From assembly GCA_948144175.1 (NCBI GenBank), contig CANXME010002486.1, positions 4,092,001 to 4,156,000 on the forward strand: DNA of 64,000 bases, read 5' to 3'. Position numbers and translations under genes: made by a program. The DNA is from Closterium sp. NIES-65 (taxonomy: Eukaryota > Streptophyta > Zygnematophyceae > Desmidiales > Closteriaceae). Shown piece after piece: positions 1 through 64,000 of the stretch; positions within the stretch are counted from its first letter, which is position 1, and every line of letters begins with the position of its first letter. The notes under the pieces were generated by a model. The model saw nothing but the letters and a program-made list of their open reading frames with translations, was not told the DNA's origin and did no database searches.

Positions 1-1350
1 ACGTCCTTGAGGACAGGCAGGAGGAGTTCCAGTGTTTGGCTGCTGCTTCACCTCATCTCGTGTTCGTACTGCTTACCCCTGAGGGAGACCCGGATGCACT
101 TGACATCCCGACTCCGCGCTGTTACGCGGAGGCGATAGAGGGTCCCTACTCCTCTCAGTGGCAGGCAGCTATGGACACAGAGATGGCTTCCTGGAAGTCC
201 ACAGGCACCTACGTTGACGAGGTTCCCCCTCCTGGGGCGAACATCGTCAGTGGCATGTGGATTTTCAGGGTGAAGCGGCCGCCGGGTTCTCCGCCTGTCT
301 TCAAGGCGCGTTACGTGGCTCGTGGCTTCAGATAGCGGCAGGGAGTTGAATACTTTCAGACCTTCTCTCCCACCCCGAAGATGACCACTATTCGGGTACT
401 GCTGCACGTAGCTGCTCACCGTGACTACGAGCTGCACTCTCTTGACTTCAGCACTGCCTTCTTGCAGGGCAGCCTGCACGAGGAGATCTGGATGGGCCGC
501 CCACCTGGCTTCACTGGGTCTTTTCCTCCTGGCACCCAGTGGAGCCTCAGGCAGCCAGTCTACGGTCTCCGCCAGGCACCGCGCGAGTGGCACGACACAC
601 TGAGGACTACACATGCGGCTCTTGGGTTTGCCCCTTCTACTGCCGACCCGTCGCTGTTTCTGCGCACCGACACTTCTTTGCCGCCGTTCTACGCAGGGGC
701 CATGGCTGCACAGGAGCTTTGCTGGCTCACCTACCTGCTGACTGACCTTGGAGAGCCGCCTCGTTCTCCTCCAGTTCTGTACGTAGACAACAAGGCCATG
801 CTGGCCTTGTGTCGAGAGCAGAGACTGGGGCACAGAACAAAGCACATTGCTCTCCGCTACTTCCTTGCTTGTGAGCTACAGCAGCGTGGTCAGTTGCGGC
901 TTGCGTACGTGGCCTCTGAGGCCAACACTGCTGATTTCTTCACCAAGGCACTTGCGCCTTGTGATCATCAGCGCTTCTGTACTCAGCTGGGTCTTGTGCC
1001 TGTCTTGCCTCACTTGCTCACCTCTTGACCTTGCTTGTCCTGTTACATATATATATACCTGCTCTTGCTTGTCTAGCCTTATATATATATGTACTCCTGC
1101 ATGTGATATGGCCCTGTGGCCATGAACTTGTGCTCGGAATGTGTGGTGACTTTGTGATCCACCCTTAGCTTGCTTTGCTTGACTGGTCTTGTGACCCCTT
1201 GTTCTCCCCCACTTTGCCTATGGGGGTGTGTCAGAACATTATAGCTTATATATTTGTGTAGGCTGTAGTGGGGTAGCCCATAAGGGGTACAACCCAATTA
1301 GGGTTAGTACTTGTACCCAACTCTTTCATAGTTCATTCATTCTCGTTTCA
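1..1350 (+). mobile_element. Element A: short-LTR Copia relic, 3' part (runs off the window start)
   Basis: The plus strand encodes the reverse transcriptase start (motif WIFRVKR near 262-282, then ARYVARGF), the palm region with STAFLQGSLHEEIW near 450-490, and the RNase H end (ELCWLTYLLTDLG, LYVDNKAMLALC, ANTADFFTKAL) up to about 1028. A noncoding tail and a 3' LTR follow. This is the Ty1/Copia order, and it matches elements C, F, H, I and J closely. The 5' part lies outside the window. The copy is a fossil, broken in a few places and reduced between reverse transcriptase and RNase H. Its 3' LTR is followed directly by coding sequence of a different Copia lineage (B), which suggests A landed inside B. 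Confidence 0.9.
1229..1350 (+). repeat. 3' LTR of element A, preceded by polypurine tract
   Basis: Starts TGTCAGAACA directly after the purine-rich TATGGGGGTG (1219-1228), the plus-strand priming site, and ends TTTCA. It contains the family core GTAGCCCATAAGGGGTAC. The length of about 122 bp is typical for this family. The right boundary is set by the TG...CA rule, and the left LTR is outside the window. Confidence 0.8.
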
Positions 1351-3145
1351 TAGTTCATTCGAGGAGGATGAGGATTTTCTGGAGCTCGACCTCGACATGC
1401 ATGCCAACTCCGAGCACCGTTGGGATATCTCGACGATGACGGTGAAGGAGGCGTTGGCGAGTTGGAAGGGCCCGGCGGTGAAGGCCGCCATGGAGGAGGA
1501 GATCCACACCCTCATCAACATGGGCACATGGGAGCTGGTCGAACGCCCGCTAGGAGTGAACATCATGAAGAACCGGTGGGTGCTGCCGACGAAGTACCGC
1601 ATCGACGACACCGTCGAGCGCGAGAAGGCAAGGCTGGTCATGAAGGGCTTCACCCAAGTGTATGGCGCCGACTACGACGAGACGTACGCGCCGGTCAGCA
1701 GCCACGTCACGCTGAGGATCTTCCTTAGCATCGTCGCCGTCCTCAACCTCAACCTGATGCAGCTCGACATGAAGAATGCCTTTCTGCAGAGCAAGCTCGA
1801 CTGGGTGCTGTACATGTCCCAGCCGGACTACTTCAACGACGGAAGCGGTCGGGTGTGCAAGCTGATGAAGAGCCTCTACGGGCAGAAGCAGTCGCCTCTG
1901 CTGTTGTACAGGGCTCTCGACGGTGTGCTGCTGGGCGCTGGCTGGAAGAAGAGTCAGGTCGACACGGCGCTCTACTTCAATGTCGGCAAGGATGGCGTGG
2001 CCTGCTGGGTGCTGGTCTACGTCAACGATCTTCTCGCCGCGATCAGCAGCACCGCGATGCTGAAGGAGCTGCTAGAGGCCACCTCCGAGCTGCGCGAGAT
2101 TTCACCGGTGCAGAATTACCTCGGCCTAGAGATCATGCGCGTCAGGCCTGGGAGGAGGTTGTGGCTGCACCAGCAGGGCTACGCCGACAAGCTGCGCAGG
2201 TGCTTCATCGACAAGGAGCCGACCGTACGCACTCCGAAGACGCCGGTCTCGGTCGACGCCTACGCCAAGCTCACCTTCGATGACGAGGAGGCACAGGAGC
2301 GTCAGGAGGAGGAGTACCGGCAGAAGGTCGGCTCGCTGCAGTTCGTGGCGACAATGACGAGGCCGGACATCGCCTTCATCTGCAGCAATTTGGGGAGCGT
2401 CTTCACGGCGAGGAGCGACCAGCACTAGCGCGAGGTCGACCGCTGCCTTGCCTACCTCGCCAACACGCGTGACACCGCCCTGGAGTTTGGCGGTGGACCG
2501 GAGTTGCTGGAGCAGGTCGGCTACGTGGACGCCTACGACGCAGGTGACAAGCAGAACAGGATGAGCACGAGCGGCTACGTGTTTGTCTACGGAGGGGCCG
2601 CAGTCTCCTGGTCAAGCCAGCGCATCAAATGCGCGACGCTGTCGTCGACCGAGTTGGAGTATGTGGCGGCCACTGATGCCAGCAAGGAGGGACGCCGCCT
2701 TCGCTTCCTTGCAGAGTTCCGGCAGCTGAATGCCGGGAAGCCGACCGTCCTTCGGGTGGACAACAAGTCGGCCATCACGGTCGCCGAGGGCATGGGGTTG
2801 ACGGGCAACCTCAAGCACATGGAGCAGCGACAGGCATGGCTGCAGCACATGGTGAAGAGCGGGAAGTTTTCACTAAAGTACATCCCGACCGCTGAGCAGC
2901 CGACCGACTTCCTGACGAAGGCGCGGCACTACCCGGCCTTCAACCGGTGCTCCGTTGCAATCGGCCAAGAACGCCTAGACGATGAGGGCGATGGTGACAA
3001 CACGTGCAGGTGTAGGTTCCATGCCCTCTTGCATGGCTGGTGCGGTGACCGGCGTGCTGTGCGTTGTGTGCACGTCAACGGGCTATTATCTGAGCAGTGC
3101 TGCCGTGTGGGCTGGGGGGGCCCAACCGATAACGCGGCAGGGGAG

Positions 3146-4180
3146 TGTCAACGGGAGTAGTGTTTGGCCCCGTCCTTGCTTGGTCGGAGCCGAGCGCGGG
3201 AGATCGTGGGAGGCCGCGGGGCCGCGGGAGGCCGCGGGGCCGCGGGAGGCCGCGGGAGACCGCAGGGCGGTGGGAGACCGCGGGGCCGCGGGAGACTGTG
3301 GGAGGCCGCGGGGCCGAAAGAGGCCGTGGGAGACCGTGGGGCCACGGGAGGCCGCGGGAGACCGCGGGGCCACAGGAGGCCGCGGGAGGCCGCGGGAGAC
3401 CGCGGGGCCGCGGGAGACCGCGGGGCCGAAAGAGGCCGTGGGAGACCGCGGGGCCGCGGGAGGCCGCGGGAAGCCGCGGGAGATCACGAGGCCGCGGGAG
3501 GCCGCGGGAGGCCGCAGGAGGCCGCGGGGGACCGCGGGGCCGCGGGAGGCCGTGGGGCAAACACGGGACCGCGGAGGCCGCGGGAGACAACCACGGGACC
3601 ACAGGGACTGCGGTGGCCGCGGATGGACGACCGGGGGCCACGGGAGCCGCGGGATACCCGGTCGACCAGGATACCCGGGCGACGTATGCGAAAGTCGCCG
3701 GGGGTGTTTTCCGCGAGGACGACCTCGGGGGTGGTATCCCGAGGTCGACGTGGCTGGTGGGCGCCGTCACGGGTGGAGCGTCTACGCTGGGCATGTGACG
3801 GGGCGTTGGGCGCCAACCAGCTGCACGCATCTGCGAAGTTGGTGCACCATTGTCAGGCGGGTGCAACGGTGTGCAGCCGACTTGCTGCAGCGTTGGCACA
3901 CCGCGGACTTGCAACATTGGCAAGCCGCGACTCTGCTCTGCTGGAGCGCGGTCGATCACGTCGTGCTGGCACGCAGTCGGCCGTGCTGCGCTGACAGTCG
4001 ACCAGCAGCCTTGCTAGGTTTGTTGTAGTCTGTGTTGCCAACGTTGTTGCTATCATTGCCAAATTTCCCTGTGAACCAGCAAGTAGTGCAAGCACAAGTA
4101 AATGACTAAGGAACAAACGTAGAGATCACACAAGCATCCGTGCCTAGCCCATAGTCTAGCTCCCGTTGTAATAGTTATCT
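3146..4180 (+). repeat. Probable 3' LTR of element B, about 1 kb
   Basis: A purine-rich tract (GGCAGGGGAG, 3136-3145) is followed by TGTCAACGGG, a typical plant Copia LTR start, just after the RNase H frame. The right end is placed where gag-like sequence of element C begins (about 4181-4187), so it is approximate. No partner LTR is in the window to confirm it. The interior holds a GC-rich minisatellite and then a moderately GC-rich stretch without credible genes. Confidence 0.45.
3190..3600. repeat. GC-rich minisatellite, units of about 10-14 bp
   Basis: Tandem variants of GGCCGCGGGA and GGCCGCGGGAGACC run for about 400 bp, with occasional longer units carrying GGCCGAAAGAGGCC. All frames on both strands stay open over much of it, giving Arg/Gly- or Pro/Arg-rich translations. 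Those frames are by-products of the repeat and not genes. The array lies inside the probable LTR of element B. Confidence 0.85.
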
Positions 4181-4186
4181 CCACAC

Positions 4187-5260
4187 CAACCACCTGCCGT
4201 TAGCCGAACGCGCTCACTTTGGCCAGCAGAAGACTGCAAAAGCCCTGTATGACGCTGTAGTCACTCGTTACTCCTACCCGGCCACTGCTTCTCTAGGCCG
4301 CCTTCTCCTACCCTACCTGTTCCCCGAACTGTCCGCCTTTGCCACAGTTGTTGACCTCGTCACTCACCTTCGCACTAGTGACGTCCGCTACCGAGTCGCG
4401 CTTCTCACCGAGTTCCTCACCAAGAACCCTCCTCCCACGTACGTCACTCTCTACTTCATAGTCACCCGCCTCCCTGACTCTCTTAGCGCTGTCAAGGACC
4501 TCCTTCTCGCCCTTGACCCCACAGTCCTTACTGTCGACCTGCTCGAGAAGCACCTCCTTGCAGCTGAGACTAGCATAGTCGCTGTAGGCGCTTCCCGTGG
4601 CACTCCTCGCACTCCCTTCTTTGAGGGGTGTTCGCCCTCCCCCCTCTACTCTCAGTCGCCTTTGCTGCAGCTGTTGACTACCTTCGTGCTGAGGAGTTAG
4701 GAGCTGCGTCTGCCCCTAGTGGGAGGCGCCGAAGCGGCAGGGGCAGGGGAGGTAGGGGCGGTGGGGTGGCAGAGGTGGAGGCGGTGGAGGGGGCGGCGGT
4801 GGCGGAGGGAGTGGTGGTGGGGGTGGAGGCGTAGGTGGCGGCGATGGTGGCGGCAGTGGGAGTGGTGGCGGTGGCAGTGGTGGCGGCACTGGAAGTGGAG
4901 GCGGCGGCAGTGGTGGAGGCCGAGGTGCTAACAGCCAGAGGGGAGGCCTTCTCAATAGGCAGAGGCAGCAGCAGCAGCGTTAGCATGAGACTCTTTCGCC
5001 TCAGAAGCTACGTGAGTGGTGTGCTTAGCTTAGGGCGGCTGGGGGTAGTGGTCGCTACCCGTATGTCATTCGCACAGGTGACCGCTCTGGTCAAACATGC
5101 GGGAAGCTTCACAAATAATACCGCTGCTTCTTTTGTCTTGACGACGCCTTCCACTCAGAGTTTCGCGACGCGGCTGAGCTCTCCCGGTGGGCAGAGCTGC
5201 TTAGGTAGGGTGTGGATATCTTTGCTCTTCATTATGATGCTATCCTTGCTGCCATGTATG
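4187..5260 (+). pseudogene. C: gag, Gly-rich tract and Cys-His module
   Basis: The gag fragment (about 4187-4630) matches the family Gag found at 21778 and 29348, including the stretch around THLRTSD and the sequence before EVF/EFC-KNPP. A Gly-codon-rich tract follows (4700-4930), then the motif LSPQKLREW (about 4987-5015), then the family Cys-His module (about 5055-5140) and the sequence ending DAILAAMYAL. It is part of fossil element C. Confidence 0.75.
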
Positions 5261-5389
5261 CTTTGACTTTTAGTGCTGAGGGTGACTGCTACCTGTGTAT
5301 ACCGCCAGACCCAGGTATAGAGGCTGCTGCTCTAGGTGCTAGTGAGTCTGCTGCTCGAGGTACTGGTGAGTCTGCTCTCTCTGGTACTG

Positions 5390-6735
5390 CGTCTGCTGCA
5401 GCCTTGCACACCTTCACGCTTGACTCAGGTGCTTCGCGCTCTTTCTTTCGCAACAGTACCACAGTCACACCGCTCTCTGCACCTGTTGCTGTCTCTCTGG
5501 CTGACCCCTCTGGGGGCCCAGTCCTTGCACGTTCCTCCACTATTCTGCCATGTCCAGCGGTTCCGCCTGGCTCACTGTCAGGTCTTCACCTCCCCTCGTT
5601 CTGTACAAACTTGGTCAGAAACGCTGTCCTTCAGGATGAGTGAGTTGATACCTTCACCCTAGGAGGACAGCGTGTGGTGATCTGTACGTGCTCCCGGACT
5701 AGCAGGCACCTGGACACGTTCACCCGTCGGCCTGGGTCGAGTCTATACACACTGACTACTGCGCCTCCTCATGTAGCTGCTTCTGCGTCTGTGTCAGGTC
5801 AGCTAGCGACCCCCGGCTTGTTTCGCGCCCTGTCGCACCAGATGCTCCTTTGGCACCACCGCCTTGGTCACCCATCAGTGGCACGCCTCTGTGGCATGCA
5901 ATCCTGTCTCCTTGTCTCTGGCCTTCCCAGGTCTCTGCCTCTCCTCCCACCCTCGCCTGCCCCTCCCTGTCTTCCCTGTGTCGAGGGGCTGCAGCGCGCC
6001 GCTCCTCACTCCTCCTCGTTCCCCCCGAAGACTGCTTCCCTGCACACTCTCCACATGGATGTGTGGGGCCCAGCCCGCGTCCATGGACAGGGCTGCGAGT
6101 GCTACTTTATGCTGATTGTCGACGACTGCATGCATTACACCATGGTCTTCCCCTTGCGCGGCAAGGGGGAGGTCCATGATGTTTTGATCCCTTGGATCCG
6201 CGATGTTCATCTTCACCTCCGGTTTGAGATGGACCTTCCCATCCTGCGTCTGCACTCTGACAGAGGTGGTGAGTTTTCCTCAGACCTCTTGCGGGACTTT
6301 TGTCGTTGGGAGGGCATTCTGCAGACGTTCACCTTCCGGCCTCTCCGCAGTAAAATGGGGTTGCTGAGCGCCACATTGGCTTAGTCATGGAGGTCGCTCG
6401 TACCTCCATGATCAATGTGGCTGCCCCCCATTTTCTACGGCCGTTTGTGGTCCGATACGCTGCACATCAGCTCAACCTCTGACCCCATGTCTCCTTGCCG
6501 AAGACCTCACCGACACTGCGTTGGACGAGAGAGGTTGGCGATGCGTTGGTATTCCGGGTCTAAGGATCTCGTGCCTTTTGTCTGCGATACCACCGCGGAC
6601 AAACTCTCCTCCCGCGCCATTCCCTGTGTCTTCCTTGGCTTTCCCCCTGAAAATCCTGGTTGGCAGTTTTACCACCCCACCTTGCGCCGTACCCTGCCCT
6701 CTCAGGACGTCACGTTTGACGAGTCGGCTCCCTTT
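5390..6735 (+). pseudogene. C: aspartic protease, pre-integrase and integrase region
   Basis: The protease site DSGASRSFF lies near 5425-5450. The pre-integrase block with WHHRLGHPS is near 5850-5880, and the catalytic integrase core has MDVWGPA, VDDC.HYT and LHSDRGGEFSSD between about 6050 and 6290. The integrase C-terminal part reads to the edge of element D at 6735. It is fossil coding sequence of element C. Confidence 0.8.
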
Positions 6736-6862
6736 TGTCAGGATGAGAGAAGTGGTTGGACTAGCAACATTGGGAGTACAAGTAGGAAAACCTAGAATAT
6801 TGTACCCCCTAAGGCTAAACCCACTGTAGCCTACAGAATAGTAACATATATGATGTTTGACA
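6736..6862 (-). repeat. 3' LTR of element D
   Basis: On the minus strand it begins TGTCAAACATCATATATG and ends with TGACA. It pairs with 13583-13709 and is 127 bp long. A TATA-like CATATATG lies near its 5' end. Confidence 0.93.
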
Positions 6863-7097
6863 CACCAACATAGGCTAATTGGGGTAGAGCAAGGGGTCAC
6901 AAGACTAGTCAAGAAAGACAAAGCAAGCTCAGGGTGGATCACAACGTCACCACACTCACTGAGCACAAGCAAAGAGCCACAAGGCCAGTTCACATGTAGA
7001 GGCATATATGCAACACAAAACAATACAATGATCTCTGCCTAGCAAAGCAAGCATGCAGATATATATATACATATGTATATATATATATACATATAGA

Positions 7098-8440
7098 TCA
7101 CAGTACAGGCAAAGCCTGCAGCAAGTGAGGAAAGGTGGGCACAAGCCCTAGCATAGTGCAGAAACGTTGATGATCACCAGACTGAAGTGCCTTGGTGAAT
7201 ATATCAGCAGTGTTGGCCCGAGTGGCCACGTAACGCAGACGAAGCTGACCACGCAGCTGCAACTCTCGATCCAGGAAGTAACACAGAGCGATGTGCTTTG
7301 TTCTGTGCTCCAGTCTGTGCTCCTCACACAAGGCAATGGCAGCCTTGTTGTTGACGTACAGCACTGGAGAAGAACGAGGCCGCTCTCCCAGGTCAGTCAG
7401 CAGGTAGGTGAGCCAGCGTAACTCCTGTGCAGCCATGGTTGTGGCGTAGATCTCAGCCTCACAACTGGAGCTGAGAACTGAAGACGAGCGAGTAGAACGC
7501 CAAGAAACTGAACCAGAGCCAAGGCTGAAGGTGTAACCCTGTGACGACCGCTGAGTAGCCTGGTCGTCAACCTAAGAAGCGTCTGAGTGCCCAGTGAGAA
7601 CAACTGAGCTCCTCCCTCCAAGCACGAGCCCCATGCCTGATGTACTGCACAAGTAGCGCAAGACCCTCTTAGCAGCAGCCATGTGCTCCGGTCGGTGCCG
7701 ACCAGGAGCCACGTAGCGAGCCAGAAGGCCAAGAGGGTACGCGAGGTCAGGACGAGTGCAAGTGATCAGGTACATGAGGCAGCCAACTAGCTCTGGGTAA
7801 GGACCACTCGGCTCTACGGACTCGTCCGAAGGTGGAGCTGAGAGCGAGTGACCTGTAGCCAGAGGAGTGGCCTGTGCCGAGGACCAGGTGAAGTCGAAGC
7901 GTTGAAAGACCTGCTACACCATGTGTGACTGAGTCAGTGTGATGGCGCAGCGTGCTCTGTCCCGGGTGATCTGCAAGCCAATGTAGCTGCGCAGCTCACC
8001 CAAATCTGTGCGCGTGTGTCTCTTATGCAGCTCCGACTTCACGTGGGCGAGAGCCTCAGTGTCAGCAGTTGCAAAGACCAAGTTGTCGTAAGTGCCTGTG
8101 GACTTCCAGGATGCCATCTCTTCGTCCATGGCTGTCTGCCACTGAGAGGAGTACTCACCCGCCATCGCCTTAGCGTAAGAGCACGGGGTCGGGATGTTTG
8201 GTGCATCCGGGTCTCCCTCAGGTGCAATCAGCATGGACACGAGATGAGGTACAGCAGCGGCAAAGCACTCAAACTCCTCCTTCCTGTCCTCAAGGACGTC
8301 CGTGCCAAGAGCACACTCACCCCCGACGGACAGAGGACAAACAGACTCAGACTAAGCAACAAGACTCGCGGCGTAGTCTAGACGGCAGTGAGTAGCAAAG
8401 TCGACAAGCTCAGCAACTAAGGCAGACGCAGCAGCTGACT
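7098..8440 (-). pseudogene. D: RNase H and part of reverse transcriptase
   Basis: Minus-strand coding for RNase H (AAQELRWLTYLLTDLGE, LYVNNKAAIALC, ANTADIFTKAL) and the upstream palm/connection region (MYLITCTRPDLAYPL, LGELRSYIGLQITRDRA). It matches the same parts of elements H and I. It belongs to fossil element D and is broken and shortened. Confidence 0.8.
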
Positions 8441-8494
8441 CAAAGGAAGGGTTAGTGACAGCAGTGGCCAGGAGACGCGTGAAAGTGGGACTAG

Positions 8495-8676
8495 TGTCTG
8501 AATGTTATATTTGTTATCTAGCCTGCAGTGGGGTACTCTATAGCGAGTATAACCCCTTAGGGTTTCATATATGTATCCCCTTGCTTGCTAGTACAAACCC
8601 TCTTTGCCTAACTTCTTTCTTGCCTAGCTAGGTTAGTCCTAGCTATGGCTACTACCGTTAACTACCTTATTTCACA
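8495..8676 (+). repeat. Solo LTR inserted in element D, with ACTAG duplications
   Basis: A 182-bp plus-strand segment starting TGTCTGAATG and ending TTTCACA interrupts element D. It is flanked by ACTAG at 8490-8494 and 8677-8681, a perfect 5-bp target duplication. It keeps the family architecture (TG...CA ends, TATA-like ATATTTG, AGTGGGGTA block, downstream hairpin) but is longer and divergent. It is therefore a related LTR family left by recombination between LTRs. Confidence 0.88.
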
Positions 8677-8699
8677 ACTAGCAGCACGACGAGAGTCAG

Positions 8700-9990
8700 A
8701 CTCCGGGTCAGCAACTACAGGAAGAGAGGACGCAGGAGGAGACGGCAGTGGGACACGCTGGGGAGCAATGGAAGGTCGCAAAGGGATATAGTGAGTGCCA
8801 GGGATAGGAGGAGGACGCTCACGTGGAACACGGCGACTAGTGCGGACAGCACAGACAGGCGACGGTGGACGAGACTCAGGCGACGCAGGACGAGACTCAG
8901 GCTCACGACGCTCCGTAAAACTGCTAGTCGGCCCAACGTAAGGAGAAGGACCAGGCAGCGGAGAGGCAGGCTGTAACGTTGACTGCGACTGGACAGGCGG
9001 AAGACACTCTAAAGAGGGAGCAAGACAAGGAGGAGGCGGCTGACCAAGAACCTGATGAAGGAGCAGAACGAAGTACGGCCGCGGCCGCGAAGTGCCCCTT
9101 GAACCAGCAGAGACATCACCAGAGCCCCCAGCAGCATCTCCAACTCCTGTAGCACCACCAGCAGCTCCAGTAGTGCCAACTCCAGTACCCCCAGTAGCAC
9201 CAGCTCCAGCCGCACCATCGGCTCTAGCACCTGTAGGAGGACAGGCGTCAACACCTCCAGCTCCAGCTCCTGCAGCACCACCAGCCCCAGTACCAGTAGC
9301 ACCTCCAGTCCCAGCAGCTCAAGCACCGCCAGCTCCAACTCCAGCACCAGCAGCACCTCCAGCAGCTCCAGCACCAGCAGTACCTCGAGTAGCTCCAGCA
9401 CCAGCAGCACCTCCAGTAGCACCAGCTCCAGCAGCTCCAGCTCCAGCTCCAGCAGAACTTCCAGTCCCAGCAGCTCCAGTACCGCCTGTACGAGCACCTC
9501 CAGGACCAGAGGCTCCAGCACCTCCAGTAGCACCAGGGCCTCCAGCGGGCGGCACTCTAGTGCTAGGAGCGCCGCTCCGAAGGTTGCAGCGCCGAGCGTA
9601 CCACTCACGCAGTCGCTCTGGGGAGGGAGGCTCCGGCCGCGACACAGTACTCGCAGCTCCCCCAGCTCCAACTTCGGCAGAAACCCCAGCTCCAGCAGCC
9701 CCACGCCGGAGGCCGCAACACTGAGAGTACCACTCACGCAGCTGCTGTGAAGAGGGAGCGCCACCAGGCGCAGCAGGGTCAGTCTTAGCTCCCCCAGGCT
9801 CAGCACCCCCAGTCTCAGCACCCCAGGCTCAGCACCCCCAGTCGCAGCACCCTCAGGCTCAGCACCCCCAGTCTCAGCACCCCCAGGCTCAGCACCCCCA
9901 GTCTCAGCACCACCTGACTCAGCACCCCTCGCCTCAGTACCCCTCGCAGGACCAGAGTTGACAGCTACCTCGACAGGCTCGACCGGGTCT
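8700..9990 (-). pseudogene. D: low-complexity linker between integrase and reverse transcriptase
   Basis: Minus-strand Ala/Gly/Thr/Pro-rich coding (repeats such as GAGATGGAAGAG) carrying two copies of the LREWYA motif (about 9586-9625 and 9725-9755) and Ser/Pro/Arg-rich sequence towards the reverse transcriptase. The many long antisense frames here are by-products of the composition. It is part of fossil element D. Confidence 0.7.
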
Positions 9991-11620
9991 ACCTGGGAAA
10001 CACCTGAGGGAGCAGCACCCTGGGGAGGGAGGGGGTCTACCGAAGGGACACCTGGGTTGAGGAAAAGCGGCGGGGGGGGAAGTGGCGCAGTGCGGTAGGG
10101 GTACACACGGTAAAAGGGTATCGACTCGTCAAAAGTGACGTCCTGAGAGGGGAAGACACGGCGCGAGGTGGGGTGGTAAAACTGCCAGCCAGGCGCGTCA
10201 GGGACAAAGCCAAGGAAGACACAGGGAACGGCACGGGAGGAGAGCTTGTCCGCGGACGTATCGCGGACAAAGGCTCGACATCCCCAGACCCGGAACATCG
10301 ACGCATCGCCAACCTCCCCCGTCCAACGCAGTGTGGGCGAGGTCTCCGGAGCAGAGACACGGGGCCAGAGGATGAGCTGATGCGCAGCGTACTGCACTGC
10401 AAACGGCCACAGGAAATGGGGGGCAGCCGCATGGATCATGGAGGTACGAGCGACCTCCATGACGAGACCAATTTGGCGCTCAGCAACCCCATTTTGCTGT
10501 GGAGAGGCCGGAAGCGTGAACATCTGGCGGATGCCATGCTCCGCACAGTAGGCTGCTAAGAGATCGGAGGAAAACTCACCACCCCTGTCAGACTGCAGAC
10601 ACAGGACGGGAAAGTCCAACTGGAACCGCTTGCAGAGCTGGAGACGAGCTGCGCGGATCCAAGGGATCAAAACATCAGGGACCTCACCCTTGGTGCGCAA
10701 GGGGAAGACCGTGGTGTAGCGCGTGTAGTCGTTGACGACAAGCAGGAAGTACCACTCGTGGCCCTGTCCATGGACGCGGGCTAGGCCCCACACGTCCAGG
10801 TGGAGAGTCTGCAAGGGAGCCTCTGTGGGAGGGAACGAGGAGGAGTGAGGAGCGACGCGCTGCCGCCCCTCGACCCAGGGAAGACAGGGAGGCGCAGGCA
10901 AGGGTGGGAGGGGAGGGAGAACCCTGGGAAGACCAGAGACAAGGTACTGGGAGTGCATGCCATGGAGGCGCTGCACTGAGGGGTGACCAAGGCGGTGGTG
11001 CCAGAGGACGGTCTGGTGCAACAGGGTGCGACACGAGCAAAGGGCCGTCAACTGACCTGACGCAGACGCAGACGCAGCTACCCAAGGGGACTCAGTGGTC
11101 AGTGTGTACAAGTCCGACCCCGGCTGCCAAGTGAAGGTAGCCAGGTGGCGACCCGTCCAAGCACACGTACAGTGGGTCACACGCTCATAGGCAGGGGTGA
11201 ACTGGTGAACACCCCCGTCCTGGAGAGCAGAGCCCGCCACCAAGTTCGTAGAGAACGAGGGGAGGTAAATACCCAACAGGGTGCCGGACGGGACCGCAGG
11301 ACAAGGGAGGACAGTGGAGGAGGTTGCAAGGACGGGGCCCTAAGAGGGGTCAGCGAGGGAGAAAGCAACAGGCCGAGCTAGCTGCTCAAGGACAATGCGG
11401 TCACGAAGGAAACAGCGGGAAGCACCCGAGTTCAGTGTGAAGGTGTGCACTGCCTCAGTAGACGCAGTACCAGCAGACGCACGAGTACCTGGAGCAGTAG
11501 ACTCACTAGCACCTAGAGAAGCAGCCTCACCAGGACCTAGGGCAGCAGACGCACTAGCACCTAGAGCGGCAGCCTCACTGGTCCCAATACAAGGGTCGGG
11601 CGGTACACGCAGGTAACAGT
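9990..11620 (-). pseudogene. D: protease, pre-integrase and integrase region
   Basis: Minus-strand stretches encode the protease site (TLNSGASRCFLRD near 11400-11440), the pre-integrase block (WHHRLGHPSVQRL near 10980-11010), the integrase catalytic core (LHLDVWGLARVHGQ, VNDYTRYTTVF, LQSDRGGEFSSDLL, SPQQNGVAERQIG) and the integrase tail (PCVFLGFVPDAPGWQFYHP). The order and spacing match element I. It is fossil coding sequence. Confidence 0.85.
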
Positions 11621-11629
11621 CACCCTCAA

Positions 11630-12962
11630 CACTAATATTCAATGCATACATTGCACCAAGGATAGCATCAAAATCAAGAGCAAAGATATCAATGTTCTTT
11701 TTAGGCAAATCAGCCCAGCGGGGCAGCTCAGAGGCGTCAGGGAACTGCTTGCGCCAGGCGTCGTCAAGACGAAAGAAGCAGCGCTGCGCCGTGTGAAACC
11801 GCCCACAGGTCTGGCCAGTGCGGTCACCTCTGCAAATGACGTACGGGCAGGTACCTCCACCCCCAGACCCCCCACGCTGAGAGTACCACTCACGCAGTTG
11901 CTAGGACGACGAGGTCTCGCCAGGACGCTACTACTGCTGCCTTTGGCCACCGTCGAACACCCCGCGCTGCATTGCTCCACCGCGCCCGCCACCAGCTCTA
12001 CTGCCGCCACCACTGCCACCACCACCACTGCCACCCCCACCACTACCGCCGCCACCACCCTCGGCTTCGCCGCTGACCCCCCCACCACTAGCACCACTCC
12101 CACCACCTCCACCACCGCCGCCCCCTCCACCCCCTCCACCACCGCCGCCCCCGCCACCACCTCCACCACCCTTGCCCCCCTTGCCCCTGCCGCCCTTGCG
12201 CCTCCCACTGGGAGTAGACGCAGCCGTGACCCCCTCAGCACCGAGGTAGTCAACAGCACTAGCAAATGCAATGAAGGGGAGAAGGGGGGGGGGGGAACAT
12301 CCTTCAAAGAAGGGAGTGCGAGGGTCGCCACGAGAGGCACCTACAGCTTAAATGCTCTTCTCAGCTGCAAGGAGTTCCTTCTCGAGCAGGTCGAGAGTGA
12401 GGTCGGTGGGGGAGAGGGCGAGAAAGTGGTCCTTGACAGCGCGAAGAGAGTGAGGGAGGCGAGTGACTAGGTGTTAAAGGTTGAGGTACATCGGGGGAGG
12501 GTTCTTGGCTAGGAAATCGGGGGGAAGCGCTGCACGGTAGTGGAGATCACCAGTACGCAGGTGAGTGATGAAGTCAGCTACAGTGGCAAAGGCAGATAGA
12601 TCGGGGAAGAGATAGGGCAGCGAGAGACGGCCTATCGCAGCAGTAGCAGGGGAGGAGTAGCCTGCAACTACAGCATCGTACAGCTCCTTAGCGGTCTTAT
12701 GATGGCGAAAGTGCTCGCGCTCATCTAACGGCAGGTGGGTGCGAACTGCTAGGCGAGCATGAGCGTCACGGGTCGGCCACTGTGAGCGAGCAGTGCTGTC
12801 AGCAGTAGCAGCAGGTGCGGGAGCAGCGCCTGACGTATGGTCAAACAAGGAAACATCGTCCTTGGCAGTGATCTGGAGGAAAAGGTGCAGGTCATCGAGC
12901 CAAACGTCAAACTTAATCGGACGGCCCTCAGCATCAAAAGTGAGAACGGTAGGACTGGCCAT
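11630..12962 (-). pseudogene. D: gag, Gly/Pro tract and Cys-His module
   Basis: The gag start is at about 12962 (MASPTVLTFDAEGRPIKFDV), and Gag-like sequence runs through HLRTGDLHYRAALP to about 12480. A Gly-rich tract (about 11990-12200) and an LREWY motif (about 11880-11910) follow. The Cys-His module reads CPYVICRGDRTGQTC with H and C downstream (about 11790-11860). The block ends in FDAILGAMYAL near 11640-11690. A frame open upstream of 12962 exists, but the family start is the methionine given. It is a fossil. Confidence 0.8.
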
Positions 12963-13582
12963 AGTGGCAGTAGCAGTAGGAGGAACAGTAGCAGCAGTAG
13001 CAGTAGAAGCAATAGCAGTAACAGGAACAGCAGGTGCTGCAGGTGGTGCACAGTAGGGCGGCGCGGCTCGGTCAGGACGGCGCGGCTCGGTCAGGGCAGC
13101 GCGGCGCGGCTCGGACCAGGCTACGCGGCGCGGCGCAACGGTGGGCCTGCGCGTGGGCGGTTGTAGCATACGGGCCGCGGCTGTGCGTGGGCTGCAGTTG
13201 CGCGAGGGTGGCGGCCTACAAAGGCGACGCGGCGGCCTACGGGCGGGGCTGCGGCGCGCTGGACGGCCAGTAGGGCCGGTCGACGGGCGGGTAGCGCGCT
13301 GCTCGTGGGCGGCGCTGGTCGTGCGAGCGGCTAACAGTCGACGCGCGCGCGACTCGGGCCGCGCGCAGGCAGCTAGCGGGCTACTCGCGCAAAAAAAAAA
13401 AGGCCGCGCGCGGGGCTAGCTAGTTGCGCACGAGCAGCAGGAGAAAGAGAGGCGCACGAGGGTGCACAAACAGAGAGGCGCACGAGGACGTTAAGGCAAT
13501 AGGGCGCTTGAGGGCGCTTCTAGCGGAACGGTGGGCCCTTAGGTAAGTGGTCCTAGGTTCCTAACCTAGGCTCGTAATACCA
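12963..13582 (-). repeat. D: 5' leader (GC-rich) and primer-binding site
   Basis: Between the 5' LTR and gag lies a GC-rich leader with irregular repeats of GCGCGGCTCGG. The primer-binding site is the complement of 13569-13582 (TGGTATTACGAGCC on the element strand), directly after the LTR. It resembles the initiator-Met tRNA 3' complement with small differences. No gene is seen. Confidence 0.75.
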
Positions 13583-13709
13583 TGTCAGAATGAGAGAAGT
13601 GGTTGGACTAGCAACATTGGGAGTACAAGTAGGAAAACCTAGAATATTGTACCCCCTAAGGCTAAACCCACTTTAGCCTACAGAATAGTAACATATATGA
13701 TGTTTGACA
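13583..13709 (-). repeat. 5' LTR of element D
   Basis: A 127-bp LTR with 2 differences from 6736-6862. Element-strand ends are TGTCAAACA and CATTCTGACA. The right flank CATTT partly repeats CCTTT at 6731-6735. Confidence 0.93.
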
Positions 13710-14614
13710 CATTTTACCATCTCTTCCCCTACCGCACTGCCCCTCTCCCCCCCCTGCCGCTCTTCCTCGCACCAGGTCCTCCTCCGGTAGACCCCCTCCC
13801 CCCTCAGGGTCCTGCTACCTCAGATGCGTCCCAAGTAAACCCTGTCGAGCTTGTCGAGGTAGCTGTCGACTCTGGTGCTGCTAGAGGTGCTGCGTCTGGG
13901 GGTGCTGAGCCTGCGGGTACAGGGCCTAGGGGTGCTGAGCCTGAGCGTGCAGAGCCTTGGGGTGTTGAGCCTGGGGGTGTTGAACCAAGGGTTGCTGAGT
14001 CTGAGGGTGTGGAGCCTGGGGGTGCTGAGCCTGTGCGTGCGGAGCCTGGGGGTGCGGAGCCTGGGGGTGCTGAGCGAGAGTGTGCTGAGCCTCGAGGTAC
14101 GTTGGCTGCTAAAGGTCCTACGGGTGTCTCGTCATGACGGGAGCCTCTTTCTCCACCGCAGCTGCGCGAGTGGTTTGCCCGGCGCTGGATCCTCCGGAGT
14201 GGCGCTGCTGGTGCTGGAGGGCCTACCGCTAGAGGCCCTGGAGCTGGAGGTGCTACAAGCATTGGAGCTGGAGCTGCTGGACCTAGAGGTGCTGCAAGAG
14301 CTGGAGCTGCTGGAGGTGCTGGAGGCGCTGGTCCCGGAGGTGCTCGTACTGGAGGTACTGGAGCTGCTGGAGCTGGAGGTGCTACTGGAGCTGGAGCTGC
14401 TGGAGGTGCTGTAGGCACTGGTCCTGGAGGTGCTCGTACTGGAGCTACTAGAGCGGCTAGAGCTGGAGGTGCTGTAGGCACTGGTCCTGGAGGTGCTCGT
14501 ACTGGAGGTACTGGAGCGGCTAGAGCTGGAGATGCTGCAGGAGCTGGAGCTGCTGCAGGCATTGGAGCTGGAGATTCTGGAGCTGGAGGTGCTGGCCTTG
14601 AGGGTGCTGGTGCT
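13710..14614 (+). pseudogene. C: integrase-to-RT linker with LREWF motif
   Basis: Plus-strand coding resumes with YHLFPYRTAPLPP, then Gly/Ala/Glu-rich repeats (units such as GGAEPGG), the motif LREWFARRW (about 14152-14195) and a long Leu/Glu- or Gly/Ala-rich repetitive stretch up to the edge of E. The Ser-rich, Pro-rich and Leu-rich frames seen on both strands are reading-frame by-products. It is part of fossil element C. Confidence 0.75.
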
Positions 14615-14631
14615 GTCAGTGTTGTTCAGGA

Positions 14632-15150
14632 TCACCTCCAATGTTGAAACAGCCACGTGTGCGAGCCGCCGATGCCAAGTCTCACTTGGACCGAGGTAGC
14701 TGACGCCTTCACCGTCGCACTTCCTCCAATCAGCTCCTCTCCTTGCACACCCCGCTGCTCCTCCTCAGTGACACTCTCCTCCATAGATGCCACTACTGCC
14801 GCCTTGCCCGATTTCCGCCAAGGGAGGACCGGGATCTGCCACATCCACTTGTGGACATCCCCTTTCCACTGCAGGTCCCAAATCAGCCGCTCACCGTTGT
14901 AGGCATGATAGCGCTCCGAGCCAATCGTCGCGGTGTTCACACCTGCATCTCCCAACCGGCCGGTAGAAATCAGATTCGCGCACAAGTCTGGCACCCACAA
15001 CATGTTCTTCAGCCCTACGAGCTCTCCATCCGCTCCCATGAACTTGGCGCACCCCATGCCTATGACCTTGGCCTTGGCGCCCGTAGCGGATGTGACCGAA
15101 GAGATGGGTGCGGGCTGAATCTCATCGAGTAGGTCCGCACGAGGAGTCAT
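14632..15150 (-). pseudogene. E: protease/pre-integrase-like region
   Basis: The minus-strand frame contains a segment typical of Copia between protease and pre-integrase: VIGMGCAKFMGADGELVGLK, then NMLWVPDLCANLISTGRLGD, then YHAYNGERLIWDLQWKGDVH. It ends at the element edge. It is part of fossil E. Confidence 0.7.
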
Positions 15151-15162
15151 GTGCCAAGAGCT

Positions 15163-16290
15163 TCAGTAGTCAATCACCCAATGGGTGAGGGGTTGTAGGA
15201 GAACCCTGGCAGCCATAGCGAGGTTGGTTGCGCCTTCGTTCACGAAGAAGAAGAACCCAGCCTTCCGCTCCTCAGATTTGCCACCTTTCTCCTCCTCCTT
15301 CTCCTCTCCACTAGCTCCCATGACTCCCCCACTCCTCGTGCCACCACGCTGGTTGCTTGATGAAGGCGGGGTCCAATCCTTGGGTCGTTGGTAGCACTTC
15401 CGCCAACGATGCCCGCGCTTCTTGCAGTAGAAGCACACCTCCCCTTGACCCCCGCCGCCATCCTCCTTAGGGTTATCCTTGTTCTTGGCCTTCCACTTCT
15501 TCTTGAAGCCACTCTTTCCACCTCCAACTCCATAGCCAGCCCCCTCCTCCGAGCGCTCCACACTCCGCCACCGCAAGTCCTCCTCTAAGATGCGCGCGCG
15601 AATGTAATCCACGCTCCACTGGGGCTGTTGAGAGTTGAGGTTGATCGCAAGGGCAGACCACGACTCCGGCAGCCGTATCACGATCTCCACGCATTGCACG
15701 AGCTCCAGGTACACCACACCGCCGCCTTGTAGCTTTGTGAAGATGTCCCGCATCTCATCCAACACCGGTTGCATCGGCTCTCCATCAACGAACTTGATGT
15801 CGCGCAGCCGCCGCGCGAGTAGCACAATGCCGGTAGCATGTGTCGGTGAGTGCACATCCAGAAGCTTCCTCCAAGCCTTGGGGCCACACTCTGGATCACC
15901 CAAGAGGTCCTTGATGTGGTCAAGTTGTCGCCCGCCAACCGCTTGCACCATTAGCATGTACGCATCAAACGATCGCTTCATCCACGCTCCTTTCAGCTCC
16001 GCGGCCTGCGGCATTTTCTCCTTCCCCTCCACCAAATCCAATGGCTTGTATTGGGTGTACATCAGCCTCATGTGGAAGCTCCAGTGCTTGTAGTCCTCCC
16101 CCATGAATTTCTCGATATAGAAAGCTTTCATTGGATCCACGGTAGTAGGAGATGGTGTAGAAGAAGTAGGTAGCGTAGGGTTGGCTGGTTGGTGAATCCC
16201 CACTCCTCCACCAGTAACTCCCCCCTTCTCTCCAACCTCTCTACTTCTATCCATCTCGCCACTAGCACCTCCGGAGTTCGTACCAACCAT
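15163..16290 (-). CDS. E: Gag polyprotein (Copia type, CCHC zinc knuckle)
   Basis: A 375-residue open frame on the minus strand. The N-terminal part is Gly/Ser/Thr/Pro-rich. Residues of about 60-230 form the Copia Gag fold seen as UBN2/DUF4219-type domains (FMGEDYKHWSFHMRLMYT, AWRKLLDVHSP, LDEMRDIFTKLQGGG, LPESWSALAINL). A zinc knuckle CFYCKKRGHRWRKC (C-x2-C-x4-H-x4-C) lies near residues 290-305. Gag would form the particle and bind element RNA in the cytoplasm. The start ATG lies about 220 bp inside the primer-binding site, as expected for a first gene. It belongs to a reduced fossil element, so expression is doubtful. Confidence 0.8.
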   Translation of the reverse strand: MVGTNSGGASGEMDRSREVGEKGGVTGGGVGIHQPANPTLPTSSTPSPTTVDPMKAFYIEKFMGEDYKHWSFHMRLMYTQYKPLDLVEGKEKMPQAAELKGAWMKRSFDAYMLMVQAVGGRQLDHIKDLLGDPECGPKAWRKLLDVHSPTHATGIVLLARRLRDIKFVDGEPMQPVLDEMRDIFTKLQGGGVVYLELVQCVEIVIRLPESWSALAINLNSQQPQWSVDYIRARILEEDLRWRSVERSEEGAGYGVGGGKSGFKKKWKAKNKDNPKEDGGGGQGEVCFYCKKRGHRWRKCYQRPKDWTPPSSSNQRGGTRSGGVMGASGEEKEEEKGGKSEERKAGFFFFVNEGATNLAMAARVLLQPLTHWVIDY

Positions 16291-16510
16291 ATTGAGGCCT
16301 TATGAACGGTGGAAACTTGAGAAATCGTTTGGAGAGAATTCTGCAAAAAAAACTTTGATTCTACAAAACTCGTCGTCGCGGACTGGATACTTCGAATTAG
16401 AACGCGTTTTGACCACCAATCGAAAGTTCGCGAGTAGAGCTACTAGAAAATGGTCTCAATGGACAACATTGGTTGATAATTCATGACGATTCGTCGTCTC
16501 CAAATCGACT

Positions 16511-16526
16511 ACCCGCTTTGATACCA
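16511..16526 (-). promoter_or_regulatory. E: primer-binding site
   Basis: The element strand reads TGGTATCAAAGCGGG two bases after the LTR end. It is close to the complement of the initiator-Met tRNA 3' end (TGGTATCAGAGC). Confidence 0.8.
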
Positions 16527-16528
16527 CT

Positions 16529-17292
16529 TGTTCAGGATCCATCACTTTGAGAACTTACGACGAACTCATTTCTCAACTAAACGCAAATCTGCTCATTAAG
16601 AAGTTGCGCCTTAGGCTTAGCTACCATCTCCAAGTTGAATCAGTTGTTAGGATGGTGTAGAGAGTGAGAAACAATTGAAAACGTCCAGCAGCCGCATGAC
16701 TAGAATGGTGGAGGAAGTACAAACATTAGGGCATAGGAAGTTGGAGTTGGGGACAGAACCATGAGAGGGAAGGGGTTCTACAAGAGCTAGGGAAGGATGG
16801 TAGGAACCTTCCTAGCAGCAAGGATCAACCCTCATCATGAGGTCCTTGAGGTGTCACATGCAAAATCCAATCTAGTTGGATTTTGCCTAGGTGTTGCAAC
16901 ATTTGCAACCCATGCTAGAAACTTCTAGCCACCCCAATCCAAAAGTCAAAGTTGTCTTCCCTAACCACCCAACCAAAGATCCCTTTATATTTATGTCCCA
17001 AGTAATCACCCAAATTAGATATAACCCCAAAAGGTAAATAAGAAATCCAAGTCTCGGAAATCTTGTAACTTGGGCGATCTTGGTAGGAATAAGGCGATCT
17101 TGGTATCGTTGGAAAGCTCTGGGTTTCTCCTGCATGATAAACCATTTAGACTTGGAGAAAAAACACAGAGATGGTATAATCCAACAGCCATGCACAATGA
17201 CATATGCTCATGCAAATCATGCAAGCACAAATAGCACGAGCACTCGGCAGGACGTTAGGATGACATGCACTCAGAATGACGTGCATCCAACA
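16529..17292 (-). repeat. E: 5' LTR, 764 bp
   Basis: The minus strand begins TGTTGGATGCACG and ends GGATCCTGAACA just before the primer-binding site. It is AT-richer than the surroundings. Only a short piece resembling its 3' end is present at the opposite edge (14620-14636), so its age cannot be taken from LTR divergence. Confidence 0.8.
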
Positions 17293-17297
17293 GTCAG

Positions 17298-19546
17298 TGC
17301 TGGTTCTGGAGGCGCAGTGCGGCCGCGGCCGTACTTCGTTCCACTACTTCAGCAGGTTCTTGGTCTCCCGCATTCTACTGGCCTTACTCCTCCCTTACTG
17401 TGTCCACTGCCAGACTAGTCCCAGCCGCAATTAAAGCCAGCCTTCCCACTGCAGGCTCCTTTTCCTTACACTGAGCATTCTAGAGGTCTTACAGAGCGAT
17501 GTAAGCCTACCTCTCGTCCTGGGTTGCCTGAACGCGCTGTTCGCACTTTTCGTCGTGTTCCGCGTGAACGTCCTCCTCCTGTCCCCGGCACGCACCATAT
17601 GGCACTTCGTCCTTCCTCTGTTCCACCACGTGTCCCTCTGCCGTCTCCTTCTGCGTCCTCCCTTGCTGACAGTCCGCACCCGGAGTCCGGCTTACTTCGT
17701 GCTGCCAGCCCTACTGTCACACGTCTGCTAGCCACTGTTGTCACTGACCCTTCGTTTGAGTCCACTGCTGCGTCTGCCCTTGTTGCTGAGCTTGTTGACT
17801 TTGCTGCCGCCTGTTGCCTCGACTACGCCGCTAGTCTTGTTGCTGAGTCTGAGTCTGTCTGTCCTCCGTCCGTCGGGGGTGAGTGTGCTCTTGGCACGGA
17901 CATCCTTGAGGACAAGCAGGAAGACTTTGAGTGTTTTGCAGCTGCTGTACCTCATCTCGTGTCCATGCTGATTGCGCCTGAGGGAGACCCGGATGCACTA
18001 GACATCCCGACCCCGCGCTCTTACACAAAGGCGATTTGGGGTCCCTACTCCTCTCAGTGGCATTCAGACATGGACGTAGAGATGGCATCCTGGAAGTCCA
18101 GAGGCACTTACGTCGACGACGTTCCCCCACCTGGGGCGAACGTAGTCGATGGCATGTAGATTTTCAGGGTGAAGCGGCCGCCGGTTTCTCCGCCTGTCTT
18201 CGAGGCGCGTTACGTTGCACAAGGCTTCAGTCAGTGACAGGGAGTTGACTTCTTCGAGACCTTCTCCCCTACCCCAAAGATGACCACTCTTCGGGTACCG
18301 CTGCACGTCGCCGCTCAGCGTGACTACGAGCTTCACTCTCTTGACTTCAGCACAACTTTCTTGCAGGGCAGCCTGCACGAGGAGATCTGGCTGCGCCGCC
18401 CACCTGGCTTCACTGGGTCGTTTCCTGTAGGTACCCAGTGGAGCCTCCAGCAGCCATTCTACGGTCTCCGCCAGGCGTCTTGCGAGTGGCACGACACATT
18501 GAGGACGACGCTTGCGGCTCTTGGGTTTGTGCGCACCGACACTCCGCTACCGCCGTTCTATATCCTCGTGTACGTCGACAGCTTGGTCTTTGCCACTATT
18601 GACACTGAAGGACCCGCCCACGTGAAGTCGGAGTTGCAGAAGAGACATACGTGTACAGACCTGGGAGAGCCGCGCAACTATCGTGGCTTGCAGATCACTC
18701 GGAACTGAGCACGGCGCACCATTACCCTGACTCAGTCACACAAGGTGCAGTAGGTCCTTCAGCGCTTCCGCTTCACGTACTCCTCACCACAATCCACTCC
18801 TTTGCCTACCGGTCATTCGTTCTCAGCGCTGCCTTTGGATGAGTTTGTAGAGCCGAGTGGCCCGTATCCAGAGCTTGTGGGCTGCCTCATGTACCTGATG
18901 ACCTGCACTTGACCTGACCTTGCTTACCCTCTTAGCATCCTGGCACGCTACGTTGCGCCCAGGAGACACCGACCAGAGCACTGGGAGGCTACTAAGAGGG
19001 TGTTGCGCTACCTGTGCAGTACGTCGGGCATGGGGCTCATGCTTGGAGGACGAGCTCGAGTTGTCCTCACTGGACACGCAAACGCTTTTTGGTTTGACGA
19101 CTTGGCTACGAAGTGGTCGTCACAAGGTTACACCTTCAGCCTTGGCTCCGGCTCTGTTTCTTGGCGGTCTACCCGCTCGCGTTCTGTTCTCAGTTCCAGT
19201 TGTGAGGCTAAGATCTACGCAGGGGCCATGGCTGCACAGGAGCTATGCTGGCTCACCTACCTTTAGACCGACATGGGAGGGCCGCATCGTTCTCTTCCAG
19301 TTCTGTACGTCGACAACAAGGCCATGATTGCCTTGTATCAAGAGCACAGACTGGAGCACAGACATCGCTCTGCGTAACTTCCTTGCTCGAGAGTTGCAGC
19401 AGCGTGGACAGCTTTGTCTTGCTTACATGGCCTCTCGGGCCAACACTACTGATATTTTCACCAAGGCACTTCAGGCTTGTGATCATCAGCATTTCTGTAC
19501 TTTTCTAGGCGTTGTGCCTACTTGGCCTCACTTGCTCACTTCTTGA
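17298..19546 (+). pseudogene. C: linker end, reverse transcriptase and RNase H
   Basis: Coding resumes at the point where E was inserted: the linker end RPRPYFVPLLQQVLGLP, a Ser/Pro/Thr-rich region, then the reverse transcriptase (AIWGPYSSQW, FQGEAAAGF-type sequence in another frame, STTFLQGSLHEEIWLRRPP, YRGLQITRN) and RNase H (LDTQTLFGLTTW-type frame, MAAQELCWLTYL, ANTTDIFTKAL) to 19546. It is an old fossil with many breaks. Confidence 0.8.
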
Positions 19547-19775
19547 CTTTGCTTGACCTGTGATCTATGTTCTTATACCTGCATGCTTACACTTGCTAGG
19601 TTTTCATAACTGTACTGCTTGTTCTGCTTTATATAACTCTGCATGTGAATTGGCCTTGTGGCCATTTGCTTGTGCTCAGTATGTGTGGTGACTTCGTGAT
19701 CCACCCTGAGTTTGCTTTGCTTTTCTTTACTGGTCTTGTGACCTCTTGTTCTCCCCCACTTTGCCTATGGGGTTG

Positions 19776-19875
19776 TGTCAAACTTATATGCTGCATGTTG
19801 TGTAGGCTGTAGTGGGGTAGCCCATATGGGGTACAATCCAATTAGGGTCTGCTACTTGTACTCCTGCATGCTGCT
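19776..19875 (+). repeat. 3' LTR of element C, about 100 bp
   Basis: Starts TGTCAAACTTATATG after a slightly altered polypurine tract (TATGGGGTTG). It matches the 5' LTR of F at 20696 through CTACTTGTACTCC, and similarity then stops between about 19866 and 19878, where Gypsy integrase sequence begins. Either C is nested in Gypsy element G, or a rearrangement joined them here. Confidence 0.75.
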
Positions 19876-20695
19876 AAGGACGGGCAAGGAGAGGTTTTGA
19901 GTGTCGAGTAGGACGAGGTCGTCGGGCTGGTAAGTGGCGAGGCGGCCGTGGCGTTCGGCGTTGCGTTTGCTGACGTTTGCTGCTCGGGTCCGGGCTGCCT
20001 GTAAAATTTTGGCAAACTATTGCGCGCGTGGGACCAGGTTGCCGGGATTCGGGGTCGTAGGTAGTGTGGGGTTTTGTCCATAGTTGAGATAAAACAGCGA
20101 TTGTTGTGTCTTGGCTGAAGTAGAGTTATTGAACGCGAACTCGATGAGTGGCAGCTGCTGCTCCCAAGTTGCTGAGTCGTTGCACGTGGCTCGTATTTAC
20201 TGCTCCATGGTCTGATTGGTCCGTTCTATTTGACCGTCGGTCTCGGGGCGGTACGATGAACTAAACTGTAGTCGTGAGCCGAACTGCTGCCACAGGTTCC
20301 GCCCGAATTTGTTTGTGATATTTGTGCCGTGGTTGCTAATAATTGCTGCCGGTATCCCATGCAATCCAACGACGGTGTAGATGAAGAGTCGAGATTGACT
20401 TCTTGCACCCTGCGTCATTGGCCATTTTCGTTAGTCGATCGATGACGACCATGATCGCGTCATTCCCATTCGTCACCTGCTGCCAAGCACGCTCTTGGGG
20501 TGGCATCGGCTGCAATTGCTCTGCCAGCCGTTTCCGTAATGACTTTATGAGTTGGCAGGTGGGACACGATGCCACGTGTCGCCGTACGTCGATCAACATT
20601 TCGGGCCAATAATGATACCACTATAGCTGCTGCCATGTTTTCTCAAACCCGAAATGCCCTGAGGTGACTTTGTCGGGTGCCTCCTGTAGCAGTAG
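19876..20695 (-). mobile_element. Gypsy relic G, piece 1: integrase
   Basis: The minus strand encodes a Ty3/Gypsy integrase: the zinc-binding start (SGHFGFEKTWQQL, RRHVASCPTCQLIKS), core (VIDRLTKMA, GIPAAIISNHGTNITNKF, SSSYRPETDGQIERTNQTMEQ) and C-terminal part (RNAERHG, PDDLVLLDTQNLSLPVL). It is the 3' part of pol of the same minus-strand element seen at 26566-28236 and 42585-43440. It is an old fossil with many breaks, and F interrupts it at 20696. Confidence 0.8.
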
Positions 20696-20820
20696 TGTCA
20701 AACTTATATGCTATAGTCTGTGTAGGCTGTAGTGGGGTAGCTCATATGGGGTACAACACTTTAGGGTTTCCTACTTGTACTCCTTATGCTGCTCAATGCA
20801 ATCATTTCTCATTTCTCACA
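20696..20820 (+). repeat. 5' LTR of F with primer-binding site just after
   Basis: 125 bp, TGTCAAACTT to TTTCTCACA. The primer-binding site TGGTATAGAGCAGG follows at 20821-20834. The core CTCATATGGGGTAC is palindromic. Confidence 0.92.
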
Positions 20821-20834
20821 TGGTATAGAGCAGG

Positions 20835-21777
20835 TTCCCTAGTGGGAACGTTTCCTAAGGGCCCACCACTGATTTTTTTTTTTCCTGCCCGGAGCGCGCT
20901 TCTCTCCTGCCCGAGTCGCGCCCTGTGTGCCCTCCCTCCCGTCGCGTCCCTAGCCCTTAGCGGCCCGTCGCGCCCTCCTCAGGCCCCTAGCGGCCCCTTT
21001 CGCGGACCCTCACGGCCCCTCTCTCGGCCCCGTCGTCGCCCCTCTAGGCCCGTCGCGGCACCTTTGCGGCCTCGTTGCCGCCCCTAGCGGCCCCGTCGCC
21101 GCCCCTCTAGGCCCCTCACGGCCCCTTCGCGGCCCCGTCGCCGCCTCTCTAGGCCCCATCGCTGCCTCTCCAGGCCCCTCGCGGTCCCTTCGCGGCCCCG
21201 TCGCGGCCCCTTGCGGCCCCGTAGCCGCCCCTTACGGCCCCTTTGCGGCCCCGTCGTCGCCTCCTCTAGGCCCCTTACGGCCCCTCTACGACCCGGTCGC
21301 CGCCCCTAGCGGCCCCGTCGCCGCCTCTGGAGGCCCCGTAGCCGCCCTTCGCGGCCACCTCGCCGCCCTTACCAGCCCCGTCGCCGCCCTACCGGCCCCG
21401 TCGTTGACCCTAGCGGCCCTATCGCCGCCCTAACGGCCCCGTCGCCGACCCTAGCGGCCCCGAAGCCGCCCCTAGCGGCCCCGTAGCCGCGCTCCACGGC
21501 CTCGTCGCTGCCTCTACTGGCCTCTTCAACGCCGCCAGCAGCCCAGCAGCCGAGGCGCCCGACAGCCGAGCCGCCGAGCCGCCCAGCAGCCGAGCCACCG
21601 AGCCGCCGCGCCGCCCAGCAACCGAGCCGCCGTGCCGCCCTGCAGCCGAGCCGCCGAGCCGCCCAGCAGCCGAGCCGCCGAGCCGCCCTCGTGCCGAGCC
21701 ACCACTGCTCCTTCCGGCCCGCCCCGGCCCTACTTCCTTGGACTGGTGAGCTCACTCCCTGGTAGACCACTGCAGTC
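20835..21777 (+). repeat. F: GC-rich 5' leader made of two minisatellite types
   Basis: From about 20940 to 21520 the leader repeats variants of CGGCCCCGTCGCCGCCCCTAG (about 20-30 bp apart). From about 21540 to 21700 it repeats GCAGCCGAGCCGCC-like units. No gene is seen. The same two-part layout occurs before gag in H and J. Confidence 0.85.
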
Positions 21778-22246
21778 ATGGCTACCCCCAGTGTCCTTAC
21801 CTTTGATACTGAGGGTCGTGCTGTTGACTTTGAGGTCTGGGTCGATGACCTCCAGCTGTTCTTACAGTGCGATAGGGCAGACAGACTCTCCATGTTTGAT
21901 CTCACCTCTAATTTCTCTCTTGCCCCGCTTGCTACTGCTGACAGCACTGTTCGCTCACAGTGGGCCATGCGCGATGCTGTTGCCCGTCTTGCTGTGCGGC
22001 GCAACTTACCCACCACTGAGCGTGCGCACTTTAGTCAGTACAAGAGTGCTAAGACCTTGTACGACGCTGTAGTTGCACGCTACTCTTCCCCTGCCACTGC
22101 TGCACTTAGCCGCCTCATGCTACCGTACCTGTTCCCTGACCTTGCTGCCTTTCCCACAGTCGCTGACCTCATTACGCACCTTCGCACTAGTGAAACTCGC
22201 TACCGCGCTGCCCTTCCTGCTGAGTTCTATGCCAAGAACCCCCCCC
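21778..22246 (+). pseudogene. F: gag
   Basis: A family Gag of about 155 residues starting MATPSVLTFDTEGRAVDFEV, with the conserved WVDDLQLFLQCDRAD, FSQYKSAKTLYDAVVARYSS and LMLPYLFPDLAAF. It ends in a proline run encoded by an 18-base C tract (22239-22256). It is the start of the element's coding region. The copy is a fossil. Confidence 0.85.
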
Positions 22247-22499
22247 CCCCCCCCCCATGTACATCACCCTCTACTACATAGTCACCCGGCTCCCTGACTC
22301 CCTTCGCTTAGTTAGGGACCACTTCCTCTCAGTTTGCCCCACCACACTCACCGTTGACCTCCTCGAGGAGTGCCTCCTAGCAGCAGAGAAGAGCATTGTC
22401 GCTGTAGGAGCCTCTCGTGGTGACCCTCGCACCCCCGTCTTTGAGGGGTGTTCTCCCTCCCCCCTCTTGCCCTCTGCGGCGGACCTCGTTGGCCTCGAG

Positions 22500-25423
22500 T
22501 CGATCGGCGCTGCGTCTGCCCCTAGCGGGAGACGCCGCACCGGCAAGGGCAAGGGGGGCAAGGGCGCTGGGGTGGCAAGTGGGGGCGGTGGAGGTGGTGG
22601 TGGAGGCAGTGGAGGGGGTGGGGGTGGTGGTGGGAGTGGTGGCGGGGGTGAAGGTGTCGGTGGCAGCAGTGGAGGCAGAGGAGGCGGCGGTAGTGGCGGA
22701 GGGAGCGGAGGCGGCGGAGGTGGCGGAGGCGGCGGAGGTGGCGGAGGCGGCGGATGCTGGGTCTACTTGTGTGGCCTCTGGCGGTGCTTCGTCGAGGCGG
22801 GAGCTACTCTCTCCGCAGGAGCTGCGCGAGTTGTTTGCTCGGCGCTGGAGCCGTGCTGCTGGAGCTGGAGGTACTACTGTTGCTGCTCGTCCTGGCGGTT
22901 CTGGAGCTGCTGGGACTGGGAGTCTTGCTGGAGGTACTTCTGGAGCTGCTGGCGGTACTAGAGCTGTCGGTCCTGCTGAAGTTGGTGCTGCTAGAGCTGC
23001 AGGAGCTGCTTTAGCTGAAGCTGCTGGAGGTGTTGGCGCTCGTGGTTCTGCTGGCGCTAGTGCTTTTGAGGGAGCTGGAGTTGGCGCTGTTGGAGCTGGA
23101 GGTGCTGCTGGCGCTGGTGCTGCCGCTGGGGGTACTGGTGCTGTCCCTGCTGGTTCTGGAGATGCTGCGCGGCCGAGGCCGTACTTCGTTCCGCTCCTTG
23201 AGCAGGTTCTTGGTCTCCCGCCCTCTACTGGTCCTGCTCCTCCCTTAGAGTGTCCACAGCATGTCCAGTCGCGGTCACAGTTACAGCCCGCCTCCCCCCT
23301 ACCTGCTCCTTCTCCCTACACTGGTCCTACTAGAGGTCTTGCAGAGCGTCGTGAGCATGCGTCGCCTATTCGTGCTGCTCGCACTAGTGGTCATGCTCCG
23401 CGTCCGCGTCCTCCTGCGGTCCCCGGCACACACCAGATGGCACTGCGTCCTTCCATTGCTCCTCTGCGTGTCCCGTTGCCGTCTCCTCCAGAGTCCTCTC
23501 TTCCTACTCTTGCTGACCCTGAGTCTGACTCTCTTCGTGCTGCCAGTCCTACTGTCACGCGTCTCCTGGCTGCTGTTGTCACTGACCCTTCTTTTGAATC
23601 CACTGCTGCGTCTGCCTTAGTTGCTGAGCTTGTCGGCTTTGCTGCTCGCTGTCGTCTAGACTACGCTGTTAGTCTCGTTGCTGAGTCTGAGTTTGTCTGT
23701 CCTCCGCCCATCGGGGGTAACTGTGCTCTTAGCACGGACGTCCTAGAGGACAGGCAAGAGGAGTTCCAGTGTTTTGCAACTGCTTTGCCTCATCTCGTGA
23801 CCACGCTGATTGCCCCTGAGGGAGATCCGGATGCACCAGACATCCCGACTCCTCGATCGTACGCTGAGGCGATCGAGGGTCCCTACTCCTCATAGTGGCA
23901 ATCAGCCATGGACGCAGAGATGGCTTCTTGGAAGTCCAGAGGCACCTACGTCGGCCAGGTTCCCCCACCTGGGGCGAACATTGTCAGTGGCATGTGGATT
24001 TTTAGGGTGAAGCGGCCGTCGGGTTCTCCGCCTGTCTTCAAGGCGCGTTACGTGGCTCGAGGCTTCAGTCAGCGGCAGGGAGTTGACTACTTTCAGACCT
24101 TCTCTCCCACCCCGAAGATGACCAATCTTCGGGTGCTGCTGCACATAGCCGCTCAGCACGACTACGAGCTTCACTCTCTTGACTTCAGCACAGCTTTCCT
24201 GCAGGGCAGCCTGCATTAGTAGATCTGGCTGCTCCGCCCACCTGGCTTCACTGGGTCTTTTCCTCCTGGTACCCAGTGGAGCCTCCGGCGGCCATTCTAC
24301 GGTCTCCGCCAGGCGCCCCGTGAGTGGCACGACACACTGAGGACTACACTTGCGGCTCTTGGGTTTGCTCCATCTACTGCCGACCCGTCACTGTTTCTGC
24401 GCACCGACACCTCTTTGCCGCCGTTCTACATCCTCGTGTACGTCGACGACTTGGTTTTTCCCACTGCTGACACTGCTGGACTCGCCCACGTGAAGTCTGA
24501 GCTGCAAAAGAGACACACGTGCACAGACCTGGGTGAACTGCGCAGCTACCTTGGCTTGCAGATCACCCGGGACAGAGCACAGCGCACCATTACCCTGACT
24601 CAGTCACACATGGTGCAGCAGGTCCTTCAGCGCTTCGACTTCACGTACTCCTCGCCTCAGGCCACTCCTCTGTCTACTCGCCACTCCCTCTCAGCTCTGC
24701 CTTTGGATGAGTCCGTAGAGCCGAGTGGCCCGTACCCAGAGCTTGTTGGCTGCCTCATGTACCTGATGACCTGCACACAACCTGACCTAGCATACCCTCT
24801 TAGCATCTTGGCACGCTATGTTGCTCCTGGGAGACACCGACCAGAGCACATGGCTGTAGCGAAGAGGGTGTTGCGCTACTTGTGTAGTACATCGGGCATG
24901 GGGCTAGTGCTTGAAGGGCGACACCTAGTGGTCCTCACAGGTCACGCAGACGCTTCTTGGGCTGACGACCAGGCTACGCAGCGGTCGTCACAGGGTTACA
25001 CCTTCAGCCTTGGCTCGGGCTCTGTTTCGTGGCGGTCTACCCGCTCGTCTTCTGTTCTCGGCTCCAGCTGTGAGGCTGAGATCTACGCGGGGGCTATGGC
25101 TGCACAGGAGCTACGCTGGCTTGTCAGTCAGCAGGACTGACTTTGGAGAGCCGCCTTGTTCTCCTCCAGTTCTGTACGTAGACAACAAGGCCATGCTGGC
25201 CTTGTGTCGAGAGCACAGACTGGAGCACGGAACGAAGCACATTGCTCTTCGCTACTTCATTGCTCGTGAGCTGCAGCAGCGCGGTCAGCTGCGCCTTGCT
25301 TACGAGGCCTCTAAGGCCAATAGTGCTGATATCTTTACCAAGGCACTTCCGCCTTGTGATCATCAGCACTTTTGTACAGTGCTAGGTCTTGTGCCTACTT
25401 GGCCTCACTTGCTCACTTCTTGA
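22500..25423 (+). pseudogene. F: Gly-rich tract, linker, reverse transcriptase and RNase H
   Basis: A Gly-codon-rich tract (22500-22755) leads directly into the integrase-to-RT linker (LSPQELRELFARRWSRAAGAGG near 22797-22860, RPRPYFVPLLEQVLGLP near 23165-23220). The reverse transcriptase follows (FRVKRPSGSPPVFKARYVARGF, STAFLQGSLH, LVYVDDLVF near 24430-24460), then RNase H (ASWADDQATQRSS, CEAEIYAGAMAAQEL, SADIFTKALPP) to 25423. It is fossil coding. Confidence 0.85.
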
Positions 25424-25656
25424 CTTTGCTTGTACTGCGATCTATATATACCTGCACTTGTATGCTTGCCCTTGCTAGGTTGAGATCACTGCCTTGTTAG
25501 TTCATCTTGATATATAACTCTACATGTGAACTGGCCTTGTGGCCGTGTGCTTGTGCTCACATTGTGTGGTGAAGTTGTGATCCACCCTGAGCTTGCCTTG
25601 CTTCTCTTGACTGGTCTTGTGACCTCTTGTTCTCCCCCACTTTGCCTATGGGGGTG

Positions 25657-25782
25657 TGTCAGACTTATATGCTTTAGTCTGTGTAGGCTGTAGTGGGGTA
25701 GCTCATATGGGGTACAACACTTTAGGGTTTCCTACTTGTACTCCTCATGCTGCTCAATGCAATCATTCCTCATTTCTTCACA
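25657..25782 (+). repeat. 3' LTR of F with polypurine tract
   Basis: 126 bp, TGTCAGACTT to TTTCTTCACA, preceded by TATGGGGGTG at 25647-25656. It pairs with 20696-20820. Confidence 0.92.
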
Positions 25783-26565
25783 GATGGGACGCCACTTCAC
25801 AAAGGACCAGTCATTCGCAAGTTGTGCGTAGTGCTAAGATAGATCACGGCTAGACGAGATTTCGACGCTGGACGGCTATGATTTCATCTTCGACGCCTAC
25901 TCTCCACTGTGAACTAAGCCCAGACGTCTTCCTTGACGAGTTGCCCCCAAGGTTACCTCCTAGGGGAGCAGTCGACCATTATATAGCGTTGGTGCCATTG
26001 TTTGCTTCGCATTCTCAAGTCGCAGCCGCAGCTGAGTCGTCGCTAGGCTAGATGAATAGAGTTCATGGAGGGGAGTTTCCACTACATGATAAAGTGCAAG
26101 CCAGGCGTTCGCAACCCAACAGATCCGCTCAGTCGCCCTAGTTGCCAGCTCGCTAGTCTCACACTCACTGCTGGCCATCCACTTCTCACAACACTCTTCT
26201 AGCATTGGTACACAGTAGATCCCGACTTCACACCACAGCCGCCCGCAAGAGCAAAGGTGCAGAATAGTGTCTACATACGGAAGGGTACCACACGGATTTG
26301 GTTTCCAGCTTAACGCCTCTTTGACAACTCCTTCTATAAGAGGCACACGACGTAGTTAGTGCTTGTCACTTCAGAGCCGATAAGACGGATAAGACGCTTA
26401 GTCGCACGTACTTCTGGCAAGGGCTTGCAGCAGACGTAGAGGATTACATTCGCTCGTGCGACACGCGTTAGCGTACGATGTCATCTTGCCAACACAAAGC
26501 ACAACTCTTGCAGCCGATTCCACCGCCCGGCTGCCCTTGGCATTAACGCGCACACTTAGGGTCAC
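25783..26565 (+). mobile_element. Gypsy relic M (plus strand)
   Basis: Plus-strand remnants of a Ty3/Gypsy pol in the opposite sense to G: a protease-to-RT spacer with DELPPRLPPRGAVDHYIALVP (about 25935-26000), and an integrase zinc-binding region resembling DKTLSRTYFWQGLAADVEDY with SCDT downstream (about 26375-26470). The reverse transcriptase and RNase H are not represented between them. It is a heavily broken, old fossil. It separates F from the RNase H piece of G. Confidence 0.6.
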
Positions 26566-27570
26566 GATGCGAATTTCCTCCTGTGAAGAACAGATTTGTC
26601 ATGTATCCGTGGGTACCTGGTCTGGGCGAGTAGTATGGCGAATATTTGGGCAGTTGGGTGGGTTAGTGCATTAGCAATATTTGAGGCTCCCTTTTTGTAG
26701 GTGACCATGTAGTGGAAGTTTGACTCGAAAAAGTCGAGCCAACGAACCTGTTGTGGGTTGATGTGTGGCTGTGTGTGAAGGTACTGTAGTGATTTATGGC
26801 CCATCCATACTGTCACATCAGCGCCAGTCAAGTAGCAACTCAACATGTTGAATGCATGCACGGTCGTGATCATTTCGCGGTCGTGTATCGGGTAATTCTT
26901 CTCGGGCAAATGCAGCTTTCGTGACTCGTATGCGACTGGCTGTAAGTCGTTGCCGATTTTTTGTAGCAGTAAGGCTTCGATGGCAATTTCGCTTGCGTCT
27001 GTAACAACTTCTAATGGGCGGTGTTGGTACGGGCGGCGAACAGAGAACATTTTTCAGGGCAGAGAAGGCAGCATGCTTTTTCTCCCCCCACGTAAAACAA
27101 TCCCCTTCCGTAGTAAGTCCGTTAGCGGGATAGTTAACCTTGCCATGTCGGGGACGAACCGACGCACATAATTAACGAACCCTAAAAATCACCGCAGCTT
27201 CGTGATACTTGTCGGGGGGTGCCACGCTTTCACTATGTCTAACATTTTTTGTTCAATCTCTACTCTAACCTTTGAAATAACGTGCCCCAGAAATTTTAGC
27301 CCGTCCTGAAAAAAATCGCACTTGAAACCCTTAGTCAGGAGGCGGTTCTCGTCTAAAACTTTGAAGGTTGCTTCCAGGTCCGCTAAGTGCTGCTTCTTGT
27401 CGCGACTATAAACTAGGATGTTGTCAAGGTAAACTATCACGCATTTGTATAAAATTGTGGGGGAGTGATTGCCCCCGACGCGAAGACCTTCCTTGATTCG
27501 GACCAAGGGAGGGTTTGTTCACGGAAGTTTGGGTGACGGCAGACTGACCGCGTCGCCACTCAACTGAACT
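26566..27570 (-). mobile_element. Gypsy relic G, piece 2: RT second half and RNase H
   Basis: The minus strand encodes the Gypsy reverse transcriptase after the catalytic loop (IVYLDNILVYSR near 27400-27440, FKCDFFQDGLKFLGHVIS) and RNase H (PLEVVTDASEIAIEALLLQK, VAYESRKLHLPEKNYPIHDREM, VWMGHKSLQYL, RWLDFFESNFHYMVTYKKGAS) down to about 26570. This is classic Ty3/Gypsy order. It is a fossil. Confidence 0.85.
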
Positions 27571-28020
27571 CCCCCCCTGTCGGGTCCGAACATTTGTGAG
27601 GGAAACACTTGGCAGCCCCACAAAGCACGCACAAAAATAGCGAGAGTGCAAGCGAATGTTAAAAGCATTTTGCTACACTCGATATTGTTTCATGTAACAC
27701 ACGTTTGTTTGGCGTGTTGAAAAGAACCCGGCAAAGTCCGAAATTGTGAACGCGGACGTCGCGGAAAATGGACGCGATCCAAAGTCCGAATTTGCCGCGG
27801 AATCGCGCGCGGTTCGATGTTACATTTCTGCATGTGTGTTCTAGCTAAAAAACTAGAGAGAAAAAACGGAGAGTTCATCTTCAGCTCGAACTTGTACCTA
27901 TCCTTGCATTATAAGCAATATCTCTCTCTATTCTCAGGCAATTACAGAAATTCAAACTGCCAGCCCGTCAGTTTTATTTTAGGCTCCACGTTGAACTCGC
28001 CAAGTAGACTCTGCGGCGTC
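27571..28020. other. Unexplained 450-bp segment splitting the Gypsy reverse transcriptase
   Basis: The RT reading of G stops near 28020 (after the sequence resembling MQFRLTNA) and resumes near 27500. The intervening segment starts TGTCGGGTCCGAACA on the plus strand and is AT-richer, with short A-rich stretches. It looks like a solo LTR of a Gypsy element, but I find no clear target duplication and no partner copy in the window. The alternative is an ordinary insertion of unknown origin. Confidence 0.35.
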
Positions 28021-28236
28021 ACTTAAATCAGAGGCAATTTCTTTCAGCGAGTGCGTTTGTCAGTCTGAATTGCATCACTGTGTACTCATACGACCCATAC
28101 CTAGTAAAAGTTGTCTTGGCGCAGTCCGATGGTTCGACTCTAATCTGGTGGTAACCTCCCCGTAAGTCATATTCAGGAATACCTAAACTATTTATATTTA
28201 TTTGTTCGTCGGCGCGGGGAATGGGATGTTAGCATG
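28020..28236 (-). mobile_element. Gypsy relic G, piece 3: RT first half
   Basis: The minus strand reads IDLRGGYHQIRVEPSDCAKTTF and then YGSYEYTVMQF (in two separate stretches of about 28030-28170), the first palm region of a Gypsy reverse transcriptase. It joins across element H to the matching upstream part at 42585. Fossil. Confidence 0.75.
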
Positions 28237-28357
28237 TGTCAGAATACTATATAGCTTATCCATTTGTGTAGGGGTATCCCATAGGGGGTACAACCTAATT
28301 GAGGTTTCCTATTTGTATCACTTCCATGCCTTAGTCATCCATTCTCATTCTTTCACA
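28237..28357 (+). repeat. 5' LTR of H and primer-binding site
   Basis: TGTCAGAATACTATATAG to TTTCACA, 121 bp. The primer-binding site TGGAATCAGAGCAGG follows at 28358-28372. Confidence 0.93.
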
Positions 28358-28372
28358 TGGAATCAGAGCAGG

Positions 28373-29347
28373 TCCCCTCCTAGGGACTGCATCTTGGGCC
28401 CACCGAAGCGCGCCTCGAGTCGCGCCTGCCTTTTTTTTTTTAGCGGCCCGTCGTGTCCCACCTAGCGGCCCGTCGCGCCACCCTTACGGTCGCGTCGAAC
28501 CGCCCTAGCCTGCGGCGCGCCGCCCTTACCTGCGGGTTCGCCCGCCCGGCCCGTCGCCGCCCTTCCCGCGGCTTCGCGCCACCCTTCTCGCCGCTTCGCG
28601 CCGCCCTCACCGGCGGCTTCGCGCCGCCCTTACCTGCGGCCTCGCGCCGCCCCGGCCCGTCGCCGCCCTTCCCGCGGCTTCGCGCCGTCTCTACCTGCGG
28701 CTTCGAGCCGCCACGACCTGTTGCCGCCCTTCCCCGCGGCGTCTCGCCGCCCTTCACTGCGGCCCACCCGTCGCCTGACCTGCGACCCACCCGCCGCCCT
28801 TACTGCGGCCTAACCCGCCGCTCCACCTGCGGCCCACCGCCGCCCCACTTGCGGCCTACCTGCCGCCACACCTGCGGCCCACAGCCGCCCTACCTGCGGC
28901 CGCCCACTGCCCTACCTTCGGCCCCGCCCGCCGTTCTACCTGCGGCCCCACCCGCCGCCCTACCTGCGGCGCACCTGCCGCCCTACCTGCGGCGCACCTG
29001 CCGCCCTACCTGCGGCTCACCCGCCGCCCTGAACCAGCGCCGCCGCGCCGCCCTGCACGAGAGCCGCCCAGCAGCAGGACCACCGGGAGCCGAGCCGCCC
29101 TGCCGCCGAGCCGCCCAGCAGCCGAGCCGCCCAGCAACCGAGCCGCCCGGGAGCCGAGCCGCCCAGCCGCCGAGCCGCCCAGCAGCCGAGCCGCCCGTGA
29201 GCCGAGCCGCCCTGCCGCCGAGCCGCCCAGCCGCCGAGCCGCCCAGCAGCTGGACCGTCAAAGCTGCCCTGTCTGGTGAGCACAGTGTCTTCTCCCACTG
29301 CACGGCCCTGCCTCCCCTACTGCTTGCACTGCTCATCACCTATCGTC
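28373..29347 (+). repeat. H: GC-rich 5' leader with minisatellites
   Basis: From 28440 to about 29030 it carries variants of CTGCGGCCCACCCGCCGCCC at 15-30 bp spacing. From about 29060 to 29260 it carries GCCGAGCCGCCCAGCA units. The Pro/Ala-rich and Gly/Ala-rich frames on both strands follow from the repeats. No gene is seen. Confidence 0.85.
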
Positions 29348-29815
29348 ATGGCTACCCCTAGTGTCCTCACGTTTGACGCTGAGGGACGAGCCGTTGACTT
29401 TGAGGTCTGGGTAGACGACCTGCAGCTGTTCTTACAGTGTGATAGGGCAGATGGCCTCTCTCTCTTTGACCTTACCTCTGGCGCTTCCCCTGCCCCTGCT
29501 GCTGATGCTGACGCCACTTTTCGCTCACAGTGGGCCACGCGCGACGCTGCTGCACGTCTTGCTGTGCGTCGCCACCTCCCTACCTCTGAGCATGCGCACT
29601 TTAGCCAGTACAAGAGTGCTCAGACCTTGTACAACGCTATAGTCACGCGCTACTCCTCCTTTGCCACTGCTGCACTGAGCCGTCTCATGCTGCCGTACCT
29701 CTTCCCTGACCTTGCTGCTTTTCCCACCGTAGCTGAGCTCATCACGCACCTCCGCACTAGTGACACTCGCTACCGCGCTGCACTCCCTGCTGACTTCTGC
29801 GCCGCGAACCCCCCC
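29348..29815 (+). pseudogene. H: gag
   Basis: Family Gag starting MATPSVLTFDAEGRAVDFEV, about 155 residues, ending in a proline run over an 11-base C tract (29809-29819) and continuing with MYITLYFLVTRLPDSLR, SVCPTTLTVDLLEKALLAIE in the next stretch. Gag is the particle protein of the element. It is part of fossil H. Confidence 0.85.
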
Positions 29816-30049
29816 CCCCATGTACATCACTCTGTACTTCCTCGTCACTCGCCTCCCTGACTCCCTTCGCGTAGTCAGGGACCACTTTCTCTCAGTCTGT
29901 CCCACCACGCTCACCGTAGACCTCCTCGAGAAGGCCCTCCTAGCGATAGAGAAGAGCATCATCGCTGTAGGAGCCTCTCGAGGTGACCCGCGCACCCCCA
30001 TCTTTGAGGGGTGTTCCCCCTCCCCCCTGCTGCCCTCTATTGCCTCTGC

Positions 30050-30710
30050 TGCTGCGGCCGACCTCCTTGGTCTTGAGTCGGTCGGTGCGGCGTCTGCCCC
30101 TAGCGGGAGACGCCGCCCTGGCAAGGGCAAGGGGGGCAAGAGAGCTGGAGGAGCGGGCGGTGGAGGTGGCGGTGAAGGCGGTGGGGGGAGTGGGGGTGGC
30201 GGTGGGAGTAGTGGTGGGGGTGGGGGGGTTGGTGGCGGCAGTGGAGGCGGAGGCGGCGGAGGAGGTGGCGGTGGGAGCGGAGGTGGCAGAGGGGGCGGCG
30301 GTGGAGGCGGCGGCGGTGGTGGAGGCAGAGGAGGCGGCGGAGGCGGTGGGGGTGGCGGTGGAGCTGGTCGCGGGTCTTTGCAGAGGAGTGGCTCCAGTGG
30401 TGGCTCGCGCCAGAAGCAGCGCGGTCGTGAGACCCTGTCCCCTCAGCAGCTCCGTGAGTGGTACACTGCACGCCAGCGGGGTGGGGGTTTTGGTCCGTGC
30501 ACCTACGTCCTGCGCACCGGCGACCGTGCGGGTGAGCAGTGTGGGGGTGCGCACCCCACCTAGCGCTGCTTTGGCCGCCTGACGGACGCGTGGCGTCACC
30601 AGTTCCCGGAGGCCTCAGAGATCCCTCGTTGGGGCGAGCTGTCTAGGGCGGGTGTTGCTATCTTTGATCTTGACTTTGATGCTATTCTTTCTGCCATGTA
30701 TGCTGTGTCC
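30050..30710 (+). pseudogene. H: Gly-rich tract, LREWY motif and Cys-His module
   Basis: A Gly-codon-rich stretch (30120-30370) is followed by LSPQQLREWYTARQ (about 30433-30475) and the Cys-His module CTYVLRTGDRAGEQC with His and Cys after it (about 30498-30575). The stretch then reads to FDAILSAMYAVS. The Gly-rich part may act like the basic or Gly-rich RNA-binding segment of other Gags, but that is inference. Fossil. Confidence 0.8.
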
Positions 30711-33700
30711 ATTAGTGATGAGGGTGACTGTTACAGGTGTTTCCCGCCCGATCCGGGCATTGAGACTGCTGCACTAGGTACTGGTGAGGCTGCTGCCCTA
30801 GGTGCGTGCGACGCTGCTGCTCTAGGTGCTAGTGTGTCTGCGTCCTCAGGTACTGGTGAGTCGGCGCTCTCAGGATCTACGTCAGCTTCGGCCTCCCTCA
30901 CCTTTACCCTTGACTCTGGGGCGTCTCGCTCCTTCTTTCGGGACCGCACCACACTCACGCCGCTTAGTCGGCCGGTTGCGGTGTCTCTGGCTGACCCCTC
31001 TGGGGGTCCTGTCTTGTCTCGCTTCTCCACAGTCCTCCCGTGTCCGGCGGCTCCCTCTGGCACCCTGTCTGGTCTCTACCTCCCCTCGTTCTCGACGAAC
31101 CTGGTGAGTGGTGCTGACCTACAGGATGCGGGTGTCCACCAGTTCACTCCTGCGCGTCGGCGAGTGACCCACTGCACAGAGGCTGACACAGGCCGACACC
31201 TGGCTACGTTCACCCGTCAGCCTGGGTCGAGCCTGTACACTCTGACCACAACGTCTCCTCCAGTTGCTGAGTCTGGTAGGGTAGCTGCGTCGGGTCAGGT
31301 GTTTGCTGCGGCATCCAGGTTTGGTCCTGAGTCTGCCCCCTGTTCGTGTCGTCTCCTGTCTCACGAGACCCTCCTCTGGCACCACCGCCTTGGCCACCCC
31401 TCTCTGCTTCGGCTCCGAGGCATGGCCTCCCGTCTTCTTGTGTCTGGTCTCCCCCAGTCCCTCCCTCCCCTTCCTCAGGGCCCTGGCCCTGCCTGTGTCC
31501 CCTGTGTCGAGGGGTGCCAGCGTGCTGCCCCTCACTCCTCCCAGTTTCCTCCGACAGAGGCCCCGTTGCAGACGCTTCACATGGACGTGTGGGGCCCAGC
31601 AAGCGTCCGTGGACAGGGTCACGAGCGCTACTTCTGCTAGTTGTTGACGACTACTCGCGTTACACCACAGTCTTCCCCTTGCGCAGCAAGGGTGATGTCA
31701 CTGAGGTGTTGATCGACTGGATCCGCGCAGCTCATCTTCAGCTCAGGCAACGCTTTGGCTCGGACTTTCCTGTTCTGCGCCTGCACTCGGACAGAGGCGA
31801 AGAGTTTTCCTCTGGCCCTCTACGAGCCTTCTGTCTCGCACGAGGCATCCGTCAGACCTTCACGCTTCCGTACTCACCACAGCAAAATGGGATTGCTGAC
31901 CGCCGCATTGACATGGTCATGGACGTCGCTCGTACGTCTATGATGCATGCGGCTGCCCCCCATTTTCTGTGGCCGTTTGCAGTTAGGTACGCGGCTCATC
32001 AGCTCAACCTCCACCCCAGGGTCTCCAGGCCGGAGACCTCCCCAGCCTTGCTGTGGACGGGGAAGGTTGGCGATGTGTCGGCGTTCCGGGTCTGGGGATC
32101 TCGGGCGTTTGTCCGCGACTTGTCTGCGGACAAGCTGTCCCCTCGTGCTGCTCCTTGCGTCTTCCTGGGGTTCCCCCCTGACGCGCCTGGGTGGCAGTTC
32201 TACCACCCCACCTCTCAACGTGTTCTGTCCTCCCAGGACGTCACGTTTGACGAGTCGGTCCCCTACTACCGCCTCTTCCCCTACCGCACTCCGTCCCTCC
32301 CCCCGCCCCCGCTCTTCCTTGTACCAGGTCCCCCCCAGGTAGACCCCCTTCCCCCTCAGGGTCCTGCCCCTTCAGGTGTGTCCCATGTAGACGCTGTCGA
32401 GCTTGTCGAGGTCACTGATGACTCTGGTGCTGCTGAGGGTGCTGCCGCTGGGGGTGCTGAACCTGGGGGTGCTGGACCTGGGGGTGCGGAGCCTGGGGGT
32501 GCTGAGTCTGGGGGTGCTGCGCCTGGGGGTGCTGCGTCTGGGGGTGCTGAGCCTGGGGGTGCTGAGCCTGGGGGTGCTGAGCGGGGGGGTGCTGAGCCTG
32601 GAGGTGCTCCGCCGGGGGGTGCTGAGCCTGGGGGTGCTACGCCTGGGGGTGCTAAGCGTGGAGGTGCTCCGCATGGAGGTTCTTCGAGTGCTTCGTCTCG
32701 CCGGGAGCCACTCTCTCCACAGGAGTTGCGCGAGTGGTTTGCGCAGCGCTGGCGTCGTACTGCTGGTGCTGGAGGTTCTTCGGCTGCAGAGGGTACTGGT
32801 GATGTCCCTGCTACGTCTGGCGTCGCCGCGCAGCCTCGACCATACTTCGTTCCACTCCTGCAGCAGGTTCTTGGTCTTCCACCTTCTACTGGTCCTCCTC
32901 CTCCCTTAGAGTGTCCGCAGCCTGTCCCGTCGCAGTTACAGCTGCAGCCTACCTCCCCTTTGCCTGCTCCTTCTCCCTACACTAGTCCTACTGGAGGTCT
33001 TGTTGAGCGTCGTGAGCCTGCGTCTCGCCCTGCGTTGCCTGTCCGTCCTACTCGCGCTAGTGGTCGTAGTTCGCGTGAGCGTCCTCCTCCTGTCCCTGGC
33101 ACGCACCGGATGTCTCTGCGTCCGTCCACTGCTCCTCTGCGTGCCCCTTTGCCTTCTCCTCCTCAGCTCTCTCTTCCTGCTCTTGCCGACTCGGAGTCGG
33201 ACTCTCTTCGTGCTGCCAGTCCCACTAAAACGCGTCTCCTTGCTACTGCTGTCACTGACCCTTCTTTCGAGTCCACTGCTGCGTCTGCCCTAGTTGCTGA
33301 GCTCGTCGACTTTGCTGCTCGCTGTCGCCTAGACTACGCTGCTAGTCTTGTCGCGGGGTCTGGGTCTATCTGTCCTCCGTCTGTCGGGGGTGAGTGTGCT
33401 CTTGGCACGGACGTCCTTGAGGACAGGCAGGAGGAGTTCGAGTGCCTGGCAGCTGCTTCACCTCATCTGGTGTCCTTACTGCTTACCCCTGAGGGAGACC
33501 CGGATGCACTTGACATCCCGACTCCGCGCTCTTACGCGGAGGCGAAAGAGGGTCCCTACTCTTCTCACTGGAAGGCAGCTATGGATGCAGAGATGGCTTC
33601 CTGGAAGTCCACAGGCACCTACATTCGCTGTCCCCCCTCCTGGGGCGAACATCGTCAGTGGCATGTGGATCTTCAGGGTGAAGCGGCCGCCGGGTTCTCC

Positions 33701-34352
33701 GCCTGTCTTCAAGGCGCGTTACGTGGCTCGTGGCTTCAGTCAGCGGCAGGGAGTTGACTACTTTCAGACCTTCTCCCCCACCCCAAAGATGACTACTCTT
33801 CGGGTACTGCTGCACGTTGCTGCTCACCTTGACTACGAGCTGCACTCTCTTGACTTTAGCACAGCTTTCTTGCAGGGCAGCCTGCACGAGGAGATCTAGC
33901 TGCGCCGTCCACCTGGCTTCACAGGGAGTTTTCCTTTTGGCACCCAGTGGAGCCTTCGACGGCCAGTCTACGGTCTCCACCAGGCACCACGCGAGTGGCA
34001 CGACACACTTAGGACTACGCTTGCGGCTCTTGGGTTTGCTCCCTCTACTGCTGACCCGTCGCTGTTTCTACGTACCGACACCTCTCTGCCGCCGTTCTAC
34101 ATCCTTGTGTACGTCGACGACTTGGTCTTCGCCACCGCTGACACTGCTGGACTCGCCTACGTGAAGTCCGAGCTGCAGAAGAGACACTCGTGCACTGACC
34201 TGGGTGAACTGCGCAGCTACCTTGGCTTGCAGATCACCCGGGACAGAGCACGCCGCACCATTACCCTGACTCAGTCACACATGGTGCAGCAGGTCCTTCA
34301 GCGCTTCGGCTTCACGTACTCCTCGCCTCAGGCCACTCCTCTGCCTACTCGC
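30696..34352 (+). pseudogene. H: protease, integrase, linker and reverse transcriptase
   Basis: Domains in order are the protease (FTLDSGASRSFFRDRT near 30905-30950), pre-integrase (WHHRLGHPSLLRLRGM near 31378-31420), integrase (VVDDYSRYTTVFPLRSKGDV, LHSDRGEEFSSG, SPQQNGIADRRID, PCVFLGFPPDAPGWQFYHP), a Gly/Ala/Glu-rich linker with LSPQELREWFAQRWRR (about 32705-32750), the conserved RPYFVPLLQQVLGLP, and the reverse transcriptase up to the I insertion, with YVDDLVFATAD near 34107-34140. Fossil, with a few breaks. Confidence 0.88.
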
Positions 34353-34485
34353 TGTGAGAATAAGCGAACAGGAATGAATGAAACTAGCAGTGAAATGAGT
34401 ACAAGTAGGAAACCCTAGAATTGTGTACCCCCTATAGGCTAACCCACTGTAGCCTACACAAGCATAACATGTATAATGTTTGACA
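34353..34485 (-). repeat. 3' LTR of I
   Basis: Element strand TGTCAAACATTATACATG to TTATTCTCACA, identical to 41364-41496. The polypurine tract CTATGGGGGTG lies at 34486-34496 on the element strand. Confidence 0.96.
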
Positions 34486-34691
34486 CACCCCCATAGGCAA
34501 AGTGGGGGAGAACAAGGGGTCACAAGACCAGTCAAGCAAAGCAAAGCAAGCTCAGGGTGGATCACAAAGTCACCACACAGTCCGAGCACAAGAGCAGGGC
34601 CAGAGGCCAGTTCACATGCAGGAGTACAGACATATATATAAAACTAGACAAGCAAGAGCAGGTATATATATATGTCACAGTACAAGTGAAG

Positions 34692-37600
34692 TCAAGAGGA
34701 GAGCAAGTGAGGCAAGACAGGCACAAGACCCAGCTGGGTGCAAAAGCGCTGATGGTCACAAGGCGCGAGTGCCTTGGTGAACACATCAGCAGTGTTGGCC
34801 TCAGAGGCCACGTACGCAAGTCGCAACTGACCACGCTGCTGCAACTCACGAGCAAGAAAGTAGCGGAGAGCAATGTGCTTCGTTCTGTGCTCCAAGCGCT
34901 GCTCTCGACACAAGGCCAGCATGGCCTTGTTGTCTACGTACAGCACTGGAGGAGAACGAGGCGGCTCTCCAAGGTCAGTCAGCAGGTAGGTGAGCCAGCG
35001 AAGCTCCTGTGCAGCCATGGCCCCGGCGTAGATCTCAGCCTCACAACTGGAGCCGAGAACCGAAGACGAGCGAGTAGACCGCCACGAGACAGAGCCGGAA
35101 CCAAGGCTGAAGGTGTAACCCTGTGACGACCGCTGCGTAGTCTGGTCGTCAGCCCAAGAAGCGTCCGCGTGGCCGGTAAGGACCACTGGACTCCGCCCTC
35201 CAAGCACAAGCCCCATGCCCGACGTACTGCACAGGTAGCGCAATACCCTCTTCGCTGCAGCCATGTGCTCTGGTCTGTGTCTCCCAGGAGCAACATAGCG
35301 TGCAAGAATGCTCAGAGGATATGCAAGGTCAGGTCGTGTGCAGGTCATCAGGTACATGAGGCAGCCAACAAGCTCTGCATACGGACCACTCGACTCTACG
35401 GACTCATCCGAAGGCAGAGCTGAGAGTGAGTGGCGAGTAGGCAGAGGAGTGGCCTGAGGCGAGGAGTACGTGAAGCCGAAGCGCTGAAGGACCTGCTGCA
35501 CCATGTGTGACTGAGTCAAGGTAATGGTGCGGCGTGCTCTGTCCCGAGTGATCTGCAAGCCAAGGTAGCTGCGCAGTTCACCCAGGTCTGTGCACGTGTG
35601 TCTCTTCAGCAGTTCGGACTTCACGTAGGCGAGTCCAGCAGTGTCCGCTGTGGCAAAGACCAAGTCGTCGACGTACACGAGGATGTAGAACGGCGGCAGT
35701 GAAGTGTCGGTGCGCAAAAACAGCGACGGGTCAGCAGTAGAAGGAGCAAACCCAAGAGCCGCAAGCGTAGTCCTCAGTGTGTCGTGCCACTCACGCGGTG
35801 CCTGGCGGAGACCGTAGACTGGCCGTCGGAGGCTCCACTGGGTGCCAGGAGGGAAAGTCCCAGTGAAGCCAGGTGGACGGCGCAGCCAGATCTCCTCGTG
35901 CAGGCTACCCTGCAGGAACGCAGTGCTGAAGTCGAGAGAGTGAAGCTCGTAGTCGCGCTGAGCGGCTATGTGCAGCAGCACCCGAAGAGTGGTCATCTTC
36001 GGGGTGGGAGAGAAGGTCTGAAAGTAGTCAACTCCCTGCCGCTGACTGAAGCCACGAGCAACGTACCGCGCCTTGAAGACAGGTGGAGAGCCCGGCGGCC
36101 GCTTCACCCGGAAGATCCACATGCCACTGACGATGTTCGCCCCAGGAGGGGGAACTGCGTCAACGTAGGTGCCTGTGGACTTCCAGGAAGCCATCTCTGC
36201 ATCCATAGCTGCCTGCCACTGAGAGGAGTAGGGACCCTCTACGGCCTCCGCGTAAGAACGCGGAGTCGGGATGTCTAGTGCATCCGGGTCTCCCTCAGGG
36301 GCAAGCAGTACAGACGCGAGATGAGGTGAAGCAGCCGCTAGACACTGTAACTCCTCCTGTCTGTCCTCTAGGACGTCCGTGCCAAGAGCACACTCACCCC
36401 CGACGGACGGAGGACAGACAGACGCAGACTCAGCAACAAGACCAGCAGCGTAGTCGAGACGACAGCGAGCAGCAAAGTCAACGAGCTCAGCGACTAGAGC
36501 AGACGCAGCAGTGGACTCAAAAGAGGGGTCAGTGACGACAGTAGCAAGCAGACGCGTGACAGTAGGACTGGCAGCGCGAAGAGAGTCCGACTCAGGGTCG
36601 GCAAGCGCAGGAAGAGAGGACTCAGGAGGCGAAGGCAAAGGGGCACGCAGAGGAGCAGTGGACGGACGCAGAGACATCCGGTGCGTGCCAGGGACAGGAG
36701 GAGGACGCTGACGCGAACCGCGACCACTAGCGCGAGCAGCACGAACAGGCGACGCGGGACGAGACGCAGGCTCACGACGCTCAGCAAGACCTCCAGTAGG
36801 ACCAGTGTAAGGAGAGGGAGCAGGCAGAGGAGAGGAAGGCTCCAACAGTGACTGCGACTGGACAGGCTGTGGACACTCTACCGAAGGAGAAAGACCAAGA
36901 ACCTGCTGTAGGAGCGGAACGAAGTACGGCCGAGGCCGCGCGGCAGCTCCAGACTCAGCAGGGACAGCACCAGCACCCTCAGCGACAGCACCAGCGCCAC
37001 CCACACCTCCAGCGGCAGGACCAACAGCAGTAGGCTCAGCACCAACGCCCTCAGTACCTCCAGCTCCAGGAGGACCCGCAGGTCCAGCAGCTCCGGGACC
37101 GGCAGCACCCGCACCCTCGACGGTCGAAGAAGCTCCAGCACCAGCTCCAGCAGCACCTCCAGACTCAGCAGCACGCCTCCAGCGGCGAGCGTACCACTCG
37201 CGCAGCTCCTGTGGAGAGAGGGGCTCCCGGCGAGACGCAGCAGCAGGAGAAACCCCAGGCTCAGCAGCTCCAGCTCCAGCAGGACCCGCAGGTCCAGTAG
37301 CTCCGGGACCGGCAGCACCCGCACCCTCGACGGTCGAAGAAGCTCCAGCTCCAGCTCCAGCAGCACCTCCAGACTCAGCAGCACGCCTCCAGCGGCGAGC
37401 GAACCACTCGCGCAGCTCCTGTGGAGAGAGGGGCTCCCGGCGAGACGCAGCAGCAGGAGAAACCCCAGGCTCAGCAGCTCCAGGCGCAGCACCCCCAGGC
37501 TCCGCACTCTCCGCAGTAGCACCCGCAGGCCCAGTACCCCCAGCAGTAGCACCCCCAGGCTCAGCACTCCCGCGCACAGCACCCCCAGAGTCAGCACCCC

Positions 37601-39956
37601 CAGGCTCAGCACCCCCGCGCACAGCACCCCCAGAGTCAGCACCCCCAGGCTCAGCACCCCCGCGCACAGCACCCCCAGAGTCAGCACCCCCAGGCTCAGC
37701 ACCCCCGCGCACAGCACCCCCAGAGTCAGCACCCCCAGGCTCAGCACCCGCAGCAGCACCAGAGTCACCTGTAACCTCGACCGGGTCAACGGCGTCTACC
37801 TGGGACACACCTGAGGGGGCAGGAACCTGAGGGGGAAGGGGGTCTATCGGGGGGGGAACCGGTACAAGGAAGTCCGGGGGAGGGGGGAGGGAAGGAGTGC
37901 GGTAGGGGAAGAGACGGTAGAAGGGGACTGACTCGTCGAACGTGACGTCCTGGGAGGACAGAACACGACGAGAGGAGGGGTGGTAAAACTGCCACCCTGG
38001 GGCGTCAGTGGGGAAGCCAAGGAAGACACAGGGAGCAGCACGAGGGGACAGCTTGTCCGCAGACAAGTCGCGGACAAACGCCCGAGATCCCCAGACACGG
38101 AACACAGACGCATCGCCAACCTTCCCTGTCCACAGTAAGGCTGGGGACATCGCAGGCCGAGAGACCCGGGGGTGAAGGTTGAGCTGATGCGCCGCGTACC
38201 TCACCGCAAACGGCCACAGAAAATGGGGGGCAGCCGCATGCATCATGGACGTACGAGCGACATCCATGACCATGCCAATGCGGCGCTCAGCAATCCCATT
38301 TTGCTGTGGTGAGTCCGGAAGCGTGAAGGACTGGCGGATGCCTCGCGCACGACAGTAGGCACGCAGAAGGCCAGAGGAGAACTCTCCGCCCCTGTCGGAG
38401 TGCAGACGCAGAACAGGAAAGTCCGAGCCGAAGCTCTTCCTGAGCCGGAGACGAGCCTCGCGGATCCAGTCGATCAGCACCTCAGTGACCTCACCCTTGC
38501 TGCGCAAGGGGAGGACTGTGGTGTAACGCGAGTAGTCGTCAACCACCAACAGGAAGTAGCGCTCGTAATCCTGCCCACGGACGGGGGCTGGGCCCCACAC
38601 ATCCATGTGAAGCGTCTGCAGGGGAGCCTCTGTCGGGGGGAAGTGGGAGGAGTGAGGAGTAGCCCGGAGGCGACCCTCGACACAGGGGACACAGGGAGGT
38701 CCTGGCCCGGAGGGGAGAGGAGGGAGAGACTGGGGAAGACCAGAGACAAGGACACGGGAAGCCATGCTCCGAAGACGGGGCAAGGAGGGGTGGCCAAGAC
38801 GGTGGTGCCACAGGAGAGTCTCGTGAGACAGGAGGCGACAAGTACAGGGGGCAGACTCAGGACCAGACCTGGACGCAGCAGCAAACACCTGACCCGACGC
38901 TGCTACCTGACCGGACGCGGGGACAGGAGGAGACTCAGTGGTCAGGGTGTAGAGGCTCGACCCCGGCCGACGCGAGAACGTGGCCAGGTGCCGGCCTGTG
39001 CGTGCGTCCGTGCAGTGGGTCACCCGCTGACTCGCAGGAGTGAACTGGTGAACCCCCGCATCCTGTAGGTCTGCACCACTCACCAAGTTCGTCGAGAACG
39101 AGGGGAGGTACAGGCCAGACAGGGTGCCCGAGGGGGCAGCCGGACACGGGAGGACAGTGGAGAAGTGAGCGAGGACAGGACCCCCAGAGGGGTCAGCCAG
39201 GGAGACTGCAACCGGCCGACCAAGCGGCGTGAGTGTGGTGCGGTCCCGAAAGAAGGAGCGAGAAGCCCCAGAGTCAAGTGTAAAGGTGAGGGAGGCCGAA
39301 GCCAACGCGGTACCTGAGAGCGCAGCCTCACCCGCACCTGAGGAAGCAGACTCACTAGCACCTAGAGCAGCAGCCGCACCTGTACCCGGAGCAGGAGACT
39401 CACTAGCACCCAGAGCAGCAGCCTCACCAGTAGCTAGAGCAGCAGGTCCTATACCTGGGTCAGGCGGGACGCACAGGTGACCTGCATGGTCAGCACTAGT
39501 AGGCAATGCATACATGGCAGTGAGAATAGCATCATAGTCAAGAGCATATATATCTACCCTCCGCCTAAGCAACTCCACCCAGTCGGGAAGCTCAGCCTCG
39601 TCGCCAAACACGGTACGCCAGGCGTCGCTCAGACGGGCGAAGCAGCGGGACGGTGTATGACTACGTGTCCCACAAGGCTGACCAGTCCGAGTACCAGTGC
39701 GAATCACGTAAGAGCAGCGAACAGCACTAAGAGACCCTCCACTCTGAGCGTACCACTCACGAAGCTGGCGAGGCGTGAGAGACACGCGAGAGGGTCGCGG
39801 GAGCTGCATCAGGCCGCCACCACGAGTAGAAGCAGCAGGAGTGGTAGTAGGAGTAGCGTCGCCACCCCTACAGCCCCAACCAGCGTACCACTCACGCAGC
39901 TGCTGCGGCGTGAGGGACTCACGCCGGCGTCGCTGGGGCTGCATTTGGATCCGCAA
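34692..39956 (-). CDS. I: Pol polyprotein, 1754 codons, Copia order
   Basis: One uninterrupted frame. The N-terminus carries two LREWYA motifs (about residues 15 and 70) and the Cys-His module (CSYVIRTGTRTGQPC, then H and C). The protease site DSGAS is near residue 229, and the pre-integrase WHHRLGHPS near 385. The integrase acidic residues lie in VDDYSRY (about 472), HSDRGGE (about 519) and NGIAERR (about 555). The Gly/Ala/Glu linker (about 700-1000) has 15-residue repeats and a 70-residue duplication with two more LREW motifs. The reverse transcriptase has WIFRVKR (about 1281) and YVDD (about 1428), and the RNase H has DNKAML (about 1672). The protein would be cut by its own protease and act in cytoplasmic particles and the nucleus. 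The first ATG of the frame (39956) is used; the real start is uncertain. Confidence 0.92.
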   Translation of the reverse strand: MRIQMQPQRRRRESLTPQQLREWYAGWGCRGGDATPTTTPAASTRGGGLMQLPRPSRVSLTPRQLREWYAQSGGSLSAVRCSYVIRTGTRTGQPCGTRSHTPSRCFARLSDAWRTVFGDEAELPDWVELLRRRVDIYALDYDAILTAMYALPTSADHAGHLCVPPDPGIGPAALATGEAAALGASESPAPGTGAAAALGASESASSGAGEAALSGTALASASLTFTLDSGASRSFFRDRTTLTPLGRPVAVSLADPSGGPVLAHFSTVLPCPAAPSGTLSGLYLPSFSTNLVSGADLQDAGVHQFTPASQRVTHCTDARTGRHLATFSRRPGSSLYTLTTESPPVPASGQVAASGQVFAAASRSGPESAPCTCRLLSHETLLWHHRLGHPSLPRLRSMASRVLVSGLPQSLPPLPSGPGPPCVPCVEGRLRATPHSSHFPPTEAPLQTLHMDVWGPAPVRGQDYERYFLLVVDDYSRYTTVLPLRSKGEVTEVLIDWIREARLRLRKSFGSDFPVLRLHSDRGGEFSSGLLRAYCRARGIRQSFTLPDSPQQNGIAERRIGMVMDVARTSMMHAAAPHFLWPFAVRYAAHQLNLHPRVSRPAMSPALLWTGKVGDASVFRVWGSRAFVRDLSADKLSPRAAPCVFLGFPTDAPGWQFYHPSSRRVLSSQDVTFDESVPFYRLFPYRTPSLPPPPDFLVPVPPPIDPLPPQVPAPSGVSQVDAVDPVEVTGDSGAAAGAEPGGADSGGAVRGGAEPGGADSGGAVRGGAEPGGADSGGAVRGGAEPGGADSGGAVRGSAEPGGATAGGTGPAGATAESAEPGGAAPGAAEPGVSPAAASRREPLSPQELREWFARRWRRAAESGGAAGAGAGASSTVEGAGAAGPGATGPAGPAGAGAAEPGVSPAAASRREPLSPQELREWYARRWRRAAESGGAAGAGAGASSTVEGAGAAGPGAAGPAGPPGAGGTEGVGAEPTAVGPAAGGVGGAGAVAEGAGAVPAESGAAARPRPYFVPLLQQVLGLSPSVECPQPVQSQSLLEPSSPLPAPSPYTGPTGGLAERREPASRPASPVRAARASGRGSRQRPPPVPGTHRMSLRPSTAPLRAPLPSPPESSLPALADPESDSLRAASPTVTRLLATVVTDPSFESTAASALVAELVDFAARCRLDYAAGLVAESASVCPPSVGGECALGTDVLEDRQEELQCLAAASPHLASVLLAPEGDPDALDIPTPRSYAEAVEGPYSSQWQAAMDAEMASWKSTGTYVDAVPPPGANIVSGMWIFRVKRPPGSPPVFKARYVARGFSQRQGVDYFQTFSPTPKMTTLRVLLHIAAQRDYELHSLDFSTAFLQGSLHEEIWLRRPPGFTGTFPPGTQWSLRRPVYGLRQAPREWHDTLRTTLAALGFAPSTADPSLFLRTDTSLPPFYILVYVDDLVFATADTAGLAYVKSELLKRHTCTDLGELRSYLGLQITRDRARRTITLTQSHMVQQVLQRFGFTYSSPQATPLPTRHSLSALPSDESVESSGPYAELVGCLMYLMTCTRPDLAYPLSILARYVAPGRHRPEHMAAAKRVLRYLCSTSGMGLVLGGRSPVVLTGHADASWADDQTTQRSSQGYTFSLGSGSVSWRSTRSSSVLGSSCEAEIYAGAMAAQELRWLTYLLTDLGEPPRSPPVLYVDNKAMLALCREQRLEHRTKHIALRYFLARELQQRGQLRLAYVASEANTADVFTKALAPCDHQRFCTQLGLVPVLPHLLSS
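37050..37480 (-). repeat. I: 210-bp tandem duplication in the pol linker
   Basis: Two near-identical 210-bp copies (for example CTCCGGGACC at 37091 and 37301 on the plus strand) keep the frame and duplicate a 70-residue block with the motif LSPQELREW(Y/F)ARRWRRA. Next to it (about 37555-37745) a 45-bp unit encoding 15 residues (type GGADSGGAVRGGAEP) is repeated four times. Confidence 0.88.
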
Positions 39957-41349
39957 GTAGAAGCAGGAGCAGGACTAGCAGCAGGGAGGCAGGCAGAGGC
40001 AGGCAGGCAGGCAAGCAGGCGACGCGCAGCGTGCTAGCAGGGCAAGAGCTCACCAGTGGTGGGAAGAGTAGGTTCGGCGACTCAGCGGCTCGGCAGCTCG
40101 GCGGCTCGGCGGCTCGGGCGACTCGGGCGGCTCGGCGGCAAGGCGGCTCAGCAGCAACTGCAGCTCAGTAGCTCGGTGACTCGGCGGCTCGGCGGCAGGG
40201 CGGCTCGGCAGCAACTGCAGCTCAGCAGCTCAGCGACCCGGCGGCTCGGCGGCAGGGCGGCTCGGCTGTGGGGCGGCTCGGCTGCTGCAGTGGGAGATGA
40301 AGGAGGAGGAGAAGCAGGGGAGGCCACACACCTGCCACCCCTCTGCTGGCCTCTCAGGTCGCCTCGACAGGCGACGGGAAAAGGGGGGGTGGGTGGTGGG
40401 GGGCCGGTAGGTGCAGCGGCGGGGCCAGCAGGTGCAGTTGCGGGGCCGGTAGAAGGGGACGGCAGGAGCCGTCAGGAGGGGACGGCGGGGCCGTCAGGAA
40501 GGGACGGTGGGGCCGTCACGAAGGGACGGCGGGGCCGTCAGGAGGTGACCGGGCCGCGACGGGGGCAGGCGGCGGGGCCGCGTAAGGGCCTGGGCGGGGC
40601 CGCGACAGAGCCGTCGGCGGGGCCGCGTGAAAGCCGGGGCGGGGCCGCGTAGAAGCCGGGGCGGGGCCGCGTAAGAGCAGGCGGCGGGGCCGCGAAGGAG
40701 CCGGGGCGGGGCCGCGTGAGAGCAGGCGGCGGAGCCGCGTAAGGGCCTGGGCGGGGCCGCGACAGAGCCGTCGGCGGGGCCGCGTGAAAGCCGGGGCGGG
40801 GCCGCGTAGAAGCCGGGGCGGGGCCGCGCAAGAGCAGGCGGCGGGGCCGCGAAGGAGCCGGGGCGGGGCCGCGTGAGAGCAGGCGGCGGAGCCGCGTAAG
40901 GGCCTGGGCGGGGCCGCGACAGAGCCGTCGGCGGGGCCGCGTGAAAGCCGGGGCGGGGCCGCGTAGAAGCCGGGGCGGGGCCGCGCAAGAGCAGGCGGCG
41001 GGGCCGCGAAGGAGCCGGGGCGGGGCCGCGTGAGAGCAGGCGGCGGAGCCGCGTAAGGGCCTGGGCGGGGCCGCGACAAAGCCGTCGGCGGGGCCGCGTG
41101 AAAGCCGGGGCGGGGCCGCGTAGAAGCCGGGGCGGGGCCGCGCGAGAGCAGGCGGCGGGGCCGCGAAGGAGCCGGGGCGGGGCCGCGTGAGAGCAGGCGG
41201 CGGGGCCGCGACAGAGAGGGCAGCGGGGCCGCGTCAGTGAAGGCGGCGGGGCCGCAGGGGAAATGGCGACCCGAGGGGTCGCTAAAAAAAAAAAGATCGC
41301 GCCTCGGGGGGCGCTTCGGTGGGCCCAAAAAAAACGGTCCGTAGAAGGA
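39957..41349 (-). repeat. I: GC-rich 5' leader; about four 157-bp tandem repeats
   Basis: From about 40565 to 41240 a 157-bp unit recurs: AAGGGCCTGG lies at 40584, 40741, 40898 and 41055, all spaced 157 bp. Each unit is built from short modules around GCCGCGTAGAAGCCGGGGCG. Nearer to pol (about 40075-40280) are GGCTCGGCGGC repeats as in the other leaders. The long Pro/Arg/Ala-rich frames on the minus strand and any plus-strand frames are composition artefacts. No gag is recognised. Confidence 0.88.
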
Positions 41350-41363
41350 CTCGCTCTATACCA

Positions 41364-41496
41364 TGTGAGAATAAGCGAACAGGAATGAATGAAACTAGCA
41401 GTGAAATGAGTACAAGTAGGAAACCCTAGAATTGTGTACCCCCTATAGGCTAACCCACTGTAGCCTACACAAGCATAACATGTATAATGTTTGACA
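41364..41496 (-). repeat. 5' LTR of I
   Basis: 133 bp, identical to 34353-34485, followed on the plus strand by the CTCGC duplication. Confidence 0.96.
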
Positions 41497-42239
41497 CTCG
41501 CCACTCACTCTCAGCTCTGCCTTCGGATGAGTCCGTAGAGTCGAGTGGCTCGTATCCAGAGCTTGTTGGCTGCCTCATGTACCTGATGACCTGCACACGA
41601 CCTGACCTTGCATACCCTCTTAGCATTCTTGCACGCTATGTTGCTCCTGGGAGACACCGACCAGAGCACATGGCTGTAGCGAAGAGGGTGTTGCGCTACT
41701 TGTGCAGTACGTCACGCATGGGGCTAGTGCTTGGAGGGCGGAGTCCAGTGGTCCTCACTGGGCACGTAGACGCTTCTTGGGCTGACGACCAGGCTACGCA
41801 GCGGTCGTCACAGGGTTACACCTTCAGCCTTGGTTCTGGCTCTGTCTCGTGGCGGGCTACTCGCTCGTCTTCTGTTCTCGGCTCCAGTTGTGAGGCTGAG
41901 ATCTACGCTGGGGCCATGGCTGCACAGGAGCTTCGCTGGCTCACCTACCTGCTGACCGACCTTGGAGAGCCGCCTCGTTCTCCTCCAGTCCTCTACATAG
42001 ACAACAAGGCCATGCTGGCCTTGTGTCGAGAGCAGAGACTGGAGCACAGAACAAAGCACATTGCTCTTCGCTACTTCCTTGCTCGTGAGCTTCAGCAGCG
42101 TGGACAGCTGCGACTTGCGTACGTGGCCTCTGAGGCCAACACTGCTGATGTCTTCACCAAGGCACTTGCGCCTTGTGATCATCAGCGCTTCTGCACTCAG
42201 CTGGGTCTTGTGCCCGTCTTGCCTCACTTGCTCTCCTCT
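41497..42239 (+). pseudogene. H: connection and RNase H region
   Basis: The stretch continues H directly after I: RHSLSALPSDESVESSG, MYLMTCTRPDLAYPLSIL, VVLTGHVDASWADDQATQ, CEAEIYAGAMAAQELRWLT, LYIDNKAMLALC, ANTADVFTKALAP, ending at about 42242. RNase H would remove the RNA template during cDNA synthesis. It is part of fossil H. Confidence 0.9.
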
Positions 42240-42449
42240 TGACCTTGCTTGTACTCTCACATATATATATACCTGCTCTTGCTTGTCTAGCTTTATATAT
42301 ATGTGTGTCCTCTTGCTTGTGAACTGGCAATGTGGCCCTGACCTTGTGCTCGGACTGTGTGGTGACTTTGTGATCCACCCTGAGCTTGCTTTGCTTTGCT
42401 TGACTGGTCTTGTGACCCCTTGTTCTCCCCCACTTTGCCTATGGGGGTG

Positions 42450-42579
42450 TGTCAGAATACTATATAGCTTATCCATTTGTGTAGGCTATAGTGGGGTATC
42501 CCATAGGGGGTACAACCCAATTAGGGTTTCCTATTTGTATCACTTCTATTCCTTAGTCATCCATTCTCATTCTTTCACA
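42450..42579 (+). repeat. 3' LTR of H with polypurine tract
   Basis: 130 bp, TGTCAGAATACTATATAG to TTTCACA, preceded by TATGGGGGTG (42440-42449) and followed by GCATG. Confidence 0.94.
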
Positions 42580-42584
42580 GCATG

Positions 42585-43440
42585 TTTAGTGCGTGATAGT
42601 CGATACGTATGAAAACCTCCGTCTTTTTTTTTGTGTGAACAGTATCGGTGCTGCAAACGGTGATGAGCTCACTTATGTGGACTTCTCCAGTAGGCAGTCT
42701 AGCTATTATTGCAGTTCGTCGAGTTGTCAATCTGAACTCTCGTTGCACCGTTGGTCGTGCCCCTGATTCTAGCTCTATGCGGTGGTCGTGTGCTCGCTAA
42801 AGTGGCAGTCCCTCCGGTAAGTCGTCAGGAAAATCCCGAAGTACCATTTCAGTAGTTCCTGTAGTTAGGGCGGTACGGCTGCTAACAGTTTCTGAAAATC
42901 GCTAGGTTTCTCTATCCCCCCCTTCACTACGTACACGTCAGCCCCAACAGTGACAACCCGTTTCATGGTGATGGCGTTGATGTGGGTTGTTGAAAATTCA
43001 GGCGACTGCTAGCGAGGTAGTGCGACCTAGTTACCATCGCTTCGCACACTGCAGCTACTGTCGTCCTGTCAATTCGCAGACAATCATGTCCAAGTAGAAT
43101 GTTGTGCCCATCTAGTGTCGTCGCGAGCATTTCCTGTGTAAACCCAAAATTACCCCCGTAGTAAATCTTTTGTATAGCCAGCACCGTGCCGTCAACTAAG
43201 CGTGCGTCGATCTCCGATAAGCAGCGGCTAAGTGTCAGTTGCAGTTTTCGTGCCATTGCGGTTTAACTAAGCTATGGCTTGCTCCTCTGCCGATAAAAAT
43301 CTTCACAGTTATCCCCTGAATTTTCCTGTGAATCAGTATTGGGCACTCTATCGCTGTACCCTCCATATTCAGCCGAGCCTGATCGATTGCGTGAATCGGT
43401 ACTGTGACTGGGTGAGGATTAGTGAGGTCTACTACGCACT
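42585..43440 (-). mobile_element. Gypsy relic G, piece 4: protease and RT start
   Basis: The minus strand encodes a retropepsin-like region (GITVKIFIGRGASHSLV near 43250-43290, IDARLVDGTVLAIQKIYYGG, MLATTLDGHNILLGHDCL near 43080-43130), the spacer, and a reverse transcriptase start with a DYHALN-like motif at about 42585-42610. RT continues across H at 28236. The same family appears on the plus strand at 63136. Upstream gag is not recognised because a CAG-rich array begins. Old fossil. Confidence 0.75.
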
Positions 43441-44335
43441 GCCACGCACTACTATGTACCGCCGCAGCAGCAGCGCACGCGCCCTGACGCCGCGGCAGCA
43501 GCGCGTGCACCTCAACGCCGTAGTAGCATGCGTGCCCCAATGCTGTAGCAGTGCGCACGTTCCATTGCCACAGCAGCAACGCACAGCCAAATGCCGCCGC
43601 AGCAGCAACGTGCCCGCCTCAACGTCGCAGCAGCAGCGCACTCGCCCCAACGTTGCACCAGCAGTGCGCGCCTCCCACTGCCACAACAATAGCATCTCAA
43701 TGCCGCATCAGAGCACGCACCCCAACGCCAGTGTAGCAGCAGTAGTGCGCGCCTCGATACCGCAGCTACCGCAGTGTACGCTCCAACACATAGCAGCGCG
43801 CCCAATGACGTCGCAGCAACAGCGCGCCCATTAACGTCGCAGCAGCAGCGCGCACGCCCCAATGCATCGGCAGCAGAGCACGCATCAACGACGCTGCCAC
43901 TGTAGCGTGCACCCCAATCTCGCGGCAGCAGCGCACTTAAAGTCGCTGCAGAAGCGCGCACGCTACTAATGCAGTAGTGGCAGAGCGCGCCCCTATTGCA
44001 GAAGGAGCAGTGCATGCCCCATTGCAGCAACAGCAACGCGCCCCAGTGAAGTAGCAACAGCAACGCGCCCCAGTGCAGCAGCAACAGCACGCGCCTTGAT
44101 GCCGCCACTGCTGCAGGGTGTACGCCCCAACGTTGCAGCAGATGCGCACGTCGCGATGCCGCAGCAGCAGTGCGTGTGCCCCAACGCCGCCGTAACAGCA
44201 ACACTCTCCCTACCGCTGCTACAGCAGCGTGCATGCCCCCACGCAGTAGCAGCAGTGCGTTCCCCTAGCATGCCCCTAGCGGTGCAGCAGCGAGAGCAGC
44301 GCGCGCGTCCCAACGCAGCAACAGCAATCTTGGAA
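43440..44335. repeat. CAG-rich degenerate array, about 0.9 kb
   Basis: Imperfect units of about 25-35 bp combine GCAGCAGCA runs with GCGCACGCCCCAACG. Long Cys/Ala/Arg-rich frames on the minus strand and Ala/Gln/Pro-rich frames on the plus strand follow from the repeat. No gene can be supported. It abuts the 5' side of Gypsy G. Confidence 0.75.
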
Positions 44336-44433
44336 CATTTGTACTCTGCGATACACTTTCAAATTGTTACTTATCTGGTTTTATTTGTCAGCACTTATGC
44401 AACGATGCTTGTTCATGTGTGTATTTGGGCAGT

Positions 44434-44612
44434 GTTGTCGGGGATATGGATTCAGGTCAGCAGCAGCCAGAGCTAACACACGAGGTGGAGATTGTTTGCG
44501 TCTATGCAATGAATGAGCATGTGAAAGGATTGATCTCAGTGGAAGTGGAGGATGCAGTGAAGCTGGTACGTTTTCAAGTTCTTGCAGACCCTGGTGTGCT
44601 ACCAAAAGCTGG
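44434..44612 (+). other. Exon-like open frame (host gene fragment?)
   Basis: A plus-strand frame of about 60 residues (DMDSGQQQPELTHEVEIVCV, then YAMNEHVKGLISVEVEDAVK) ends at a strong donor-like GGGAT/GTAAGTATG at 44611-44620. Upstream pyrimidine-poor sequence has TTTGGGCAG at 44424-44432 as a possible acceptor. The stretch faintly recalls the NGN domain of transcription elongation factor SPT5 (pattern with a charged residue before VKG.I.VE), but the likeness is weak and I do not assign it. No neighbouring exon was recognised. It could be chance. Confidence 0.22.
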
Positions 44613-44639
44613 GATGTAAGTATGTCTCGTAATGTGGAT

Positions 44640-45040
44640 CTGAAAAGAGGGGGGAACGTGCAATGTCATCCTAGTTCAGTTGATCAATGTAGAAGATGTT
44701 GTGTGTGTGGTTTTGCAACCTCACATTCAATATGGCCCTCAGTCTTCCGTGTCTTTCATTTTGCCCTTCTTTTTTATTTCGTGCAAGAATTGGGACAACT
44801 GCGTCAACTTTTCCAGGGAAGTTGTGAGAAGAGCATTCAACAAAGGAATGGACCAAATTCGCGCTCGAGTATTCCACGATGAGGATAAGTCCTCCTCCTT
44901 GTTTTGGATCGTCTTACACTTGTAGTTGTACAAGCTTCACAAAGTTAACCACACCATACCTGATGACACAAAATTCACTCAGCCATACTTGCTCGTAGTA
45001 CGGCCCATAAACATATGCTGCAACAAAAATGTTCTGAACG
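44640..45040. other. AT-rich stretch without a supported gene
   Basis: Lower GC than the flanking elements, with only short frames of unclear meaning. It could be intron or intergenic sequence. Confidence 0.5.
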
Positions 45041-45865
45041 ACTAAAATGCGAGCATGCTTGAATCAGTTCCCCAGTTCTTTCCCCTCTTCCCCCTTCCCC
45101 TTCGACCTTTCTCATGTTGTGCTTCAACACAATCCATACCAGACTGTATGCCCTATAAGTAGATGTTGCAGCTATACTATTCTCGGCAATTCTACGAGCG
45201 TGCTTGTATCGGTTCCCCAACCCGTTCCTTATGTCCTCCTTCCCCCTCCCCTCTCCCCATCACATGCCACACGTCACATGTCACGTGCCACTGAGTCACG
45301 TGCCCATATGCCACATGCCACGTGCTACATGTCACGTGCCACGTCCCAATTGCCACATGTTACGATCCACCTGCCACGTGCCGCAATCCAAACACGAGCG
45401 TGCTTGTATGACTCCTCAACTTCCCGGTCCCCCTCCTTGCCCCCACACACCCCCTCGTCCTGTATCATAATTGAACCCGTACCTAACGATACGTCTTATC
45501 AGCAAATGTTGTTTTAGCTATCCGCGAGCATGCTTGTACTTGTCTCCAAACCTTCCCCCTCGTCCCTCTCCCCTCTCCGTTCCCCTCTCTCCCCATGCCA
45601 TGCTTCAACCCGGTCCCCACCTAATAGTATGCCCCATAAGCAATCAATGCAACCGGCAATGTTTCTGGTGACCCTTTTGCAAGTGTGCTTGTACTTTCTC
45701 TCCACGCCCTTAACCCATACTGCGTTACACCTTTCACCTCCTCCCCTTTCCTTTGCTCCCTCGGTGTGTCCCAGCTTTGTCCCAACATGACCATACGTTT
45801 CAAAAGCAGATGCTGCAACTGCCATGATTCCATGTGATAAAAGGTGAGAATGCTTGCATCAACGA
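45040..45865. repeat. Degenerate tandem repeat, units about 120-210 bp
   Basis: A block with GCGAGCATGCTTGTA, a C/T-rich stretch, and ATGCCCCATAAGCA-like sequence recurs starting near 45047, 45199, 45402, 45525, 45683 and 45845. Copies are diverged and vary in length. No coding is supported. Confidence 0.55.
45262..45395. repeat. CACGTG/CACATG microsatellite-like array
   Basis: About 130 bp of CACATGCCACGTG-type units at 7-9 bp spacing, inside one copy of the larger repeat. It has many exact CACGTG palindromes and their one-base variants. Confidence 0.75.
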
Positions 45866-46020
45866 TTGGAGGGGCGGGGCCAAGCAGGTTGATTGTGTGA
45901 CTCATCTCTTCCACTAAATAATATGTTGTATTACCTCCCTCCAACTTGTATTACGTCGCGGTTAAGGTTTACTAGCACCTCTGATAAGAAGGCGATACTT
46001 AGCTATTTGAGAGCACTTCC

Positions 46021-46194
46021 GCGCGAGGTACCGAGCTACGATGCAGAATGCAAGGTGGACGACTCGGAGCACGTATGCATTGAAATTCATCACAATGGGC
46101 TGCGCGAGGTGCCGAGATTCGGTGCAGAATGCACGGCGGACGACAAAAGGATATTGCCGGAGGACGTACGCATTGAAATTCATCACAATGGGCT
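46021..46194 (+). repeat. Tandem duplication of about 81-92 bp
   Basis: Copy 1 (46021-46101) and copy 2 (46102-46194) both start GCGCGAGGT and end CATTGAAATTCATCACAATG before GGCT. Copy 2 carries extra bases in the middle. On the plus strand both are open and read REVPSYDAECKVDD and REVPRFGAECTADD with IEIHHNGL. No family recognised. Confidence 0.7.
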
Positions 46195-46341
46195 GAGTTC
46201 AATCGTTAATTTTAGTAAGAGCTAACTCACCTTGAGTGTTAAACAGTTGGTTCATATGGGTAAACCAATTAAGGCAGCAATTCAACCACACATACAGCAC
46301 AACAATGTGCATTGTGTGTGTCAGTGATCACCTATGTTAAT

Positions 46342-46467
46342 TGTTAAGAAAAGAGGAATGAATGAACTAGGAAATGAGTTGGGTACAAATATGCGACCCT
46401 AGAATGCTGTACCCCATACTGTCTACCCCACTACAGCCTAGAAAGAGTATAGCATATAAGTTCGACA
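46342..46467 (-). repeat. 3' LTR of J
   Basis: Element strand TGTCGAACTTATATGC to TTTTCTTAACA, 126 bp, with TTAAT on its left. Confidence 0.93.
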
Positions 46468-46669
46468 CACCCCCATAGCCAAAGTAGAAGATAACAAGGG
46501 GTCACAAGAACAGTCAAGCAAAACACAGCAAGCTCAGGGTGGATCCCAACGTCACCACACATTCTGAGCACAAGTTCAAGGGCCACAAGGCCAGTTCATA
46601 TGCAGGCATATATATGTAAAAAGCTAAACATGCAAATGCAAGTATATATAGGGCAAAGTACAAGCAAGG

Positions 46670-48240
46670 TCAAGTGGTGAGCAAGTGAGGCAAAGTAGGT
46701 ACAAGACCTAGCAGAGCACAGAAGCGCTGATGATCACAAGGCGCGAGTGCCTTGGTGAAGATATTAGCAGTGTTGGCTTGAGAGGCCACGTAAGCAAGTC
46801 GCAGCTGGCCACGCTGCTGCAGCTCACGAGCAAGGAAGTAGCGAAGAGCAATGTCCTTCGTTTTGTGCTCTAGTCTGTGCTCACGACACAAGGCCAGCAT
46901 GGCCTTGTTGTCTACGTACAGAACTGGAGGAGAACAAGGCGGCTCTCCGAGGTCGGTCAGCAGGTAGGTGAGCCAGCGTAACTCTTGTGCAGCCATGGCC
47001 CCTTCGTAGATCTCAGCCTCATAGCTGGAGCTGAGAACAGAAGACAAAGGGGTAGACCGCCACGAAACAGAAACGGAGCCAAGGCTGAAGGTGTAACCCT
47101 GTGACGACCGCTGCGTAGCCAAGTCGTCAACCCAAGTCGCGTCTGCGTGACCAGTGAGGACCACTGGACTCCGCCCTCCAAGCACTAGCCCCATGCCCGA
47201 CGTACTGCACAAGTAGCGCAGCACCCTCTTCGCTGCAGCCATGTGCTCAGGGAGGTGTCTCCCAGGAGCAACAGAGCGTGCCAGAATGCTAAGAGGGTAT
47301 GCAAGGTCAGGTCGTGTGCAGGTCATCAGGTACATGAGGGAGCCAACAAGCTCTGGGTACGGGCCACTCGGCTCTACGGACTCATCCGAAGGCAAAGCTG
47401 AGAGCGAGTGGCGAGTAGACACAGGAATGGCCTCTGGCGAGGAGTACGTGAAGCCGAAGCGCTGAAGGACCTGCTGCACCATGTGTGACTGAGTCAGGGT
47501 AATGGTGCGCTGTGCTCTGTCCCGGGTGATCTGCAAGCCAAGGTAGCTGCGCAGTTCACCCAGGTCTGTGCACGTGTGTCTCTTCTGCAGCTCGGACTTC
47601 ACGTGGGCGAGTCCAGCAGTGTCACGTGTGGCAAAGACCAAGTCGTCGACTTACACAAGGATGTAGAAAGGCGACAAAGAGGTGTCGGTGCGCAGAAACA
47701 GCGACGGGTCGGCAGTAGAGGGAGCAAACCCAAGAGCCGCAAGTGTAGTCCTCAGTGTGTCGTGCCACTCACGAGGCGCCTGGCGGAGACCGTAGACTGG
47801 CCGCCAGAGGCTCCACTGAGTGCCAGGAGGAAAAGACCCAGTGAAGCAGGGTGGGCGGCGCAGCCAGATCTCCTCGTGCAGGCTGCCCTGCAAGAAAGCA
47901 GTGCTGAAGTCAAGAGAGTGAAGCTCGTAGACGCGCTGAGAGGCTATGTGCAGCAGAACCCGAATAGTGGTCATCTTCAGGGTGGGAGAGAAGGTCCGAA
48001 AGTAGTCAACTCCCTGCCGCTGACTGAAGCCTCGAGCCACGTAACGCGCCTTGAAGAGAGGCGGAGAACCGGGCGGCCGCTTCACCCTGAAAATCCACAT
48101 GCCACTGACGATGTTCGCCCCAGGTGGGGGAACCTTGTCAACGTAGGTGCCGATGGACTTCCAGGATGCCATCTCTGCGTCCATGGCAGCCTGCCACTGA
48201 GAGGAGTATGGACCCTCTATCGCCTACGCGTAAGAGCGCG
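46670..48240 (-). pseudogene. J: reverse transcriptase and RNase H
   Basis: Minus-strand RT (WIFRVKRPPGSPPLFKARYV, STAFLQGSLHEEIWLRRPP, LGELRSYLGLQITRDRAQ) and RNase H (VVLTGHADATWVDD, YEAEIYEGAMAAQELRWLT, LYVDNKAMLALC, ANTANIFTKALAP) down to about 46670. It matches I and H throughout. Fossil. Confidence 0.88.
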
Positions 48241-49926
48241 GAGTCGGGATGTCTGGTGCATCCGGGTCTCCCTCAGGGGCAAGCAGCATGGACACGAGAT
48301 GAGGTGAAGCAGCAGCAAAGACTGGAACTCCTCTTGTCTGTCCTCAGGGACGTCCGTGCCAAGGGCACACTCACCCCCGACGGACGAAGGACAGACCGAC
48401 TCAGACTCAGCGACAAGACTAGCAGCGTAGTCTATTCGATAGCGAGCAGCGAAGTCGACAAGCTCAGCAACTAAGGCAGACGCAGTAGTGGACTCAAAGG
48501 AAGCGTCACTGACAACAGTAGTAAGGAGACGCGCGACAGTAGGACTGGCAGCACGAAGGGAGTCCGACTCTAGGTCAGTAAGAGCAGGAAGAGAGGACTC
48601 TGGGAGAGAAGGCAAAGGGGCACGTAGTGGAGCAGTGGAAGGATGAAGAGACATCCGGTGCGTGCCGGGGACAGGGGGATGACGCTGACGCGAACCATGA
48701 CCACTAGTGCAAGCAGCACGGACATGCGACGCAGGACGAGACGCAGGCTCACGACGCTCAGCAAGACCTCCAGTAGGACCAGTGTAGGGAGAAGGAGCAG
48801 GTAGGGGGGTAGGCTGCAACTGTGACTCAGACTGGACAGGCGGCGGACTCTCTAAGAGAGGAGTAGGACGAAGAACCTGCTCAAGGAGCGGAACGAAGTA
48901 CGGCCGTCGCCGTGCAGCGCCCCCAGAACCAGCAGGAACAGCACCAGCACCCCCAACGGCAGCACCAGCTCTAGTAGTACCTCCAGCTCCAGCAGCACCA
49001 ACTCCATCACCTCCAGCACCCTCAGAAGCCCCAGCGCAAGAAGCACCTCCAGCGCCAACACCCCCAGTAGTTCCAGCTCTAGCCGGACCACCAGAAGACG
49101 CAGCAACTCCAGCTCCAGCAGTACCAGCAGCACCACCAGCAGCACCTACGCCAACATCATCAGCAGATTCAGCTCCAGCAGCACAAGCAGGCCCAGCAGC
49201 TCCAATACCCGCAGGACGAGCACCTCCGGGACCCACGGCACCACCCTCCTCAGCATTATTAGAACCTCCAGCACCAGCAGTACCTCCAGCTCCAGCAGCA
49301 CGGCTCCAGCGCCGAGCAAACCACTCGCGCAGCTCCTGTGGAGAGAATAGCTCCCGCCGGGACGAAGCACTCGAAGGACCTCCAGGCTCAGTCCCGCCAG
49401 ACGCCACACGAGCAGGCTCAGCACCCCCAGGCTCCGAACCCCCAGGCTCAGCACACCCAGGCTCAGCACCCTCAGTCTCAGCACCCCTAGAGTCAGCACC
49501 CCCAGAGTCAGCACCCCGAGACCCCGCACCCGCAGGCTCAGCACCCCTAGCAGCACAAGAGTCGACAGCTACCTCGACAGGCTCGACCGCGTCTACCTGG
49601 GACACACCTGAGGGGGCAAGACCCTGAGGGGGGAGGGGGTCTACCGAGGGGGGACCTGGCGCGATGAAGAGCGGCGGCAGGGGGGGGGACGCAGTGCGGT
49701 AGGGGAAGAGATGGTAGTAGGGAACCGACTCGTCAAATGTGACATCCTGAGAGGACAGAACACGGCGCGAGGTAGGGTGGTAAAACTGCCAACCTGGCGC
49801 GTCACGAGGGAAGCCAAGGAAGACGCAGAGAACAGTACGGGGGGACAGCTTGTCCGCAGACAAGTTACGGACAAACGCCCTAGATCCCCAGACACGGAAC
49901 GCAGACGCTTCGCCAACCTTCCCCAT
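48240..49926 (-). pseudogene. J: integrase tail and linker
   Basis: A long minus-strand stretch runs from the integrase C-terminal region (GEASAFRVWGSRAFVRNLSA, CVFLGFPRDAPGWQFYHP) through Gly/Ala/Glu repeats, the motif FSPQELREWFARRWSRAAG (about 49300-49350) and RRPYFVPLLEQVL to the Ser/Pro-rich approach to the reverse transcriptase. Fossil. Confidence 0.85.
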
Positions 49927-51290
49927 CTACCGCAGAGCAGGGGAGGTCTCCGGCATGGAGACCCAGGGCTGAAGGTTGATCTGATGCGCCGCGTACTGAA
50001 CCGTGAACGGCCACAGAAAATGGGGGGCAGCCGCATGGATCATGGACGTACGAGCAACGTCCATGACCATGCCAATGCGGCGCTCAGCAATCCCATTTTG
50101 CTGTGGAGAGGCCGGAAGCGTGAAGGTCTAGCGGATGCCTCGTGCACGATAGAAGGCTCGCAGAAGGTCAGAGGAGAACTCTCCGCCTCTGTTGGAGTGC
50201 AGACGAAGAACAGAAAAGTCCGAGCCGAAACTATCTCTGAGCTGGAGACGAGCAGCGCGGATCCAGTCGATCAACACCCCAGTGACCTCACCCTTGCAGC
50301 GCAAGGGGAAGACTGCGGTGTAACGCGAGTAGTCGTCAACCACCAGCAGGAAGTAGCGCTCGTGACCCTGTTTTCAGACTCGGGCTGGACCCCACACGTC
50401 CATGTTAAGCATCTGCAGCGGAGCCTCTGTCGGAGGAAACTCGGAGGAGTGAGGAGCAGCGCGCTGCCGCCCCTCCACGCAGGGAACGCAGGTAGGGGCA
50501 GGCCCCGGAGGAAGAGGAGGGATGGACCGGGCGAGACCAGAGACAAGGACACGAGAGGCCATGCCTCGGAGACGAGGCAGGGAGGGGTGACCAAGGCGGT
50601 GGTGCAAGAGGAGAGTCTGGTGAGACAGGAGACGACACGTGCAGGGGGAAGACTCAGGACCAGACCTGGACGCCGAAGCTGACACCTGACCTAACGCAGC
50701 TACCTGACCAGACGCAGCAACCTGAGGAGCACCAGTAGTCAGTGTGTACAGGCTCGACCCCGGCCGACGGGTAAACGTGGCCAAGTGTCGGCCCGTCCGA
50801 GCACACGTGCAGTGGGTCACTCGCTGACTCGCAGGAGTGAACTGGTGAACCCCCCCATCCTGTAGGTCAGCACCACTCACCAAGTTCGTAGAGAACGAAG
50901 GGGAGGTAAAGACCTGACAGGGTGCCAGAGGGGGTCGCCAGACATGGTTAGACAGTGGAGAAGTGGGCAAGGACAGGACCCCCAGAGGGGTCTGCCAGGG
51001 AGACCGCCACTGGCCGACTAAGCGGCGTGAGTGTGGTGCGGTCTCGAAAGAAGGAGCTGGAAGCACCCGAGTCAAGGGTGAAGCTGTGAGAGGCCTGAGC
51101 CGACGTGGTACCTGAGAGAGCAGACTCACCAGCACCTGGAGCAGCAGACTCACTAGCACCAAGAGCAGTAGCCTCACCAGCACCTAGAGCAGCAGCCTCA
51201 CCAACACCTAGAGCAGCAGTCCTAATGCCCGGGTCAGGCGGAACACACAGGTAACAGTCACCCTCATCAGTAGTAGAAACATCATACATA
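49926..51290 (-). pseudogene. J: protease, pre-integrase and integrase core
   Basis: Protease site (FTLDSGASSSFFRDRT near 51030-51080), pre-integrase (HHRLGHPSLPRLRGM near 50560-50600), integrase core (VDDYSRYTAVFPLRCKGEV, LHSNRGGEFSSDLL). The order matches I. Fossil. Confidence 0.85.
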
Positions 51291-52600
51291 GCAGCAAGGA
51301 TAGCATCAAAATCCAGATCAAAGATAGCAACCCCCGCCCTAGAAAGCTCTCCCCAGCGAGGGATCTCAGTGGCGTCAGGGAACTGGTGACGCCAAGCGTC
51401 CGTCAGGCGGCCAAAGCAGCGCTGGGTGGAGTGCGCGCCCCCGCACTGCTCACCAGTGCGGTCGCTGGTGCGAAGGACGTATGTACAGCGGCCAGTACCC
51501 CCACCCCGCTGACGCGCAGCGTACCACTCACGAAGCTGCTGGGGGGTCGGGTTCTCACGAGTGCGCTGCTGCTACTGACGCTGACCACCACCGGAGCCAC
51601 CCCTCTGCGCAGAGCCGCGACCAGCTCCACCGCTGCCGCCAACACCTCCGCCGCCTCCGCTGCCTCCGCTCCCACCGCCACCACCGCTGCCTCCTCCGCC
51701 TCCACTGCCGCCACCGACGCCCCCACCCCCGCCACCACTCCCACCACCACCCCCACCCCCTCCACCGCCTCTACCGCCACCTCCACCGCCCCCGCCAGCT
51801 CCTCCAGCGCCCTTGCCCCACTTGCCCTTGCCGGTGCGGCGTCTCCCGCTATGGGCAGACGCAGCTTCGATCGACTCGAGGCCAACAAGGTCGGCCGTAG
51901 CAGTAGAGGCAACAGAGGGCAAGAGGGGGGAGGGGGAACACCCCTCAAAGAAGGTCGTGCGAGGGTCGCCACGAGAGGCTCCTACAGCGACTATACTCTT
52001 CTTTGCTGCCAGGAGGCGCTCCTCGAGGAGGTCAATGGTGAGTGTGGTGGGGCAAACTGAGAGGAAGTGGTCCCTGACTAAGCGAAGGGAGTTAGGGAGC
52101 CGGGTGACTATTTAGTAGAGGGTGATGTACATGGGGGGGGGGGGGGGGGGGGGGGGGGGGTCTTGGCGCAGAACTCAGCAGGAAGCGCAGCGCGGTAGCG
52201 AGTGTCACTAGTCAGCAACTGTGGGAAAGGCAGCGAGGTCAGGGAAGAGGTACGGCAGAATGAGGCGGCTAAGAGCAGCAGTGGCAGGGGAAGAGTAGCG
52301 TGCAACTACAGCGTCGTACAAGGTCTTAGCACTCTTGTACTGACTAAAGTGCGCACGCTCAGTGGTCGGTAAGTGGCGACGCATAGCAAGACGGGCAGCA
52401 GCATCGCGTGTGGCCCACTATGAGCGAACAGTGCTGTCAGTATCAGCAGTCGGGGCAGGAGAGGCACCAGACGTGAGGTCGAAAAGGGAGAGACTGTCTG
52501 CCCGATCGCACTGTAGGAAAAGCTGCAAGTCATCGACCCAGACCTCAAAGTCAACAGCCCGACCCTCAGCATCAAAGGTAAGGACACTGGGGGTAGCCAT
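51290..52600 (-). pseudogene. J: gag, Gly-rich tract and Cys-His module
   Basis: Gag starts at 52600 (MATPSVLTFDAEGRAVDFEV) and runs to a proline run encoded by a 28-base homopolymer (52133-52160), then continues with the SVCP/TLTIDLLEERLL-type segment. A Gly-rich tract lies at about 51600-51810, an LREWYA motif near 51515-51550 and the Cys-His module CTYVLRTSDRTGEQC with H and C near 51405-51485. Fossil. Confidence 0.82.
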
Positions 52601-53485
52601 GACAGCAGCAGTCTAGTGGTGAGAGCGGCAAGCTAGAGGTAGTGCAGTGGCAAAGACGCTGCTCGGGAAAGCTCTCACCAGTCCGGGTGGGGAGGGCCGG
52701 GGCGCGCTGGCAGGAACAGGGCCACAGCTGCGGCGGCGGCGGCTCGGCGGCTCAGCAGCGGCTCGGCGGCTCGGCGGCAGCTCGGCGGCGGCTCGGCGGC
52801 TCAGCGGCGGCTCGGCGGCTCGGCGGTGGCTCGGCGGCTCGGCTGCAGCGGCAGCGGCTCAGCGACGGCGACGGCAGGGCCGGGGAGGGGCCGCATAGAG
52901 CGGCAAAGGGGCGGTTGTAGGGCGGCGACGGGGCCGCAAGAGGGCGACGGTGGGGTCGCTGGAGGGCGGCGACGGGGCCGCTGAAGGGCGGCGACGGGGC
53001 CGCTGGAGGGCGGCGGCGGGGCCGCCGGAGGGCTGCGACGTGGCCGCGGTAGGGCGGCGACGGGGCCGCTGAAGAGCGGCGGAGGGGGCGCTAGAGGGCG
53101 GCGACGGGGCCGCGGTAGGGCGGCGACGGGGCCGCTGAAGGGCGGCGGCGGGGCCGCTAGAGGGCGGCGACGGGGCCGTTTGGAGGGTGGCGATGGGGCC
53201 GCGAAAGGGCGGCGACGCGGCCGCGAAGGGCGGCGGGTGGGCCGCGAAGGCGGCGACGGGGCCGCAAGAGGGTGCCCGGGCCGCAAGGGGCGGCGACGGG
53301 GCCGCGAAGGGTGGCGACGGGGCCGTGAGGGTTGGGGGGCGTGAGAGGGGCCGCTAAGGGCGGCGCAACGGGCCGCTAAGGGGAGGGCGGCCCACAGGGC
53401 GCGCCTCGGTCCGGGGCGACTCGATCTCAAGGCAGAGGAAAAAAAAAAATAGTGGTGGGCCGAAGGAAAAGTTCCCACTAGGGAA
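52601..53485 (-). repeat. J: GC-rich 5' leader with minisatellites
   Basis: Near gag (52735-52860) are GGCGGCTCGGCGGC units. Nearer the LTR (52900-53340) are variants of GGCGGCGACGGGGCCGC at about 20-30 bp spacing. No gene is seen. It mirrors the leaders of F and H. Confidence 0.85.
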
Positions 53486-53499
53486 CCTGCTCTATACCA

Positions 53500-53625
53500 T
53501 GTTAAGAAATGAGGAATGAATGAACTAGGAAATGAGTTGAGTACAAATATGCAACCCTAGAATGTTGTACCCCATACTGTCTACCCCACTACAGCCTAGA
53601 AAGACTATAGTACATAAGTTCGACA
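53500..53625 (-). repeat. 5' LTR of J; primer-binding site at 53486-53499
   Basis: 126 bp, 6 differences from 46342-46467. The primer-binding site on the element strand is TGGTATAGAGCAGG directly after the LTR. Confidence 0.93.
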
Positions 53626-54300
53626 TTAATCAATCAAGTCATGTCTCCGCAAATATTCAATTAAGTCTGACCTAGGTTCCGCGAGGTTACAAAGAAGCCG
53701 ACGAAAAAAAAAAAAAAAAAAAAAAACAGACAAACAAACAGTAACAACAAACACCTATTCAATTTGATTCGGGTCTGGGAAAAAAACTCAACAAGATAGA
53801 CAAGCTAATCCGACTTGAATCAAAGGTGGGAGAAATTGGCATGTTTGTCTCGAAGTGAGCCAATGCTGGTCCAATGCTGCAGCCAGGAAAGGGAGGAGGA
53901 GGTGTTTTGCAACGGCTATGAAGGTGGGTCTTCCTTAAGGACAAGATCTCTACTTCGGGAGTGGGAGGTTGAGAATGTGTACAAGTGTAGGGTGTAGCAA
54001 GGGATGGGGGAGCGATGTGAGTTTCAAACACACCATCACGTTTGGTTTATTGTTTTTTTGTCTACTGTTTTCCAACCCAGAATGGCCTGGATTTGGTTTG
54101 ACTGCTTGGCCGATTTGGTATATGTTGCATGTCTGAGCTGTCATTGCATCATTGATGTATGCGAAAACAAGTTGCATTTCATCTTACGATTATATATTTT
54201 TTCCGTACAAATACATTTTGTCTACAATTCAACCTTGGAATGTTGTTTTGAGGAGTGGAAGGAAATTGAGAGTGTTGTCTTACAGACAGTGGTTTCGTAA
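53626..54300. other. Low-GC stretch with 23-base A run; no supported gene
   Basis: Holds an A tract at 53704-53726 and only short frames. The A run could be the tail of a SINE or a processed copy, but I see no promoter boxes or target duplication to support that. Confidence 0.4.
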
Positions 54301-54305
54301 TTGAA

Positions 54306-54881
54306 ATGGATGCATCAGATGACCGAACTAGCTTCACTTTCAAAAGCAGCGATCCAGAACGCATAAGTCATGGCATCTTCATCTACAATCTCATCTTCGT
54401 TTTGCTTCTCGCTTTGGGCCGCGGCCCCTCCGCCCGGCGCCATCGTGACCCTTCTCCCCTCCCTCTGAGTTGCGACACGGCTGCGGCCCATCCGCCCGGC
54501 GCCCGATGCCGCCACGAACCTCCGCCCGCCACGGCCGCGGCCCTCCGCCCGCTGCCCGGCGCCGCCGCGGCCCCTCCGCCCACCGCCCCTCCGCCCGGCG
54601 CCGCCGCGACCCCTCCGCCCACCACCCCTCCACCTGGAACCGCCGCGGCCCCTCCGCCCACCGCCCGCCGCCGCCTCGGCTCCTCCGCCCAACGCCCCTC
54701 TGCCCGGCGCCGCCGCAGCCCCTCCGCCCGAAGTCCGGCGCCTCAATGGCTCCTCCGCCCGCCCCCCGCCGCCCGGCGCCACCGCGGCCGCTCCTCCCGC
54801 CGCCGCCGCGGCCCCTCCGCCGCTCTCTTGCTACCGTTCTTGCTTATGTCGTTGGTGCTACTGGTCCTCCAGATCAGGTGA
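54306..54881 (+). CDS. Hypothetical frame: hydrophobic N-terminus and Pro/Ala repeats
   Basis: A 191-residue plus-strand frame starts MDASDDRTSFTFKSSDPERI and has a hydrophobic segment GIFIYNLIFVLLLAL at about residues 24-38. A long Pro/Ala/Arg-rich repeat (54430-54820) built on a 39-bp unit (13 residues, type APPPTAPPPGAAA) follows, and it ends hydrophobic (LLLPFLLMSLVLLVLQIR). The N-terminal 40 residues have non-repetitive, plausible coding sequence. A later frame at 55020-55242 could be a further exon of the same gene. It may instead be a chance frame over a minisatellite. No family recognised. Confidence 0.3.
   Translation: MDASDDRTSFTFKSSDPERISHGIFIYNLIFVLLLALGRGPSARRHRDPSPLPLSCDTAAAHPPGARCRHEPPPATAAALRPLPGAAAAPPPTAPPPGAAATPPPTTPPPGTAAAPPPTARRRLGSSAQRPSARRRRSPSARSPAPQWLLRPPPAARRHRGRSSRRRRGPSAALLLPFLLMSLVLLVLQIR
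54430..54820. repeat. 39-bp GC-rich minisatellite
   Basis: Imperfect 39-bp units combining CCCCTCCGCCCACCG with CCCCTCCGCCCGGCGCCGC. The multiple of three keeps frames open on both strands, so the antisense Gly/Arg/Ala frames are artefacts. Confidence 0.8.
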
Positions 54882-55019
54882 AAACCCTCTTCTTTAATGA
54901 TCTTCATGCCCTGCATGTTGGATTCGTTAGGTCTCTTGCTGTCAAAGTGCTTCATGCATTGCATTTCTTCTTGATTGACATACTACATGGCACAATGTGT
55001 TGTTTCTTAATGTATTTTG

Positions 55020-55242
55020 TTTTCTACGTTTGCATGTGGAGGGACATAATGAGGTGCTTAAGCAAAATGACTCGTCACACAAAAAGCTTGTGACCTACGT
55101 GGAAGAGTTGCATCCATGTTTTCATACTGCATCGTTTCTCCTTGCAATAATTTCACTCGGACTCCTTGTTGGGCTCGTTGCTGTTGCTAAAAAACGTGAA
55201 GCGAAAGAAGATTTGGTGAGGGGAAGGAGGGGACAAAAATAG
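55020..55242 (+). CDS. Possible last exon of a small membrane protein
   Basis: The plus-strand frame reads EGHNEVLKQNDSSHKKLVTY then VEELHPCFHTASF, followed by a transmembrane-like segment LLAIISLGLLVGLVAVA and a charged tail KKREAKEDLVRGRRGQK before the stop at 55242. This is a single-pass layout with a positively charged end facing the cytosol. The upstream pyrimidine-rich TTTTGTTTTCTACG at 55016-55030 could precede an acceptor. Codon use is not repeat-driven, unlike the neighbours. Its link to 54306 is a guess. No family recognised. Confidence 0.3.
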
Positions 55243-55289
55243 GGAGGAGGAAGAGATGTGGAAAAGAGATGGAGGTGGAGCAATAAGAG

Positions 55290-56615
55290 CAGCCGCAGCA
55301 ACTGCAGCAGCAGCGCCGGCCACAGCAGCAGCAGCAGCTCCGGCCACAGCAGCAGCAGCAGCGCCGGCCACAGCAGCAGCAGCAGCGCCGGCCACAGCAG
55401 CAGCAGCAGCAGCGCCGGCCACAGCAGCAGCAGCGCCGGCCACAGCAGCAGCAGCAACGCCGGCCACAGCAGCAGCAGCAGCGGCGCCGGCCACAGCAGC
55501 AGCAGCAGCGGCGCCGGCCACAGCAGCAGCAGCAGCGGCGCCGGCCACAGCAGCAGCAGCAGCAGCGCCGGCCACAGCAGCAGCAGCAGCGGCGCCGGCC
55601 ACAGCAGCAGCAGCAGCGGCGCCGGCCACAGCAGCAGCAGCAGCGGCGCCGGCCACAGCAGCAGCAGCAGCCGCGCCGGCCACAGCAGCTGCAGCAGCGG
55701 CGCCGGCCACAGCAGCAGCAGCAGCCGCGCCGGCCACAGCAGCAGCAGCAGCAGCGCCGGCCACAGCAGCAGCAGCAGCAGCGCCGGCCACAGCAGCAGC
55801 AGCAGCAGCGCCAGCCACAGCAGCAGCAGCAGCAGCGCCGGCCACAGCAGCAGCAGCAGCAGCGCCGGCCACAGCAGCAGCAGCAGCAGCGCCGGCCACA
55901 GCAGCAGCAGCAGCGGCGCCGACCACAGCAGCAACAGCAGCGGCGCCGGCCACAGCAGCAGCAGCAGCCGCGCCGGCCACAGCAGCTGCAGCAGCGGCGC
56001 CGGCCACAGCAGCAGCAGCAGCAGCTGCAGCAGCCGCGCCGGCCACAACAGCAGCAGCAGCAGCGCCGGCCACAGCAGCAGCAGCAGCAGCGCCGGCCAC
56101 AGCAGCAGCAGCAGCAGCGCCGGCCACAGCAGCAGCAGCAGCAGCGCCGGCCACAGCAGCAGCAGCAGCGCCGGCCACAGCAGCAGCAGCAGCAGCGCCG
56201 GCCACAGCAGCAGCAGCAGCAGCGCCGGCCACAGCAGCAGCAGCAGCAGCGCCGGCCACAGCAGCAGCAGCAGCAGCGCCGGCCACAGCAGCAGCAGCAG
56301 CAGCAGCGCCGGCGACAGCAGCAGCAGCAGCAGCGCCGGCCACAGCAGCAGCAGCAGCGGCGCCGACCACAGCAGCAGCAGCAGCGGCGCCGGCCACAGC
56401 AGCAGCAGCAGCAGCGGCGCCGGCCACAGCAGCAGCAGCAGCGGCGCCGGCCACAGCAGCAGCAGCAGCAGCGCCGGCCACAGCAGCAGCAGCAGCGCCG
56501 GCCACAGCAGCAGCAGCAGCAGCAGCGCCGGCCACAGCAGCAGCAGCAGCGCCGGCCACAGCAGCAGCAGCAGCGCCGGCCACAGCAGCAGCAGCAGCGC
56601 CGGCCACAGCAGTAG
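55290..56615. repeat. CAG-based minisatellite, 1.3 kb, about fifty units
   Basis: Units of mostly 24-27 bp consist of four to six CAG triplets followed by CGCCGGCCA or CGGCGCCGGCCA. All length variants differ by whole triplets, so several frames stay open over the entire array: Ala/Pro/Thr-rich and Ser/Gly/His-rich on the plus strand, Ala/Gly/Val-rich and Leu/Trp/Pro-rich on the minus strand. I treat these frames as by-products of the repeat. One plus-strand frame runs on into a non-repeat tail to 56839. Confidence 0.95.
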
Positions 56616-57005
56616 CAGCAGCGACCCTGGCTGCCACAGCAGCCACTACTACCACAGCACCCACTGCAATCTTAGCAGTCTTAACATACACAGCAGCACA
56701 TACAACAACTTTAGCCTTAGCAGCAACAGCAGCCACATCTATTGTTCCTCCCACAGATGTCGTTGTTGCTCCTCCCATTGATGGCGTTGTTGGTCCTCCT
56801 TCTGGTGTCGCTGTTGCTCCTCCTCTATTTCTTCGTTAGATCCCGTTGTTGCTGCTCCCGTTGCTTCTCCTGTTGCTGCTCTCGCTGATGCCGCTGTTGT
56901 GACTCCTGTTGCTTCTCCTATTGATGTTCCCACTGATGCCGCTGTTGGTGCTCATGTTGCTTCTCCTGTTTCTGCTCGCACTTATGGCGATGTTGTTGCT
57001 CGTGT
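56616..57005 (+). other. Low-complexity Val/Ala/Pro-rich tail of the minisatellite
   Basis: GTTGTTGCTCCTCC-like units continue to about 57005 and read VVVAPPIDGVVGPPSGVAVA and, in another frame, TPVASPIDVPTDAAVGAHVA. It could be the remains of a Pro/Ala-rich host protein or simply a second diverged repeat. Confidence 0.4.
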
Positions 57006-58611
57006 TTCTACTTGTATAAAATGGATCAGTGGACTTGATTGCATAATGGTCGGACGCAAATGCATTGTCAGAGGCAAATGCGTTGGCTGTTCAAGGGTTA
57101 CCGACAGCATTCCAAGCAAACAACGTTCCGCTGGCTTGCTGCTAAAAAAACAAAAACAATCAACCACGAACTTAAGTATTAACAGTAGTGTTGAAAACAC
57201 TATATTACATGCCATATACCCTATACACGGGTAGTTTTTTCTCCTTCGTTAAGACCACCCCCCCCCCCCCCCCCCCCCCAACCCACCCCTTTTTACAAGG
57301 GAATTTACACAAGACCCTAGGGTCTTATATCCGAGGGATTACAAATATGCAGATACCGGGGCCCAAAGAGAGGAGGGACACGCAGCAAGAGGACTGCTAG
57401 GAAGGAGGGCGGACAAGGGCAGCTAGGAAGAACGATGGTCGGCTCTGAGGTAGCTTCTAATTATGCTGATGGCAAGAGCGGCAGAGTAGAGGCAGCTAGT
57501 GAAAAGGGGAAATAGACATATTTGTTGGAGAGGCTAGTGATAGGTCGGTAAGAGTAGTGGAGTAGGAGAAGCACGATGCACTCCATGCCAGGACAGGCTT
57601 CATCAGGGGTTCCTCTTTGGGTGACGTCACTCACGTCCCTTTTATGTGGAACCCCAGAAGAGCATTAGGTGTCGTAGCTGTGTTATCTGGTTCTATTATT
57701 GCTGTTTATCTGACCAAACGTGTGTTTTGTTTCTTGCCGTGGAAAGCATACACAATGGACTGTCACTGTGTCAATTCCTGTTTCCTGCACACTTCTCGTC
57801 TCTTCTTGCTTTTGGGCGTCTTCCAACTTGAAAATTCTCCACACTAATCGATAGGCTCCTCACATTGGGCCATCCTTGCTAGGACAATAGCAAGGCATGA
57901 CTTCCACTAGCAAAGGAAATCAAACAAACAAATCGTCAAACTCAACAGGCCTAGGGTCCTATGTACAGAAAACAACTTCCACATATAGCATGCAAATTTT
58001 GCAGCGTTGTGCTTTACTTCTGCTGACCTGCACACACTGAGCACACACCCATTCCATCCGACATGCATGCACTCCATCATTCGGTTCCCCCAGCCCACCT
58101 ATGTACACGACATGATCTCAACCGACTGTGCACCCTCTACCCTCATCTGTCCCTTCTTCTCTTACATGGTGAATGGCGATTCCTCGGCTCCTTCACGGCT
58201 GCTGCATGCGTTTGCAAGGTTCACGCCCAATCCTCACATTATTTGAGCTGCTTCAAAAAAAAAATCGAGCCATCAACTCCCGGACCTCTCTACCATGCTT
58301 GACACTTCTTCGATACTATGCATGTCCGCTACGTTGCCACCTCTCTTGACATCCCTATTACATCTATCGTTGAATCCTCACCTATGATTGGTGGCAACCT
58401 TCGGACTACACCCTGTACACATCCCCATTTTTGCGCTAGATTCTATTATAGACTAAGGACGGAGTCTATGCCACGCCACCGGCCCACCGCCATCGTTCGT
58501 TGCGTGTCGTTGACTCCTATGTACACAGACACAAATACATAAAAATGACCAGCACACGTGCAACTACATCTGAAGTGGATACGGTAGCCATTTACCGTAA
58601 TCCCCCGTATA
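57006..58611. other. Low-GC intergenic stretch; one weak small frame
   Basis: Contains a 22-base C run (57258-57279) and no recognisable element. A 76-residue plus-strand frame at 57617-57847 (MGDVTHVPFMWNPRRALGVV with a hydrophobic segment near residues 17-31) is the only candidate of note, but nothing supports it beyond its composition. No element or RNA gene was recognised in the rest. Confidence 0.4.
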
Positions 58612-58614
58612 TAA

Positions 58615-58658
58615 GGGCATGTTCCTACGGCCCCTTATCAGGGCCGCCTCTTATCAGC
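58615..58658 (+). repeat. Left terminal inverted repeat, with TAA duplication outside
   Basis: 44 bp starting GGGCATGTTCC and ending CTCTTATCAGC. It pairs with 60999-61042 with 41 of 44 matches. TAA at 58612-58614. Confidence 0.95.
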
Positions 58659-58992
58659 CTCGCTAAATTCACATGTAATTCGGCTGGAGCGAGAAACCTC
58701 TTGTAAGATAAACTTGTCGGTTTGCAGTTGTGTGCGAACTTGAAAGTTGGATGATGTGGCACAGTGCCGCGAAACCGTGGGCATCAAATTGTGACATCCC
58801 ATGAGAACCGCGATCCGTTCAATATGCGACATTGCCACATCAGCGTAAAACGCATTGCACAAAATACAAACCCAACAACCCACGTAGTCTCAACCAAGCA
58901 ACAATCGTTCACAGATAAAAGCACGCACAAACCATCAAAAGAAATAACAACTCCGGGAATCTAGCACGCGTAGATTAGACCGGGGAGGCACT
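58659..58992 (+). promoter_or_regulatory. Transposon 5' region before the transposase
   Basis: About 330 bp between the left end and the transposase ATG. It is AT-rich and presumably holds the promoter and untranslated leader. No single TATA box stands out. Confidence 0.4.
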
Positions 58993-60345
58993 ATGACCGA
59001 TGTTCCGTTCCTCCCACACCTGCTAATAGTATGGCATGCGTTTTACTTCAGCTCCTTCTTAGACTGTGCCACGAAGGCCTGCATTCAACTGCTAGAGTAC
59101 ATCGACGCCGCGGAGCAGGAAGAGACATGTGTAGAGTCCCGAAGTGACCTGCGCACGCGGAACCGCCAACTACGGCGGCAAAGACTAGACGTGTGGGAGG
59201 ATGAGATGGCATCGATGTCGGACGAGACGTTTACTGACCTGTTCCGCATAAACCGGGCCATATTATACCACATATGCAAGGGAATGCACCATGTATTGCA
59301 CCCTGTCATACATAGGCACGCACTGCCTATCCGAGTAGCTATTCTGATCCCAATAAAATACTTTGCGAGCGCCATGGCGTACATCGATCTTGCTTTCTGG
59401 TTCGGGGTCCCTAAAACGCTATGTCATAGGCTTGTTGATTTGTTTTTGCAGAATTTCCCGCGCGTTTTTAAGAAGGCCTGGGTTCGATTTCCAACGCAAG
59501 ACGAGATGCGGGTCATGGCGGAGGAATTTAAAAGCATCAAAGGTGTTCCAGCGGTTATTGGTGCCATTGATGGCACCCATGTCCAGATCCGGGGAATGGA
59601 AGGGCATCGGTCGGAGTATTATACACGCAAATCACAGTATGCCGTACAGCTGCAAGTAACATGCGACGCTAGAGGAATTATCTGGGATTATTTGATAGGC
59701 TTTCCGGGCACAGCTCATGACCAGCGGGTGTTCATACAATCCAACCTCTACAAACGACTGGAAAATGGTGACATCGCCCCATACCAGCTAGTCGGCGATG
59801 CAGCTTATCCCCTCCGCGACTATTGCCTCACGCCATTGCACGCTCCGACTGGCCGCCTCATGCTCGAGTGGCAGCAGACATTCAACTACTGCCAATCTGC
59901 AACCCGCATGTCCGTGGAGCGCACGATCGGCCAGTTCAAGGGCCGGTACCGGCTGTTCACCGGCCGTCACGATTGTGCGCTCTGGCGGGTTCTCGCCGGC
60001 GCCAGTTGTGTGGTTATCCTGCACAATATGGGCATTGGGATGGCAGGGCCACGCATGAAGACCCCAAACATCAGATGGGCGGCTATTTCACTCACCCGGG
60101 ACCCGTGGTGGACGCGCAGAGAACTCGCCGAGTATAAGTGGGAGGTGTGTGACATTGTCACGACGTTCGAACTGAAGGAACGCCATAAAAGGCTCGGAAT
60201 GGCACTGCATGACGCATACCTTAAACGACGTCGTCAGCACCGCCACTCCTCAACCTCGTCGCCCTCCGTGGCATTGTCTGCGTCCGGCCATGCGTTGTCA
60301 CTGCCAGCACGTCCGCGGGAGAAGCGAAGCGGGCGACTAGTTTGA
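58993..60345 (+). CDS. PIF/Harbinger transposase (HARBI1-like DDE nuclease), 450 aa
   Basis: Cuts and pastes the transposon by a DDE-type nuclease in the nucleus. Three acidic motifs are in the expected order: IDGTH (D193), GDAAYPL (D269) and MSVERTIGQFKGR (E309), with AHDQRVF (residues 241-247) between the first two, all diagnostic of DDE_Tnp_4/HARBI1. The N-terminal part (residues 30-160) is helical and holds the region WFGVPKTLCHRLVDLFLQNF, which resembles the helix-turn-helix of this family. The length of 450 aa is usual for plant and animal members. The start at 58993 is the first ATG of the frame and gives the usual length. The C-terminal 40 residues are Ser/Arg-rich and overlap the end of the opposing gene by 112 bp. 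No break is seen. Confidence 0.95.
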   Translation: MTDVPFLPHLLIVWHAFYFSSFLDCATKACIQLLEYIDAAEQEETCVESRSDLRTRNRQLRRQRLDVWEDEMASMSDETFTDLFRINRAILYHICKGMHHVLHPVIHRHALPIRVAILIPIKYFASAMAYIDLAFWFGVPKTLCHRLVDLFLQNFPRVFKKAWVRFPTQDEMRVMAEEFKSIKGVPAVIGAIDGTHVQIRGMEGHRSEYYTRKSQYAVQLQVTCDARGIIWDYLIGFPGTAHDQRVFIQSNLYKRLENGDIAPYQLVGDAAYPLRDYCLTPLHAPTGRLMLEWQQTFNYCQSATRMSVERTIGQFKGRYRLFTGRHDCALWRVLAGASCVVILHNMGIGMAGPRMKTPNIRWAAISLTRDPWWTRRELAEYKWEVCDIVTTFELKERHKRLGMALHDAYLKRRRQHRHSSTSSPSVALSASGHALSLPARPREKRSGRLV

Positions 60346-60997
60346 GACTGCTGGCTTGCCATCCACTCCCGGATTACTCCGGTGATCTGGGAGACGCCCT
60401 CCTCTGAGCATCGCGTGAGAGTGTCGGCCAAAAGTTGAGCAGCCGCCATAGTTGTTGTCTCGTTGATGCGACGTTTTGCGCTCGGGGGTGTGCCGCGGCC
60501 TGCAGGCACATAGGCATTGGGGTGGAAAAAGTGTACACAATTTGAAATGCCTTGTTTGAAATCGCGAGGGTGATTGTGTACTTTGGTTTAGTAGCAAACA
60601 GTGAACTTCAACTTAGTCACATCCCCGTTCTGAATAACTCACATGTTGTAGTCGTAGCGTCGGTTTTCGCGGGCTTAGGGATGTTCAGGCTTGGATCGAC
60701 GGTAACGTCGTCAGCATCGCCACCATCCAGTGCGTGCGGGTCCGCCGCTGCAGTGTCCTTATAGAAAAGGACCATCCACTCCCACCACGGGGGCTTGATG
60801 ACAGTTGCCCCACCCGACGCAGAGTCCCCCTTCGTCACCTGCTTCCACAAGGCCTTCAACCGTTTCCACTGGTTGGTGCACGCGGTAGCGTTGCGGCTCC
60901 AGTCGGGGTGCTGGAGCTTAATGTGCTCGCAGAGACGCAGCCAGTATTGGGAGCCTGACAAGAGGCGTTCTATAACGTGCGTACAACAAATATGCAA
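60234..60997 (-). CDS. Harbinger Myb-like (SANT/trihelix) accessory protein, two exons, 5' end missing
   Basis: PIF/Harbinger elements carry a second gene for a Myb/SANT-like DNA-binding protein that takes the transposase to the nucleus and to the ends. Exon 1 (complement 60643-60997) encodes WLRLCEHIKLQHPDWSRNAT, then CTNQWKRLKALWKQV, the second and third helices of such a domain, then KPPWWEWMVLFY and an acidic DGGDADDVTVDP stretch. A 143-bp intron (60500-60642, donor GTGAGT, acceptor TGCAG) joins in frame to exon 2 (complement 60234-60499, with MAAAQLLADTLTRCSEEGVS). No ATG opens exon 1, and the first helix would fall inside the right terminal repeat, so the 5' end looks lost. The product would be near 206 residues from the point where coding is visible. 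Confidence 0.75.
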
Positions 60998-60998
60998 A

Positions 60999-61042
60999 GC
61001 TGATAAGAGGATGCCCTGACAAGGGGCCGTAGGAACATGCCC
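60999..61042 (-). repeat. Right terminal inverted repeat, with TAA duplication outside
   Basis: 44 bp; on the minus strand it starts GGGCATGTTCC. TAA at 61043-61045 repeats the left flank. Confidence 0.95.
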
Positions 61043-61060
61043 TAAGACCCTAGGGTATTA

Positions 61061-61184
61061 TGATAATCACCCCTAGGGTATTATGATAGCAGTACAGGGT
61101 TTGTATATGCAAAACCTAATTGGGTTGTACCCCATAAGAAGTGCCCCACTACAGCCTAGAGCATATAAATGCATAGTTCTGACA
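61061..61184 (-). repeat. Solo LTR or LTR end of the short-LTR Copia type
   Basis: The element strand begins TGTCAGAACTATGC, carries the AGTGGGGCACTTCTTATGGG core and ends near ATTATCA. It is about 124 bp, with no internal element sequence next to it. The left boundary is uncertain because a segment containing CCCTAGGGTATTATGAT is repeated twice (61048-61064 and 61071-61087). No matching target duplication was found. It sits 15 bp from the Harbinger right end. Confidence 0.65.
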
Positions 61185-61189
61185 GATTT

Positions 61190-62326
61190 TTCAACGCTTT
61201 TATTCGTACTTTGTCTGCCTTTTCAGCCTTTTCCCTTCAGTGTACGTTGAAATTTTCGTGTGATAGCGGGTGAGACTCAATGCTGAATCCGCACATGTCA
61301 CGTTTTTTTGCTCTCCTGCCCATTGTACCCACTCTTTCGCCCAATCTGCCCAGTCTCCGTTCCCCCATACAGCCCCTTTTCTTTTGCTTGTCCCTCCCCC
61401 CAACCAATTTCTTCCATAGGAAACTCCCTTCAGCCCACTTCGGCCTAGTTCGGCAGGCGCATCAGCCTGGATGGCCAGGGCTGATAGATGAAGCGGACAT
61501 TGAGATTGGACATGTGAAATGCAAAATGTCGTGGGCTTCGTGGAAGCCTAGCACCGGGTTCACGACACCTTCGCACCATGATTTTGCGGGCGAGCACCAG
61601 TGATGTGCACACGATGCACCCTTTGGAGGCTGCACCATGCACTCATCGGCGATGCGCAAAATTGCTAAAATAAGATGGTTCTTGGAACGCGGCTACATTT
61701 AAAAATTTCGTGGGCCAAAAATGTTGTTCGGCGGTCATTCGCTGAGATTGAGCTTCAACAGCCCTTTTCTTTGATAAGATGTCAACGGGTTATCAAAGAA
61801 GGTTCGAGGGTGGCCGGTTTGCTGTAGCGATCCGGGCTGATGCGCCTCTTAATTGTGTTGGTGGTTGTGATATTTTGCTCCAACAGGTTGTGGCTAAGGG
61901 CTTGGGCAATTATGGATGCTAGACTTGTTGCAGGCTGGACTTGAACTCGCACCCAACAAGCACAAACAAGCCTTTGCTATCCACTACAACATCTTTGGTA
62001 CTACTAGTTTGGCACTTTGGGTTGTTGTGGATCATTATAGGTCGAGGGTTGGGATTGTAGGGTTTGTCAAACTCGTCACTTTTGAAATCTGGACTCTAAA
62101 TATATCTATTCTCTAGATCTAATTCATGGCTGCCAAGTAATTTCGCAGGATACCCCGTTGCACTTAAATTGCGATAGCGATGGTTGAATGCGTTACCATG
62201 CGATAAAGACATTTTCAACGCGTACCTGCTCATTTTTTAGGTTACGTGAGGTGCACGCAATGGTTCGCAGAAGTCGGCAGACTTAATCTCTTACTTCGCT
62301 TTCCAGATTCGGGCGCTTTCCATCAG
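61190..62326. other. AT-rich stretch; may include the LTR of element K
   Basis: No supported gene or RNA. The last 300-480 bp before 62327 may be the 5' LTR of element K, since a primer-binding site follows, but I could not fix its left edge. Confidence 0.35.
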
Positions 62327-62943
62327 TGGTATCAGAGTTGGTTAGGCCAGCGACATTCCCTCCTATTATGGAGACCTGAAGCTGATGAAGGAAAGGCATC
62401 TGCTGGATTGTCTATTCAAGTCGGTGCAAGGGCTGATGGAGCATCTAGCTCATCCATAAGTGAGGGAAGCGGAGGCGGATCAGCAGCAACGCGAACCGGA
62501 AGGCAACGGCCTAGTTTGGAGGAGCTACCTAAGGCACATGAAGCATAGGACCCCAAGGACAAGCAAGTGCTCCAGGACCTGTGTTGGGCCTTGGAAGGCC
62601 AATTAGAGCTTGTAAAGACTTTGATTGACCTAAAAGAGAAGCAAGGAGCAGCTGCCCAAGCATGGAAGAGAGTTCAAGATCGACGCTTGTAGAAATGACT
62701 CCTAAGCATACTCACCTCGAGGAAGCGGTTCTACACCATGGAGGGCAACTATGGTGATGGGGAGATCATGGTGCAGTACCTCTAGAGGGTGGATGAGTAT
62801 GTGAGGGCCTTAGAGGAGTTAAACTACAAAGTAGATGAGAAGGAGATCATCTACACCGCACTCCAGGGGTTGGACCAAGAGGCGAATGAGGCCTTGCTGC
62901 CGTACCTTCACCTTGAGGAACAGAAATGGACCAAATAGACAAG
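62327..62943 (+). mobile_element. Element K: Copia-type relic, primer-binding site and gag
   Basis: TGGTATCAGAGTTGG at 62327-62341 is nearly the exact complement of the initiator-Met tRNA 3' end. Downstream coding remnants include RFYTMEGNYGDGEIMVQYL-like and VDEYVRALEELNYKVDEKEI with the stretch ALQGLDQEANEALLPYLHLE (about 62720-62935), a Copia Gag of the UBN2 type. No pol follows. Old fossil with several breaks. Confidence 0.65.
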
Positions 62944-63095
62944 CCCCTTATTGACTGTGCTCTGTGTTCATGCAATCGATCACACTCGGATGACTCACGG
63001 GAATAATTATGTGGATTGCCCTGTGCTGCTTGTTGGCACGGTTGTTAGGAAAAGGAAAAGAAAAAATTTTCGTTGACAGCACAACCTGGCGACAG

Positions 63096-63129
<34 letters not shown>
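63096..63129 (+). repeat. 34-base A run
   Basis: Uninterrupted A tract between element K and the Gypsy relic L. It may be a retroposed tail or slippage product. Confidence 0.9.
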
Positions 63130-63131
<2 letters not shown>

Positions 63132-63135
63132 CTCT

Positions 63136-63918
63136 TGACATGCGTCTACTAGGAATTGACGCTCGCCTCGTGGATGGGACGCGTGTGGCGGTTTTGGAGG
63201 AAACATAGACGGTGAGGATTGAGTGAGGCAAAAATTTCGACTTCAGCATTAAGTTTCTCGCGACGACATTGGATGGCTGAGACATGCTCATAGGACGCGA
63301 TTAGTTGCGTCCCAGCTCGATAATTGACTGGACGACGGGCTCTTGCAGTATCAGCAAGCACGAGGGGCTAATTACTCTGCCCACGTGAACTCCGGACCCC
63401 ATTGAGTCCACATGTGTTAAGGTGATTTGCATCACACGGCATTTCAACAGGGGTGCGCAGCTGTACGCCGTTCATCTGCGCGAGTTGGCAGCCAATACAG
63501 ACGGAAACGACATTGAGAAGTTGTGTGCAGCTGTACCAGCTGAGCTGGCGCAGCTCTTTCGGCAAAAATCCTGATCCAACGATTGGCGTGTGCACGATGC
63601 GTTCCACGTCAGCCTTCTGGAGCCCTTTGTTGCTGCCATGACAGACATTGCCCGCTAAAACGCTGCTCTATCAGCACGACGACCTATAAATGAACCAATG
63701 CTTGACCTGTCGAAGATTTTGGGGCATCTCGTACGACTTGACGCAACATGGCGCCACGTGGATCTTCTACACCAGCGAGCAGATTGACCGCACCAGCGAG
63801 GACAACACTTGGGTGCCATCCGCCTTGCGCGATTACCACCTAGCCCGCAGACATGTCAGTGTCACGGATGTTGACCACTTTTCTTAGGGGGAGAGGGGGG
63901 GCGTGGGGAGGGGAGGGG

Positions 63919-63961
<43 letters not shown>

Positions 63962-63968
63962 GGAGGTG
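63136..63968 (+). mobile_element. Gypsy relic L (protease and C-terminal integrase/chromodomain-like part)
   Basis: The plus strand resembles the protease of Gypsy G (IDARLVDGT near 63150-63185, LATTLDG near 63255-63285), then the integrase C-terminal region (NDWRVHDAFHVSLLEPFV near 63580-63635), then a stretch around ATWIFYTSEQIDRTSEDNTW (about 63750-63810) that recalls a chromodomain. A purine tract (GGGGGAGAGGGGGG near 63890) and a 39-base G run follow, as expected before a 3' LTR. Much of pol between these parts is not represented. Old fossil. Confidence 0.55.
63922..63960 (+). repeat. 39-base G run
   Basis: Uninterrupted G tract continuing the purine-rich region of relic L. The length should be treated with caution, since long homopolymers are often mis-sized in assemblies. 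Confidence 0.85.
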
Positions 63969-64000
63969 TAGTGCAACCCTTTTTCGCGTACAACCCCCAC

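Follow-up and report, generated by a model that had tools for sequence, protein, structure and literature searches.

Nested LTR retrotransposons with a partly readable insertion order in a 64-kb stretch of the Closterium sp. NIES-65 genome

Introduction

The closest described systems are the nests of LTR retrotransposons in plants, for which 1491 nested LTR pairs have been reported from 12 genomes (Jedlicka et al., 2019, PMC6911290); in the part of that study concerned with insertion sites, insertion is described as commonest in the 3'UTR and between domains. Resolving the insertion order of nested elements has been automated, as outlined in the description of REANNOTATE (Pereira, 2008, PMC2672092). 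According to the relevant portion of a later study, roughly one fourth of nested elements have an LTR divergence above that of their host (Jedlicka et al., 2020, PMC7251063), which makes LTR divergence a weak check of order. Here we analyse a cluster that an earlier note on this DNA had described as a Russian-doll nest of LTR elements with a readable insertion order; five steps of that order are well supported, whereas the three outer steps show one junction each.

Materials and methods

The window, by which we mean the whole stretch of DNA analysed (64 kb, 58.5% GC, no N), was compared with itself or with Pfam and PDB. For the empty-site test the flanks of an insertion were joined with one copy of the target duplication and aligned to relatives inside the window. 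Seven subject stretches were used per join, and alignments were counted if they extended at least 40 nt to either side of the junction. Control joins carried two copies of the duplication or were shifted by 7 nt. The chance frequency of target duplications was taken from 200,000 random TG..CA pairs in the window.

Results

Elements of the cluster

Self-BLAST of the window detected five LTR pairs of approximately 121–133 bp each (D, F, H, I and J), and Pfam found Ty1/Copia domains in A, B, D, F, H, I and J (Table 1). I has an open frame of 1760 codons with gag_pre-integrs (374–434), rve (450–556), SH3 (617–684) and RVT_2 (1277–1511) following one another in one frame (Pfam); integrase thus lies ahead of reverse transcriptase in pol, the arrangement of Ty1/Copia elements. 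A Pfam search of one C piece returned no match, and C was classed via its homology to the other Copia elements of the window (self-BLAST, I pol match). Searches with the I polyprotein gave 2 pattern matches in viral_contigs and 11 in genome_contigs, with no relatives in either. A near-identity plasmid search with 26000–28000 alone found no match, Rfam no family at gathering score, and a bacterial-code tRNA scan no tRNA.

Other features of the window include the Copia element J (46342–53625, minus strand), whose LTRs differ at 7 of 126 sites and which has a perfect target duplication (TTAAT). An open frame of 465 codons (58948–60342) encodes a DDE_Tnp_4 domain, that is, a DNA-transposon transposase. 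A minisatellite in which a CAG-rich unit of 27 bp recurs about 50 times occupies 55292–56622, and a degenerate repeat partly similar to it lies at 43460–44259. At 62327 on the plus strand there is a primer-site-like motif, TGGTATCAGAG, which possibly belongs to a further LTR element running past the window end.

Table 1. Elements and element pieces of the cluster, in order of position in the window.
Feature	Position	Strand	Ends and evidence
A, 3' part of a Copia element with 3' LTR from 1229	1–1350, right end approximate	+	RVT_2, I pol match, LTR alignment
B, Copia RT and RNase H region with probable 3' LTR from 3146	1355–4187, both ends approximate	+	RVT_2, I pol match
C, first piece: gag and pol start	4188–6735	+	homology to D, H, J and F
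D, Copia element in C	6736–13709	-	LTRs 6736–6862 and 13583–13709; target duplication CCTTT/CATTT, one mismatch
Solo LTR in D	8495–8676	+ (from its ends alone)	target duplication ACTAG/ACTAG
C, second piece: D-to-E interval	13710–14619	+	I pol match, empty-site joins
E, gag-bearing Copia remnant in C	14620–17292	-	target duplication GTCAG/GTCAG
C, third piece: remaining pol and truncated 3' LTR	17293–19876, right end approximate	+	I pol residues 1004–1760, LTR alignment
G, left piece: Ty3/Gypsy integrase, zinc finger part and core	19877–20695	-	Integrase_H2C2, Ty3 match, frames
F, Copia element	20696–25782	+	LTRs 20696–20820 and 25657–25782; flanks AGTAG/GATGG
G, middle piece: RNase H and RT	25783–28236	-	Pfam, Ty3 polyprotein matches
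H, Copia element in G, contains I	28237–42579	+	5' LTR 28237–28357, 3' LTR 42450–42579; target duplication GCATG/GCATG
I, Copia element in H	34353–41496	-	identical LTRs 34353–34485 and 41364–41496; target duplication CTCGC/CTCGC
G, right piece: RT N-terminal and protease region, by eye	42580–43440, right limit from earlier note	-	

Target duplications and empty sites

For seven insertions the window contains both ends, and in five of them (the solo LTR, E, H, I and J) the 5-bp target duplication is perfect; D agrees at four of the five bases and F at two. Among the random pairs, a perfect 5-bp match occurred at a frequency of 0.0014 and a match with at most one mismatch at 0.0195, so the duplication of D is weak by itself and leans on the empty-site test.

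That test, the alignment to empty sites in other copies which the earlier note had proposed as a check, was run inside the window and was passed by four junctions: the solo LTR in D, D in C, E in C and I in H. Each join yielded four alignments (none came from D in C against F or from E in C against I), and all 16 spanning alignments of the joins with one target copy passed the junction, within 12 nt of it, without a net gap. The joins with two target copies gave a net gap of +5 in 15 of 16 cases and those shifted by 7 nt gave -7 in 15 of 16; the exception in both was E in C against D, with -7 (in a repeat-rich stretch) and -5, respectively. The four nestings, each proposed earlier from its target duplication, thus combine that duplication with an empty site, and all four junctions fall in coding frame (I pol residues 685, 1004, 1136 and 1514). 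The claim that coding sense resumes beyond every insert holds for these four Copia-internal junctions, whereas at the right flank of H in G the resumption was judged by eye.

The same results bear on the possibility that the nest is an artefact assembled from reads of similar repeats. The Copia copies are approximately 72–93% alike over stretches of at least 1 kb (self-BLAST of the window), a setting prone to assembly error, and the cluster is known from the assembly alone; chimeric joins, however, are not expected to place 5-bp duplications exactly at TG..CA termini and at the same time let the host resume without a gap, and we regard such an artefact as extremely unlikely. Serial retrotransposition, with each insert younger than its host, is very probably the origin of the cluster.

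Element E, which interrupts C, consists of a probable 5' LTR (about 16530–17292, approximately 760 bp), a primer site, gag (15166–16299), Pol_BBD and a short relic of the 3' LTR. Its primer site reads TGGTATCAAAGC, which is one base off the primer-site consensus. The 3' end of E matches the end of its 5' LTR over 12 nt (E-value 0.97 for this match alone); what lends the match weight is solely its terminal position and a 20-nt similarity next to it. With just one full LTR visible, a description of E as a complete element was dropped.

The Gypsy element and its inserts

On the minus strand, G carries RVT_1 (27192–27518), RT_RNaseH (26565–27053) and Integrase_H2C2 (20339–20620) (Pfam), i.e. reverse transcriptase, then RNase H, then integrase, the order of Ty3/Gypsy elements. 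Insertion of H into G, as proposed earlier, is borne out by a perfect target duplication together with host homology found by search on the left flank only, which matches the Ty3 RT from residue 665 with E 4.7e-08 and Pfam RVT_1 with no better than E 0.23. The right flank looks RT-like by eye, with frameshifts, and resembles the RT stretch just upstream; five pieces of it searched against Pfam and PDB gave no match.

C, together with A and B, probably lies within the same G copy as H, and so does F. Against the Ty3 polyprotein (7q5b_A) the G pieces match residues 665–725, 742–805, 888–1007 and 1219–1279 (E 0.00022 for the last, the integrase piece). Another reading, possible but rather unlikely in our judgement, is that the inner nests are real while the G pieces are not one shell around C, F and H: C would simply adjoin G, and F would sit in G through deletion or recombination after insertion. 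Several observations are in keeping with it. The 3' LTR of C stops short at G, lacking roughly its last 25–30 bases where the G integrase starts (by eye), and the left side of C lies beyond the window. F has no target duplication, its flanks differing at three of five positions, and the wording of F as a clean insertion in G was dropped. Unexplained DNA is present beside F and inside the RT: by hand arithmetic, with Ty3 as the yardstick and with linkers that vary among lineages, the interval between Ty3 residues 725 and 742 is probably about 0.56 kb too long and, F excluded, that between 1007 and 1219 about 0.55 kb too long, the latter figure being the weaker. The approximately 0.6 kb at 27435–28049 in the G RT gave just short, chance-level matches within the window and no convincing target duplication. 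Against this reading, the G pieces rise in Ty3 order along a single strand, and F is flanked by integrase on its left and RNase H on its right; we favour a single G copy around C, F and H. No G LTR was recognised within the window; the left part of G would fall beyond C, past the window. F itself lacks approximately 2.35 kb that is present in H (30336–32687), the stretch with the H rve and SH3 domains, so its integrase is absent.

The outer steps on the left

A, B and C each have their left portions beyond the window edge. A comprises RVT_2 (within 336–1025) and an I pol match (3–1025), and its 3' LTR is followed by the RT region of B (RVT_2 within 1277–2425; I pol match 1481–2923, 31%). Beyond the probable 3' LTR of B, which has a TG start at 3146, the gag homology of C sets in at about 4188, and this first piece of C runs through I pol residues up to 685. 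The suggestion that A lies in B, B in C gag and C in G agrees with these single junctions, while the truncation of the C 3' LTR at G speaks against the last step; nesting at all three appears plausible and is not confirmed.

LTR divergence and stop codons

With LTRs of about 121–133 bp, each divergence figure represents 0–7 differences: 0/133 in I, 2/127 (1.6%) in D, 4/125 plus a 1-nt gap (3.2%) in F and 5/121 plus a 9-nt gap (4.1%) in H. The values given earlier for I, D and F are reproduced, whereas that for H had been put at about 3%. I is younger than H (0/133 against 5/121; Fisher p = 0.023), and this is the sole usable clock comparison within a chain. The earlier statement that divergence agrees with the insertion order is correct for this pair and was otherwise overstated, no other pair within a chain being comparable: D, F and H stand on separate branches, and for C, the host of D, the window contains no pair of LTRs, so that no order can be confirmed from the divergences of D, F and H.

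Counted against the frame of I, which is its own yardstick, with some overlapping matches included and small off-diagonal matches taken in (C 837–864 and J 694–720), in-frame stops number 15 in 1757 aa in C, 8 in 1580 in D, 1 in 230 in A, 2 in 1818 in H, 3 in 992 in F, 5 in 1271 in J and 0 in 1760 in I. These counts point the same way as the clock comparison of I with H, the host having more stops than its insert both for C and D and for H and I. D, however, has more stops than H or F despite its closer LTRs, which shows the clock to be noisy.

Orientation

In all five firm nestings (solo LTR in D, D in C, E in C, I in H, H in G) the insert runs antisense to the host, the strand of the solo LTR being judged by its ends alone. 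This is suggestive and not significant (two-sided sign test by hand, 0.06), and with the weaker cases included the count is seven of nine, F in G and C in G being antisense and A in B and B in C sense. D in C and I in H are clearly nests between related Copia copies. Sense nests of related elements would hold direct repeats and might tend to vanish by recombination; we nevertheless consider it doubtful that antisense orientation reflects a general filter on which nests survive.

Discussion

Two three-level chains stand: the solo LTR in D in C, and I in H in G. Where nesting is established, the inner element is by logic the younger. In the history that we consider very probable, an old Ty3/Gypsy copy (G) served as landing site for the Ty1/Copia element H, which later received the related Copia element I; the neighbouring Copia copy C received D and E, and D later the element that is now a solo LTR, probably reduced to this state by recombination between its two LTRs. 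On this reading integrase inserted each element in the ordinary way, through a staggered cut of 5 bp, so the inner element is always the younger. The cluster offers a clean worked example of relative dating via nesting, independent of the LTR clock, and shows how far one window reaches in reconstructing insertion order.

Nested LTR clusters are common and well described among eukaryotes, and the present one is ordinary, with nothing new in kind. Unlike the preferred insertion sites described for plant nests in the section cited above (PMC6911290), the four empty-site junctions here lie inside coding frame, which is no test of that pattern since coding sequence makes up most of these short-LTR elements. 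Where the account of REANNOTATE (PMC2672092) describes an automated procedure, the order was here resolved by hand in one window, with empty-site tests against relatives within it. As regards the exceptions to the clock noted in the cited part of PMC7251063, I in H, the only pair open to comparison here, behaves as expected. In its main features the cluster resembles the plant nests as the corresponding part of PMC6911290 presents them, with LTR elements lodged in older ones, some of them of the same family, and the inner element the younger.
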